Of a DNA stretch of 49,151 nt, positions 1-49,151 are shown piece by piece (positions within the stretch are counted from its first letter, which is position 1; each line of letters begins with the position of its first letter). The DNA is taken from the NCBI GenBank assembly GCA_900319375.1, contig ONOI01000005.1:1-49151 (forward strand). Direction: 5' to 3'. Source of the DNA: an uncultured Bacteroidales bacterium (GTDB lineage Bacteria; Bacteroidota; Bacteroidia; Bacteroidales; UBA932). Made by a program: the position numbers and the translations under genes. A model generated the notes under the pieces. That model was given only the letters and a program-made list of their open reading frames with translations. It had not been told where the DNA came from and made no database searches.

Positions 1-261
1 GGCCACCCGCGGCCACGGGGAGCGGGGAGGTGTCCGTTGATAGCGAGTTCGAGCGTAGCGAGGACGAAGATAGCAATGGAAGGGTCCGAGCGAGCAAGTT
101 GAAAACTTGCGAGACGGGTCCCGCGCGAGGTAGTCTCCGGCCGGAGGCTGAACTTCTATTCGTGCTCGATTTGGAGGTGGAGGGTGACTTCCCGTTGCCA
201 GCCTTTTTCTTTGGCGAGAAAACACCCCCCAAAACTTGCCCCCCTAAATTTTTACGTAAAC
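1..261. other. Gene-poor GC-rich region at window edge
   Basis: No reading frame here encodes a recognisable protein; an 86-codon open frame (30-290) has low-complexity composition and no domain features, and it runs into the blaI promoter. Two perfect palindromic elements are visible: CAAGTT and AACTTG separated by GAA near 98-112, and CTCCGGCCGGAG near 136-147. The stretch may be the remnant or tail of something beyond the left edge, or an intergenic repeat; the sequence alone does not say. Confidence 0.4.
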
Positions 262-280
262 CTCCTAAAATTATTAGGAG
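262..280. promoter_or_regulatory. Inverted repeat, candidate BlaI operator
   Basis: CTCCTAA (262-268) and TTAGGAG (274-280) form a perfect 7-bp dyad with a 5-bp AT-rich spacer. Its right half overlaps the expected -33 position of the promoter whose -7 box is at 297-304. BlaI/MecI proteins bind dyads and repress their own operon, so this is the likely autoregulatory site. The sequence is not the classical TACA/TGTA operator of staphylococcal BlaI. Confidence 0.5.
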
Positions 281-296
281 TTATCAATAATATGCC

Positions 297-304
297 TATC
301 TTTG
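297..304 (+). promoter_or_regulatory. Bacteroidota -7 element of the blaI operon
   Basis: TATCTTTG matches the phylum consensus TAnnTTTG exactly and lies 19 bp before the blaI start codon. No clear TTTG -33 box is present at the expected distance; the inverted repeat at 262-280 occupies that place. Confidence 0.6.
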
Positions 305-323
305 CATTGAGAACAAAGACAAT

Positions 324-689
324 ATGAAGCAAAAACTGACCTCAAAAGAAGAAATGCTGATGAACATTTTCTGGGCCCACGGAAGTATGTTCATCAGGGA
401 TCTCATCTCGTATATCCCGGAGCCGAAACCCCACTACAATACCGTAGCGACCTTGGTGAAGTTTCTTGAAGAGAAGGGATTTGTGGAAAGGGAACCGATG
501 GCGAACTCGTTCCGCTACAAGGTAAAGATTACCGAGCGCCAGTATCGGGGCAGTACGGTTTCCGACGTGGTGGCCCATTACTACAACAATTCGTACACAT
601 CGCTGGTATCTCAGTTCGTCGAGGAAGACAAAATCGACCTTGAGGACCTGAAGGCAATTATCGCGTCCATCGAAAGCAAGAAATCATGA
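324..689 (+). CDS. BlaI/MecI/CopY-family transcriptional repressor
   Basis: A 121-residue winged-helix repressor of full family length. The N-terminal two thirds carry the DNA-binding wing-helix (recognition region around PHYNTVATLVKFLEEKGFVERE, residues ~38-59), and the C-terminal third is the helical dimerisation part. Family members repress their own operon and are inactivated by cleavage when a partner BlaR1/M56 membrane protease senses a signal. The partner gene follows directly with a 4-bp ATGA overlap, so the two are translationally coupled. The ATG at 324 lies downstream of the TATCTTTG promoter and is the only sensible start. The inducing signal is unknown; no beta-lactamase gene is nearby, so beta-lactam sensing should not be assumed. 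Confidence 0.9.
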   Translation: MKQKLTSKEEMLMNIFWAHGSMFIRDLISYIPEPKPHYNTVATLVKFLEEKGFVEREPMANSFRYKVKITERQYRGSTVSDVVAHYYNNSYTSLVSQFVEEDKIDLEDLKAIIASIESKKS

Positions 690-1885
690 CGGAATTTCTT
701 TTATACATAGGGCGCAGCGGTCTGTACCTCGCCGTTTTCTATACGTTTTACCTTCTGGTGATGCGCCGCACTACCTTTTACCGCTTCAATCGAATCGCCA
801 TGCTCGCGGGCTCGGTGGTATGCGCGCTCCTGCCGATGCTGAGAGTCCGGCCTGCTGCCGTGTTCGCGGCCGTTGGTCCGCTGACCATGACGTCGGTCGA
901 GGGGAGCGCGGTCGAACCGCAAGCTTCGTTCCCATGGGCCATGCTCATTTTCGGCCTGTATCTGGCCGGCATCGCCTTCGTCCTCGGAGGGACGGTCATC
1001 TCGGCCATTAAGATCGGCCGGCTTGCGAAGAACGGCCGGGCTGAGGAAATAGACGGATTCAGGACCATCGTCATGGGCGACGACCTACCCTCGTTCACCT
1101 TCGGTAAGACCATCTTCATCGGCAGTCGCGACTTGGCGGTGAACCACGCCATCTTCGCTCATGAGACCATGCACGTCTATTGCCATCATTACCTCGACCT
1201 GCTGCTTTTCCGCATACTCCAGATTGTCTGGTGGTGGAATCCGTTGGTGTGGATCATGAAGACTGAGCTGGGCCTTCTCCACGAATACGAGGCAGACGAA
1301 GGCGTCATCCAAAAAGGCATCGATGCAACTCAATATCAATTATTATTAGTGCGAAAAGCCGTGGGAGATCAGCTGTTCTCCCTGGCCAGCGGCTTCCAAC
1401 ATGCAAAACTTAAAAACAGAATTACCATGATGCACAAACCTTCTTCAAGCGGCTGGTTGCGCCTTTCGTACCTGGCCATTATTCCAGTGCTGGCTATACT
1501 TGTATATGCCTGCAACTCCCCTAAACGCAATAAGGCGGCGGCACCGGCCGAAGAGACTATTGCCGTGCCTTTCGGAGAAGTAGAAGTAAAGCCTACTTTC
1601 AATTGCGAAGATGCAAATGCATTCGTCAATTGGATTTACGAACACCTTACCTATCCTGAGGCCGCTAAGGCAAAAGGTGCGGAGGGCAGGGCCGTGGTGC
1701 AGTTCTCCATTATGCCTGATGGTTCGATGGGAGAAGTCGAACTGCTTCGCGGCATTGATCCCGATCTTGACGCCGAAGTCCTGCGGGTGGTGAAAAGTTG
1801 TGATGTAAAGTGGGTCCCGGGCAAACAAAACGGAAAGCCCGTTAAAGTCACTTTCACCCTTCCCGTCATTTTCAAACGCCAGTAA
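686..1885 (+). CDS. M56 (BlaR1-like) membrane metallopeptidase sensor with TonB C-terminal domain
   Basis: A 399-residue membrane protein. The N-terminal half has several hydrophobic segments (about residues 3-25, 35-50, 88-112) and an M56 zinc-protease core with HETMH (H159, E160, H163) and a downstream EYEAD that supplies the third ligand. A further transmembrane helix lies near residue 255-275. The last ~90 residues (YPEAAKAKGAEGRAVV onward) form a TonB C-terminal fold, a common Bacteroidota arrangement. Established role of the family: on sensing a signal it cleaves its cognate BlaI repressor. The overlap with blaI supports this pairing. The TonB-like tail is periplasmic and may be a sensor or partner-binding module; that part is inference. 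Confidence 0.87.
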   Translation: MTEFLLYIGRSGLYLAVFYTFYLLVMRRTTFYRFNRIAMLAGSVVCALLPMLRVRPAAVFAAVGPLTMTSVEGSAVEPQASFPWAMLIFGLYLAGIAFVLGGTVISAIKIGRLAKNGRAEEIDGFRTIVMGDDLPSFTFGKTIFIGSRDLAVNHAIFAHETMHVYCHHYLDLLLFRILQIVWWWNPLVWIMKTELGLLHEYEADEGVIQKGIDATQYQLLLVRKAVGDQLFSLASGFQHAKLKNRITMMHKPSSSGWLRLSYLAIIPVLAILVYACNSPKRNKAAAPAEETIAVPFGEVEVKPTFNCEDANAFVNWIYEHLTYPEAAKAKGAEGRAVVQFSIMPDGSMGEVELLRGIDPDLDAEVLRVVKSCDVKWVPGKQNGKPVKVTFTLPVIFKRQ

Positions 1886-1908
1886 AGTAATTGCCTCCTT
1901 CCTCTTAT

Positions 1909-3339
1909 ATGTCACTCAGAAGATGCCTGGCGGAGTTCGCCGTCCTGATAGTCCTCGCGGCACTGGCCGCGGTGGGCTGCAGCCCGGCGCCGTGCTATCC
2001 GATTCCGACGGAGGCGCAGGTGGAGTGGCAGAAGATGGAGATGAACATGTTCGTTCACTTTGGGCCGAATACGTTCAGCGGGCTGGAGTGGGGAACTGGT
2101 CAGGAGGCGGAGGACCTCTTCCGGCCGACTGCGCTGGACTGCCGGCAATGGGCCCGGACCGCGAAGGCCGCTGGAATGAAGGGAATCATCCTGACCGCGA
2201 AGCACCACGACGGCTTCTGCCTCTGGCCCAACCCAGTTAGCACTCACTGCGCGAAAGACGTGGACGTCCTGAAGGAGCTCTCGGATGCGTGCCGGGAGGA
2301 GGGGCTGAAGTTCGGGGTGTACATATCGCCATGGGACCGGAACGATCCCGCGTACGGGACGGCCGAATATAACGAGAAGTACGCCGAGACCCTGCGCAGC
2401 GTTCACAACGGTCGATATGGCCCCGTTTTCGAACACTGGTTCGACGGCGCGTGCGGCGAGGGGCCTAACGGCAAAAAACAGGAATACGACTGGCCGCTGT
2501 TCAACCGCACGGTCAGCGAGCTGCAGCCAGACGCGATTCAGTTCAGCGACGTGGGACCGGGATGCAGATGGGTTGGCAACGAACGTGGCGAAGCGGGGGA
2601 GACCAACTGGAGCATGCTCAATGTCGATGGGTATACGCCCGGCCTTGGGGCCCCGCCAGTCAGTTCGCTATCCCAAGGCGATGAAAACGGTGAACGGTGG
2701 ATCCCGGCAGAGGCGGATGTCTCAATCCGGCCGGGATGGTTCTGGCGCAGCAGCGAAGACGGCCGACTTAAAACCGTCGAGCAGCTGATGGACATCTACT
2801 ATTCGAGCGTCGGCCGAAACGCGCTGCTGCTCCTCAATGTCCCGGCCGACACTACCGGCCGAATTCCCGCCGCCGACTCCCTGCGCCTGATGGAATTCCG
2901 CCGGCAGCTGGATAGCGTCTTCGCCCGCAACCTGGCCGTCCGGGTCCATGGCCATGGCCGCAGGCTCCTCGACGGCGACTTCGACAGCTATTCGGTGCTG
3001 CGCCGGCCCTCGTTCGAAGTCGCGTTAGACGGCCCTATGACCTTCAACCGCATCCTGCTGCAGGAGTATATCCCGCTGGGTCAGCGAGTCCGAGCGTTCA
3101 GGGTCGAGGCGCTCAGTCCCGACGGGGCCTGGACCGATATAGCGACAGGCACTACCATCGGCTACAAACGCATCCTCCTCCTTCCCGAGACCACGGCCAC
3201 CCGCCTTCGCATCACCGTCACCTCCTCGCGCGCCGTCCCCATCCTCTCCGAAGTTGGGGTGTATATACAACAAAAAAACCATCGCAGGTATTGCGACGGA
3301 GCGAATATATATAGAGTTTGTCTAAGAGATCGGGCGTAG
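1909..3339 (+). CDS. GH29 alpha-L-fucosidase, lipoprotein
   Basis: A retaining exo-fucosidase that removes alpha-L-fucose from host or plant glycans. The chosen ATG at 1909 gives a signal peptide with lipobox AAVGC; a TTG at 1891 in the same frame would only add six residues before it. The GH29 barrel begins with a WQKMEMNMFVHFGPNTF segment, then AKHHDGFCLW, and has the nucleophile in WFDGA (D179). A discoidin-like C-terminal region (~residues 345-455) ends in EVGVYIQ, where relatives normally stop. The final ~20 residues (rich in R, Y and C) look like read-through past the usual end, suggesting that a point change removed the ancestral stop. It starts 23 bp after the M56 gene but does not share its theme; co-transcription is possible. 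Confidence 0.88.
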   Translation: MSLRRCLAEFAVLIVLAALAAVGCSPAPCYPIPTEAQVEWQKMEMNMFVHFGPNTFSGLEWGTGQEAEDLFRPTALDCRQWARTAKAAGMKGIILTAKHHDGFCLWPNPVSTHCAKDVDVLKELSDACREEGLKFGVYISPWDRNDPAYGTAEYNEKYAETLRSVHNGRYGPVFEHWFDGACGEGPNGKKQEYDWPLFNRTVSELQPDAIQFSDVGPGCRWVGNERGEAGETNWSMLNVDGYTPGLGAPPVSSLSQGDENGERWIPAEADVSIRPGWFWRSSEDGRLKTVEQLMDIYYSSVGRNALLLLNVPADTTGRIPAADSLRLMEFRRQLDSVFARNLAVRVHGHGRRLLDGDFDSYSVLRRPSFEVALDGPMTFNRILLQEYIPLGQRVRAFRVEALSPDGAWTDIATGTTIGYKRILLLPETTATRLRITVTSSRAVPILSEVGVYIQQKNHRRYCDGANIYRVCLRDRA

Positions 3340-3345
3340 CCGATC
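3328..3345 (+). other. Short hairpin overlapping the fucosidase stop codon
   Basis: GATCGG (3328-3333) and CCGATC (3340-3345) can pair around a 6-nt loop that contains the stop codon. There is no T-run after it, so it is not a typical intrinsic terminator. It may still mark the end of the transcript before the convergent tRNA genes. Confidence 0.3.
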
Positions 3346-3368
3346 AAGACTTATGTTGTGTTTCGGTG

Positions 3369-3445
3369 TGGTAGCGGGAGTGGGTCACGATCCCACGACC
3401 TCCGGATTATGAATCCGACGCTCTAACCAGCTGAGCTACCCCGCC
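3369..3445 (-). tRNA. tRNA-Met (CAT anticodon)
   Basis: The minus strand folds into a complete cloverleaf: acceptor GGCGGGG with TCCCGCT (two G-T wobbles at the ends), D arm starting TAGCTCAG, anticodon stem TCGGA/TCCGG with loop TTCATAA, and T stem GTGGG/CCCAC. The discriminator is A and CCA is encoded (3369-3371). The CAT anticodon fits elongator Met; Ile2 (CAT with lysidine) cannot be strictly excluded, but the G-rich acceptor and anticodon-stem pattern fit Met better. The T loop (ATCGTGA) departs from the usual TTC start. Confidence 0.9.
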
Positions 3446-3454
3446 GAGGTTTTG

Positions 3455-3525
3455 TTGAGATAGAAGGACTCGAACCCTCACTGACAGAGCCAGAATCTGT
3501 AGTGCTACCATTACACCATATCTCA
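3455..3525 (-). tRNA. tRNA-Gln (CTG anticodon)
   Basis: The minus strand gives acceptor TGAGATA paired with TATCTCA, anticodon stem ACAGA/TCTGT with loop TTCTGGC, and T arm GAGGG/CCTTC-type with loop TTCGAGT. The anticodon CTG reads CAG. The discriminator is A and the CCA end is not encoded, unlike the tRNA-Met 9 bp downstream. It is the first gene of a two-tRNA unit with a promoter at 3556-3586. Confidence 0.92.
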
Positions 3526-3555
3526 ATTTTATGTCAAATCCCCCGAAAGGGACTG

Positions 3556-3586
3556 CAAAGGTAAAACTCTTTGCGGAATTTGCAAA
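3556..3586 (-). promoter_or_regulatory. Promoter of the tRNA-Gln/tRNA-Met unit
   Basis: On the minus strand TTTG (3583-3586) is followed after exactly 19 bp by TACCTTTG (3556-3563), a perfect Bacteroidota -33/-7 pair. It sits in the 68-bp gap between the ispF stop and tRNA-Gln, giving a leader of about 20-25 nt. The tRNAs can therefore be expressed independently of the metK-ispF genes. Confidence 0.75.
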
Positions 3587-3593
3587 ATTATTT

Positions 3594-4076
3594 TTACAAA
3601 CTTCTGCAAATCATTGCAATTGCCCAGACTTCGCAGCCTTCGCCGCTGCCTACGAAGCCGAGGTGTTCGGTGGTGGTGGCCTTGACGCTGACCCGGTCGG
3701 CGGAGACGCCAAGGATGCCGGCGAGAACGGAGCGCATCTGCTCCACAAACGGCGCGAGCTTCGGGGCCTGCAGGGCGATAGTGATATCGACATTGCCGAC
3801 CTGCCAGCCGCGCTCGGAAACGAGTTCTATCACTTTTGCGAGCAGAATCTTCGAATCGATTCCCTTCCACTCGTCTGAAGTGTCGGGGAAGAGGTGGCCG
3901 ATATCGCCCAGGGCGAGCGCGCCGAGAAGGGCGTCGCAAAGGGCGTGGATGGCGACATCGCCGTCTGAGTGGGCAACGAAGCCGCGGTCAGACGGGATCT
4001 GGACCCCGCCGAGAAACATCGGCAGGCCCTCGCGAATCTGGTGTACGTCGTACCCTTGTCCTATTCTGTATTCCAT
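3594..4076 (-). CDS. ispF: 2-C-methyl-D-erythritol 2,4-cyclodiphosphate synthase
   Basis: A 160-residue enzyme of normal length that forms the cyclic diphosphate in the MEP isoprenoid pathway (cytoplasmic trimer). The N-terminal GYDVHQ gives the zinc-binding Asp and His, HSDGDVAIHALCDALLGALALGDIGHLFPD is the substrate loop (listed here in part: HSDGDV, GDIGHLFPD), and the C-terminal VKATTTEHLGF motif closes the active site. It follows miaA on the same strand with a 15-bp gap. MiaA uses DMAPP, an end product of the MEP pathway, so the pairing is metabolically sensible. Confidence 0.95.
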   Translation of the reverse strand: MEYRIGQGYDVHQIREGLPMFLGGVQIPSDRGFVAHSDGDVAIHALCDALLGALALGDIGHLFPDTSDEWKGIDSKILLAKVIELVSERGWQVGNVDITIALQAPKLAPFVEQMRSVLAGILGVSADRVSVKATTTEHLGFVGSGEGCEVWAIAMICRSL

Positions 4077-4091
4077 AAATTATACGTTATA

Positions 4092-4922
4092 TTACACGTT
4101 TGTCCAGTGAATCTTTATTCCGGCGCGCTCCATTCCCCGACACCAGGTCATCTGCCGCTTGGCAAAGCGGTGGATTTCGATGGCGAGCTTGCGGCGCATT
4201 TCCTCGTAGGTCAGCTCGCCCTGGAGATAGAGCGTCACATAGCGGTACTCGAGTCCGTAGGACAGCAGCCTCTCGGCAGGGACGCCCGAATCCAGCAGCC
4301 CGCGGACCTCTTCAACCATGCCCCCGGCCAGACGCTCGTCCAGCCTGCGGTCTATCCGGGCCACCCGCTCCTCGCGAGTGACGAGGGTGCCTATGAAAAA
4401 TGGCCGCTGGGGCAGCCCCTCGGGCGCGGTCCCGCTTGCTCCGCCGGCGTTTTCGGCCGCATGGGCCCCCGCCCCCTTCGCTTCGCTCAGGGGCACGGAC
4501 GCCGTGAAGTCGTACGCGCAGGTCACGGCCGTAATGTAGAGGCCGGTCCCGCCGCAAAGGATGGGTACTCGTCCGCGCGAACGGATGTCTTTGTAGGCGG
4601 CAAGGAAGTCCTGCTGGAACTGGTAGACGTTGTATTTTTCGCCGGCCGGCAGGATGTCGATGAGGTGGTAGGGGACGTCTCCATATTCGGCCAGGTCTTT
4701 CCCGGTGCCGATGTCCATCCCGCGGTAGATCTGCCGCGAGTCGGCCGAAATGATTTCGCAGTTCCCGATTTCGTGGGCCAGGCGGACCGCATACTTGGTC
4801 TTTCCGGAAGCGGTGGGGCCGAGGACGCAGATGAGATCGATTTCGCCGGCGGAGTACGCGGCGGCCAGGGCGGGGATGTCGATCACCTCCGGCTTAGGCA
4901 GTTCTGCGATTTCGGGTCTCAT
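4092..4922 (-). CDS. miaA: tRNA dimethylallyltransferase
   Basis: Transfers the dimethylallyl group of DMAPP to A37 of tRNAs reading UNN codons (i6A37). The protein has the P-loop GPTASGKT (residues ~34-41), the [15 protein letters not shown] segment, CGGTGLYI, and a C-terminal FAKRQMTW motif, all diagnostic. At 276 residues it is a little shorter than the usual ~300; the central insertion is short and rich in Gly, Ala and Glu (residues ~145-165), which may be species-specific drift. An N-terminal extension of ~27 residues precedes the P-loop. It overlaps smpB by 4 bp (4919-4922), implying translational coupling. Confidence 0.95.
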
Positions 4923-5368
4923 GAGCGTTCGAGTTCGCGCCGGACGTCCTTTTCGCGGATAGAGGCGCGTTTGTCGTATTCTTTCTTACCCTTGGCGAGG
5001 GCGATGTGGAGCTTGGCGTAGCCGTTCTCGTTGATAAAGGCGCGTACGGCGACGATGGTAAGGCCCTTGGTCTTGACTTCCTGGGCGAGGTGGCGGAGTT
5101 CGCGCTTCGTAAGAAGGAGCTTGCGGTCGCGGACAGGTTCATGGCCGCCCCATGAGGCCCAGAAATAGGTCGCGATGTTCATCCCGCGGACGTAGAGCTC
5201 TCCTCCGGAGAAATAGCAATAAGCGTCCTGGAGCGACGCCTTTCCGGCGCGCAGGGACTTGATCTCAGTACCGACCAGAACAATCCCTGCATCGTACTGC
5301 TCGAGAAACTCGTAGTCGAACGACGCGCGCTTGTTGCTGATCTGTATTTTGCTTTTCGCCTTCGGCAT
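4919..5368 (-). CDS. smpB: SsrA-binding protein SmpB
   Basis: A 149-residue small protein of normal family length that binds tmRNA and rescues stalled ribosomes by trans-translation. Diagnostic segments are the N-terminal [31 protein letters not shown], and the basic C-terminal tail [16 protein letters not shown] that occupies the mRNA channel. The tmRNA gene itself is not in this window. It lies between pncB (5-bp gap) and miaA (4-bp overlap) in a tight minus-strand operon. Confidence 0.97.
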
Positions 5369-5373
5369 AATAG

Positions 5374-6567
5374 TTATTTAAGCAAGCTCTTAAGGTACTC
5401 ACACTTTGCAGGATTGCCGAGGGTCTTAGTAAGGTCGCAGGAGAGTTTGACGCAGTCGTGCCACTCACGCTTTTCCGTAATGCGGCCCTTTGTCAGCTTC
5501 ACTACTATATTCATAGGAGAGCAGCCGGTAACATCGCAGGTAAGGAAGGTTCCGACACCGTAGGAGTCGAGAACGCGGCCGGCGCAGTATTTATGGATCT
5601 CGAGGGCACGCTCGATATTCAGACCATTCGAGAACACTACCTGCTTGGTCGCAGGGTCGATGCCGAGTTCCTTATACTTGGCGATAATCTTTTCGATCTG
5701 CTCCTCTTCGTTTCCGCTGTCGACGCGGAGGCCCTTGTACATCATGGCCATGCGCTTCGAGAGGTTGCTGAAGAAGACCTTGTCTCCGAAGCAGTCATAG
5801 AGGTAGATACCGTTGTCGCCGTCGAATACGTCGCTGAATTTCTTCATCACGGCGTAGTTACACTCGAACACTCCGCTGACATTCTCCTCGAAGGAGATGA
5901 GCTGATGGGACATCGTTCCGAGCGGGCTGCAGTCATATTTCATGGCGAGCCAGACGTTGCTCGTGCCGGTAAAGCGGCCGGGCCATGACTGGCTGTCCCA
6001 GACTTCCTTCATCACCCGGACTACCATCTCCTGGTGGTCGAAGCTCAGGCGCCTGCGGGTTCCCATATCGCCGAGGATCAGCCCGCCGCCGAAAATCTGC
6101 TCGGACTTAAGGCGTGCGCGGGACTCTTCGAGGGAGGCGTCGTAGCGCTCGAGGTCTCCGCGAAGGATGTGCATAAGCTCGCTGATACAGGAAAGCAGCG
6201 GCATCTCCCACATGATGGTCGAGAACCATTTGCCGTGGACTGTGATGGAAAGATGTCCTTCCTTGTCCTGGGAAATCGCAACCTCGGCGGGGTTGAACCT
6301 GTATCCCTTCAGGAAAGTAAAGTACCAAAGGGGCAGGTACACGCAGCGTTCGGTCATATAGGCGATCTCTTCATCTGTAATGACAACGTTCTTCATGTAG
6401 TCGACCTGCTCCTGGAGAAGAGCGGCAAACCCGTCCGGGTAGACGGTTTTGTTGCGGTCGATGAAGGAGTACTCTACTTCCGCGCGCGGGTACGTCTTAA
6501 GAACGTAGTACTGGCAGGTGAAGGTGTAGAGGTCGTTGTCTGTAAAGTGGGTGATAAGCTGTTTCAT
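5374..6567 (-). CDS. pncB: Nicotinate phosphoribosyltransferase
   Basis: First enzyme of the Preiss-Handler route: joins nicotinate and PRPP to make NaMN for NAD synthesis. The 397-residue protein starts with the family hallmark [14 protein letters not shown], has [14 protein letters not shown] (with the active-site His), [11 protein letters not shown], and a C-terminal phosphate-binding region with SYGVGTFLT. Length is typical. It overlaps metK by 4 bp (6564-6567). The methionine and NAD enzymes share only high demand for nucleotide cofactors; their coupling is likely a matter of expression rather than pathway. Confidence 0.95.
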
Positions 6568-7823
6568 AGCTTGAAAGCTTTCCTAATCGCATCCACCATA
6601 TCGAGTTTCTCCCAGCCGAAGAACTGGATGCCGTCCTTCACGTAGGGTTTGCGGCCCATGTGGCCATATGCGGCCGTGGGCAGATAAATCGGGTTCTTGA
6701 GGCCGAAGCGCTCGACTATCGCTGCGGGGCGGAGGTCGAACAGTTCGCCTATCTTCGATGCTATGTAGGCGTCAGTAGCCTCGCCGCGCTCGCTGGAGAT
6801 GCCCTCGCAGTCCGAAGGGTGGACATGGGCACTATTGTAAGAGTCCACGAAGATGCTCACCGGCTCGGCGACGCCGATCGCATACGCGATCTGGACGAGG
6901 ATCTCGTCCGCCACTCCGGCAGCGACGAGGTTCTTGGCGATATGGCGGGCGGCATAAGCAGCGCTGCGGTCTACCTTCGAAGGGTCTTTGCCGGAGAAGG
7001 CGCCGCCGCCGTGGGCTCCGCGTCCGCCGTAGGTGTCCACGACTATCTTTCGGCCGGTAAGGCCGGTATCGCCCGCGGGCCCTCCGATCACGAACTTGCC
7101 GGTCGGGTTCACGAGCAGCTTATAATCGCCCTTGAACAAGGCGGCTTCGGCTGCGGGCAGGGAAGCGATGAGGCGGGGGAGGACGATGCTTCTGACATCG
7201 CTCTCGATCCGGGCGTGCATCTCCTCGTCCGAGGCGAATTCGTCGTGTTGCGTGCTTAGTACTATAGTATGTACGCGCAGGGGTTTGTGACGGCCCGAGA
7301 ACTCGACCGTGAACTGGGACTTGGCGTCCGGGCGGAGGTAGGGCATCGGGCTATTCGGCTCCTTACGGATTTCCGCTAGGACCTGAAGGAGTTTGTGGGC
7401 CAGGGACGGGGCGATCGGCATGAAGTCTTCCGTGTCACGGCAGGCGTAACCGAACATCATTCCCTGGTCGCCGGCGCCCTGCTCTTCGGGCTTGGAGCGT
7501 ACGACCCCGCGGCTGATATCGGCGCTCTGTTCGTGGATGGTTGAGATTACCCCGCACGAATCTGCGTCGAAATTGTACTCTGATTTAGTGTAGCCTATCT
7601 TACGGATGACATCGCGGACTGTCTGCTGGATGTCTACATAGGCATGGTCTGAACGCACTTCGCCGCCGACCAAAACGAGGCCGGTAGTGCAAAAAGTTTC
7701 GCAGGCAACCCTGGCATCAGGGTCCTGTCTTAGGAATTCATCAAGGATTGCGTCCGAGATCTGGTCGGCCACTTTATCCGGGTGGCCTTCGGAGACTGAC
7801 TCCGAGGAAAACAGATAATTCAT
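6564..7823 (-). CDS. metK: S-adenosylmethionine synthase
   Basis: Makes SAM from methionine and ATP (cytosolic tetramer). The 419-residue protein shows [16 protein letters not shown] near the N-terminus (ATP/methionine site), [12 protein letters not shown] in the middle, and the glycine-rich [19 protein letters not shown] segment with the catalytic lysines. It is the promoter-proximal gene of metK-pncB-smpB-miaA-ispF. The leader is about 70 nt after the putative promoter, too short for a typical SAM riboswitch, and no riboswitch-like structure was recognised. Confidence 0.97.
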
Positions 7824-7895
7824 CTTTTTAGCATTTTTTTACTGCGAGGTTGCAAGCGGTCAAATCTTTCCTCGTATGTGTAATATGTTGGAGTG

Positions 7896-7903
7896 CAAAG
7901 GTA
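7896..7903 (-). promoter_or_regulatory. -7 element of the metK operon
   Basis: The minus strand reads TACCTTTG, an exact TAnnTTTG match, about 72 bp before the metK start. The -33 position has a T-rich run (TTTTAAG) rather than a clear TTTG. The same -7 octamer precedes the tRNA unit at 3556. Confidence 0.6.
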
Positions 7904-7936
7904 TGAAAAAATGTTGATATTATCTTAAAAGAAACC

Positions 7937-7968
7937 TTTGGTCGACTCGGGGATTATTGCTATATTAG
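7937..7968 (+). promoter_or_regulatory. Promoter of TonB receptor operon (8007-15258)
   Basis: TTTG (7937-7940) is followed after 20 bp by TATATTAG (7961-7968), five of six conserved bases of the -7 box. It lies 32-38 bp before the two candidate ATG codons and divergently from the metK promoter. Its position rules out translation starts upstream in the same frame (e.g. the GTG at 7938). Confidence 0.55.
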
Positions 7969-8006
7969 CGGGTCCAAATTGGCAACTAATTCTATATTTA
8001 ATGTAT

Positions 8007-11000
8007 ATGAAAAAAGCAATTAAGCTTCTTGTGGTGTCTTTGGCATCACTCTTTCTGGCTGCGCCTGTCTTCGCACAGGTCACAACCTCCTCAATGAGCG
8101 GTAAAATTACGGATGACCTCGGCCCAGTTGTCGGTGCCGCTGTCGTCGCCGTCCATCAACCTACAGGATCGGAGTTCTACGCAATTACCGACCCGAACGG
8201 CCGTTATGTGATCAACAGCATCACCGCCGGTGGCCCTTATAAGGTTACAGTATCTTGCCTGGGTTACCACGACTTCGTTTTTACTGGAATTGAAGTCGCC
8301 CTTTCAGATAACGCCGTCCTGAATGCCAAACTCGTAGAAGAGTCAATGACGCTGGAGGGCGTTGTTGTTACTGCAGATGGCAGGACTTCCAACATGAGTA
8401 CCGATCGCTCTGGCGCCCTTACTTCGCTCAGCAGCAAGCAGATCATGTCGGTCCCTACCGTCAGCAGGAGCATGAACGACCTTCTCAAGCAGACTCCTCA
8501 GGCCTTCGTCAGCGGTACCAAGACTTACATCGGTGGCGGTTCCTACCGCGACTCCTATGTAACAGTAGACGGTGCTGCAATGAACAATGCCTTCGGTATC
8601 GGCAGTAACCTCCCTGCAGGAGGAAGCCCGGTTTCCCTGGATGCTCTCGATCAGGTCGCTATCGCTATCACCCCGTTTGACGTACGTCAGAGCGGCTTTA
8701 CCGGCGGCGGTATCAACGCTACTACCAAGTCCGGTACAAACGAGTTCTACGCAACTGTCTACGGCTCTTTCCGCAACCAGGATATGCAGGGCTACAAAGT
8801 AGCTGACTTCGAGCCCCTTACCAAGACCGACAGCCGTTACCTTATGTACGGCGCATCCGTCGGCGGCCCTATTATTAAGGACAAGCTGTTCTTCTTCTTC
8901 AATGTCGAGGCAGACAACAGCATCACTCCCGGTCCTACCCGCAGGCTCTCTCAGCGTGAGCTCAATGGCGCAGGACAGCTCGTGGATGTAGACGGAAAGG
9001 CATACACTACCGGCAACGACGGTATCTGCTATCCTTCCGAGATAGTGATGGGTGCTATCCAGAAGTATCTGCGCGACGAGTATAGCTACGATCCCGGTCT
9101 TACCGGAGGCTACAATACCGAGATTCCTTCTCTTAAGATTCTCGCCCGTGTAGACTGGAACATCAACAAGAACCACAAACTCAATATCCGTTACAACATG
9201 GTCAACAGCAAGTACGCTTCCGCGCCTTCGACTTCGACCACCGGATTTGCAAATTCTGGTTTCTCTACCAGCAGCTGTACTTCGATGTACGCCTGCTACT
9301 TCCAGAATGCACGCTACTATCAGGAGCAGAACTTCCGCTCGATAGCAGGTGAGCTCAACTCCCGCTTCCTCGACGGTAAGCTCAACAACGTTCTCCGTGC
9401 TACTTACTCACATCAGTATGAGCCCCGTTCGGTTGAAGGCGGTTACTTCCCGTTCGTAGACCTCGTAGTCAAAGATGTCAACGGAGACGGCAAGGACCAC
9501 ATCTACACTACCTTCGGTTATGAGGCCTTCTCCTACGGAAACCTCCGCGACGTTACTACCCTCGTAGTTACAGATGAGCTTTCCTACACCCTCGGCGCCA
9601 TGACCCTGCTCGCAGGTGTTCAGTATGAGGCCGATGAGACTAAGAACGGCTTCCAGAGAATGGGCGCAGGCGCATACGTATTCGAGTTTGCAAACGAGCA
9701 GGCTATCTACGATGCGATCCAGGCCAAGACTCTGTTCGATAACCCTTCGCAGTTTGCTATTACCCACGGTAACAACGCTACTTTTGCACAGGAGTTCCCT
9801 CACTTCAACTTCGGTCAGCTTTCCTTCTATCTCCAGGACAACTGGAATATCAGCGATAATTTCAAGGTTACTGCCGGCGTACGTTTCGAGCTCCCGAACT
9901 ATCCTTCACTTGACTTCAACCGCAACGAAAGGGTAGAGCAGGCAACATTCGCACCTACCGCCTCCAATGAGTCTGGAAAGTATACGACAGTCGATATGCC
10001 TAAGACCCAGCTGTCCGTCTCTCCTCGTATCGGTTTCAACTGGGATGTTCTCGGAGACCGTAAGCTCGTCGTCCGCGGCGGTACCGGTATCTTCGTGGGC
10101 CGTATCCCGTTCGTTTGGATCGTCGGTCAGTCCGGTGACGCAGGTGTTCTCCAGACCACGGTTACCCGTCAGGGAACCTCGGCTGCAGACGCTATCCCCA
10201 CCATCAGCAACGACCGTGGCAAGATTCTCAGTCAGCTCTATCCTGACGGATTCAGCGCAGTTGCTGCAGGACAGAATCTTTCCAGCATCACTCTCCTCGA
10301 TAAGAACCTCAAGAACCCTACCGTCTGGAAGAGCTCCCTCGCTATCGACGCAGTTCTCCCCGGAGATGTCAAGGCTTCCCTCGAAGGTGTGTATAAGAAG
10401 GATATGGAGGTCGTAACCCTTACTGACATCGGTCTTAAGGCTCCTACCCGCGTTATCAGCGTTCCCGGCATCGCGGCCCGTCCTTACTATGAAGGCTTCT
10501 ACGACGGCCAGATCCAGCACGCATACCTTATCAACAATCCCGACACTAAGCTTGGTTCTTACTACTCGGTAACCGCCAAGTTGGAGAAGGACTTCAGCTT
10601 CGGTCTCAGCGCCAAGGCTTCCTATACCTACTCCCACAGCAAGGTCATCAACGACGGTGTCGGCGACCAGCCCGGTTCCGCATGGAAGGCCTTCATCACC
10701 CAGTACGGTACCAACAACCCCGAGCTTGGTTATGCAAGCTATGTAATGCCTCACCGCGTAATCGGTACTCTTACTTACACTAAGGACTACGCTAAGTACT
10801 TCGGTTCTCAGATCGCTGTTTCATACTACGGGGGCCCGACTATGCGCGGCAGCGTTGACTATGTCAAAAACGTCTACGGAGACGGAGCCTACAACTACTC
10901 CCTGATCGATATCCCTACCCTTGCAAACCTTCAGGATGAAAGCGGTAACTGGGGCGCAGGAGACTGGACCTTCAAGGATTTCAAAGATGGCGAAACAGTC

Positions 11001-11450
11001 ACCTATTCCGGCGCAGATCAGGCAAAGGACCTCTGGGACTACATCCAGAAAGACAAGTACCTCAGGACCCACACCGGAAAGATTGCAGAGCGCAACTCTC
11101 TCGTAGGACCTTGGGTGAACAGGATCGACCTCAAGTTCAACCAGAACTTCTACTTCTACACAGGATCCAACCAGCATCGTCACACCGTCCAGATCGGTGT
11201 CGACGTACTGAATGTCGCAAACCTCCTCAATCCTCATTGGGGCAATGCCTGGACAGTCAACGCAGGCGACGGTTACGGTAATGCGATTCCTATCGACCTC
11301 ACTAACGCAAAAGCCGTCTATACTGCAGGTGCAAATCCTGTCTTCCAGTTCCAGAAGAACGGATCAGAGAAGCTGACAGACATCTTCTCCATCTACAACA
11401 GTACTTCTTCAACATGGCAGATGATTATCAGTGCTAGATATATCTTCTAA
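8007..11450 (+). CDS. Oar-like TonB-dependent outer-membrane receptor
   Basis: An outer-membrane beta-barrel transporter of 1147 residues energised by TonB-ExbBD. The ATG at 8007 (or 8001, two codons earlier) gives a clean signal peptide ending APVFAQ. It is followed by a carboxypeptidase-regulatory-like domain (~25-115), a plug domain (~120-265, with TVDGAAMNNAFG and GFTGGGINATTKSGTNEF typical of the Oar/OmpA-like receptor class), and a long barrel ending in the aromatic ISARYIF that the BAM machine recognises. No SusD gene follows. Instead a 1260-residue surface lipoprotein begins 25 bp downstream with no terminator between, so this pair probably works together. Codon use is strongly biased to C-ending and G-ending codons, consistent with high expression. 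The ligand is not identifiable from the sequence. Confidence 0.88.
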   Translation: MKKAIKLLVVSLASLFLAAPVFAQVTTSSMSGKITDDLGPVVGAAVVAVHQPTGSEFYAITDPNGRYVINSITAGGPYKVTVSCLGYHDFVFTGIEVALSDNAVLNAKLVEESMTLEGVVVTADGRTSNMSTDRSGALTSLSSKQIMSVPTVSRSMNDLLKQTPQAFVSGTKTYIGGGSYRDSYVTVDGAAMNNAFGIGSNLPAGGSPVSLDALDQVAIAITPFDVRQSGFTGGGINATTKSGTNEFYATVYGSFRNQDMQGYKVADFEPLTKTDSRYLMYGASVGGPIIKDKLFFFFNVEADNSITPGPTRRLSQRELNGAGQLVDVDGKAYTTGNDGICYPSEIVMGAIQKYLRDEYSYDPGLTGGYNTEIPSLKILARVDWNINKNHKLNIRYNMVNSKYASAPSTSTTGFANSGFSTSSCTSMYACYFQNARYYQEQNFRSIAGELNSRFLDGKLNNVLRATYSHQYEPRSVEGGYFPFVDLVVKDVNGDGKDHIYTTFGYEAFSYGNLRDVTTLVVTDELSYTLGAMTLLAGVQYEADETKNGFQRMGAGAYVFEFANEQAIYDAIQAKTLFDNPSQFAITHGNNATFAQEFPHFNFGQLSFYLQDNWNISDNFKVTAGVRFELPNYPSLDFNRNERVEQATFAPTASNESGKYTTVDMPKTQLSVSPRIGFNWDVLGDRKLVVRGGTGIFVGRIPFVWIVGQSGDAGVLQTTVTRQGTSAADAIPTISNDRGKILSQLYPDGFSAVAAGQNLSSITLLDKNLKNPTVWKSSLAIDAVLPGDVKASLEGVYKKDMEVVTLTDIGLKAPTRVISVPGIAARPYYEGFYDGQIQHAYLINNPDTKLGSYYSVTAKLEKDFSFGLSAKASYTYSHSKVINDGVGDQPGSAWKAFITQYGTNNPELGYASYVMPHRVIGTLTYTKDYAKYFGSQIAVSYYGGPTMRGSVDYVKNVYGDGAYNYSLIDIPTLANLQDESGNWGAGDWTFKDFKDGETVTYSGADQAKDLWDYIQKDKYLRTHTGKIAERNSLVGPWVNRIDLKFNQNFYFYTGSNQHRHTVQIGVDVLNVANLLNPHWGNAWTVNAGDGYGNAIPIDLTNAKAVYTAGANPVFQFQKNGSEKLTDIFSIYNSTSSTWQMIISARYIF

Positions 11451-11475
11451 TATTATTAACCCATAATCAAACACA

Positions 11476-14400
11476 ATGAAAAGATTTCTTAAATTCTTTG
11501 TGGCAATCGTAGCCTCTGCTATGACTCTCTTCTCCTGCGAAGACAAAGAGCTCGAGCAGATCCTGGCTCAGATTGCATTCGACAAAGCCAGTTATGAGAT
11601 TGGAGCCGAAGGCGGACAGCTTACCGTCAAGGTTCTTACTACCGTCGACTGGACCGCAGCTCTGTCGGCTGCTACTTCCCTTGACAACATCGAGGGTATT
11701 ACACTTGCAGCAGACAAGGGTAAGGGAAGCTCCGAGCCCATCGAAATCGTCGTAAACTTCGCTGCGAACGAAGGTTTTGACAGGACTGTCAAGCTCTCTC
11801 TGTCTGGCGGCGGCGTCTCCGGATCCTGCAGCATTACCCAGAAGGGTAGCGCGGTCCGCGAGATGGAGAAGGTGACCGTTGCTCAGTTCCTTGAGAAGGC
11901 AGAAGATGCAAGCATCTACTACGAGCTTAAGGGTATTGTCAAGAGCATCACCAACACCGACTACAGCAACTTCATGATGAAGGACATCGACGGCGATGCC
12001 GAGATCCTTATCTACGGTCTTGCTTACGAATCCGATGTTGCAAACCAGAAGGTTCAGCTTCTCACCAAGGAAGGAATTCAGGAAGGCGATATCATCACCA
12101 TCGCTTCTACCCGCGGATCCTACAACGGAACTCCAGAGGGAATGAATTCCTACTACATCTCCCACGAGAAGAGCGCTACTCCTATGCTCAAGATTGACAA
12201 GGAGACTTATGAGGCATCTGCTTCAGGCGAGGTCTTTGATCTGACCGTCACCTCCAACATTGTCACTTGGACACTCAGCGCAGACGTAGATTGGCTCAGC
12301 TTCGAGCCTGCTACCGGCAATGCATCTACCACCGTTAAGGTCACCGTCGCAGCAGGCGAAGGCGGCACCGGAACTATCACGGCATCTGCCGATGGTCTCG
12401 ATCCCGTTACCTGCGTCGTTACCCGTGCAGACCTTACCGTTCTTACGATCGCCGAATTCCTTACTAAACCGGACGACCCGAACAAGGCTTACCAGATCGG
12501 CGGTATCATCACCGACATCGTGATGGATAAGGACGACGCCACCAAGCCCAATAAGTACGGCAACTTCTACATTAAGGACCGCACTGGAGAGGCTTACATC
12601 TACGGTCTCCTTCCTGAGAAGGGCGGCGCATCCGGCCAGAATGTCATCGCTGAAAAGGGCCTCAAGATTGGCGATTTCGTCAGCCTTGCAGCTCCTAAGA
12701 GCAGCTACAATGACGCTCCTCAGGGAAAGAACGCATGGCTCCTCGCTGCGTACCCTGCAAAGACTCTCACCGAGTTCCTCGCTCTCGAAGACGATGCTAC
12801 CAAGTCGGTATTCTACACCGTCAGCGGTACTGTAACCAGCATCGTTATGGACAAGACCGATGAGACCAAGCCCAACAAGTATGGCAACATCTACATCAAG
12901 GATGCGGACGGTGTTGAGCTCTACATTTACGGTACTCTCGACTGGGAAGGCGCTAAAGCCAACTTCGCGTCTCTTGAACTCAAGGTCGGCGATGTCATCA
13001 CCGGTTATGCCTACAAGAGCTCTTACAACGGAGCCGGCCAGGCAGTCAACCTCCAGCCTGTTCTCATTGAGAGCGGCGAGCCTGTTGTAGAGGATAAGTG
13101 GGATTACACTCCTAGCGCAGAGTATGTCGCTGCTACGAACAACCTCTGGAAGCCTATCTTCGACGGCAACTTCGATTATGTCTTCGGTCAGGTCACCGGC
13201 TATCAGGTCGAGGAAATCACCGAAAGCAAGACCGTTGCGAAGAAAGAGTCCACCTACAAGTTCTCGTTCACAGACGCGACTGAAGGCGAGTGGGGCTGCT
13301 GCAACTTCCTTGCACCTCTCGCAGATCACCCTGTCGCACTCAAGGCCGGCACCAAGTACAACCTCAGCGTTACACTCGGCGCCACCGCTGCCATCAGCAA
13401 GTGCATCTTCTCTCTCCACACCTATAAGGCAGACGCCGACAACCGTGAGGGAGATTGGCTGACTGACCTGTGGGGCGAGATTCCCGCCAACACACCTACA
13501 ACCTTCACTCAGGAGTTCACTCCTTCTGCTGATATCGCGAACATCGCTTGGACCATCATCCCTCAGTTCGGCACCCCTGCCGGAATGAAGTTCTACATCA
13601 AGGACATTTGCATTGTCCCGATCGTTAAGCCTGAGGATCCTGTTTACAAGTTTGAGTGGAGAACCGAGGCAGACACTCTTGTCAATGTTCCTTACAACCA
13701 GGCCGGTGCAGCCCACTGGTATGTTGAGAAGGACGCTGAGGTTGAGTATGTGTTCAAGGTTTACACAGACGACGGAAGCGTTTATACTGAGAACGGCCCT
13801 GGCATCACCATCGAGCCTGCAGCCAACCACGTAGCTATCAACTACGCGGCCAACGAGCTCGCAATACCCAGGAAGTGGATGGTTACCGCTACGACTACCG
13901 CCAATGTAAAGAATCCGGTTCTCACCGCTATCCTTATTCAGGGCGCTTATGAGTACACCGACCTCGCTAAACTCAACGCTGACATCATCGCCGACGGAAC
14001 CAAGAAGGTCGACCGTATCATCAACATCTCCGAGGATGCAAAGCTCTATGTTACCAAGAAGAGCGGTAAGAATGTCTTCGCACAGTCCCGCCACGATTGG
14101 TTCACCGGCGGTGTTCTCTTCTACGGAACCGGCCTCGAGTCTAAGGTTGCCGAGTGTAATACTATCTTCGGAAAGGTTACTGCTACTACTACTTCTTTCA
14201 ACGGAGTTCCTGAGATTACTGCTGTGACTTACAAGGAAGGCGAAGTTACCTTCGGATACGATGGCAACACCTGGCCTTGCGAGAAGGTTACAATCCAGGC
14301 TCTCAAGGACAACTACATGAAGTACGTCAACGTAAAGACCGAGTTCAACAACAACTACAACGGAGTTACCGTTTCCGACGGATTCTCAACTTCAGACCGC

Positions 14401-15258
14401 AACGGTAAGATTTCCGATTCTACCGGCGAAATCGATCTCTACGTTCAGGTTACAGACGGCACTATCACCGGCCACGTTACCGGAACCAAGCTCAACAAGA
14501 TCATCGCTTGGCCTACCTTCTACAAGACCAATCAGCAGATCGGTCTCTGGAGCCAGCCTACCGATGTAAAGAGCATCCCCGGTATCGTTACCGTTGATAA
14601 GACAAAGACCATCGTTCTCGGTGGAGATCCCGTCGAGCTTGGTGCAACCACCAACTCAACAGGCGCTCTCAGCTACAGCACTTCCGATGATAAAGTCGTT
14701 ACTGTTAGCGACGCCGGTCTCCTGACCGCAGTTGCCGCAGGTACCGCTACTATCACCGTCAATGTCGCAGCTGATGGCAAGTATACCGAAGGCGAGGCAA
14801 CCTGCGTTATCACCGTTACTGATGGTGAAGGTGGTGGCGGTGGTGAGGAGGTTGATCCTTATTCCATCGACCTCACTTACAGGCTTGGCTCTAACGCCTA
14901 TGACGACAATGTCGCGACAGTAAATGAAACTGCTGACGTGAAAGTAATCAAGATAGGAACATCTTCCAAGAAGGGTGAATTCACCGTTGTCATTCCTGCC
15001 GGCACCAAGAAGATCACTTATTATGCAGTTGGTTGGTCAGGAAAGAATACTACTCTTGATTTTCAGATTAATGGTGCTTCCGCGGCTCAGCAGGCACTTG
15101 TCGCCAACTCAGGAGCTACAGGAAACTCGCCTTTCACCCTTACGGTGACTGATGCAGATAAGTATGAGATTGTAAATGATTTTGCAGTAGAGACTCCTGT
15201 TGTAGTTACAACAACTACCAACGCCCGTGCTATCCTGTTTGGATTGAAAGCGGAATAG
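11476..15258 (+). CDS. Giant multidomain surface lipoprotein (BACON, OB-fold, jelly-roll, Big_2)
   Basis: A 1260-residue exported lipoprotein: lipobox LFSC followed by acidic EDKE, which in Bacteroidetes favours export to the cell surface. Visible modules in order: BACON (~30-125); OB-fold/DUF5689-like (~130-235); second BACON (~235-320); two more OB-like repeats (~320-430, ~430-535) that both contain an NKYGN(F/I)YIKD segment; a jelly-roll carbohydrate-binding-like module starting DKWDYTPS (~540-712); a BACON/Ig-like part (~715-825); a further region with an OB-like strand pattern (~830-1010); a Big_2 domain (~1035-1115); a Gly-rich linker; and a C-terminal beta domain. No catalytic motif is seen. 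It is likely the substrate-binding partner of the receptor upstream. Binding to nucleic acid (from the OB folds) or to glycan (from the jelly-roll) are both possible. The transcript ends at the hairpin at 15280. Confidence 0.75.
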   Translation: MKRFLKFFVAIVASAMTLFSCEDKELEQILAQIAFDKASYEIGAEGGQLTVKVLTTVDWTAALSAATSLDNIEGITLAADKGKGSSEPIEIVVNFAANEGFDRTVKLSLSGGGVSGSCSITQKGSAVREMEKVTVAQFLEKAEDASIYYELKGIVKSITNTDYSNFMMKDIDGDAEILIYGLAYESDVANQKVQLLTKEGIQEGDIITIASTRGSYNGTPEGMNSYYISHEKSATPMLKIDKETYEASASGEVFDLTVTSNIVTWTLSADVDWLSFEPATGNASTTVKVTVAAGEGGTGTITASADGLDPVTCVVTRADLTVLTIAEFLTKPDDPNKAYQIGGIITDIVMDKDDATKPNKYGNFYIKDRTGEAYIYGLLPEKGGASGQNVIAEKGLKIGDFVSLAAPKSSYNDAPQGKNAWLLAAYPAKTLTEFLALEDDATKSVFYTVSGTVTSIVMDKTDETKPNKYGNIYIKDADGVELYIYGTLDWEGAKANFASLELKVGDVITGYAYKSSYNGAGQAVNLQPVLIESGEPVVEDKWDYTPSAEYVAATNNLWKPIFDGNFDYVFGQVTGYQVEEITESKTVAKKESTYKFSFTDATEGEWGCCNFLAPLADHPVALKAGTKYNLSVTLGATAAISKCIFSLHTYKADADNREGDWLTDLWGEIPANTPTTFTQEFTPSADIANIAWTIIPQFGTPAGMKFYIKDICIVPIVKPEDPVYKFEWRTEADTLVNVPYNQAGAAHWYVEKDAEVEYVFKVYTDDGSVYTENGPGITIEPAANHVAINYAANELAIPRKWMVTATTTANVKNPVLTAILIQGAYEYTDLAKLNADIIADGTKKVDRIINISEDAKLYVTKKSGKNVFAQSRHDWFTGGVLFYGTGLESKVAECNTIFGKVTATTTSFNGVPEITAVTYKEGEVTFGYDGNTWPCEKVTIQALKDNYMKYVNVKTEFNNNYNGVTVSDGFSTSDRNGKISDSTGEIDLYVQVTDGTITGHVTGTKLNKIIAWPTFYKTNQQIGLWSQPTDVKSIPGIVTVDKTKTIVLGGDPVELGATTNSTGALSYSTSDDKVVTVSDAGLLTAVAAGTATITVNVAADGKYTEGEATCVITVTDGEGGGGGEEVDPYSIDLTYRLGSNAYDDNVATVNETADVKVIKIGTSSKKGEFTVVIPAGTKKITYYAVGWSGKNTTLDFQINGASAAQQALVANSGATGNSPFTLTVTDADKYEIVNDFAVETPVVVTTTTNARAILFGLKAE

Positions 15259-15279
15259 TCTCTGAATTACGCTAATGTT

Positions 15280-15312
15280 CAGCCCGACGGTTCGCCGCCG
15301 GGCTGTTTTTTT
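15280..15312 (+). terminator. Intrinsic terminator with UUCG tetraloop
   Basis: CAGCCCG pairs with CGGGCTG, then an A-C mismatch, then CGG with CCG capped by TTCG, followed by seven Ts. This is a very stable intrinsic terminator 20 bp after the giant lipoprotein gene. The same hairpin sequence occurs at 17442. Confidence 0.9.
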
Positions 15313-15340
15313 GTTGGGAACATAAAAATTTCTATCTTTG
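15310..15340 (+). promoter_or_regulatory. Promoter of lipoprotein gene 15382
   Basis: TTTG (15310-15313) and TATCTTTG (15333-15340) are separated by exactly 19 bp, a perfect Bacteroidota promoter. The -33 box is made by the end of the T-run of the preceding terminator. The leader is about 35 nt. Confidence 0.75.
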
Positions 15341-15381
15341 GGATGCTTTAGACACTTAAACAACCACTAATAACCATCACT

Positions 15382-17418
15382 ATGATGAAAAAATTTCTTT
15401 CGTTTATTGCTATTGCGGCAGTAGCTGCAGTCGCATTCATTTCCTGCGAAGAGAAACCGGAAGTCCCCGCGGACATCGCTCTCAAAGGCATTTCCGTTTC
15501 TCCCGCTACTTATTCCCTCGCAGTCGGCGAGACAAAGGCCCTTACAGTAGCCTACGACCCTGAAGACGCAACAATCAAACCCGAAGTCGAGTGGACTTCT
15601 TCCAACCCTGAGGTCGCAACAGTAGACGGTCGCGGTACTGTTACCGGTGTTGCTGCAGGAACTGCGGATATCGTTGCCAAGGCTGGCGAATTTACCGCAA
15701 AGTGTGTTGTCACCGTAGTCGGTGAGCCCGGCCCCGAGCCTGAGGATAAATGGGATTACACTCCTTGCGCAGATTACAGCGCTGCCAGCAACCTCTGGAA
15801 GCCTGTCTTCGACTCCGACGGCGAGAAGTATTTCTACTATTTCTGCAATGGTGCCGACTGGAACGGGACTGATACTGAGACTACCGATGTTCCTTTCCTC
15901 GAGAAGAAGACCTCTACTTACAAACTCACTATCGAGAACGGAACTACTCTTGCCTGGCAGAATCAGATCTTCTTCTTCCCCAATGAAGGACATGAGATCG
16001 CTCTTGATGCTGCAAAGCAGTACAGGATTCAGGTTACCTTCGGCGCGAGCGTGGCTACTCGTGGTTTCATCAAGATGCTGACCTACGGTGAGTCCGGCCC
16101 CAAACACGAGGGCGCTCTTATCCATGAAGTAGGCGACTTCAAGATGAGTCCTGATGCTCCTACTATCATCGATTTCCCTGCCATTTATGGTATTTCCTGC
16201 TCCAACATCAACTTCGTGATGGATTTCGGCGGAGCTCCAGCAGGAACTGTCATCTACATCAAGGACATCATCGTAGCTGAAGACGGCGACGCTCCTCAGG
16301 AGCAGCCCGAGGATAAGTGGGACTACACTCCGAGCGAGGCTTATAAGGCAGCAGCAAACAATCTCTGGAAGCCCATCTTCGACGGAAATTTCGATTACAT
16401 CTATGGTCAGATTACCGACAATAGTATTGTTGACATCACAAACTACGATGCAGTCTACAAGAATGAGTCGACCTATAGGCTCACCTTTGCCAGCGCAACT
16501 TCCGGTGAATGGGGAAACTGCAACTTTCTTTGCCCTCAGGCAGACCACAAAGTCGCTCTAAAAGCCGGTACGAAATACAATCTTTCCGTTACTCTGGGCG
16601 CAACAGCCGCTATCCAGAAGGTGATATTCTCCCTCCACGCAGATGATCCTACGAAGGAGAGTCATGAAGGCGCATGGCTGACTGATCTCTGGGGAGAACT
16701 CCCTGCCGATACTCCGACAACCTTCACTGCAGAATATACCCCTGAGGCAGATATTGAGAATATCTCCTGGACTATCATCCCTCAGTTTGGAACACCCGCA
16801 GGTATGATGTTCTACATCAAGGACATCATCATCGAGGAGGTCGTGAATAACAACGTAGTTCCTGAGTTCTTTGCCGGCACTTACAAGGTCTCCAGCCTTA
16901 AAGTTCTCGGTGGAGTAGGTACTACCGCATTCGTTGAGGTGAAGGACAAGAGCTGGATGTGGAACAGCTCCGTCAACAAGGAGTATGACAACCTCCTCGT
17001 TCTCAGTTCTACAGACAACACTGCCGACTATCAGGCTGGTGAAGACGGCGCTTATTGGGATTATATCCTCGTGGCCGACAAGAACAAGCTTGGAACTGGT
17101 GACATGAATCTCAGCCACAACTTCGGTCAGTTACCCCACGGCGTAGTCCCTTGCAACATCAACACCGAAAACGGTCAGGTTACTTTCAATAACACCCTCA
17201 CAGTTCAGGGCCTTACCGAGGGAACCTATCCTTGGGAAATGACCTGGGCAAGCGCAAAGGGCGACCTCGTCGTTCCTGCCAACTCGATCGCATTCGTGTT
17301 TAACTGCACTGTCAAACCGGACAGCGAGTACACATGGGATGCAGCATGGGCTTACTCAGACTTCGAGCGCTTCGGCCTCAGACCGTTCTACTTTGCTATG
17401 ATCTTTACTAAGCAGTAA
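15382..17418 (+). CDS. Surface lipoprotein with Big_2 and two jelly-roll modules
   Basis: A 678-residue lipoprotein (MM start, lipobox FISC followed by EEKPE, a surface-export type acidic stretch). Residues ~32-115 form a Big_2 (bacterial Ig-like) domain. Two related modules follow, both beginning DKWDYTP: ~122-305 and ~311-487. The second is very close to the module in the giant lipoprotein upstream (13092-13615), including segments such as KAGTKYNLSVTLGATAAI and WTIIPQFGTPAGM. The strand pattern, ending in a YIKDI segment, fits CBM4_9-like jelly-rolls. The last ~190 residues (~488-678) form a separate beta-rich domain I do not recognise. It is transcribed alone, between its own promoter and a terminator. 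It has no catalytic motif and is probably a ligand-binding surface protein. Confidence 0.75.
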   Translation: MMKKFLSFIAIAAVAAVAFISCEEKPEVPADIALKGISVSPATYSLAVGETKALTVAYDPEDATIKPEVEWTSSNPEVATVDGRGTVTGVAAGTADIVAKAGEFTAKCVVTVVGEPGPEPEDKWDYTPCADYSAASNLWKPVFDSDGEKYFYYFCNGADWNGTDTETTDVPFLEKKTSTYKLTIENGTTLAWQNQIFFFPNEGHEIALDAAKQYRIQVTFGASVATRGFIKMLTYGESGPKHEGALIHEVGDFKMSPDAPTIIDFPAIYGISCSNINFVMDFGGAPAGTVIYIKDIIVAEDGDAPQEQPEDKWDYTPSEAYKAAANNLWKPIFDGNFDYIYGQITDNSIVDITNYDAVYKNESTYRLTFASATSGEWGNCNFLCPQADHKVALKAGTKYNLSVTLGATAAIQKVIFSLHADDPTKESHEGAWLTDLWGELPADTPTTFTAEYTPEADIENISWTIIPQFGTPAGMMFYIKDIIIEEVVNNNVVPEFFAGTYKVSSLKVLGGVGTTAFVEVKDKSWMWNSSVNKEYDNLLVLSSTDNTADYQAGEDGAYWDYILVADKNKLGTGDMNLSHNFGQLPHGVVPCNINTENGQVTFNNTLTVQGLTEGTYPWEMTWASAKGDLVVPANSIAFVFNCTVKPDSEYTWDAAWAYSDFERFGLRPFYFAMIFTKQ

Positions 17419-17441
17419 TAATCGCTTAATTACTATTTACA

Positions 17442-17474
17442 CAGCCCGACGGTTCGCCGCCGGGCTGTTTGTTT
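17442..17474 (+). terminator. Intrinsic terminator, copy of the hairpin at 15280
   Basis: The stem halves CAGCCCG and CGGGCTG, the A-C mismatch, the inner CGG/CCG and the TTCG loop are identical to the terminator at 15280. The following tract is TTTGTTT, interrupted by one G, so termination may be less complete here. Confidence 0.85.
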
Positions 17475-17490
17475 ACATCTTGTGGGAAAA

Positions 17491-17505
17491 ATAGGCTAAG
17501 CCTAT
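17491..17505. promoter_or_regulatory. Perfect palindrome, candidate operator
   Basis: ATAGGCTAAGCCTAT is a perfect 7+1+7 dyad. It sits just upstream of, and touching, the -33 position of the promoter with -7 box 17528-17535, which drives the lipoprotein-nuclease run. A dimeric regulator could bind here; no candidate regulator gene is adjacent. Confidence 0.5.
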
Positions 17506-17527
17506 GGCTTAAAAGCGAAATATTTGT

Positions 17528-17535
17528 TAAATTTG
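17528..17535 (+). promoter_or_regulatory. -7 element of the lipoprotein-nuclease operon
   Basis: TAAATTTG is an exact TAnnTTTG match, 36 bp before the ATG at 17572. The -33 position has no clear TTTG, which would suit a promoter that needs an activator, perhaps at the adjacent palindrome. Confidence 0.55.
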
Positions 17536-17571
17536 GAAGCTATTGACAACAATAACTTAACAACACACATA

Positions 17572-19599
17572 ATGAAACTAAAAAACATCTTTTTGGCAGT
17601 TTTCGCAGCTGGTGCGGCTCTCGTAGGCTGCAACCCTGAAAACGGCCTTGAATCAGATTCTTTTGAGGTATCCGCAAAACCCGAAGTAACTATCGAGAAG
17701 GCAGGCGGAAGCTATTCTTTCACCGTAGAATCTTCCTTTGACTGGAACATCCGCGGAGTTGAAGACGCCGCAGATTGGCTCGACGTTACCGTAGACGGTC
17801 AGAGCATTACATCCAAGAGCGATGTGATCAAGGGAGCATCAAAGGCCCATGAGGTCGAAATTTCCGCCCTTGCCAATACCGATAAGGACAGGTCCGTAAC
17901 CCTCACCCTCTTTGCCGACATCAAACATCAGGTAACAGTCAAGGTTACCCAGCCTGGTGATCTTGGAGACGGAGTTATTACAACAACCGTAGCCGATCTT
18001 ATCGCAAATCCCAGCACAGACGCGACCTATCGCCTCAGCGGAACCGTAAGCGGTTTCAATTCCTCTTATTGCAGTTTTGATCTTACTGATGCAACTGGCG
18101 CTATCTACGTCTATTCGATGGAGGCCGAGTCTAAGGCCAAGTATCAGAACGTCATCAAGAACGGCGGTACTATTACCATCACCGGCAAGTACAAGTTCTA
18201 TGAGCAGAAGAGTCAGCATGAAATCGTCGACGCCGTAGTCGAGGAGTACACCCCGGCAGAAGGCGGAGACCCCGACAAAGCTACAGACGCTACCGTGGCT
18301 GAGTTTATTCAGAAGGCAGACGTCGTTGGATACTATCGCCTTTCCGGAAAGGTCAGCGGGTTCAATGATAAGTACTTCAGCTTCGATCTTACAGACGATA
18401 CCGGTTCTATTTACGTCTATTCTGTAGAGGACGCTTCCAAGACTGCGTGGGCAGGAAAGGTCCAGAACGGATACAACGTTGTGATCCGAGGCCAGTACGC
18501 ATACTATGCTGCCAAGAGTCAGCACGAAGTAGTCAACGCCATCATCGACTCCGTTGAGGAGGCCGCTCCCGAAGAGCTTGGCGCAACGGGTGTCGTTGTT
18601 GCCGTCTCTACCGCCGGATTCCTTGTAAAGACCGCAGAAGGAATAAGCTATGTGTTCGATAAGGAAGCAGTAGCTAAGGTTAAGCTTGGCGATAATGTTA
18701 CCGTTACAGGCGAGAAATCCGTCTACAACGGCGTAACAGAGATCGTCAACGCATCAGTTACAGTCAACTCCAGCGGAAACGAAGTTGTCCATCCCGCAGT
18801 TACCGCACTCGATGCAGCTGCTTTCGACGCATATGAGACTCTCTTTGGATATGTCAAGTTCTCCGGAAAGCTCACTAAGAGCGGCAACTACTACAACGTC
18901 AAGGTAAAGGATGCAGCCCGTACAGGCAGCCTCTCGAACCCCGTTTCAGTTCAGGAAGCTCTTGTCGACAAATGGGTCGACGTCACCGGTTACTTCGTAG
19001 GTATCAGCGGAAGCTCTTACTTCAATGTCATTACTACTGATCTTGCCCTCAGCGCCGACCAGCATGAAGGCGAAGAAGAGGAAGAAGAGGCTGACGCTAC
19101 CGTTGGTGAGAACGAGGTCGGTTTCGAACTTACAAATGCTGAGATTATCGCATCCCTTTCTACCAGTTCGGCTACCGGCGATGTTTATGCAGACTGGACC
19201 TTTACAAGCGCGGCTGGAAACTGGACGGGTAATGTCGATACAAAGAAAACAATCACTTACGCTCAGTTCCGCAACAACCGTTCTTCACATCTCAAATCTC
19301 CAGTATATGAGAAAAACGTCAAGAGGATCGTGTTGAGGTTCCAGGAGCAGACCTCTTCCCGTACAGTCCATGCTGTCCCGGTGTCGGTTATTCCCAATCT
19401 TCCTACTCAGAAAGACGACAACTATAACAAGACTGCCCATTCCGATCTCTTCCAGGATTCGTTCGGTTCCGTACAGTCCGGTAACAAGGAAGAATGTACA
19501 AAAGTGATCAAGGTAACGGGTGAGACGAAGGAATTTGCTCTCCTTGCACTTGACGGAGCGGTATATCTTAACAGCATCCTCGTAATCTGTGAGAAGTAG
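17572..19599 (+). CDS. OB-fold array surface lipoprotein (BACON + DUF5689/OB-like repeats)
   Basis: A 675-residue lipoprotein. The ATG at 17572 gives a signal peptide with lipobox LVGC; an upstream in-frame TTG at 17524 would lie over the promoter and is rejected. A BACON domain (~30-132) is followed by two clearly homologous OB-like repeats (~135-226 and ~236-329) sharing YRLSG.VSGFN..Y.SFDLTD.TG.IYVYS and KSQHE(I/V)V, a third compact OB-like repeat (~336-402), a fourth (~410-496), an acidic linker of Glu residues (~497-505), and an unrecognised C-terminal beta domain (~510-675). OB folds commonly bind nucleic acid or oligosaccharide. The nuclease gene downstream starts inside this gene (11-bp overlap), so the two are translationally coupled. 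I infer that this protein captures the nuclease substrate at the surface. Confidence 0.75.
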   Translation: MKLKNIFLAVFAAGAALVGCNPENGLESDSFEVSAKPEVTIEKAGGSYSFTVESSFDWNIRGVEDAADWLDVTVDGQSITSKSDVIKGASKAHEVEISALANTDKDRSVTLTLFADIKHQVTVKVTQPGDLGDGVITTTVADLIANPSTDATYRLSGTVSGFNSSYCSFDLTDATGAIYVYSMEAESKAKYQNVIKNGGTITITGKYKFYEQKSQHEIVDAVVEEYTPAEGGDPDKATDATVAEFIQKADVVGYYRLSGKVSGFNDKYFSFDLTDDTGSIYVYSVEDASKTAWAGKVQNGYNVVIRGQYAYYAAKSQHEVVNAIIDSVEEAAPEELGATGVVVAVSTAGFLVKTAEGISYVFDKEAVAKVKLGDNVTVTGEKSVYNGVTEIVNASVTVNSSGNEVVHPAVTALDAAAFDAYETLFGYVKFSGKLTKSGNYYNVKVKDAARTGSLSNPVSVQEALVDKWVDVTGYFVGISGSSYFNVITTDLALSADQHEGEEEEEEADATVGENEVGFELTNAEIIASLSTSSATGDVYADWTFTSAAGNWTGNVDTKKTITYAQFRNNRSSHLKSPVYEKNVKRIVLRFQEQTSSRTVHAVPVSVIPNLPTQKDDNYNKTAHSDLFQDSFGSVQSGNKEECTKVIKVTGETKEFALLALDGAVYLNSILVICEK

Positions 19600-20779
19600 C
19601 AAATTCATACTGGCAGTGTTCGCTGCCCTCGTCGCGACGGTCTCCTGCGAACTGATCAATCCTCAGGATCCTGAGGAGGAGCAGGGCGGGACCGTCGTCT
19701 CCGAGAACAGCATTACGCTGACCAATAATCCCGTCGGCTATGCCGCAGGAACCCAGTTCCTCGTGGTAAGTGCGAAGGCCGAATGGACCCTGACGCTGGA
19801 TTGCGGGCAGGACGTAGAGCCATGGGCAAACGTCTCTACCGATGCCGGCCGTCCGGGAACGCGCAAGGTCGTGATGGCCTGGGAAGCGAACGATGGGGAG
19901 GAGTCGAGGACTTGTACGATTACCCTGGCCGTGGGCGCCGACAAAAAGTCGCTGGCCTTTACCCAGGGCGGCAAGTCGGCGGTTAACCCCCGTCCCGTCG
20001 AGGGTCTAAACCCGGATCCAGTCCCGGCGTGGCTCGAGCTCCCGGCAACGAACGACCCCGATCTGTATTTCTTCACCCACGACATGCAGCACGGCGGGAC
20101 AACCAAGCGCAATTACTCGTTCTACCTCGATCCTCAGGCCTGCCTGGCCATCTGGGTCGCCTATCCCCTCAACGACAACCTCGCCGGTTCGGGATCCAGG
20201 ACGAATGCCTGGGCCCTCGATCCTAAGGTCCCGCGCGAGTATCAGCCCGTTATCTTCAGCGGTTTCAAGGGCGGGTATGATAGAGGACATCAGCTCCCGT
20301 CGGCGGACCGCCTGACCCGCGGCGCCAACGAGCAGACCTTCTATGGAACCAATATGACCCCGCAGAAGGGCGAGTTGAACCAGAAAGCCTGGGCTACTCT
20401 AGAGGGAAAAGTCCGTACTTGGGCGAACCAGTTCGACACGCTATATGTCGTTACCGGCTGCGATATAAGGGGCTCCTACGATTATGCCTACGACAACGAC
20501 GGCAAGGACATCCCTGTCCCCGTCGGTTACTTCAAGGCCCTGCTGGGCTTCAAGAAGGGAGGTACGGTAGGTAATACCGCCAAGCAGGGCGGATATACCG
20601 CAATCGGCTTCTACTTTAACCACGAATACTACTCCGACTCCGAGATTATGGGCCAGTCGATGACTATCGACGAACTCGAAGCAGCGATGGATATCGATTT
20701 CTTCCCGAATCTCGAGGCTAAGTTAGGCACAGACCTTTACAATAAAGTTGAATCGACCGGCGACAGCTGGTGGAAATAA
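19589..20779 (+). CDS. DNA/RNA non-specific endonuclease (NUC family) lipoprotein with BACON domain
   Basis: A 396-residue exported nuclease. The GTG at 19589 is the only start that gives the signal peptide (FILAVFAALVATVSC lipobox); acidic residues follow the Cys. Residues ~35-130 form a BACON domain, and ~145-390 a Serratia-nuclease-like betabetaalpha-metal fold. The motif DRGH has catalytic H234; N264 (metal ligand) and E272 follow at spacings of 30 and 8, exactly as in the Serratia enzyme (H89, N119, E127), so the protein should be active. The family cuts single- and double-stranded DNA and RNA with Mg2+. The membrane anchor would keep it on the cell envelope. It sits between an OB-array lipoprotein and an EEP hydrolase in the same transcript. 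Confidence 0.9.
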   Translation: MRSSKFILAVFAALVATVSCELINPQDPEEEQGGTVVSENSITLTNNPVGYAAGTQFLVVSAKAEWTLTLDCGQDVEPWANVSTDAGRPGTRKVVMAWEANDGEESRTCTITLAVGADKKSLAFTQGGKSAVNPRPVEGLNPDPVPAWLELPATNDPDLYFFTHDMQHGGTTKRNYSFYLDPQACLAIWVAYPLNDNLAGSGSRTNAWALDPKVPREYQPVIFSGFKGGYDRGHQLPSADRLTRGANEQTFYGTNMTPQKGELNQKAWATLEGKVRTWANQFDTLYVVTGCDIRGSYDYAYDNDGKDIPVPVGYFKALLGFKKGGTVGNTAKQGGYTAIGFYFNHEYYSDSEIMGQSMTIDELEAAMDIDFFPNLEAKLGTDLYNKVESTGDSWWK

Positions 20780-20784
20780 ACCAA

Positions 20785-21843
20785 ATGATGAAAAAAATCC
20801 TTTATGCCGTCGCGGCGCTTCTCCTTCTTGCGTTTAGCGCAAGCGCCCAGACCCACATCATCGGCTTCTACAACCTGGAGAACCTCTTCGACATCTACGA
20901 CGATCCCGCGAAGAACGACAACGAGTATCTCCCGGACGGAGGCAACAAATGGACTCAGGACAAGTATGAGAAGAAAGTCCACAATATGGCCCGTGTCATC
21001 CGTGCGATGAAAGACGACAACAAGATGTGGCACACCATCCTCGGAGTGAGCGAAATCGAGAACAGGCTTGTGCTCGAAGACCTCGTAGCAGATCCCCAGA
21101 TCGCCGAGGCGAACTACCAGATCGTCCACTACGACGGCCCGGATCGCCGTGGAGTAGATGTAGGCCTTCTGTACAACCCCAAGCGCTTCAAATATCTGGA
21201 CAGCGAGTCGATTCCCTTCGATTTCAATTCGGATATTGATTTCTCGGACGTTGACACCAGCTACTTCAAGACCCGTGATATCCTGATGGTCCACGGTCTT
21301 ATCGGCGAGGAACACTTCGCCTTCTACGTAGCCCACCTCCCTTCCCGTATCGGCGGCAAGGGCGGCAACCTCCGCAGCAGGGGAGCCGAGATTATCTACA
21401 ACCACTCCCGCCTGATGGAGCAGAAATATCCCGGAATCAAGATCGCCGTGATGGGAGATATGAACGACAACCCTACAGACGACAGCCAGGCAGTGTTCCT
21501 TCGCGGCCGCGAGAAGCCTGAGGAAGTTGCTCCGGAAGATTTCTTCGATCCTTTCATCAAGCTTCTTAAAGACGGTTACGGCTCGCTCGCATATCAGGGC
21601 GTCTGGAACATCTACGATATCGTTCAGGTCAACTACAACCTGCTTAATGCTCCGGACGGAGGCTTCAAGCTTCAGCCTATTAAGCTCAACAGGAAGCGCT
21701 ACTACGGACGCGTATTCCACAAAGACTTCATGACCCAGCAGACCGGCCAGTACAAGGGAACCCCGTTCCGTACTTTCTCCGGCGGCTCCTTCATTGGAGG
21801 CTACTCTGACCACTATCCTACGTATATAGTAATCAAGAAATAA
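20785..21843 (+). CDS. Exported endonuclease/exonuclease/phosphatase (EEP) family protein
   Basis: A 352-residue secreted hydrolase. The ATG at 20785 gives the signal peptide MMKKILYAVAALLLL...SASAQ; the protein is periplasmic or secreted and has no lipobox. DNase I-like fold motifs are complete: FYNLENLFD (metal-binding Asn), GVSEIENR (metal-binding Glu), MGDMNDNP (the GDxN motif) and SDHYP (catalytic His) near the C-terminus. The family includes DNases, phosphodiesterases and nucleotide phosphatases. Next to the NUC nuclease, it most likely processes oligonucleotides further or removes phosphate; the exact reaction cannot be told from sequence. It starts 5 bp after the nuclease stop and ends 4 bp before the second TonB receptor. 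Confidence 0.88.
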   Translation: MMKKILYAVAALLLLAFSASAQTHIIGFYNLENLFDIYDDPAKNDNEYLPDGGNKWTQDKYEKKVHNMARVIRAMKDDNKMWHTILGVSEIENRLVLEDLVADPQIAEANYQIVHYDGPDRRGVDVGLLYNPKRFKYLDSESIPFDFNSDIDFSDVDTSYFKTRDILMVHGLIGEEHFAFYVAHLPSRIGGKGGNLRSRGAEIIYNHSRLMEQKYPGIKIAVMGDMNDNPTDDSQAVFLRGREKPEEVAPEDFFDPFIKLLKDGYGSLAYQGVWNIYDIVQVNYNLLNAPDGGFKLQPIKLNRKRYYGRVFHKDFMTQQTGQYKGTPFRTFSGGSFIGGYSDHYPTYIVIKK

Positions 21844-21847
21844 CACA

Positions 21848-24796
21848 ATGAAAAAACTGTTAACAGTTGCAGCTGCGCTGCTTTTCTCCGTCCTCGTTTT
21901 CGCCCAGGCCTATACCGGCGGAATCAAGGGTACGGTAGTAAGCCGTGCGGGCAGGGTACCGGTCTCAGGAGCTGAGATGGTCCTCTCGCAGGATGGCAGG
22001 CAGCTTGCGGAAATAACTTCCGGTTCCGAGGGACAATTCCTCATCGAGGGCCTTGCAGACGGTGTATACCAGCTCAAGGTTACCGCAGACGAGTTCTCCG
22101 ACCTCACCGTCTTCGTAACAGTCGACAAAGGCTTTGTCAAGGACCTCATCTTCGTCTCCCTGACCCCTTCGGCCAGCATCCAGGAGGCAGACGAGAGCAA
22201 CTATGCCGAGTTCGATATGGAAGACTCCGGTTACTCTGATGCCCCGACCCTCCTTCTGGGCTCGAACGACGTTTATACCAACATCGCCGGTTTCGGTTTC
22301 AGCTCGATCCGTTTCAAAAACAGAGGTTACAATTCCGAAACTCAGGACGTCTACCTCGCGGGTGTGAAGATGAACGACGCGATTACCGGCTATTCTCCCT
22401 TCTCGCTCTGGAGCGGTCTGAACGAGGCTATGCGCTCGAAGGACACGACCATCGGCCTTGAGACGGCAGACGCCGGCCTGGGCGGCTTCAACGGCGTTAC
22501 TGACATCCATGCCGTCCCGCTGAGCGTCCGTACCGGCTGGCGCTTCTCCGCCCTTAGCAACAGCGCCCTCTACCGTATGCGTTTGATGGCGTCCTATGCT
22601 TCCGGCGAGAACAACGGCTGGAGCTACGCATTCAACGCCTCGCTCCGCGTCGGTGGAAACGACTGGATCGAGGGAGTCTACTACCGCTCGCTGGCCTACT
22701 ACTTCGGAGTTACGAAGAGGCTGGACGACGCCGGTAAGCTCACCCTCTTTACCTTCGCGACCCCCGGTCAGAGAGGCGCTCAGAACGCTTCGACCCAGGA
22801 AGTCTACGACCTCATGGGCGACAATATGTACAACAGCAACTGGGGTTACCAGGACGGAAAGGTCCGCAACTCCCGCGTGCGCCACACCTTCGAACCCGTT
22901 ACGGTCCTGAAGTACGAGTACGCTCCCGAGGATATTCCCCTGACCGCTAATGCTACCCTCCTCTGGAGGACCGGTTACAACGGTTATACCGCCCTCGACT
23001 GGTACGACGCGATGGATCCCCGTCCGGACTACTACCGCAACCTCCCGAGCTACTACTACATGGAGGATGAGGACTACAACCGCGTAAACCAGGATAAATA
23101 CGACTGGACATACTACGCCTGGACCCACAGAGGACCCGAGTACAACAACTACCAGCACCTCAACTGGGACCGTCTCTATAACGTCAACTACAACAACCCC
23201 GACGGCCGCAGCAAGTACGCCCTTGAGGAGCGCCACGTAGACCAGAACGACCTTCAGTTTGCCGCCAACGCGAAGTATCGCGTCAGCGAGGACCTCGTCG
23301 TAAAGGGCGGCGTAGATCTCCGTGCCAACAGGACCGAGAACTACAAGAAGATGAACGATCTTCTCGGAGGTCAGTACTTCCTGAATATAGACAGCTTCGC
23401 TGAGCGCGATTTCGCCGCCAACGAGGCTCTCCTTCAGAACGACCTCAATTATTATCTCGCTCATGGTACGGCAGAGAAGATTAAGAAGGGCGGCAAGTAC
23501 GGCTACGACTACCTCGCCCAGATCCGTGTCGCCGACCTGTGGGGCAACGCTTCCTACAAGCTCGGCGCCCTTACCGCAAACCTCGGCGCAAAGGTCGGCG
23601 TTACCGCCTTCTGGCGCGACGGCCTCGTCCGCAAGGGCCTTTTCGCCGGCGCGAATCCCGACGGATCCCACATCTACACGACCGACATCAACGGCCTTCA
23701 GGTCGATCTTACGAACCTCTCGAACGGCCAGACTTCCTACGGCAAGTCCGAAAAAGCCAAGTTCCTGACCTATGCAGCGAAAGCCAGCGTAGCATATGAT
23801 CTCTTCGGCAACAGCCGCGTAAGCGCGAATGTCGGCTTCTTCAACGACGCCCCGACCTTCAACAACAGTTTCATCTCGCCCCGTACCCGAAATACGATCG
23901 TTGGTAACCTGACTACCCAGAAGACTCTTTCAGCTGATGTGAACTATCAGATTGCATCGGAGTGGGTGAGCGCCCGCGTTACCGGCTTCTACACGAAGAT
24001 CATGGACCAGACTGACGTGATGAGTTTCTACGACGACTCCCAGCAGAGCTTCACCAACTTCGCAATGACCGGCATCGACCAGCGCCATATGGGCGTCGAG
24101 CTCGGCGTGAAGGTCCCTCTTCCTCTGAAGGGCCTCAGCATCAGCGGAGTTGTCAGCCTCGGCGAGTATATCTACACCTCGACCCCCCACATGGTCCAGA
24201 CCGTAGATAACAGCGCAGAAGTCGTACGCGACGACGAAGTCACATACTGGCAGCAGCATCCCGTCTACGTCCCGGTATCTTATACGGCGGACGGTGTTCC
24301 TGTTTTCGACGAGAACCTCGACGGAAGCTTCAAGGTAGACCACTACCAGAAACACTACGTCCCGAGTACTCCTCAGTTCGCCAGCGAGCTCGCTCTGAAC
24401 TACCGTACAAACAGCTACTGGTTCTTCGAGCTCAACGGCCAGTACTTCGATAGGGCCTATCTCGATATGAACCCTCTCTACCGCACTACCTTCGCGGCCA
24501 GGGGCAGCGAGTCCAACCCTGCCGTAATTGACTATCTCGCGGGCCAGGAGAAGTTCGCTCCCGCGTTCCTTCTCAACGCCTCTGCAGGAAAGAGCTGGTC
24601 AATTCAGCGCAAGTACTACCTGGGATTCTCCCTCAACGTCAACAACATCCTGAACAACAGGAATGTAAAGACCGGAGGTTACGAGCAGACCCGCCTTATC
24701 AGCAGTGTCGGCAAGGACCGTTACTACAGGTTCGATCCTAAATACTTCTACATGCAGGGAGCAAACTATATGTTGAACATTTACTTCAGATTCTAA
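21848..24796 (+). CDS. TonB-dependent outer-membrane receptor, SusD-less
   Basis: A 982-residue outer-membrane receptor. A signal peptide ending LVFAQ is followed by a carboxypeptidase-regulatory-like domain (~22-110), a short linker rich in Asp and Glu (~112-125), the plug (~130-230, with RFKNRGYNSETQDVYLAGVKMNDAI as its core) and a barrel closing in MLNIYFRF. It shares its class with the receptor at 8007 but is clearly a different protein. No SusD follows; the next gene, 4 bp downstream, is a DUF5689 lipoprotein that could serve as the lid or capture partner. Sitting between an EEP hydrolase and a DUF5689 protein, it probably imports products of the upstream hydrolases, which is inference. 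Confidence 0.88.
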   Translation: MKKLLTVAAALLFSVLVFAQAYTGGIKGTVVSRAGRVPVSGAEMVLSQDGRQLAEITSGSEGQFLIEGLADGVYQLKVTADEFSDLTVFVTVDKGFVKDLIFVSLTPSASIQEADESNYAEFDMEDSGYSDAPTLLLGSNDVYTNIAGFGFSSIRFKNRGYNSETQDVYLAGVKMNDAITGYSPFSLWSGLNEAMRSKDTTIGLETADAGLGGFNGVTDIHAVPLSVRTGWRFSALSNSALYRMRLMASYASGENNGWSYAFNASLRVGGNDWIEGVYYRSLAYYFGVTKRLDDAGKLTLFTFATPGQRGAQNASTQEVYDLMGDNMYNSNWGYQDGKVRNSRVRHTFEPVTVLKYEYAPEDIPLTANATLLWRTGYNGYTALDWYDAMDPRPDYYRNLPSYYYMEDEDYNRVNQDKYDWTYYAWTHRGPEYNNYQHLNWDRLYNVNYNNPDGRSKYALEERHVDQNDLQFAANAKYRVSEDLVVKGGVDLRANRTENYKKMNDLLGGQYFLNIDSFAERDFAANEALLQNDLNYYLAHGTAEKIKKGGKYGYDYLAQIRVADLWGNASYKLGALTANLGAKVGVTAFWRDGLVRKGLFAGANPDGSHIYTTDINGLQVDLTNLSNGQTSYGKSEKAKFLTYAAKASVAYDLFGNSRVSANVGFFNDAPTFNNSFISPRTRNTIVGNLTTQKTLSADVNYQIASEWVSARVTGFYTKIMDQTDVMSFYDDSQQSFTNFAMTGIDQRHMGVELGVKVPLPLKGLSISGVVSLGEYIYTSTPHMVQTVDNSAEVVRDDEVTYWQQHPVYVPVSYTADGVPVFDENLDGSFKVDHYQKHYVPSTPQFASELALNYRTNSYWFFELNGQYFDRAYLDMNPLYRTTFAARGSESNPAVIDYLAGQEKFAPAFLLNASAGKSWSIQRKYYLGFSLNVNNILNNRNVKTGGYEQTRLISSVGKDRYYRFDPKYFYMQGANYMLNIYFRF

Positions 24797-24800
24797 GCGT

Positions 24801-25931
24801 ATGAAAAAGACAGTTATTGCACTATTCGCCCTCGTGGCGCTCGTTTCCTGCCAGTCTCTGAAGGAAGAGTTCCAGCCGGTATTTACCGTCAAGTATTCCA
24901 ATCCTCCGGCATACGAGAGAACTGTTCCGGCTACTACTCACACTATCTCCCAGCTTGTCTCGAAGTACATTCCCGAGAAGCCGATGGTCATCAACGAAGA
25001 CATCGTCATCTCAGGTATCGTCAGTACTACCGACCAGCCCGGCAACTTCTACAAGAGTTTCTTCATCCAGGATGAGACCGGAGGTATCGAAATCAAAGTC
25101 GGAAAGAACAGTCTCTACAACGACTACCTTCCCGGACAGAGAGTATCTGTACTTTGCCGCGACCTTACCCTTGGAATGTATGGTTACAAAACCGGAAATT
25201 ACGGCGGAATGGGAATGGCCCAGATAGGCTTCTCCGACCCGTCCGGAACCTATGAGACCTCTTATCTCGAGTCCCAGATGATTATCGACGACCACATCTT
25301 CCGCGGAGACGTCGAAGGTCTGGTAACCCCTCAGGTCGTTACTGCCGCAAGTCAGCTTCCCGACCCGAAGACCGCTACCCAGGCGACTCATCCTCTTGTA
25401 GGTAGTCTCGTTACAATCAAGGGCCTCAAGTACGCAGGTGAGACCTTCGTCCTCCTTTATCTGGACAGCACCAAGGACAAGAAATCCGGCACTAACCGCG
25501 TCTTCCTCTCAGACAGCAACGGCCTCGGAAAATTCGGCAAGACCCACGGCATCACTACCTGGGCCATGTCCGAGAACAAGATGAAGGAACACCTCCTCGC
25601 AGGTGACTGGGACGACGCCGAGGTAGCCAGCGGCTCCGAGTACCTCCTAGACGAAGAAGGCAAACACGTAACCCTCGGACATCCTATGCTCAAGGGCGAC
25701 GGCAGCTATCCGGGAGTCGAGAAGGCAGCCTACAGCGTAAGCCAGTACTTCACCCTCGGCGGTACTTCGGTTCAGGTCCGTACCAGCGGTTTCTGCAAGT
25801 TCGCCGACGTAGAGATCGATCCCGCAGTCCTCAAGGGCGAAAAGACTATCTCCGTCACCGGTGTAATCAACCTCTATCAGGGAAGCATCCAGATAACCGT
25901 CAACTCGCTCGACGATTTCGTAGTAGAATAG
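24801..25931 (+). CDS. DUF5689-domain lipoprotein
   Basis: A 376-residue lipoprotein (lipobox LVSC, then QSLKEE). Residues ~35-300 match the Bacteroidota DUF5689 pattern: TISQLVSKYIPEKPMVINEDIVISGIVSTTDQPGNFYKSFFIQDETGGIEIKVG (recognisable parts: IVISGIVSTTD, SFFIQDETGGIEI), an OB-like fold followed by a second beta region with repeated OB-like strands. DUF5689 proteins are often encoded next to TonB receptors and exported nucleases in this phylum, as here. It is preceded by the receptor (4-bp gap) and followed by the M3 peptidase (1-bp gap). A ligand-binding role at the surface is likely; the ligand is unknown. Confidence 0.82.
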   Translation: MKKTVIALFALVALVSCQSLKEEFQPVFTVKYSNPPAYERTVPATTHTISQLVSKYIPEKPMVINEDIVISGIVSTTDQPGNFYKSFFIQDETGGIEIKVGKNSLYNDYLPGQRVSVLCRDLTLGMYGYKTGNYGGMGMAQIGFSDPSGTYETSYLESQMIIDDHIFRGDVEGLVTPQVVTAASQLPDPKTATQATHPLVGSLVTIKGLKYAGETFVLLYLDSTKDKKSGTNRVFLSDSNGLGKFGKTHGITTWAMSENKMKEHLLAGDWDDAEVASGSEYLLDEEGKHVTLGHPMLKGDGSYPGVEKAAYSVSQYFTLGGTSVQVRTSGFCKFADVEIDPAVLKGEKTISVTGVINLYQGSIQITVNSLDDFVVE

Positions 25932-25932
25932 T

Positions 25933-27930
25933 ATGAAAAAAACGATAGCACTTTTGATAATGGCAGCAGCCCTTACAGCTTGTCATCAGAATCCCTTCCT
26001 TCAGGAATGGGACACCCCCTACGGTATTCCTCCGTTCGATAAGATTAAGACAACCGATTATATCCCCGCGATCAAGGCGGGAATCGAGCAGCAGCAGGCG
26101 GAGATCGACGCCATAGTCGCCAATCCCGAAGCCCCGACGTTCGAGAACACTATCGCGGCGCTGGAACTCAGCGGCAACATCCTTTCGAAGGTAGTCGGCG
26201 TCCTGTACAATGTTTCGGAGACCGATCAGACTCCGGAGCTAGACGCCGTTCTGGACGAGGCGATTCCCCTGATGACCGAACACGAATCGGCGATGTCATT
26301 CAACAAGGCGCTCTATCAGAGGGTGGCGGCGGTCTACAACGCAGACCAGAGCGGCCTTACCCGCGAGCAGCAGATGGTCCTCAAGAAACACTTCGACGGC
26401 TTCGAGCGCGAGGGTATCGGCCTGCCCGAAGACCTCCAGGCGGAGCTTAAGGCGATCGATAGCGAGCTTGCGGTCAAGACCCAGAAAATCGGCAACAACA
26501 TCCTCGCGGAGAGCAACGCCTTCAAGGAGAAGTTCGGCATCAGCGTCAGCGAATACCCGACCGCGATGACGACTACCGAGGACCGTGAGCTTCGCAAGGC
26601 CATGTTCGAGGCCTATACTACCCGCGGCCACCACGGCAACGAAAACGACAACTGCGCCCTGCTTCTGGACGTCCTGCGTCTTCGCGCCCGCAAGGCGGCT
26701 ATCCTCGGCTACGGCAATTTTGCCGAGTACCAGCTCGCGAACAAGATGGCCGGCAATCCCGAGACAGTAGACAACTTCCTTGCAGACATCATGAAGGCGG
26801 CAGTAAAGAGCGCCAAGGTCGAGATCTACGATATGGAGAAGGTAGCAGGACACGCTATCGAGCCCTGGGACTGGTGGTACTACGCCGAGAAGGTACGTAA
26901 AGCAAAGTACGACCTCGACGACGATCAGATCCGCCCGTACTTCAAGATCGACAACGTAGTGAAGGGTATCTTCACTGCTGCCCATACTTTGTACGGCATC
27001 AATGCTGGGCTCCTCGAAGGCGTTCCTTCCTACAATCCTGCAGTCGTCAAGACCTACAAGATCACAGACGCCGAGGGTGCGCTGGTCGGCATCTTTACTA
27101 CCGACTATCATCCCCGCAGCTCGAAGCGCGGCGGAGCGTGGATGAACAACGTCCGCGACCAGTACTTCGACGCCGAGGGCAATGAGGTCCGTCCGATAAT
27201 CGTCAATGTAGGCAACCTTGCCCAGAACCTTTCCGTAGACGAGGTCCAGACCGTTTTCCACGAGTTCGGTCACGCCCTCCACGGCCTTCTTACGAAGTGT
27301 CACTACGCGAGCGTTTCGGGAACCAGCGTAACTCGCGATTTTGTAGAGATGTTCTCTCAGTTCAACGAGAACTGGGCCTTCCAGCCCTGGCTCCTGAAGC
27401 AGTATGCGATCAACGACAATGGCGAGGTTATCCCCGACGAACTGGTCGCCAAGATCAACGGCGCCCTTAAGTTCAATCAGGGCTTTATGACTACCGAGCT
27501 CGCCGCGGCTTCTATCCTCGATATGAAATGGCACGAACTGAAGTACATCCCCGCAGATGTAGATCCTTCGGCTTTTGTGGACCAGTTCGAGGCCAAGGCC
27601 TGCAAGGAGATGGGACTTATCAAGGAAATCGTCCCGCGTTACCGTACAACTTACTTCAACCACATCTTCTCCAGCGGCTACAGCGCCGGCTACTACGGCT
27701 ATCTGTGGTCTGAGGTTCTCGACAAAGATGCGTTCAGCATCTTCGAGAAAGAGTGCGTAGGCCCGGACGGAGAGTGGAACATGGACAAGACTGTTGCGCT
27801 TGCCCGCAAATTTAAAGAAACCTTCCTCGAAAGGGGAGGCGGCGAAGAGCCGATGGTCCTTTACAAGACTTTCGCAGGCCGTGAGCCTGACTCGAAGGCT
27901 ATGCTCAGAGGACGCGGACTTCTTAACTAA
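25933..27930 (+). CDS. M3-family metallopeptidase (Dcp/oligopeptidase A type), lipoprotein
   Basis: A zinc peptidase of 665 residues that degrades oligopeptides, usually by removing C-terminal dipeptides. The HEFGH zinc motif is intact (H443, E444, H447), with the third ligand Glu in the RDFVEMFSQ segment downstream. A lipobox (ALTAC) after a short signal peptide points to a periplasmic or envelope location, unlike the cytoplasmic enterobacterial enzyme but usual in this phylum. Length is normal for the family. It sits in the middle of a tight run of genes (1 bp after the DUF5689 gene, 8 bp before gpmI). A link with the nucleic-acid genes upstream could be digestion of nucleoprotein, but this is speculation. 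Confidence 0.92.
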   Translation: MKKTIALLIMAAALTACHQNPFLQEWDTPYGIPPFDKIKTTDYIPAIKAGIEQQQAEIDAIVANPEAPTFENTIAALELSGNILSKVVGVLYNVSETDQTPELDAVLDEAIPLMTEHESAMSFNKALYQRVAAVYNADQSGLTREQQMVLKKHFDGFEREGIGLPEDLQAELKAIDSELAVKTQKIGNNILAESNAFKEKFGISVSEYPTAMTTTEDRELRKAMFEAYTTRGHHGNENDNCALLLDVLRLRARKAAILGYGNFAEYQLANKMAGNPETVDNFLADIMKAAVKSAKVEIYDMEKVAGHAIEPWDWWYYAEKVRKAKYDLDDDQIRPYFKIDNVVKGIFTAAHTLYGINAGLLEGVPSYNPAVVKTYKITDAEGALVGIFTTDYHPRSSKRGGAWMNNVRDQYFDAEGNEVRPIIVNVGNLAQNLSVDEVQTVFHEFGHALHGLLTKCHYASVSGTSVTRDFVEMFSQFNENWAFQPWLLKQYAINDNGEVIPDELVAKINGALKFNQGFMTTELAAASILDMKWHELKYIPADVDPSAFVDQFEAKACKEMGLIKEIVPRYRTTYFNHIFSSGYSAGYYGYLWSEVLDKDAFSIFEKECVGPDGEWNMDKTVALARKFKETFLERGGGEEPMVLYKTFAGREPDSKAMLRGRGLLN

Positions 27931-27938
27931 CTTAACAA

Positions 27939-29459
27939 ATGAACAGAAAAGTACTTTTAATGATTCTCGACGGCTGGGGCGAAGGCCGTCACGACTACTC
28001 TAACGCCATCTGGACAAAGGGAACCCCCAATATCGACGCTCTTCGCGCCAAGTATCCCTTCTCACATCTTCAGGCCTGCGGCGAATACGTAGGTCTGCCG
28101 GACGGCCAGATGGGAAACTCCGAGGTAGGACATATGAACCTCGGCGCCGGAAGGGTCGTATATCAGGATCTGGTGAAGATCAACATCGCCTGCCGCGAAC
28201 ATAAACTTCTGGAAAACAAGGAGATCAAAGCCGCGTTTGACTACGTAAAGTCTTCCGGCAAGAAGCTCCACCTGATGGGCCTCACCTCCCACGGCGGAGT
28301 CCACAGCTCGCTCGATCACGTCTTCGAATTCCTGCGCGTCGCCGCCGAGCAGGGTCTGGACAAAGTCTATGTCCATGCATTCATGGACGGCCGCGATACA
28401 GACCCGCGCAGCGGTCTGGGCTTCGTGGCCGAACTCGAAGAGAAGATGAAGGAGACCACCGGCAAGGTGGCGTCGGTCTGCGGCCGCTTCTACGCTATGG
28501 ACCGCGACAAGCGCTGGAACCGCGTCAAGGAAGCCTACGACCTGCTGGTCGAGGGCAAGGGCGCGGCTTTCGAGAGCGCTCAGGCCGGTATCCAGGCATC
28601 GTACGACGCCGATGTTACCGATGAGTTCATCAAGCCTATCGTCATTACCGAGGGAGGCAAGCCCGTTGCGACTATCGAAGAGGGCGATGCCGTCATCTTC
28701 TACAACTTCAGAAATGATCGCGCGCGCGAACTGACCGCCGCGCTGACTCAGAAAGATATGCCGGAAGAAGGCATGCATACTATCCCTCTGTACTATTGCT
28801 GCCTTACTCCCTACGACGCTTCCTTTACCGGAGTCCACATCCTCTTCGACAAAGAGCTCGTTCAGGATACCCTCGGAGAGACTGTCTCCAAGGCCGGAAA
28901 GCATCAGCTCCGTATTGCCGAGACCGAGAAATATGCCCACGTTACGTTCTTCTTCAACGGCGGCCGTGAGACCGTCTTCGAGAACGAAGACCGTATCCTT
29001 GTCAATTCCCCGAAGGTCCCTACCTACGATCTCCTTCCTCAGATGAGCGCCCCCGAGGTTGCCGAGAAGCTTATCGACCAGATCCGCAGCGGCAAGCAGG
29101 ATATGATTATCCTCAACTTTGCCAACGGCGATATGGTAGGCCATACCGGAGTCTACAACTCCATCACCCAGGCTGTCGAGTGTATCGACAAACTCGTGAA
29201 GAAGGTCGTCGACGAGGCAATAGCAAAGGACTATGTAGTCCTTCTTACTGCCGACCACGGCAACGCAGACTTCGCAGTCAATGCAGACGGAACCCCGAAC
29301 ACGGCGCACTCTCTGAACACCGTTCAGTTCATAGTGATCAACGCCGGCGACGAGGTGAAGACGGTCAAAGACGGCGCGCTCTGCAATGTAGCCCCGACCA
29401 TCCTCAAGCTGATGGGCATCCCTCAGCCTGCGGCAATGACAGCTGAGCCTCTTATCTAG
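27939..29459 (+). CDS. gpmI: 2,3-bisphosphoglycerate-independent phosphoglycerate mutase
   Basis: Interconverts 3- and 2-phosphoglycerate in glycolysis, using two Mn2+. The 506-residue protein is of standard length and has the metal-binding [10 protein letters not shown] start, the phosphoserine motif [24 protein letters not shown] (substrate binding), the NFRNDRARE segment, and TADHGNAD near the C-terminus. The start at 27939 is fixed by the [15 protein letters not shown]-terminus. It has no promoter-like element in the 8-bp gap upstream and so is presumably co-transcribed with the peptidase gene. Confidence 0.96.
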
Positions 29460-29464
29460 GAAGA

Positions 29465-30334
29465 ATGTATAAGTTCAAACCTATACTGAAAACTCTCGTC
29501 TGGGGGACGGAGAGCTGGGTCCTCTCAGGATGGCCCGGCGACGAGTCCGTAGTAGCCGAGGGACCCGAAGCGGGGAAGAAGATAACTGAAATCTACGAGG
29601 GACAGTTCCCTCTTCTGATTAAGTTCATCGACTCCAACCGCGACCTTTCGATCCAGGTCCACCCCGGCGACGAGATGGCCGCCAGGCTCCACGGCTGCAA
29701 GGGCAAGACCGAGATGTGGTATGTCATCGGAACCAGGCCCGGCGCCCACCTCCTCAGCGGACTCAGCAAGGAAATCACTCCGGCTCAGTACGAAGAACTC
29801 GTAAAGAAAGACGAGATAGTATCCGTCCTGGCTTCCTACGATGTCAATCCCGGCGATGTGTTCTTCCTCCCCGCCGGCCGTATCCACGGCCTCGGGGGAG
29901 GCGTCTACCTCGCCGAGATTCAGGAGACTTCTGACATTACTTACCGTATTTATGACTACGGCCGGCTGGGCCTTGACGGGAAGCCCCGCAAGCTCCATAT
30001 CGAGGAGGCGAAAGAGGCTATCGACTATCGCGTCCTTCCCGACTACAGGACCCACTACAAGCCCGTAGAGAACGCTCCGGTCAATCTTGCATCCTGCAGT
30101 CATTTCAGTACCGACCTGCTGGATCTGACCGAATCGTTGGATTTAAAACTCGACGGTTGCGGAGACTTCCTCATTGCCATTGCGACCGAAGGTAATGTCA
30201 CTCTTGTCACGGAAAATGACAAATGTTCTCTGATCCCGGGAGAGTGCGCCCTTGTCCCTTCGTCTGAGAAAACCCTTACTATTACTCCTTCAGGAAAAGC
30301 TAAATTACTCACCACATTCGTCCCCAAAGCATGA
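29465..30334 (+). CDS. manA: Mannose-6-phosphate isomerase, class I (short form)
   Basis: Interconverts mannose-6-phosphate and fructose-6-phosphate; zinc-dependent cupin. Zinc ligands are visible in SIQVHPGDE (Gln, His), GKTEMWYV (Glu) and PAGRIHGLGGGVYLAEIQE (His). The active-site Arg lies in the ITYRIYDYGR segment. At 289 residues it is shorter than the ~320 of many Bacteroidota relatives, with the loss mostly near residues 15-45. All catalytic residues remain, so it should be active. It overlaps rnr by 4 bp (30331-30334). Confidence 0.93.
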   Translation: MYKFKPILKTLVWGTESWVLSGWPGDESVVAEGPEAGKKITEIYEGQFPLLIKFIDSNRDLSIQVHPGDEMAARLHGCKGKTEMWYVIGTRPGAHLLSGLSKEITPAQYEELVKKDEIVSVLASYDVNPGDVFFLPAGRIHGLGGGVYLAEIQETSDITYRIYDYGRLGLDGKPRKLHIEEAKEAIDYRVLPDYRTHYKPVENAPVNLASCSHFSTDLLDLTESLDLKLDGCGDFLIAIATEGNVTLVTENDKCSLIPGECALVPSSEKTLTITPSGKAKLLTTFVPKA

Positions 30335-32376
30335 AACCCCAGAGACGAGGCAGAAAGACAGTTCAGAAACGCAGAAGAAAGGCGGGGAAGACCGTCTTTC
30401 CCCAATTCGTCGGAAAGGTTCAAATGACCCGTGAGGGCTATGTGTTCGTAGTTATCGACGGGGAAGACGACGATGTGTTTGTCCGCGCGGCGAAGACGCG
30501 CGGGGCGCTCAACGGCGACACGGTGCGTGTCGCCGTGACCAAGACCCCCCGCGCAGGGGGCCGCGCGAAAGCGCTCGCCGGCCAGGCGGCCAGAGGCGAG
30601 CGTCGCGAAGGCGAAATCGTGGAGATCATCAAGCGCTCCGAAAAACCGTTCGTGGGAGTGTTCCATATGGTCGGGACCCACGCCTGGGTCCTGATGCAGA
30701 GCCGCTTCATGCCCTATGACATCGAGGTGGATGGGGAAGAGGCCATGGCCCTTGGCGCCCAGACCGGCTACAAGGTAGCCGCGCGGGTAGAGGGCTGGAA
30801 CCGCGGCGAGAACTGTCCGTATGGCCATGTGGTCGATGTGCTCGGCGCCCCCGGCGCAAACGAGACCGAGATGCACGCGATCCTGGCCGAATTCAACCTC
30901 CCGTACCGTTTCGAGAAGGAGGTGGAGAATGCGGCCGACAAGATTTCCGAAAAGATAACGGCGGAGGACCTGGCCGAGAGAAAGGATTTCCGCAAGACTT
31001 TCACCTTCACTATCGACCCCGCGGACGCGAAGGACTTCGACGATGCGCTTTCGTTCCGCCCGCTGGAAAATGGGAATTACGAGGTCGGCGTCCACATCGC
31101 AGACGTCTCGCATTATGTGCTGCCCGGATCGCCCGTGGACAAGGAGGCGCAGGACCGTGGGACATCCGTCTATCTGGTTGACCGTACGGTCCCGATGCTC
31201 CCGGAGAAGCTCTGCAACAAGCTCTGCTCGCTCCGCCCCCACGAAGACAAACTTACCTTCTCGGCCGTTTTCGAGCTGACTGCAGACGCGAAAGTCCGCA
31301 AGCGCTGGTTCGGAAGGACCGTCATCAACTCCGACTTCCGCCTGGACTACAATCAGGCGCAGGAGGTTATTAAGGCGGAGCCAGACCAGCCGGCCGGCGA
31401 ATCGTTCGGCTGCACCCCCGAGCTTGCGACCGCGCTCCGCACTCTCATGTCCATGGCCCTGATCCTTAAATCCCGCCGCCAGAAGGCTGGCGCGATCGAT
31501 TTCGACCGCCCGGAGATGAAGGTGAAGTGCGACGAGTTCGGCAAGCCGCTCGAGATATATCAGGTCCACTCCTTCGAGGCGAACTGGCTGATCGAGGAGT
31601 TCATGTTGCTGGCGAACCGCAGCGTCGCGGAATTCGTCTCCGGGAAGGGCAAGACCTTCGTCTATCGCGTCCACGACACCCCGAACGAGGCGAAGCTCGA
31701 CAGCCTGCGCGTGTTCGCAAAGAGTATGGGCTATAAGATGGACGGCGCTCTCGAGGGCAAGGCGGTTGCCTCGACCCTCAACGACCTTCTCACCCGCTCG
31801 GACGGCAAACCGGAAGGCTCGGCTTTCCGCGAAATCGCCCTCCGGGCCATGGCCAAGGCCAAGTACAGTGTCGACAACATCGGCCATTTCGGCCTCGCGT
31901 TCGCCGACTATACTCATTTCACCTCGCCTATCCGCCGCTATCCGGACCTGATGGTCCACCGCCTGCTCGCGATCTACCTCGCGAACGGCAAGAGCCAGGA
32001 CAAGGACTACTACGCCGCCCAGTGTGACCACGCGTCCGAACGCGAGGCTATCGCTACTGACGCCGAGCGCACCTCGATAAAGTACAAGCTCGTCGAGTAT
32101 ATGCAGGACCACATCGGCGAAGAGTACGACGGCCACGTCTCCGGCGTCACCGAGTGGGGCATGTACGTCGAGATCGAACCTACCCACATCGAGGGCATGG
32201 TCCCTCTTCGCGAAATCAAGGGCGATTTCTTCGAATTCGAGGAGGACAAGTACCGCCTGCGCGGCCGCCGTACCCGCAAGATCTACCGCCTGGGCGATCC
32301 TGTCCGCATCCGCGTCTCCTCCGCCAACCTCGAGCAGCGCCTCCTGGATTTCGAACTTCTCGATTCGGAAGAATAA
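30331..32376 (+). CDS. rnr: Ribonuclease R
   Basis: A processive 3'-5' exoribonuclease that degrades structured RNA and takes part in rRNA and tmRNA-related decay. The 681-residue protein has a Lys/Arg-rich N-terminus, cold-shock domains (from ~residue 26, with GKVQMTREGYVFV), an RNB catalytic domain with DPADAKDFDDA (metal-binding Asps, ~228-238), and a C-terminal S1 domain (GHVSGVTEWGMYVEI, ~605). It is slightly shorter than many relatives because the N-terminal extension is reduced. It is the last gene of the run starting at 17572 and is coupled to manA. A long open frame on the opposite strand across this gene reflects its codon bias only. Confidence 0.95.
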   Translation: MKPQRRGRKTVQKRRRKAGKTVFPQFVGKVQMTREGYVFVVIDGEDDDVFVRAAKTRGALNGDTVRVAVTKTPRAGGRAKALAGQAARGERREGEIVEIIKRSEKPFVGVFHMVGTHAWVLMQSRFMPYDIEVDGEEAMALGAQTGYKVAARVEGWNRGENCPYGHVVDVLGAPGANETEMHAILAEFNLPYRFEKEVENAADKISEKITAEDLAERKDFRKTFTFTIDPADAKDFDDALSFRPLENGNYEVGVHIADVSHYVLPGSPVDKEAQDRGTSVYLVDRTVPMLPEKLCNKLCSLRPHEDKLTFSAVFELTADAKVRKRWFGRTVINSDFRLDYNQAQEVIKAEPDQPAGESFGCTPELATALRTLMSMALILKSRRQKAGAIDFDRPEMKVKCDEFGKPLEIYQVHSFEANWLIEEFMLLANRSVAEFVSGKGKTFVYRVHDTPNEAKLDSLRVFAKSMGYKMDGALEGKAVASTLNDLLTRSDGKPEGSAFREIALRAMAKAKYSVDNIGHFGLAFADYTHFTSPIRRYPDLMVHRLLAIYLANGKSQDKDYYAAQCDHASEREAIATDAERTSIKYKLVEYMQDHIGEEYDGHVSGVTEWGMYVEIEPTHIEGMVPLREIKGDFFEFEEDKYRLRGRRTRKIYRLGDPVRIRVSSANLEQRLLDFELLDSEE

Positions 32377-32411
32377 TCTTTTCTGCAACGAAAGCGGTGC
32401 GGGGTGCATCT

Positions 32412-32432
32412 ATATTGCAGTTTTTGCAATAT
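32412..32432. promoter_or_regulatory. Inverted repeat at the start of the VWA lipoprotein gene
   Basis: ATATTGCA (32412-32419) and TGCAATAT (32425-32432) form a perfect 8-bp dyad with a 5-nt spacer, ending 4 nt before the chosen ATG. It overlaps a weak -7-like TATATTGC (32411-32418). As DNA it could be an operator; as RNA it could fold just ahead of the start codon. Confidence 0.45.
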
Positions 32433-32436
32433 GGAT

Positions 32437-33705
32437 ATGAAAAAAGCAATAAATAAGATTTTGGCCGTTGCGGCGGGAGCCGTGATGGCTTTTTCGTGTT
32501 CCGCGGATATGGAGGGAATATTTGATGGATGGGCAGCGAAGGACGGAGGGTATGATTATGATGTCGCAGAGGGGATGTCAGAGCCCTCTGGAACGGGAGA
32601 AGGAGAGAATAACGGAAACACTAACGCCGGATTGCTGACTGCCGGCGAGTGGAATGATCTCGACAACTGGCAGTTCTGGGGAAGCCTGATGCTCAGTCAG
32701 GGCGATGGTAAGACAGAGGAGGTAGAAGACGGCGAGTGGTACGAAGGAGACGGGTCGTTCTATCAGTACTGCCCTCATTGGGGATTCTATACGAATAACA
32801 GAGTCGCTGTTAAAGTCACTAACGAAGGCGCTCCCGCAGCGGGAGTGAATGTTATTCTCAGCGTAGACAATACTCCTGTCTGGACAGCCGTTACCGATAA
32901 TCTGGGAATGGCAAACTGCTGGATTAATCTCTATAGTGGAGATACTCTTCCCGAAAATGCGCAATTATCTATTAAGGTCGGAGGAGTAGAGCAGGCAGAA
33001 GCGCCTGTAATTACAAACTGGTCATCTGAAGAGACTGTCTACAACGAGTACGAGGTTGCGAACAGCTTCACCGCCCGTACGGCTGATATCGCATTTTTCG
33101 TAGATGCTACCGGTTCGATGGGCGATGAGATCGACTTCCTCAAGAGCGATCTGATTGACATTTTCAAGAAGGTGGAAAATCTTCAGAGCGGAACGGAAAT
33201 CCGTACTGCCGCCCTCTTCTATCGCGACGATAAAGATGAGTATGTTACAAAACAGAAAGACTTCACAAAAGATATCAAGTCGGTATCAGACTATGTAGGA
33301 AAACAGTCTGCCGCCGGTGGCGGAGACTTCCCGGAGGCGGTACATACCGCTCTTGAGGCAGGACTTCAGAACCTTTCCTGGAACGAAGGGGCGCGCAGCA
33401 AAATCGCCTTTATGCTTCTCGACGCTCCGGCCCACTACCGATCCGACGTTGTCGAATCCCTTCACAAAAGCATTGAGATGTATGCGGCGAAGGGCATCAA
33501 GATTATCCCGGTGGCGGCAAGCGGTGTAGACAAGAACACCGAATTCATGCTCCGTTTCTTTGCGATCGCTACAAGTGGAACTTATGTGTTCCTTACCAAC
33601 GACAGCGGTATCGGCGGAGACCACATCCAGGCTTCGGTCGGAGAGTATGAGGTCGAGCAACTTAACGACCTTATCGTTCGCCTGATTGACAAGTATCTTG
33701 AATAA
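32437..33705 (+). CDS. VWA-domain lipoprotein
   Basis: A 422-residue lipoprotein. The ATG at 32437 gives MKKAINKILAVAAGAVMAFSC with lipobox AFSC; ATGs at 32404 and 32431 in frame lie within the inverted repeat region and add nothing useful. A low-complexity acidic, Gly/Asn-rich stretch (~20-65) is followed by an Ig or carboxypeptidase-regulatory-like beta domain (~115-185) and a von Willebrand A domain (~215-420) with a MIDAS of the form DATGSMGDE (D223). The domain probably binds a protein or glycan partner through a divalent metal. No partner is obvious; rsgA follows 21 bp downstream with a possible promoter of its own. Confidence 0.8.
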   Translation: MKKAINKILAVAAGAVMAFSCSADMEGIFDGWAAKDGGYDYDVAEGMSEPSGTGEGENNGNTNAGLLTAGEWNDLDNWQFWGSLMLSQGDGKTEEVEDGEWYEGDGSFYQYCPHWGFYTNNRVAVKVTNEGAPAAGVNVILSVDNTPVWTAVTDNLGMANCWINLYSGDTLPENAQLSIKVGGVEQAEAPVITNWSSEETVYNEYEVANSFTARTADIAFFVDATGSMGDEIDFLKSDLIDIFKKVENLQSGTEIRTAALFYRDDKDEYVTKQKDFTKDIKSVSDYVGKQSAAGGGDFPEAVHTALEAGLQNLSWNEGARSKIAFMLLDAPAHYRSDVVESLHKSIEMYAAKGIKIIPVAASGVDKNTEFMLRFFAIATSGTYVFLTNDSGIGGDHIQASVGEYEVEQLNDLIVRLIDKYLE

Positions 33706-33711
33706 AATGCG

Positions 33712-33719
33712 TATCTTCG
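33712..33719 (+). promoter_or_regulatory. Possible -7 element of rsgA
   Basis: TATCTTCG differs by one base from TAnnTTTG and lies 7 bp before the rsgA ATG. If used, the transcript would have almost no leader. Confidence 0.35.
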
Positions 33720-33726
33720 CTACCGT

Positions 33727-34671
33727 ATGAAAAGCGGAATCGCTACGGTAGTCAAGAACGCGGGCAGTCACTTCCTTCTGAGTGAACTTCCCCAATGGCG
33801 TCTTTTCCCTGCAGTATTGCGGGGAAAAGTGCGTTTGGAGGCAGGTACATCTACTAATCCTGTAGCTGTAGGCGACCGCGTACGTTACGAATTCGAAACT
33901 GAACCGGACGCCGAGCACCCTGCCGTCATTACCGAAATCCTCGACAGGAAGAACCACCTTATCCGAAAGTCGGCCAATCTTTCGCGCCAGTCCCACGTCA
34001 TAGCGGCGAATCTCGATATGGCCCTGTTGGTCGTATCGCTCTACTTCCCGGAAGTGAAACTGCCATTCCTGGATCGGCAGCTCGTGACCTGCGAAATGTT
34101 CAAAATCCCCGTTACGATAGTCCTCAACAAGGTAGATCTTTACCGCGAAGAGGCTTCTGAGGAATTTGAAAACTTCAAGTCGATTTACGCGCGTGCGGGT
34201 TACAGAGTCCTGGAAACTTCGGCTAAAACAGGCGAGGGGGTGGAAGAACTCAGAAAACTGTGTAAAGATCATCTCTGTCTTATCAGCGGCGAGTCCGGAG
34301 TAGGAAAGTCCTCCCTTATCAAGGCGCTCGATCCTTCTCTCGATCCCAAAGTCGGTAAGATCAGTGCCGCACATCTTCAGGGTAAACATACTACCTCCCT
34401 TTATGAGATGTATCCTCTTAGCGTGGGAGGTTACGTAATCGATACTCCGGGCCTTCGCGGCTTCGGCCTCTATGGGCTGGAGAAGGAGGAAATCGCGAAA
34501 TATTTCCCCGAGATGCTGCGCCTGGCAGACAACTGCAAGTTCATCCCCTGCACCCATACCCACGAGCCCGACTGCGCAATCAAGGCCGCAGTCGAAAAAG
34601 GCGAAATAGCCCCCGAGCGCTATAATTCTTATCTCGGGATGCTTGAAGACGACAGTAAGTTCCGCAAATAA
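33727..34671 (+). CDS. rsgA: Small ribosomal subunit biogenesis GTPase RsgA
   Basis: A circularly permuted GTPase that assists late maturation of the 30S subunit. The 314-residue protein has an N-terminal OB fold (~1-75), G4 motif NKVD (~residue 136-139) placed before the G1 P-loop GESGVGKSSL (~197-206) and G3 DTPG, which is the permuted order typical of RsgA, and a C-terminal zinc knuckle with CKFIPCTHTHEPDC. All motifs are intact and length is normal. It shares one base with the MATE gene that follows (TAATG). Confidence 0.96.
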   Translation: MKSGIATVVKNAGSHFLLSELPQWRLFPAVLRGKVRLEAGTSTNPVAVGDRVRYEFETEPDAEHPAVITEILDRKNHLIRKSANLSRQSHVIAANLDMALLVVSLYFPEVKLPFLDRQLVTCEMFKIPVTIVLNKVDLYREEASEEFENFKSIYARAGYRVLETSAKTGEGVEELRKLCKDHLCLISGESGVGKSSLIKALDPSLDPKVGKISAAHLQGKHTTSLYEMYPLSVGGYVIDTPGLRGFGLYGLEKEEIAKYFPEMLRLADNCKFIPCTHTHEPDCAIKAAVEKGEIAPERYNSYLGMLEDDSKFRK

Positions 34672-36041
34672 TGAACACCCTGAATAAGGAAATACTCCGG
34701 CTGGCGCTTCCGAGCATACTCGCGAATATAACGGTGCCGCTGGTCGGCATCGTCGACACCGCCGTGGCCGGTCATCTGATCGGGACGGAGGCTGCAGTGT
34801 CGATTGGCGCTATTTCCGTGGGGGCGATGTTCTTTACGCTCCTCTATTGGAACTTCAGCTTCCTCAGGACGGGGACGGGCGGGCTCACAGCCCAGGCTTA
34901 TGGAGCGGGGGACAATCGCGAGGTGGCGAAGATTTTCTGGCGCGGGATGGCGCTGTCCGCCCTTATCGCGCTGGCGATTCTCGCGCTGCAGTGGCCGTTC
35001 CTTAAGCTGGCCGTCCTCTGTACCCAGGCTACCGCGGAGGTGGAAGCGCTCGCCTCGCAGTATTTCCTCATCCGAATCTGGGCCGCGCCCGCGACCGTGG
35101 CTCTGATGACCTTCAGCGGCTGGTTCGTGGGCATGCAGGATTCGATGAGCTCGATGTGGAAGGACCTTATCGTGAACGGGGTAAACATAGTCGCGAGCAT
35201 CATCCTCGGCCGCGGGATCGGCAGCTGGCCGGGGCTTGGCTTTGCCGGCATTGCGCTCGGAACGGTAATCGCGCAGTACTGCGGCCTGCTGTTCTGCGTC
35301 CTCGTCTGCCTCGTCAAGTATGGCCATATCCTCGGCTCGTTCAGGCTCGGCGAACTTGGCCATGCCCTCAGCCGCAGCGAGCTCGGCCCGTATATGAGGA
35401 TGAACGGCAACCTGTTCCTGCGCTCGCTTTCGATGCTGGGCGTCTACATCGGCTACACGCTCATCGCCACGACCATGGGCGACATGCTGCTCGCCTGCTC
35501 GTCCGTGATGATGCAGCTGCTGATGCTGTTCTCCTACTTTACAGACGGCTTCGCCTACGCTGGCGAGGCGCTTGTCGGGCGCTTCATCGGCGCGCGCGAC
35601 GCGGATTCGATGCGCCGCTCGGTGCGTTACGTGTTCGAATGGAGCATGGCGATAGCCGTGGGCTTTATCGGGCTCTATTGGGTCGGGGGAGTGCCGGTCC
35701 TGCGGCTGCTGACCTCCGATCCCGCGGTCGTTGAGGCATGTACGGCCTTTCTCCCATGGTTGATTCTGATGCCGCCGGTCGGCTGCGCAGCCTTTACCTG
35801 GGACGGCGTTTTTCTCGGGGCGACCGCCTCCCGCCCCCTTCGCGACTCCTGCCTCTGGGCTTTCGTAGCCTTCGTGGCGGTCTGGTTCGCACTTAAATGG
35901 TTCGCACTCGGCGGCCCGTCCGTCATGCCCGACCCCGATCGGGCATCCTTGCCCCTTCACCTTTTGATGGTCGCCTATTTCGCCCATCTGCTGGTCCGCG
36001 CCCTTTGGCTTAGCTTCAAGTGGAAGGGTATCCGCAAATAA
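34671..36041 (+). CDS. MATE-family efflux transporter (DinF-like)
   Basis: A 456-residue inner-membrane protein with about twelve hydrophobic segments in two related halves. The N-terminal LPSILANITVPLVGIVDTAVAGHL is a typical MATE/DinF start (AxxVDxAVAGHL). These proteins export cationic drugs or other small molecules in exchange for H+ or Na+. The start codon overlaps the rsgA stop by one base, so translation is coupled. Substrate cannot be inferred. Confidence 0.92.
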   Translation: MNTLNKEILRLALPSILANITVPLVGIVDTAVAGHLIGTEAAVSIGAISVGAMFFTLLYWNFSFLRTGTGGLTAQAYGAGDNREVAKIFWRGMALSALIALAILALQWPFLKLAVLCTQATAEVEALASQYFLIRIWAAPATVALMTFSGWFVGMQDSMSSMWKDLIVNGVNIVASIILGRGIGSWPGLGFAGIALGTVIAQYCGLLFCVLVCLVKYGHILGSFRLGELGHALSRSELGPYMRMNGNLFLRSLSMLGVYIGYTLIATTMGDMLLACSSVMMQLLMLFSYFTDGFAYAGEALVGRFIGARDADSMRRSVRYVFEWSMAIAVGFIGLYWVGGVPVLRLLTSDPAVVEACTAFLPWLILMPPVGCAAFTWDGVFLGATASRPLRDSCLWAFVAFVAVWFALKWFALGGPSVMPDPDRASLPLHLLMVAYFAHLLVRALWLSFKWKGIRK

Positions 36042-36046
36042 ATCGT

Positions 36047-36054
36047 TATATTTG
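36047..36054 (+). promoter_or_regulatory. -7 element directly ahead of polyprenyl synthase gene
   Basis: TATATTTG is an exact TAnnTTTG match whose last base is only 7 bp before the ATG at 36061. Transcription from it would start at or next to the start codon. Confidence 0.45.
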
Positions 36055-36060
36055 AAAGTT

Positions 36061-37017
36061 ATGACAGAAATTAAAGATATTGTATCCAAGCTTTTCGCTG
36101 ATATTCAATTTGAAAAGGAGCCGGCGGGGCTGTATGATCCGCTGAGGTATATGATTTCGATAGGGGGGAAGAGGATACGCCCGACGCTGTGTCTGCTGAC
36201 TTATCTGCTCTATCGCGATGATATCAATGAGGCGATTCTGGAGCCTGCGGCGGCGCTGGAGGAGTTCCACTCCTTTACCCTTATCCACGACGACATAATG
36301 GACAAGTCACCACTTCGCCGCGGTCAGGATACCGTGTGGAAGAAGTGGAATGAGGATACGGCGATACTAAGCGGAGACGTTATGCAGATTGATGCATACA
36401 AGAGGCTGGCGAAAGCTCCGGCAGACAAGATTGGCTCCGCGCTGGACCTCTTTTCGAAGACGGCCGCCCAGGTCTGCGAGGGTCAACAGTACGATATGGA
36501 GTTTGAAAACCGGGCCGAGGTGAAGATGGAGGACTATGCGAAGATGATAGGCCTGAAGACGGCGGTCTTGATTGCGTGTTCGGCGAAGATGGGCGCGCTG
36601 ATTGCAGGGGCTCCGGCGAAGGATTGCGAGGCACTCTATCGATATGGGTACGAACTTGGAATGGCCTTCCAGGTCGCGGACGATTATCTCGACGCCTTCG
36701 GCGACGAAAAGGTGTTCGGAAAGCCTATCGGCGGAGACATAGTGAATAAAAAGAAGAGTTGGCTGACAGTAAGGACCCTGGAGAAGACTTCAGATAAAAA
36801 GGCTTTTCTCGAAGCGATGGAACTCCCGGCTGAGACTCCAGAGCAGAAGGCTGCTAAGATCGCGAAAGTCAAGGCGATTTACGTCGCCTGCGGAGTAGAT
36901 AAAGACGCCAAGGCGGAGATAGTCCGCTACAGCGAGAGGGCGATGGAGGCAGTGAAAGATTTCCAGGCGGAGCCGCTCAGGAATTTTGCAGAAAAACTGG
37001 TAGGACGTGCAAAGTAA
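36061..37017 (+). CDS. Polyprenyl (farnesyl/geranylgeranyl-type) diphosphate synthase
   Basis: A trans-prenyltransferase that condenses IPP with allylic diphosphates. The 318-residue protein has GGKRIRP (IPP binding), the first Asp-rich motif in HDDIMDKSPLRRG, and the second in QVADDYLDAFGD. The residue pattern before the first motif (FHSFTLIHDD) suggests a short-chain product (C15-C20), but chain length cannot be fixed. The ATG at 36061 is chosen over a TTG at 36052 that lies within the -7 element. The U32 gene begins 11 bp before its stop. Confidence 0.93.
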   Translation: MTEIKDIVSKLFADIQFEKEPAGLYDPLRYMISIGGKRIRPTLCLLTYLLYRDDINEAILEPAAALEEFHSFTLIHDDIMDKSPLRRGQDTVWKKWNEDTAILSGDVMQIDAYKRLAKAPADKIGSALDLFSKTAAQVCEGQQYDMEFENRAEVKMEDYAKMIGLKTAVLIACSAKMGALIAGAPAKDCEALYRYGYELGMAFQVADDYLDAFGDEKVFGKPIGGDIVNKKKSWLTVRTLEKTSDKKAFLEAMELPAETPEQKAAKIAKVKAIYVACGVDKDAKAEIVRYSERAMEAVKDFQAEPLRNFAEKLVGRAK

Positions 37018-38245
37018 GGAACTCGAAATAATGTGTCCTGCGGGCAATTTCGAATGTCTGCAGGCGGCGATTCAGGGAGGTGCGGATTCCGTGTATTTCG
37101 GAGTCGGCAACCTCAATATGAGAAGCCGTTCGGCGAATAATTTCGCAGCGGAGGATCTGGCAGAGGTTGTACGCATCTGCCGCAGCGCGGGCGTCAAGAC
37201 CTATCTGACGCTGAATATTTGTCTCTATCCGGAAGATCTGGACGAAATGCGACGCACGCTGGATCTCGCCAAGGAAGCGGGCGTTACGGCAATCATAGCC
37301 TCGGATATAGCGGCGATACAGTATTGTAGGCAAATCGGCCTCGAAGTCCATATCTCGACCCAGCTTTCTATCTCCAATGTAGAGGCGCTTAAGTTCTACG
37401 CCCAGTTCGCCGACGTGGTCGTTCTGGCGCGCGAGCTCAATCTCGGTCAGGTCCGCGAAATATGCGATGCGATTCAGGCCGAGCAGATCAAAGGCCCGTC
37501 GGGGCAGCTCGTCATGGTGGAGATGTTTGCCCACGGCGCCCTCTGTATGGCTATCAGCGGTAAGTGCTACCTGAGCCTCCACACCTACGGCGCCTCCGCA
37601 AACCGCGGAGCGTGTCTGCAGGTCTGCCGCAGGGGCTATGAGGTTACCGATCTCGAAACCGGCACTCAGCTGAATATTGACAATAAATACATAATGTCTC
37701 CGAAGGACCTCTGCACCATCGAGTTTATGGACAAGATGGTAGAGGCCGGGGTGAAGGTCTTCAAGATAGAGGGGCGGGCGCGCAGCGCGGAGTACGTGCG
37801 CCGCTGTGCGGAGTGTTACCGCCAGGCCGCGGACGCCGTCTGCGACGGGTCGTTCACGCCCGAACTCGCCTCCGCGCTCAAGGCCCGCCTCTCCGAGGTA
37901 TTCAACCGCGGATTCTGGGACGGCTACTATCAGGGCGCTTTTCTCGGCGAATGGAGCAGTGTCTACGGCAGCCAGGCCACCCGCCGCAAGGTCTACCTCG
38001 GCAAGGTCACGAACTGGTTCGACCGCATAGGCGTTGCGGAGATTACGGTCGAAACGACCGATCTGAAGAGCGGAGAGACACTGATGGTGATAGGCCGGAC
38101 TACCGGAGTCGAAGAGTTCACGGCCGAGGACATCCGACTCGAATTCGAGCCCGTGGCCGTGGTCCCGAAGGGGAACCGATGTTCGGTCGCCGTGCCCCAC
38201 AAGGTCCACCGTGGAGACAAAGTCTACAAATGGGAAGAAGTATGA
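37007..38245 (+). CDS. Peptidase U32 family protein
   Basis: A 412-residue U32 protein. The GTG at 37007 gives MQSKELEIMCPAGNFECLQAAI, matching the N-termini of relatives (E-I-M-x-P-x-G); the ATG at 37031 would cut into this first strand. The U32 signature is present around VEMFAHGALCMAISGKC, with further conserved Cys (RGACLQVCRRGY) that bind an iron-sulfur cluster in characterised members. Despite the peptidase name, studied relatives (RlhA, TrhP) hydroxylate rRNA or tRNA, so an RNA-modification role is more likely than proteolysis. It overlaps both neighbours, 11 bp upstream and 4 bp downstream. Confidence 0.88.
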   Translation: MQSKELEIMCPAGNFECLQAAIQGGADSVYFGVGNLNMRSRSANNFAAEDLAEVVRICRSAGVKTYLTLNICLYPEDLDEMRRTLDLAKEAGVTAIIASDIAAIQYCRQIGLEVHISTQLSISNVEALKFYAQFADVVVLARELNLGQVREICDAIQAEQIKGPSGQLVMVEMFAHGALCMAISGKCYLSLHTYGASANRGACLQVCRRGYEVTDLETGTQLNIDNKYIMSPKDLCTIEFMDKMVEAGVKVFKIEGRARSAEYVRRCAECYRQAADAVCDGSFTPELASALKARLSEVFNRGFWDGYYQGAFLGEWSSVYGSQATRRKVYLGKVTNWFDRIGVAEITVETTDLKSGETLMVIGRTTGVEEFTAEDIRLEFEPVAVVPKGNRCSVAVPHKVHRGDKVYKWEEV

Positions 38246-39738
38246 AACGTATCATAATCATAATCGCGCTGGCGGCACTTTCGCTTACGGCCGGCGCTGA
38301 ATCGAAGAATTTCAAGCTCGGGAAGTGGGTCGAGATCCACAACGCCATCCTCAAGGAACTCGGGCGTTCGTACGTAGACACTCTCCCGATCGACAAGATG
38401 GAAAGGGCAGCAATCGATGCGATGCTCGCCCAGCTCGACCCGTATACCGTTTTTGTCCCGGCCGAGGACCAGGAAGACTTCCAGCTCCAGATCGGCAAGG
38501 TCTACGGCGGAGTCGGCGCCATCATCTATAAGCCCACGCCCGAGAGCAACGTCGTCATCAACGAGCCGTATGCCGGTTCGCCCGCCGTCAAGGCCGGCCT
38601 CCATGCAGGCGACGAAATCCTCGAAATCGACGGCGCTACTGTCCATGGCCTCGACAGTAAGGCCTGCTCGGACAAGATGCGCGGCGCCCCCGGCACGGAC
38701 GTCAATTTCCTCGTGAAAAAGGTATGGACGGGCGATACCGTAAACGTGGTCGTTACCCGCGAGAAGATCCACCTCCCGGACGTAGAGTATTCGGGCATGC
38801 TGGACGCGACGACCGGCTACATCGCCCAGAGCGGCTTTACCGAAGGCGTCTCGGACGAGATACGCTCGTGTGTCACCGCGCTGAAAAAACAGGGGATGAA
38901 GCGGCTGGTGCTCGATCTTCGCGGCAACGGCGGCGGCCTCATGCAGGAGGCGATCAGAATCGTTTCGATCTTCGTGCCGCGCGGGTCGGTGGTCGTGACC
39001 TCGAAGGGCCGTGACCCGAAGGATGTGGAGGTTTACCGGACCTACGAGGCCCCGCTGGATACGAAGCTCCCGCTGATCGTGCTCGTGGACTCGGGTACCG
39101 CTTCGTCGTCCGAGATCGTGAGCGGAGCGCTGCAGGACCTCGACAGGGCTACGATCATGGGCCGAAGGACTTTCGGCAAAGGCCTGATCCAGAGCCTGAA
39201 GCCCCTCCCGTACGGCGGCCAGCTCAAGGTCACGGTCGGCAAGTACTATACCCCCTCCGGCCGCTGCGTCCAGGCTATCGATTACTCCCACCGCAACCCG
39301 GACGGCAGTGTAAGCCAGATTCCCGATTCTCTTACCCATGAGTTCAGGACCAAGGCCGGCAGGATCGTTCGCGACGGCGGCGGCATCACCCCCGACGTGG
39401 AGCTTGAGGCCCCCGAGTATGGAGACATAGTGTATTCGCTCGTGATGAGAGGTATTGTAGAGCAGTATGCGCTTTATTATCTGAGAAATCATCAGAACAT
39501 CGCCCCCGCCGAGTCGTTTGCTCTCAGCGAGGCCGATTATGAGGGCTTCGTAGCATATGCGAAAGAGCTGCTTCCGGCGAAGGAAAAACCTTTGATGGAA
39601 TCTCTCGAGAGGCTTCAGATCATTCCTTTTATCGAGGAGGAGATAGTTGTAAGGTATTACTATCAGGCGGCAGGTGTCAAACTGCGTCTGCGTTACGACG
39701 ATGCTTTGAAAAAAGCTTTGGTAAGTCCGACGATATGA
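38242..39738 (+). CDS. S41 (C-terminal processing) peptidase, CtpA-like
   Basis: A 498-residue exported serine protease. The ATG at 38242 overlaps the U32 stop and gives a signal peptide (MKRIIIIIALAALSLTAGA). A PDZ domain (~85-175, with the carboxylate-binding YGGVGAII loop and GLHAGDEILEIDG) precedes the S41 catalytic domain. The nucleophile is S288 in SGTASSSEI and the general base K313 in RTFGKG; their spacing of 25 equals that of the Tsp Ser/Lys dyad. It cleaves envelope proteins from the C-terminus. It overlaps rdgB by 4 bp. Confidence 0.93.
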   Translation: MKRIIIIIALAALSLTAGAESKNFKLGKWVEIHNAILKELGRSYVDTLPIDKMERAAIDAMLAQLDPYTVFVPAEDQEDFQLQIGKVYGGVGAIIYKPTPESNVVINEPYAGSPAVKAGLHAGDEILEIDGATVHGLDSKACSDKMRGAPGTDVNFLVKKVWTGDTVNVVVTREKIHLPDVEYSGMLDATTGYIAQSGFTEGVSDEIRSCVTALKKQGMKRLVLDLRGNGGGLMQEAIRIVSIFVPRGSVVVTSKGRDPKDVEVYRTYEAPLDTKLPLIVLVDSGTASSSEIVSGALQDLDRATIMGRRTFGKGLIQSLKPLPYGGQLKVTVGKYYTPSGRCVQAIDYSHRNPDGSVSQIPDSLTHEFRTKAGRIVRDGGGITPDVELEAPEYGDIVYSLVMRGIVEQYALYYLRNHQNIAPAESFALSEADYEGFVAYAKELLPAKEKPLMESLERLQIIPFIEEEIVVRYYYQAAGVKLRLRYDDALKKALVSPTI

Positions 39739-40343
39739 GATTAGTTTTTGCAACAGGAAATAAAGGTAAGCTCCGCGAAGCTTCCGAGATACTTGGCGAC
39801 GAGTTTGAAATTTTGAGCTCGGCTCAGGCCGGCATTACCGAAGATGTCGAAGAGACAGGTCTGACATTAAAAGACAATAGCATCATCAAGGCTGAGTATA
39901 TTTATAGTAGGACCGGGCTTGACTGTTTCGCAGACGATACAGGTCTGGAAGTTGACGCGCTCGGCGGCGCGCCGGGCGTTTTTACCGCCCGCTATGCCGG
40001 CGAGGGCTGCAATTTCGACGACAACATCCGCAAGCTCCTTGCTGAACTCGCTGCTCTCGATGCCGCTTCGGCTGGGACGCCAGTTCCCCGAACCGCGCGC
40101 TTCCGCAGTGTCGTTACCCTCATTATCGGCGGGGAGAAACATTTCTTCGAAGGCGTAATGGAAGGAAAGGTTGCCCTTGAGAAGGCCGGTTGCGGCGGAT
40201 TCGGCTACGATCCGGTGTTCATCGCCGATGAATATCCCGACAAAACAGTCGCGGAACTTCCCGAAGAGACCAAAAACGCCATCTCCCACCGCGGCCGCGC
40301 CCTCCGCGCCATGGCCGCCTGGCTCCGCACCTCAGCAAAGTAG
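39735..40343 (+). CDS. rdgB: XTP/dITP diphosphatase (RdgB/HAM1 family)
   Basis: Removes non-canonical purine nucleoside triphosphates (XTP, ITP, dITP) from the pool. The 202-residue protein has the N-terminal FATGNKGKLREA motif, DDTGLEVDALGGAPGVFTARYAG (parts: ADDTGLEVDAL, APGVFTARYAG), GGFGYDPVF and SHRGRALRA near the end. Length and motifs are normal. It closes a coupled run (36061-40343), and its transcript runs into the GGCGCC repeat array. Confidence 0.96.
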   Translation: MRLVFATGNKGKLREASEILGDEFEILSSAQAGITEDVEETGLTLKDNSIIKAEYIYSRTGLDCFADDTGLEVDALGGAPGVFTARYAGEGCNFDDNIRKLLAELAALDAASAGTPVPRTARFRSVVTLIIGGEKHFFEGVMEGKVALEKAGCGGFGYDPVFIADEYPDKTVAELPEETKNAISHRGRALRAMAAWLRTSAK

Positions 40344-40357
40344 TATCAGGTTATTCC

Positions 40358-40486
40358 GGCGCCATTTTGGGCATTTTTGGCGCGGATCGTCAGGTTTTTT
40401 CCTTTTTCGGCGCCGATTTCAGCTTTTTTGGCGCCGAATGCCTGGTTTTTCCCCTTCCCGGCGCCGTTTTTATGGTTTTTGGCGCC
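40358..40486. repeat. GGCGCC array with 51-bp period
   Basis: Six GGCGCC-type palindromes start at 40358, 40379 (GGCGCG), 40409, 40430, 40460 and 40481. The intervals alternate exactly 21, 30, 21, 30, 21 bp, so the unit is 51 bp repeated two and a half times. The spacers are T-rich on the plus strand and much less conserved than the palindromes. Each 21-bp pair could fold as a 6-bp hairpin with a 15-nt loop. The array fills the gap between convergent rdgB and recO and could act as a two-way transcription stop. Confidence 0.8.
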
Positions 40487-40492
40487 GCTGAC

Positions 40493-40518
40493 CTACCGGG
40501 GCTTCGCCGGGGCGGTAG
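40493..40518 (-). terminator. Hairpin downstream of recO
   Basis: CTACCG (40493-40498) pairs with CGGTAG (40513-40518), with an inner GGC/GCC stem capped by a 3-nt loop. It lies 17 bp past the recO stop on the minus strand. No strong T-run follows on that strand, so it is a weak candidate terminator, perhaps working with the array next to it. Confidence 0.4.
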
Positions 40519-40534
40519 GGAAAACCGAAGGGGA

Positions 40535-41185
40535 TTACCCGAACAACTCGCGGAGGACGGGGAGGGAGCGTATGTTCAGGCGAGAGTCCAGGTGGAAGGA
40601 GAGATATTCCAGAAGGATTTCGGCGATTTCGCTGCGGCGAGCTCCGGAAAGGGGGAGCAGCAGGGCCTGGTCGTAGGGGAGTGTCAGGAGGGCGCTGATG
40701 TCCTCGAGGCGCTCGCCGGCGAAGGGCATCAGGTCTTCGGTCCTGGGGCTGAATCCGAGGGCGGAACTGAGCTCGAGCAGGAACAGAAGGTGGAAGTTCG
40801 CGTAGTCCGCGCCCAGCCGGTCGAGGGTGAGGATGCTGCGGCGGGCCCAGTCGTAGAGTTCCTCGGAGTATTCGCCGTCGCGAAGAACGCGGTACAGAAC
40901 TTCGCTCATGAAAAGGCAGACGGAATTCTTGAGGACGGAGTTTCGGATACCGTTCAGAGGATATTCTGCCCGGAGACCGGAGACGCGCCAAAGATCCGAG
41001 AGGTGATTGTCGCTCACCTCGCCGCTCAAAATGTTAAGGGGCAGGAAGAGGGCCATCGAAGAGGACTTCGAGACGCTTACTATGAAGCTTCGGCGACCGT
41101 ACTCCGCGCTGAGGGTGTGGAGGACCAGCGATTTCTCGCCGACTTTTGTCGTTCCGAGGATGATGAACTCGATAGCCTGCTTCAT
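40535..41185 (-). CDS. recO: DNA repair protein RecO
   Basis: A 216-residue RecO: N-terminal OB fold (~1-80, beginning KQAIEFIILGTTKVGEKSLVL) and a helical C-terminal domain containing the RVLRDGEYSEELYDW segment typical of Bacteroidota. RecO works with RecR and RecF to load RecA on gapped DNA. The zinc-finger cysteines of proteobacterial and Gram-positive forms are absent, as is usual in this phylum. The gene starts 1 bp after the EamA stop on the minus strand, so the two share a transcript. Confidence 0.9.
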   Translation of the reverse strand: MKQAIEFIILGTTKVGEKSLVLHTLSAEYGRRSFIVSVSKSSSMALFLPLNILSGEVSDNHLSDLWRVSGLRAEYPLNGIRNSVLKNSVCLFMSEVLYRVLRDGEYSEELYDWARRSILTLDRLGADYANFHLLFLLELSSALGFSPRTEDLMPFAGERLEDISALLTLPYDQALLLPLSGARRSEIAEILLEYLSFHLDSRLNIRSLPVLRELFG

Positions 41186-41186
41186 A

Positions 41187-42038
41187 TTACTGGTTTCCGA
41201 GCATCAGACAGACCATTCCGGCTAAAAGGATGAGAAGAGCCAGGGACTTGCCACGCAGGTTCTTTTCCTTGAAGATAAGAGCGCCAAAGATGAAGGTGAC
41301 TATTACTGCGCAGCGGCGTACGATAGAGATGACAGACAGCAGAGCTCCTTCGCTGCCGAGGGCAAAGAAATAAGCCATGTCTGCTCCGGTAATCAGGACT
41401 GCAGTTAAAAGCAGCATCCAGTCCCAGCGCAGGGGAGTCTTCTCGCTGGAGACCCCGCGGGCTATAAGAAGGTAGATGCCGACAATTACTGAAATATAAA
41501 GGTTAGTCCAGCTCTGAACGAACAGGGGCTCCATCGATGCCATAATGTGTTTGTCGTAGAGCGCGCTCGCGACACCGGCCGCGATCGAGACTGCGATAGC
41601 AACGTAGCCGGCGCGGCTGCCCGGGCCGGAGGCTTCGCGCCGGCCGGAAAAGCTCATCAGTGCGATCGAGACCAGGGCGAGCGCGACTCCCGCATACTGA
41701 AGCCCGTTAAGTTTCTCCCCGAAAATCAGCAATGACAGAAGAACTACGAAAAACGGACGCGTAGCCTTAAGCGGGGAGACGGTAGTAATAGGGAGAAGTT
41801 TCAGAGCATACATTCCGCTGATCCACGAAGCGCTGACAAGGACGGCCTTTGCCATCAACATCAGATGATGCACCCACGGACCGCTGTAGAGAATCAGACA
41901 AGGTGAGAGCAGAAGAGTACTGATGGCGGTGGCGATGAACAGAACTTCAATAGGTCCGTTCTTCGCGAGAGCCTTTTTCTTAGTTATGTCGTAGAATCCA
42001 AGAAGGAAGGCGGAAAGGAGCGCTAGCCAAAGCCACAT
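41187..42038 (-). CDS. EamA/DMT-family transporter
   Basis: A 283-residue inner-membrane protein with about ten hydrophobic helices in two homologous halves, each ending in a pattern like (I)FGEKL..LQYAGVALALVSI or IFKEKNLRGKSLALLILLAG, which is the EamA signature. Members export amino acids, metabolites or other small solutes. Substrate cannot be assigned. It is the first gene of the EamA-recO unit and is divergent from the CotH gene, with 68 bp between their starts. Confidence 0.88.
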   Translation of the reverse strand: MWLWLALLSAFLLGFYDITKKKALAKNGPIEVLFIATAISTLLLSPCLILYSGPWVHHLMLMAKAVLVSASWISGMYALKLLPITTVSPLKATRPFFVVLLSLLIFGEKLNGLQYAGVALALVSIALMSFSGRREASGPGSRAGYVAIAVSIAAGVASALYDKHIMASMEPLFVQSWTNLYISVIVGIYLLIARGVSSEKTPLRWDWMLLLTAVLITGADMAYFFALGSEGALLSVISIVRRCAVIVTFIFGALIFKEKNLRGKSLALLILLAGMVCLMLGNQ

Positions 42039-42106
42039 ACCTGCTGAGAATTTTATCCAAAGTAAGCCAAAAAATCACTATCTTGCAACTCCATATGCGT
42101 TTGGAA

Positions 42107-43741
42107 ATGAAAAGATTTTTATACATGGTGGCCGCTGCGGCGCTTCTGCTCGTATCCTGCGAGGAGAAGGAGCAGCTGATTGAGCAGATCAAGCCTCAGC
42201 CCGCCGGCTTTCCCCAGTTCCTTGCCGCTTACAAGGCAGGACATACATACTATGAAAAGACGATAACCCCGTCGGAGTTGAGTCTGACTCTGGACGATGA
42301 CCGTGAGATTCACCTGAATGTTTCAGAATTGATATTCGAGGATTGTACAAACACGTCTCCGAAGGTGGTTGCTTTCGATCAGAACAACAAATATCTGGTA
42401 GGAGGAGAACCTATAGGAATCACCCGAAATGTAGCTCTGAAAGACGAGGATGCGTATCCTTTTTACATCTATCTGAAAAGTAACGGAGTCCATGCCCGCC
42501 TCAGCAACGGCAACCACATCATCCTGCCTTACAAGGAAAAGACCGTAGAGCCGGAGCCCCCGACACCGGAACCTAAGGTAAAGGAACTCCCGAAGGTCTA
42601 TCTTAGAACGGACGACGGAAAGACCATCACCAGCAAGGTAGACTACAAGCCCGGAACCATCGAGATCAAAGACCCGGACCACAAATTCTGGAACACTGAA
42701 TATTTCTCCGGAAGGATGCAGATCAGGGGCAGGGGAAACAGCACCTGGGATCCGTGGGGAAAGCCCAAACTTCCCTTCATGATCAAACTCGAGGAGAAGG
42801 CAAAACTGTTCGATCTTTCGAACGACAAATCTTGGAACCTTCTTGCAAACTGGGTGGATAAGTCCCTTCTTAGGAACCGCGTGTGCTTCGAACTTTCGAA
42901 GATAGTCGGTATGTCGTGGACCCCGAAAGCCGTCCCGGTTGAGGTGTATCTTAACGGAACATACTTCGGAGTGTACGATTTCATCGAACATAAAAAAGTA
43001 TCGAAGGAAAGGGTGAACATCAATGTCGATGCCGGAGACATGTACTTCGAAATCGAATCCAACCTCGACGAGCCGGTATGCTGGACTACAGCCCACGGCC
43101 ACCCCATTATGTTCAAGGATCCGGAACTGCCTACCGAAGCCCAGCAGAATGAGGCGAAGCAGTTCTTCAAAGATTTCGAGGACGCTCTTTGGGCAGGAGA
43201 GTATCAGGATGTCTATCAGCAGTATATCGACGTAGATTCTTTCATCAATTACTTCATAGTCGAGGAATTCTCCAAAGACGTCGACGGTAATCTCCGTAAG
43301 AGTACGTTCCTTACCCTCCCTAAGGGCGGGAAACTCGAGATGTATCATCTCTGGGACTTCGATATTAGTCTGGGAAACTGCGACTACTATGGAGACGGAA
43401 AGCAGCCCTGGGAAGGCTGGTGGATCAAGGACCAGAATATGTACGGCCGTAACCACGGCTGGTTCTACCGCCTCTTCAAGGATCCGGAGTTCGTAAAGAT
43501 GGTTAAGCAGCGCTGGAACGAAGTGTATCCTGAATTCCAGAGGTTCTACAATCAGATCGATGTGATGGTTGAGGATATGGGAGATGCTCCCCAGCGCAAC
43601 CACGACAGATGGAAGAGGCTCAACACCTACGACTGGCCTCAGTACAAGGTCACCGGTTCATATCAGGGCGAGGTCGACTGGCTGAAGGAGAACTACCGCA
43701 AGCGCCTCAATTGGATGAACACAAACATCAACAAACTCTAA
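42107..43741 (+). CDS. CotH-kinase family surface lipoprotein
   Basis: A 544-residue lipoprotein. The ATG at 42107 gives a signal peptide with lipobox LVSC followed by EEKEQ, an acidic surface-export type stretch. Residues ~20-150 form a small beta domain and a Pro/Glu linker ([11 protein letters not shown]). The CotH kinase domain spans ~165-540, with RGRGNSTWD near the start, [29 protein letters not shown], and the metal-binding WDFDISLGN motif. CotH, known from Bacillus spore coat, is an atypical protein kinase; relatives are found widely in non-sporing bacteria with unknown targets. The gene stops on the first base of uvrA (TAATG), so they are coupled. Confidence 0.87.
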
Positions 43742-46455
43742 TGGCTGACAGGCCGGATTTCATACGGATCAAAGGGGCTCGTGCAAACAACCTCAAGGAC
43801 ATCGACGTGGATATTCCGCGCCGAAAGCTGGTTGTCATCACCGGTCTCAGCGGCTCTGGCAAGTCTTCGCTCGCCTTCGACACAATCTACGCCGAAGGTC
43901 AGAGGCGCTACCTCAATACCCTCTCTCCCTACGCCAAACATTTCATCGGCATACTCGAAAAGCCGGCGGTCGAGAGCATTGAAGGCCTCAGCCCCATCAT
44001 CGCCATAGGCCAGAAAACCACGGGCACCAACCCCCGTTCGACGGTCGGCACCATCACCGAAATCTACGATTTCCTGCGCCTCCTCTATGCTCGGGCCAGC
44101 ACTGCCTATTCGCCTGTTACCGGCGAAGAAATGGTCAGCTATACTGATGCCCAGATAGTAGACCTGATCCTAAAGGAATATGAGGGCAGGAAGTGTATCC
44201 TCCTGTCTCCTCTTGTCCGCGGACGCAAAGGCCATTACCGCGACCTCTTCGAAAACCTGCGTCGCAAAGGCTTCCAGCAGGTTCGAATAGACGGCGAAAT
44301 CCAGGAACTTAACGATGTAGACGAACTGGACCGCTATAAGAATCACTTCGTGGAGCTGGTGGTAGATAAGCTCAAGCCCGGCGAGGGCGACCTGCAGCGC
44401 ATCCGCGCTTCGGTCCAGACCGCGCTGAGTATGGGCAAGGGCTCGGTCGCCGTGCTCGACTACGGGACGGGCGAGCTCAGACATTTTTCCCGCCATCTGG
44501 TAGACCCGAAGAGCGGAATCTCGCTCCAGGAACCGGCTCCCCATACCTTCTCGTTCAACTCGCCCGAGGGCTGCTGCCCCCATTGCAAGGGCCTTGGGGT
44601 GGTGGTAGACGTGAACATGGACACGATAATCCCCGATAAGACGGTCAGCGTTGCCGAAGGGGCGATCGTGCCGCTCGGCAGGGTCCGGGAAAACCGCAAG
44701 TTCGACGTAGTCCGTTCGATCTCGAGGAAGATGGGCTTCTCGCTCTATGATCCGATTGGGACTATTCCGGACGAGGCCGTGTCGACGCTGGTCTATGGGT
44801 CCGAAGAGTACTTCCGAATCGGAGAGGGCAGTCTGGCAGAGAGCGTGACGTGGCCGGGCGTATTGGGCGATATAGACGAAAAGATCGAGTGCCCCGTCTG
44901 CCATGGGACCCGCCTTCGCGAGGAGACCAACTACTTCAAGATAGATGGCAAGACGATTGCGGAGGTCGGGGCGATGGAAATCAACGAGCTGCAGAAATGG
45001 CTCGCGACACTGCCCGGCAAGCTCAAGGGCAAGGCGAAGGCCGTGTCCCACGACATCCTTAAGGAACTGGACGACCGCGTGGGCTTTCTGGTGGACGTGG
45101 GGCTGGAGTATCTGACGCTCGAGCGCGCTACCTCTTCGCTCTCGGGCGGCGAATCCCAGCGAATCAGGCTCGCGACCCAGATCGGTTCGCGTCTGGTCAA
45201 TGTAATCTATATCCTCGATGAGCCCTCGATCGGGCTCCATCAGAGGGATAACCGTAAGCTGATCGCATCGCTCAAAAAGCTGCGCGATGAGGGAAATACC
45301 GTCCTGGTAGTGGAACACGACGAAGAGACGATGCGCTCCGCGGATTGGATAGTGGACGTAGGCCCGGGGGCGGGCGAAGAAGGCGGCCGGATCTGTTACA
45401 GCGGCCCGGCGCGCGAGACCCATAGCTCGGTCGAAACCCCGACCTGGCGCCGGAAAGGCAACGGGCTTACCCTCGAACTCCAGGGCGCGGTGGGCAATAA
45501 CCTCAAGAATGTAGATGCCCGCTTCCCGCTCGGGACCATGATCGGCATCAGCGGCGTGTCCGGTTCGGGCAAGTCCTCGCTCATCATCGAGACCCTGATG
45601 CCCATCCTTAAGGGCAAGCTCAATCATCTCGCTCAGAAACCGCTCCCGTACGCGAAGCTTATCGGGGCGGAACACATAGACAAGGTCATCGAGATAGACC
45701 AGGCCCCTATCGGCCACAGCCCGCGGTCGAATCCCGCGACCTTTACCGGCGTTTTCGGCGATATCCGCGCGCTCTTCGAGCAGACGCCGGACGCCAAGGT
45801 CCGCGGATTCAAGGCGGGCCGCTTCTCCTTCAACGTAGAGGGCGGGCGCTGCGAGGCCTGCAAGGGCGCCGGAGTGAAGATAATCGAGATGAACTTCCTT
45901 CCGCCGGTTGCGGTAGTCTGCGACGAATGTGCCGGTAAGCGTTATAAGGAAGACACTCTGGCTGTCCACTATAAGGGAAAGAATATCAACGACATACTTG
46001 AGATGCCGGTCAGCGAGGCGTATGAATTCTTCAAGGCCAACCCGAAGATAGCGCCTAAGCTCAAGGCTTTGCTCGATGTAGGCCTCGGCTACATCCGCCT
46101 CGGCCAGTCGAGCCTCACCCTTTCGGGCGGCGAGTCCCAGCGAATGAAGCTGGCGGCGGAGCTGTACCGGAAGTCTACCGGCAATACCCTGTATATGCTC
46201 GACGAACCGACTACCGGTCTTCATTCCGAGGACATCAAAACCCTGATGGGAGTGCTCCAGAAGCTGGTGGACCAGGGCAATACGGTAATCATTATCGAAC
46301 ACAATCTCGACGTTCTGAAAAGTGTCGACTGGATAATCGATATGGGACCGGACGGGGGCCGCAAAGGCGGCTTCATAGTAGCCCAGGGAACTCCGGAGGA
46401 TCTGGCTGAAGATCCGGATTCGGAGACGGGCAAGTATTTAAAGGAAGTATTATGA
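43741..46455 (+). CDS. uvrA: UvrABC excinuclease subunit A
   Basis: Damage-recognition ATPase of nucleotide excision repair. The 904-residue protein has two ABC modules: Walker [11 protein letters not shown] (~35) and [10 protein letters not shown] (~603), each with a LSGGESQR signature, and zinc-binding CxxC clusters (CCPHCKG / CPVCHG in the first half; CEACKG / CDECAGKR in the second). The start ATG overlaps the CotH stop. Slightly shorter than the ~940 residues usual for the family, but all motifs are present. It overlaps the next gene by 4 bp. Confidence 0.97.
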
Positions 46456-47939
46456 TCAGTACACTTGTTATCCTGGCAGCCCTCGCGGGCTTCGATATCG
46501 CCGCGGATTTGACTCAACTCGATGAGACTCTCGAAAGGGCTTCTGTCTATCAGGCCGCCCACGAACGCCGCATCCAGAGCTTTGAACACGATCTCGCTAC
46601 GGGGAAGGCTTCTACCGATGCTGAGCGTTATGAGGTCTACGGGTCTATCTATGAGCTGGCGTATCCATTTAAGTACGATTTGGCTATCGATGCCATCGAG
46701 AGTCAGGAAAAACTGGCTCTGAAGATGGGGCGCAATGACCTGTTGACTGAGACCCGTCTGAGAAAAGCTATCCTTTATTGTACTGCCGGTCTTTATGTCG
46801 AGTGTAGCGAGATCGCCGAAAAAATTGATACAACCTCTTTCACTTCTGATACGCAAAAATTTCTTTACTACGAGTATCAGCAGCGTTTCTGCCGCGATTT
46901 CCGCGAATATAGGGAGCCCGGAAAGGGCGGAGAACTGGACGAAAGAGCAGGCTATTACCGTGGCCGCCTCATAGAATTCCTCCCGGAGTCGAACTTCCTT
47001 CGTCAGACCATGCTCCTTAACGAACTTATCGAGCAGGGGAATTTTATCGGAGCGGAAGAGGTCGGCCAGGGGATGCTGTCCCGTTACCCTGAGGATTCCC
47101 ACGAATACGCCATCGCTGCATATTACTACGGTGTTCTCTGCCACGAACAGGGAAATCCCGAGGGCGAGATTCACTGGTACATTCGTTCCGCTATTGCAGA
47201 TATCTGCAGCGCTACAAAGGACAATGCTTCGCTATATTGTGTGGCAATAGGTATAATGGATCAGGACATCGCGCGCTCGTTCCGCTACACTCAGGTGGCC
47301 CTCGATGATGCCCTTTTCTACAATTCGAAGATCAGGCCTTTCCAGATTGCGAAAAACCTCCCGGCTATCGAGAAAGCCTATACTACGATGATACGGAAAG
47401 AAGTTAACCGCCGAAACATTCTCCTTCTTCTTATCTCTCTTCTCGCCGTCTTCCTTATCATCATAGTCCTTATGATGCTGAGCTATCACCGCAGACTCCA
47501 GAGGGCGGTAGCAGCTCTTTCTGAGGCCAATGCCGCCAAAGAAGAGTTTCTCGCTCTCTTCCTTTCGATGAGTTCATCTTATCTTGACAAACTCCGCCAC
47601 CACCTCAGCCGCGACCAGATGGAAGATGAGCTGAAATCCTTCTATGCAGCTTTCGACAATGCTTTCCTCGAACTGTATCCTTCCTTTGTAGAGGACTTCA
47701 ACTCGCTGCTGGTCCCGGAAGCCAGGATAGAGCTGAAGAGGGGAGAGAAACTCAACACCGAACTTCGCATCTTCGCACTCATCAGGCTGGGGGTCGACCA
47801 GTCCTCCCACATAGCGTCGCTTCTCCGTTACTCGGTAAACACTATATATAATTACCGCGCGCAGGTGAAAGCCTCCGCTCTAAGCGGACGCGATGACTTC
47901 GAAGAGAGGGTGAAAGTGATCGGAACCCGCCACAAATAG
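46452..47939 (+). CDS. DUF6377-type membrane regulator with C-terminal HTH
   Basis: A 495-residue protein matching the Bacteroidota DUF6377 pattern. An N-terminal segment with signal-like hydrophobicity is followed by a helical, TPR-like sensor region (~20-300), a transmembrane helix (~320-342: ILLLLISLLAVFLIIIVLMM), a short coiled region, and a C-terminal LuxR-like helix-turn-helix (LNTELRIFALIRLGVDQSSHIASLLRYS onward, ~436-480). Such proteins commonly lie next to SusC/SusD loci and are thought to control them from the membrane. The SusC-like gene begins 148 bp downstream, consistent with this. It overlaps uvrA by 4 bp, an accident of packing rather than function. Confidence 0.82.
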   Translation: MISTLVILAALAGFDIAADLTQLDETLERASVYQAAHERRIQSFEHDLATGKASTDAERYEVYGSIYELAYPFKYDLAIDAIESQEKLALKMGRNDLLTETRLRKAILYCTAGLYVECSEIAEKIDTTSFTSDTQKFLYYEYQQRFCRDFREYREPGKGGELDERAGYYRGRLIEFLPESNFLRQTMLLNELIEQGNFIGAEEVGQGMLSRYPEDSHEYAIAAYYYGVLCHEQGNPEGEIHWYIRSAIADICSATKDNASLYCVAIGIMDQDIARSFRYTQVALDDALFYNSKIRPFQIAKNLPAIEKAYTTMIRKEVNRRNILLLLISLLAVFLIIIVLMMLSYHRRLQRAVAALSEANAAKEEFLALFLSMSSSYLDKLRHHLSRDQMEDELKSFYAAFDNAFLELYPSFVEDFNSLLVPEARIELKRGEKLNTELRIFALIRLGVDQSSHIASLLRYSVNTIYNYRAQVKASALSGRDDFEERVKVIGTRHK

Positions 47940-47973
47940 TCCACTTTTTTACTTACCCAATCAGTTGATTATC

Positions 47974-48004
47974 AGGCGCCTGAGTTATCAGGCGTCTACT
48001 TTTT
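47974..48004 (+). terminator. Intrinsic terminator after the DUF6377 gene
   Basis: AGGCGCCTGA pairs with TCAGGCGTCT (one G-T pair) around a GTTA loop, followed by AC and TTTTT. It ends the CotH-uvrA-DUF6377 transcript before the SusC promoter. Confidence 0.8.
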
Positions 48005-48050
48005 CGCTCCCGCGCGTATTTATAATGTTCGGCAGCAATTTTTAATTCCT

Positions 48051-48058
48051 TAATTTTG
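48051..48058 (+). promoter_or_regulatory. -7 element of the SusC-like gene
   Basis: TAATTTTG is an exact TAnnTTTG match, 29 bp before the ATG at 48088. No TTTG is found at the -33 distance, as expected for a promoter that depends on a regulator. Confidence 0.55.
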
Positions 48059-48087
48059 CACCACATTATTTTGTAAATTTTTTAGAA

Positions 48088-49151
48088 ATGAAGAACCTGT
48101 TCAATCGAATCGCCCTCGTCCTTGTGACTCTGCTTCTGAGCGTGGCCCCCGCCTTCGCCCAGCAGGTCAAGGGAATCGTACAGGATCAGGACGGACTGCC
48201 GGTAATCGGCGCGGCCGTGATGGTCCAGGGCACTTCAATCGGTACCGTTACCGGAGTGGACGGAGACTGGATTCTCCCTTCTGTTCCGGAAGGCGCAATC
48301 CTCGAGATCTCTTCGATCGGCTACATCACCAAGACCGTCGCCCTCGCAGACGCCGCCCTCGTAATCCTTGAGGAAGACAGCATAATGCTCGAGGACGTCG
48401 TGGTCGTCGGTTATGGCGTTCAGAAGAAGAGTGTCGTTACCGCGGCTATCGCCAAGGTCGGCTCAGACGAGCTCGGCAAGACCGCTCCCGTCCGAGTAGA
48501 CAACGCCCTCAAGGGCCTGGCCGCCGGCGTGAACGTTACCTCTTCATCCGGTCAGCCCGGCGCAGCAGCCCGAATCAGGGTCCGCGGAACCGGAACCATC
48601 AATAACTCCGACCCTCTCTACATCGTAGACGGAATGCCTATCGAAGGCGGTATCGACTATCTGAATCCTTCCGATATCGAGTCTATCGAAGTCCTCAAGG
48701 ACGCTGCATCAGGCGCAGTTTACGGAGCCCGTGCGGCCAACGGCGTTATCCTGGTTACTACCAAGAAAGGAACCAAGGGCGATGCCCGCGTAAACTACGA
48801 GTTCTCCTACGGCCTCTCTAGCCCCTGGAAGAAACTCGACGTCCTGAACGCTTCCCAGTACGCGATGATGATCAACGAAGGTATGATGAACTCCGGCCAG
48901 GCTCCCAAGTATGCGGATCCTACAAGCTACGGAGTCGGAACCGACTGGCAGGACGAAATCTTCTACTACAACGCTCCCCAGAGCCAGCACGAACTCAGCG
49001 TCAGCGGCGCTTCGGACAAGGTCAATTACTACCTCTCGCTGGGCTACCTCAGCCAGGACGGTATCATCGGAGGAAATGTCGGCCGCTCCAACTACGACCG
49101 TCTCACCCTCCGTTCGAACACCACCTACGAAGTGATGGACAAGACCTCCGA
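48088..49151 (+). CDS. SusC/RagA-family TonB-linked outer-membrane protein (partial)
   Basis: The first ~354 codons of a SusC-like receptor, cut by the window edge with no stop. A signal peptide ending APAFAQ is followed by a CarboxypepD_reg-like domain (~23-105), then LEDVVVVGYGVQKK (the hallmark V-V-V-G-Y-G linker), and a plug domain with IRVRGTGTINNSDPLYIVDGMP and IESIEVLKDAASGAVYGARAANGVILVTTK as diagnostic stretches (parts: IRVRGTG, YIVDGMP, VLKDAASGAVYG). Family members form a pair with a SusD lipoprotein, expected just beyond 49151, and import glycans or peptides. The DUF6377 gene upstream is the likely regulator. Confidence 0.95.
   Translation, partial: MKNLFNRIALVLVTLLLSVAPAFAQQVKGIVQDQDGLPVIGAAVMVQGTSIGTVTGVDGDWILPSVPEGAILEISSIGYITKTVALADAALVILEEDSIMLEDVVVVGYGVQKKSVVTAAIAKVGSDELGKTAPVRVDNALKGLAAGVNVTSSSGQPGAAARIRVRGTGTINNSDPLYIVDGMPIEGGIDYLNPSDIESIEVLKDAASGAVYGARAANGVILVTTKKGTKGDARVNYEFSYGLSSPWKKLDVLNASQYAMMINEGMMNSGQAPKYADPTSYGVGTDWQDEIFYYNAPQSQHELSVSGASDKVNYYLSLGYLSQDGIIGGNVGRSNYDRLTLRSNTTYEVMDKTS

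Follow-up and report, generated by a model that had tools for sequence, protein, structure and literature searches.

What is handled, and to what end, by a locus that combines two TonB-dependent receptors, three large lipoproteins and two exported hydrolases of nuclease-containing families? The question is raised by positions 8007-25931 of a 49,151-nucleotide stretch of DNA (the whole of which is referred to as the window) from an uncultured Bacteroidales bacterium. The original prediction was a surface system for binding, cutting and importing extracellular DNA or RNA, arranged like a polysaccharide-utilization locus (PUL) and serving nucleoside or phosphate supply.

All eight genes were confirmed to be present on the forward strand; the ATGs at 8007, 17572 and 20785 sit inside the listed open reading frames (ORFs) 7938, 17524 and 20770, and the signal peptides start there. 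The first two genes encode an Oar-like TonB-dependent receptor (8007-11450, ORF 7938; Pfam OMP_b-brl_4 and CarboxypepD_reg) and a large lipoprotein with an SC lipobox and Pfam BACON and Big_2 modules (11476-15258). They are followed, on the same strand, by two pattern matches that mark a likely unit boundary (15286-15340), namely, a terminator-like stem at 15286-15307 and a motif at 15310-15340 that we take to be a promoter of the Bacteroidetes type. Taken alone, the stem is weak evidence because 20 terminator-like sites were found versus 16.7 in shuffled sequence; the promoter motif matched 3 times in the window versus 0.43 expected, and a sigma-70 scan yielded 8 sites, below the shuffled-sequence count. 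Judging from these signals, there are probably two transcription units among the eight genes, with the boundary at 15286-15340. Of the originally proposed PUL-like locus, the nucleic-acid handling, the outer-membrane import architecture and the functional unit are supported, whereas its eight genes probably do not share one transcript.

The second unit opens with a large lipoprotein carrying Big_2 and, below the Pfam cut-off, the jelly-roll module CBM_4_9 (15382-17418), followed by a lipoprotein with BACON and predicted nucleic-acid-binding OB-fold domains (17572-19599, ORF 17524). The reading frame of the latter overlaps by 11 bases that of a lipid-anchored, DNA/RNA non-specific endonuclease (NUC, 19589-20779), and the following genes are separated by gaps of 5, 4, 4 and 1 bases: an exported endonuclease/exonuclease/phosphatase family enzyme (EEP, 20785-21843, ORF 20770), the second TonB-dependent receptor (21848-24796), a DUF5689 lipoprotein (24801-25931) and an M3-family peptidase (Pfam) with a lipoprotein-type signal (25933-27930), possibly an operon passenger. 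The closely packed run noted originally is therefore real, and it continues past DUF5689 through the peptidase to a phosphoglycerate mutase. As in Sus-like PULs, a TonB receptor, surface lipoproteins and a surface hydrolase lie in one run, so that the comparison is fair in layout; in contrast to such PULs, the hydrolases are predicted nucleases and, as originally stated, neither SusD nor a glycoside hydrolase was found in the ten proteins scanned with Pfam (7938-29459). Four proteins searched against the PADLOC families gave no match.

NUC matches Endonuclease_NS (Pfam, E = 3e-37), with an additional weak BACON match, and NucA-like nucleases in the PDB (E = 3e-17). Its DRGH motif and the H234-N264-E272 triad, the completeness of which had been read from the sequence, are invariant across the 7 sequences aligned (that of the window and 6 others), in agreement with the motif of PF01223. 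EEP matches Exo_endo_phos_3 (E = 3.5e-90) at a score that places it in PF19580, and eight positions, which we take to be the catalytic ones, are identical in 24 of 24 aligned sequences; a sequence search returned no solved PDB relative. The EEP families also include other phosphoesterases. In the OB lipoprotein, two OB-fold families were detected (the best being tRNA_anti_2, E = 1e-11) besides BACON. This protein weakly resembles the first part of the extracellular DNases ExeM/NucH, and the EEP of a Riemerella-like locus resembles their nuclease part, although these matches, at 25 and 22 bits, are far below the family cut-off of 300 bits, and the two parts are separate proteins here.

In receptor 21848, CarboxypepD_reg is the sole Pfam match and no barrel family was recognized; in sequence comparisons with solved structures, only the small N-terminal domain gave matches. 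Its AlphaFold model (mean pLDDT 80.6, with residues 109-154 below 50) matches TonB-dependent transporters among the 50 Foldseek matches listed, and is predicted to have the plug and barrel of such transporters. The listed matches include the B12 transporter 8bmx of Bacteroides thetaiotaomicron, in which a TonB transporter is likewise paired with a surface lipoprotein other than SusD; the cargo there is a small molecule, and the lipoprotein belongs to another family. The DUF5689 protein was identified by Pfam (E = 4e-38), with tRNA_anti-codon below the cut-off, and the comparison with solved structures by sequence gave one chance match (E = 0.63). Its model (pLDDT 90.3) had three Foldseek matches at E <= 0.001, all to RPA, and OB folds are thus predicted, with TM-scores of 0.17-0.27 that indicate a fold class rather than a close match. 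DUF5689 may stand in for SusD.

The proposed order NUC-EEP-TonB-DUF5689 proved to be conserved. Among the 80 nearest named relatives, DUF5689 lies directly behind the receptor in 76/76 testable loci, EEP precedes the receptor in 77/77 and NUC precedes EEP in 72/74, far beyond chance; the M3 peptidase comes after DUF5689 in 54 of the 75 named loci in which this could be tested. Muribaculum sp. An289 is a cultured gut bacterium with such a locus (L226). The core of EEP, receptor and DUF5689 is widespread in the class, with EEP and receptor not adjacent in 6 of the 20 class loci, and a receptor tree built with a quick method follows taxonomy. Of 119 genomes sampled from the window's order, 53 have the receptor-DUF5689 core. 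The co-occurrence called for by the original prediction was scored across the same 119 genomes: the two-by-two table of receptor and module-type EEP reads 51/2/4/62, with a threshold (EEP >400 bits) and profile biased toward co-occurrence, and with 53 receptor genomes counted at a best E <= 1.2e-40 after 25 weaker matches were left out. In 13 of the 51 genomes with both, the two genes are on different contigs. Within the family, the core is patchy: the receptor scores >500 bits in 27 of 79 genomes and is missing from one congener. Among 38 loci of the order, NUC lies near the core in 6 and Endonuclease I in 5, so that the NUC-free core is the commoner form in this sample. In addition, of 20 family loci seeded with NUC, 7 carry a fusion of NUC to DUF5689 (confirmed with Pfam for one of them, L123).

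The Oar-like receptor was ruled out as a core member, being upstream in only 20 of 55 testable named loci. It is nevertheless linked to NUC in the family above chance, at <=5 kb in 11 and <=25 kb in 22 of the 34 family genomes with both (NUC >115 bits, 36/42 genomes; 58/63 Oar genomes, with five partial matches excluded), and a gene like 11476 adjoins Oar in loci with the NUC fusion. The Oar-like receptor and lipoprotein 11476 look like a separate, looser accessory unit.

A link to DNA uptake came from Riemerella anatipestifer, in which deletion of either RA0C_RS04915 or RA0C_RS04920 abolished natural transformation (PMC8459023). Receptor 21848 aligns over its full length with the Riemerella-like receptor (27% identity, 313 bits), the DUF5689 proteins match with an hhalign probability of 100, and in both pairs the DUF5689 lipoprotein comes immediately after a receptor with CarboxypepD_reg; thus, the two genes of the window are homologues of RA0C_RS04915 and RA0C_RS04920, respectively. 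The Riemerella-like locus used here (L163) was provisionally equated with the RA0C strain from its gene spacing. EEP is the third neighbor of the pair in that locus, as it adjoins the receptor in the window; however, it is divergently oriented with no NUC near, whereas in the window NUC, EEP, receptor and DUF5689 run in one direction. In the parts of the Riemerella study consulted, its authors term their DNA-uptake machinery unique, found the receptor only in Flavobacteriaceae, and report no test or deletion of the neighboring EEP (PMC8459023). The best-studied relatives of the pair serve transformation, not feeding. This role had been overlooked in the original prediction, of which the nucleic-acid handling stood.

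The operon might, then, still serve natural transformation here, with NUC trimming or nicking surface DNA before uptake by the receptor. Besides the essential homologous pair in Riemerella, this would fit the presence of DprA in 78 of 79 family genomes, the window genome included, of ComEC in 76 of 79, and of a ComEA-like HhH protein (L261) in the window genome that scores above the TIGR00426 cut-off and below that of comE. However, such genes are near universal and, as phylogenetic markers, uninformative (ComEC in 113/119 order genomes, HhH in 117/119, a count that mixes Tex-like and ComEA-like proteins, and DprA in 78/79). In Chryseobacterium-like genomes, a gene of ~640 aa close to the locus was considered as a ComEC candidate and dropped, since by eye it resembles Rho. 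The ComEC of the window genome has 368 aa (373 aa in a congener) and consists of the channel domain only, without the DNA-binding OB domain DUF4131, whereas that of the Riemerella-like genome has 602 aa and includes DUF4131. In the portions consulted of the respective reports, Bacillus subtilis lost transformation once the ComEC OB fold was removed (PMC12455585), and Flavobacterium johnsoniae, which has homologues of the pair, could not be transformed by the study's authors (PMC8459023). With 600 codons of open reading frame as the dividing line and two fragments excluded (74/76 ComEC genomes), ComEC is short in 17 of the 20 family genomes that have both the receptor and NUC versus 0 of the 6 that have the receptor without NUC, a count that ignores kinship. 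A non-specific surface nuclease would, moreover, shorten the incoming DNA. We regard a transformation role in the window's lineage as rather unlikely.

Alternatively, NUC and EEP could only degrade DNA outside the cell (as food, biofilm matrix or in defense against DNA nets), with the receptor importing nucleosides, metal, phosphate or other cargo, as the two exported hydrolases and, from the passages seen, the commonness of secreted nucleases in Bacteroidota would allow (PMC11495043, PMC8289736). Set against this are the requirement for the receptor itself in Riemerella transformation (PMC8459023), which points to DNA as its cargo, and the predominance of the NUC-free core in the order, and we consider digestion alone quite improbable. 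Candidatus Izemoplasma offers a parallel: its DNA-utilization loci, likened to PULs by their authors, cluster extracellular nucleases with import functions, as in the window, although the transporters are of the ABC type, with a TonB receptor unmentioned in the text searched, as opposed to the TonB receptor here (PMC8289736). Among the matches listed in the open-licence literature (follow-ups on the RA0C pair, TonB-linked DNA uptake in the phylum and nucleic-acid use by Bacteroides), nothing on this operon was found; DUF5689 itself is mentioned in one paper there. A glycan or phosphoester locus with a superficial nucleic-acid look is very improbable: BACON, Big_2 and CBM_4_9-like modules bind glycans as often, and are usual in glycan-binding lipoproteins, and EEP families are diverse, yet neither was SusD nor a glycoside hydrolase found in the ten proteins scanned, the nuclease motif is complete, the partners of the core elsewhere are nucleases, and DUF5689 resembles RPA.

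The nucleic-acid reading of the locus is thus well supported, and import across the outer membrane is likely. That feeding is the main end use in the window's lineage is an evenly balanced proposition; the short ComEC and the added lipid-anchored nuclease would make it likelier than transformation. For the explanation as a whole, an outer-membrane nucleic-acid import machine that here supplies nucleoside, carbon or phosphate rather than serving transformation, we estimate a probability of about 0.5; we infer the substrate, the direction, the place of EEP and the end use. Under this explanation, the surface OB/BACON lipoproteins and DUF5689 would catch DNA (perhaps RNA), which lipid-anchored NUC would cut outside the cell. 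The putatively TonB-energized receptor 21848, with DUF5689 rather than SusD as its cap, would draw the strands into the periplasm, where EEP would process them. In the window's lineage, in which ComEC is short, the core would have gained NUC and the operon layout, and the imported DNA would most likely be used as a nucleoside, carbon or phosphate source.

This core bears on the way in which DNA crosses the outer membrane in transformable members of the Bacteroidota. New here are the receptor-DUF5689 core in the window's order, EEP as its third member and the OB fold predicted for the DUF5689 family. Tentatively, we suggest that Bacteroidia, rather than using a pilus and secretin, have a TonB-driven, SusCD-like DNA transporter (receptor, OB-fold DUF5689 lid and EEP nuclease), which would be ancestral to the class, serve competence in Riemerella, and have been retooled in gut Bacteroidales, with a surface nuclease and a reduced ComEC, into a utilization operon. 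The nuclease-bearing form with the short ComEC is a natural case for separating food import from transformation import, and the homology to the Riemerella pair makes the DNA-import route of these bacteria testable.

All eight genes of the locus originally predicted, from sequence alone, to serve DNA or RNA utilisation were confirmed, all on the + strand and carrying the modules attributed to them (gene listing and Pfam), namely, by window start position, an Oar-like receptor (8007), two large lipoproteins (11476 and 15382), a lipoprotein with BACON/OB-fold modules (17572), a lipid-anchored NUC nuclease (19589), and the core of an exported EEP hydrolase (20785), a TonB-dependent receptor (21848) and a DUF5689 lipoprotein (24801). 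The close packing of the last five was borne out, with neighbours overlapping or at most 5 bases apart, and the packed run continues 3' of DUF5689 with an M3 peptidase carrying a lipoprotein-type signal (25933-27930), perhaps acting on DNA-bound proteins, and then phosphoglycerate mutase. Two sequence elements, both pattern matches only, suggest a division into two putative units: a terminator-like stem at 15286-15307 and, just 3' of it, a Bacteroidetes-type promoter motif at 15310-15340. The first unit would hold the Oar-like receptor with lipoprotein 11476, and the second lipoprotein 15382 onward. The DRGH motif and H-N-E triad of NUC are intact in 7 of 7 aligned sequences, and eight EEP positions, which we take to be the catalytic ones, are invariant in 24/24. 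Receptor 21848 had no Pfam match to a barrel family; its AlphaFold model (mean pLDDT 80.6) retrieved TonB-dependent transporters among the 50 Foldseek matches listed. By eye, lipoproteins 11476 and 15382 (11476-17418) share a module starting near 'WDYTPS', which spans a weak CBM_4_9 match. Elsewhere, a SAM-II riboswitch (7818-7879, - strand, 62.4 bits) lies, also by eye, immediately 5' of an S-adenosylmethionine synthetase-like gene (6564-7823), and a Bacteroidetes-type promoter motif (3556-3586) lies just 5' of - strand tRNA-Met and tRNA-Gln genes (3369-3586).

Searching genomes of named species with a receptor profile confirmed at least 573 relatives, of which the best 80, the nearest rather than a random sample, came from rumen and gut Bacteroidales MAGs, Candidatus Cryptobacteroides, Muribaculum sp. 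An289, Alistipes and Rikenellaceae. Among the loci of these 80 with enough flank, the NUC-EEP-TonB-DUF5689 order is kept: DUF5689 lies immediately 3' of the receptor in 76/76, EEP immediately 5' in 77/77, and NUC 5' of EEP in 72/74, both exceptions (L187 and L194) having a NUC gene visible on a coarser map. Of 75 testable loci, 54 have an M3 peptidase 3' of DUF5689; a BACON/OB/Big lipoprotein is recognisable next to NUC in 43 of 64, and an Oar-like receptor lies upstream in 20 of 55.

Across the order, sampled as 119 genomes (each family contributing one, except the window's, which contributed two), 53 carry a clear receptor (best E <=1.2e-40), with DUF5689 3' of it in 50/53 loci and EEP, mostly divergent, adjoining it in 35/53 (gene map) or 31/48 (distance rule). 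Of the 38 loci with 3 kb either side, 6 have NUC nearby and 5 a gene resembling Endonuclease I. DUF5689 follows the receptor in 19 of 20 class-level and 9 of 10 Weeksellaceae-like loci, and EEP adjoins it in 14 and 10, respectively. Within the phylum, at least 50 of 148 genomes have a receptor match (E <=1e-30; first six candidates per genome scored), at least 22 of them, the window's own included, above 670 bits and all in the window's class. The receptor tree tracks taxonomy, placing the window's family in one clade (support 98, quick method), within which distribution is patchy (27 of 79 genomes above 500 bits; absent from one congener, G336). Co-occurrence, which the original prediction proposed to score, was assessed for EEP and receptor: module-type EEP (>400 bits; general type <380) and receptor were both present in 51 of the 119 genomes, receptor only in 2, EEP only in 4 and neither in 62 (Fisher p 3e-26), a result favoured both by building the EEP profile from linked copies and by setting the 400-bit threshold afterwards. 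The link is more than neighbourhood, because in 13 of the 51 genomes the two genes are on separate contigs, some of which may be true neighbours split by contig breaks.

Seeding with NUC in the window's family gave 20 loci, 12 of them with the order NUC, EEP, receptor, DUF5689. In 7 others (L123, L125-L128, L130, L131), NUC is fused with a DUF5689-like part (confirmed by Pfam for L123) and the Oar-like receptor lies directly 3' (six by gene map, L131 by coordinates). This arrangement is a second version of the system, one that lacks the core of EEP and receptor. L120 carries a further NUC fusion. In 11 of the 34 family genomes with both genes, the Oar-like receptor lies no more than 5 kb from NUC (rough chance 0.5%), and in 22 no more than 25 kb (2.7%). 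Thus, the window has two receptor types beside one nuclease. A second NUC-like gene in the window's genome (G000:C75:294-1061) is 39% identical over the nuclease part. NUC-type secreted nucleases have been reported in Bacteroidota (PMC11495043).

The DUF5689 lipoprotein was modelled with mean pLDDT 90.3 and pTM 0.84. All three Foldseek matches with E <=0.001 were RPA, and the other matches listed are, in part by our own labelling, RADX, CST, BRCA2, HIN-type and aminoacyl-tRNA synthetase entries. With TM-scores on the query of 0.15-0.27, the model supports OB folds and likely nucleic-acid binding, and nothing beyond. The family also scored above cut-off in the control genomes of Bacillus subtilis, which presumably has an extracellular OB-fold nuclease (YhcR), and Bacteroides ihuae.

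In the literature searched, DUF5689 was mentioned only in a report that markerless deletion of either RA0C_RS04915, a CarboxypepD_reg outer-membrane protein, or RA0C_RS04920, a DUF5689 protein, abolishes natural transformation of Riemerella anatipestifer; its authors speculate that RA0C_RS04920 binds DNA and RA0C_RS04915 lets it through, and state that Flavobacterium johnsoniae, carrying homologues of the pair, could not be transformed in their hands (PMC8459023). Normal transformation of R. anatipestifer reportedly requires two TonB proteins; for the TonBA defect an iron cause was excluded and an indirect nutrient effect suspected by the authors of that study (PMC8383284). In L163, a locus on a single contig of 2,164,087 bases, four genes lie between RecA and ComEC, and two between ComEC and a series of EEP, receptor and DUF5689, which is the spacing of Riemerella tags RS04870, RS04895, RS04915 and RS04920. 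Its DUF5689 scores 599 bits, above cut-off, for M949_1556 family lipoprotein in NCBIfam, M949 tags being reported as Riemerella's. From this spacing and family match we infer that L163 is probably the RA0C_RS04915/RS04920 locus or a very near relative, in which case RS04910 would be EEP. The window and L163 receptors are 27% identical across the length and the EEPs 28%; the DUF5689 proteins align with an hhalign probability of 100.

ComEC bears on whether the DNA taken up would serve as genes or food. DprA (78/79 family genomes), ComEC (76/79) and a ComEA-like HhH protein, present in the window's genome, are near universal. ComEC of the window's genus (L259:1778-2884, +; L260:3226-4347, -) has the channel domain only, at 368 aa in the window's genome and 373 aa in a congener, and such short frames are common in the family; full-length forms add DUF4131, a DNA-binding OB fold whose removal is reported to stop B. 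subtilis transformation (PMC12455585). Ignoring kinship, ComEC is short in 17/20 receptor-bearing family genomes with NUC and 0/6 without (n=26 with measurable ComEC), and in 28/35 with and 16/39 without among all 74; receptor alone showed no association in these 74 (17/26 vs 27/48, p 0.47). The NUC association would be consistent with feeding having replaced the uptake of genes, and Lutibacter is a known DNA-carbon-assimilating member of Bacteroidota (PMC8289736).

The locus described originally is confirmed, and its nucleic-acid reading is well supported, by inference, from core conservation, Riemerella homology, the DUF5689 fold and the nucleases. Nutrition as its purpose stands as plausible, given NUC with short ComEC, although the sole demonstrated role of the core is transformation. 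In layout the locus resembles a Sus system, but with no SusD among the ten proteins scanned it falls outside that definition; it also resembles the Riemerella-type pair, although ComEC with its OB domain, one tested feature, is missing from the window's genome. We regard the locus as a novel variant of the DNA-uptake pair typified by that of Riemerella.
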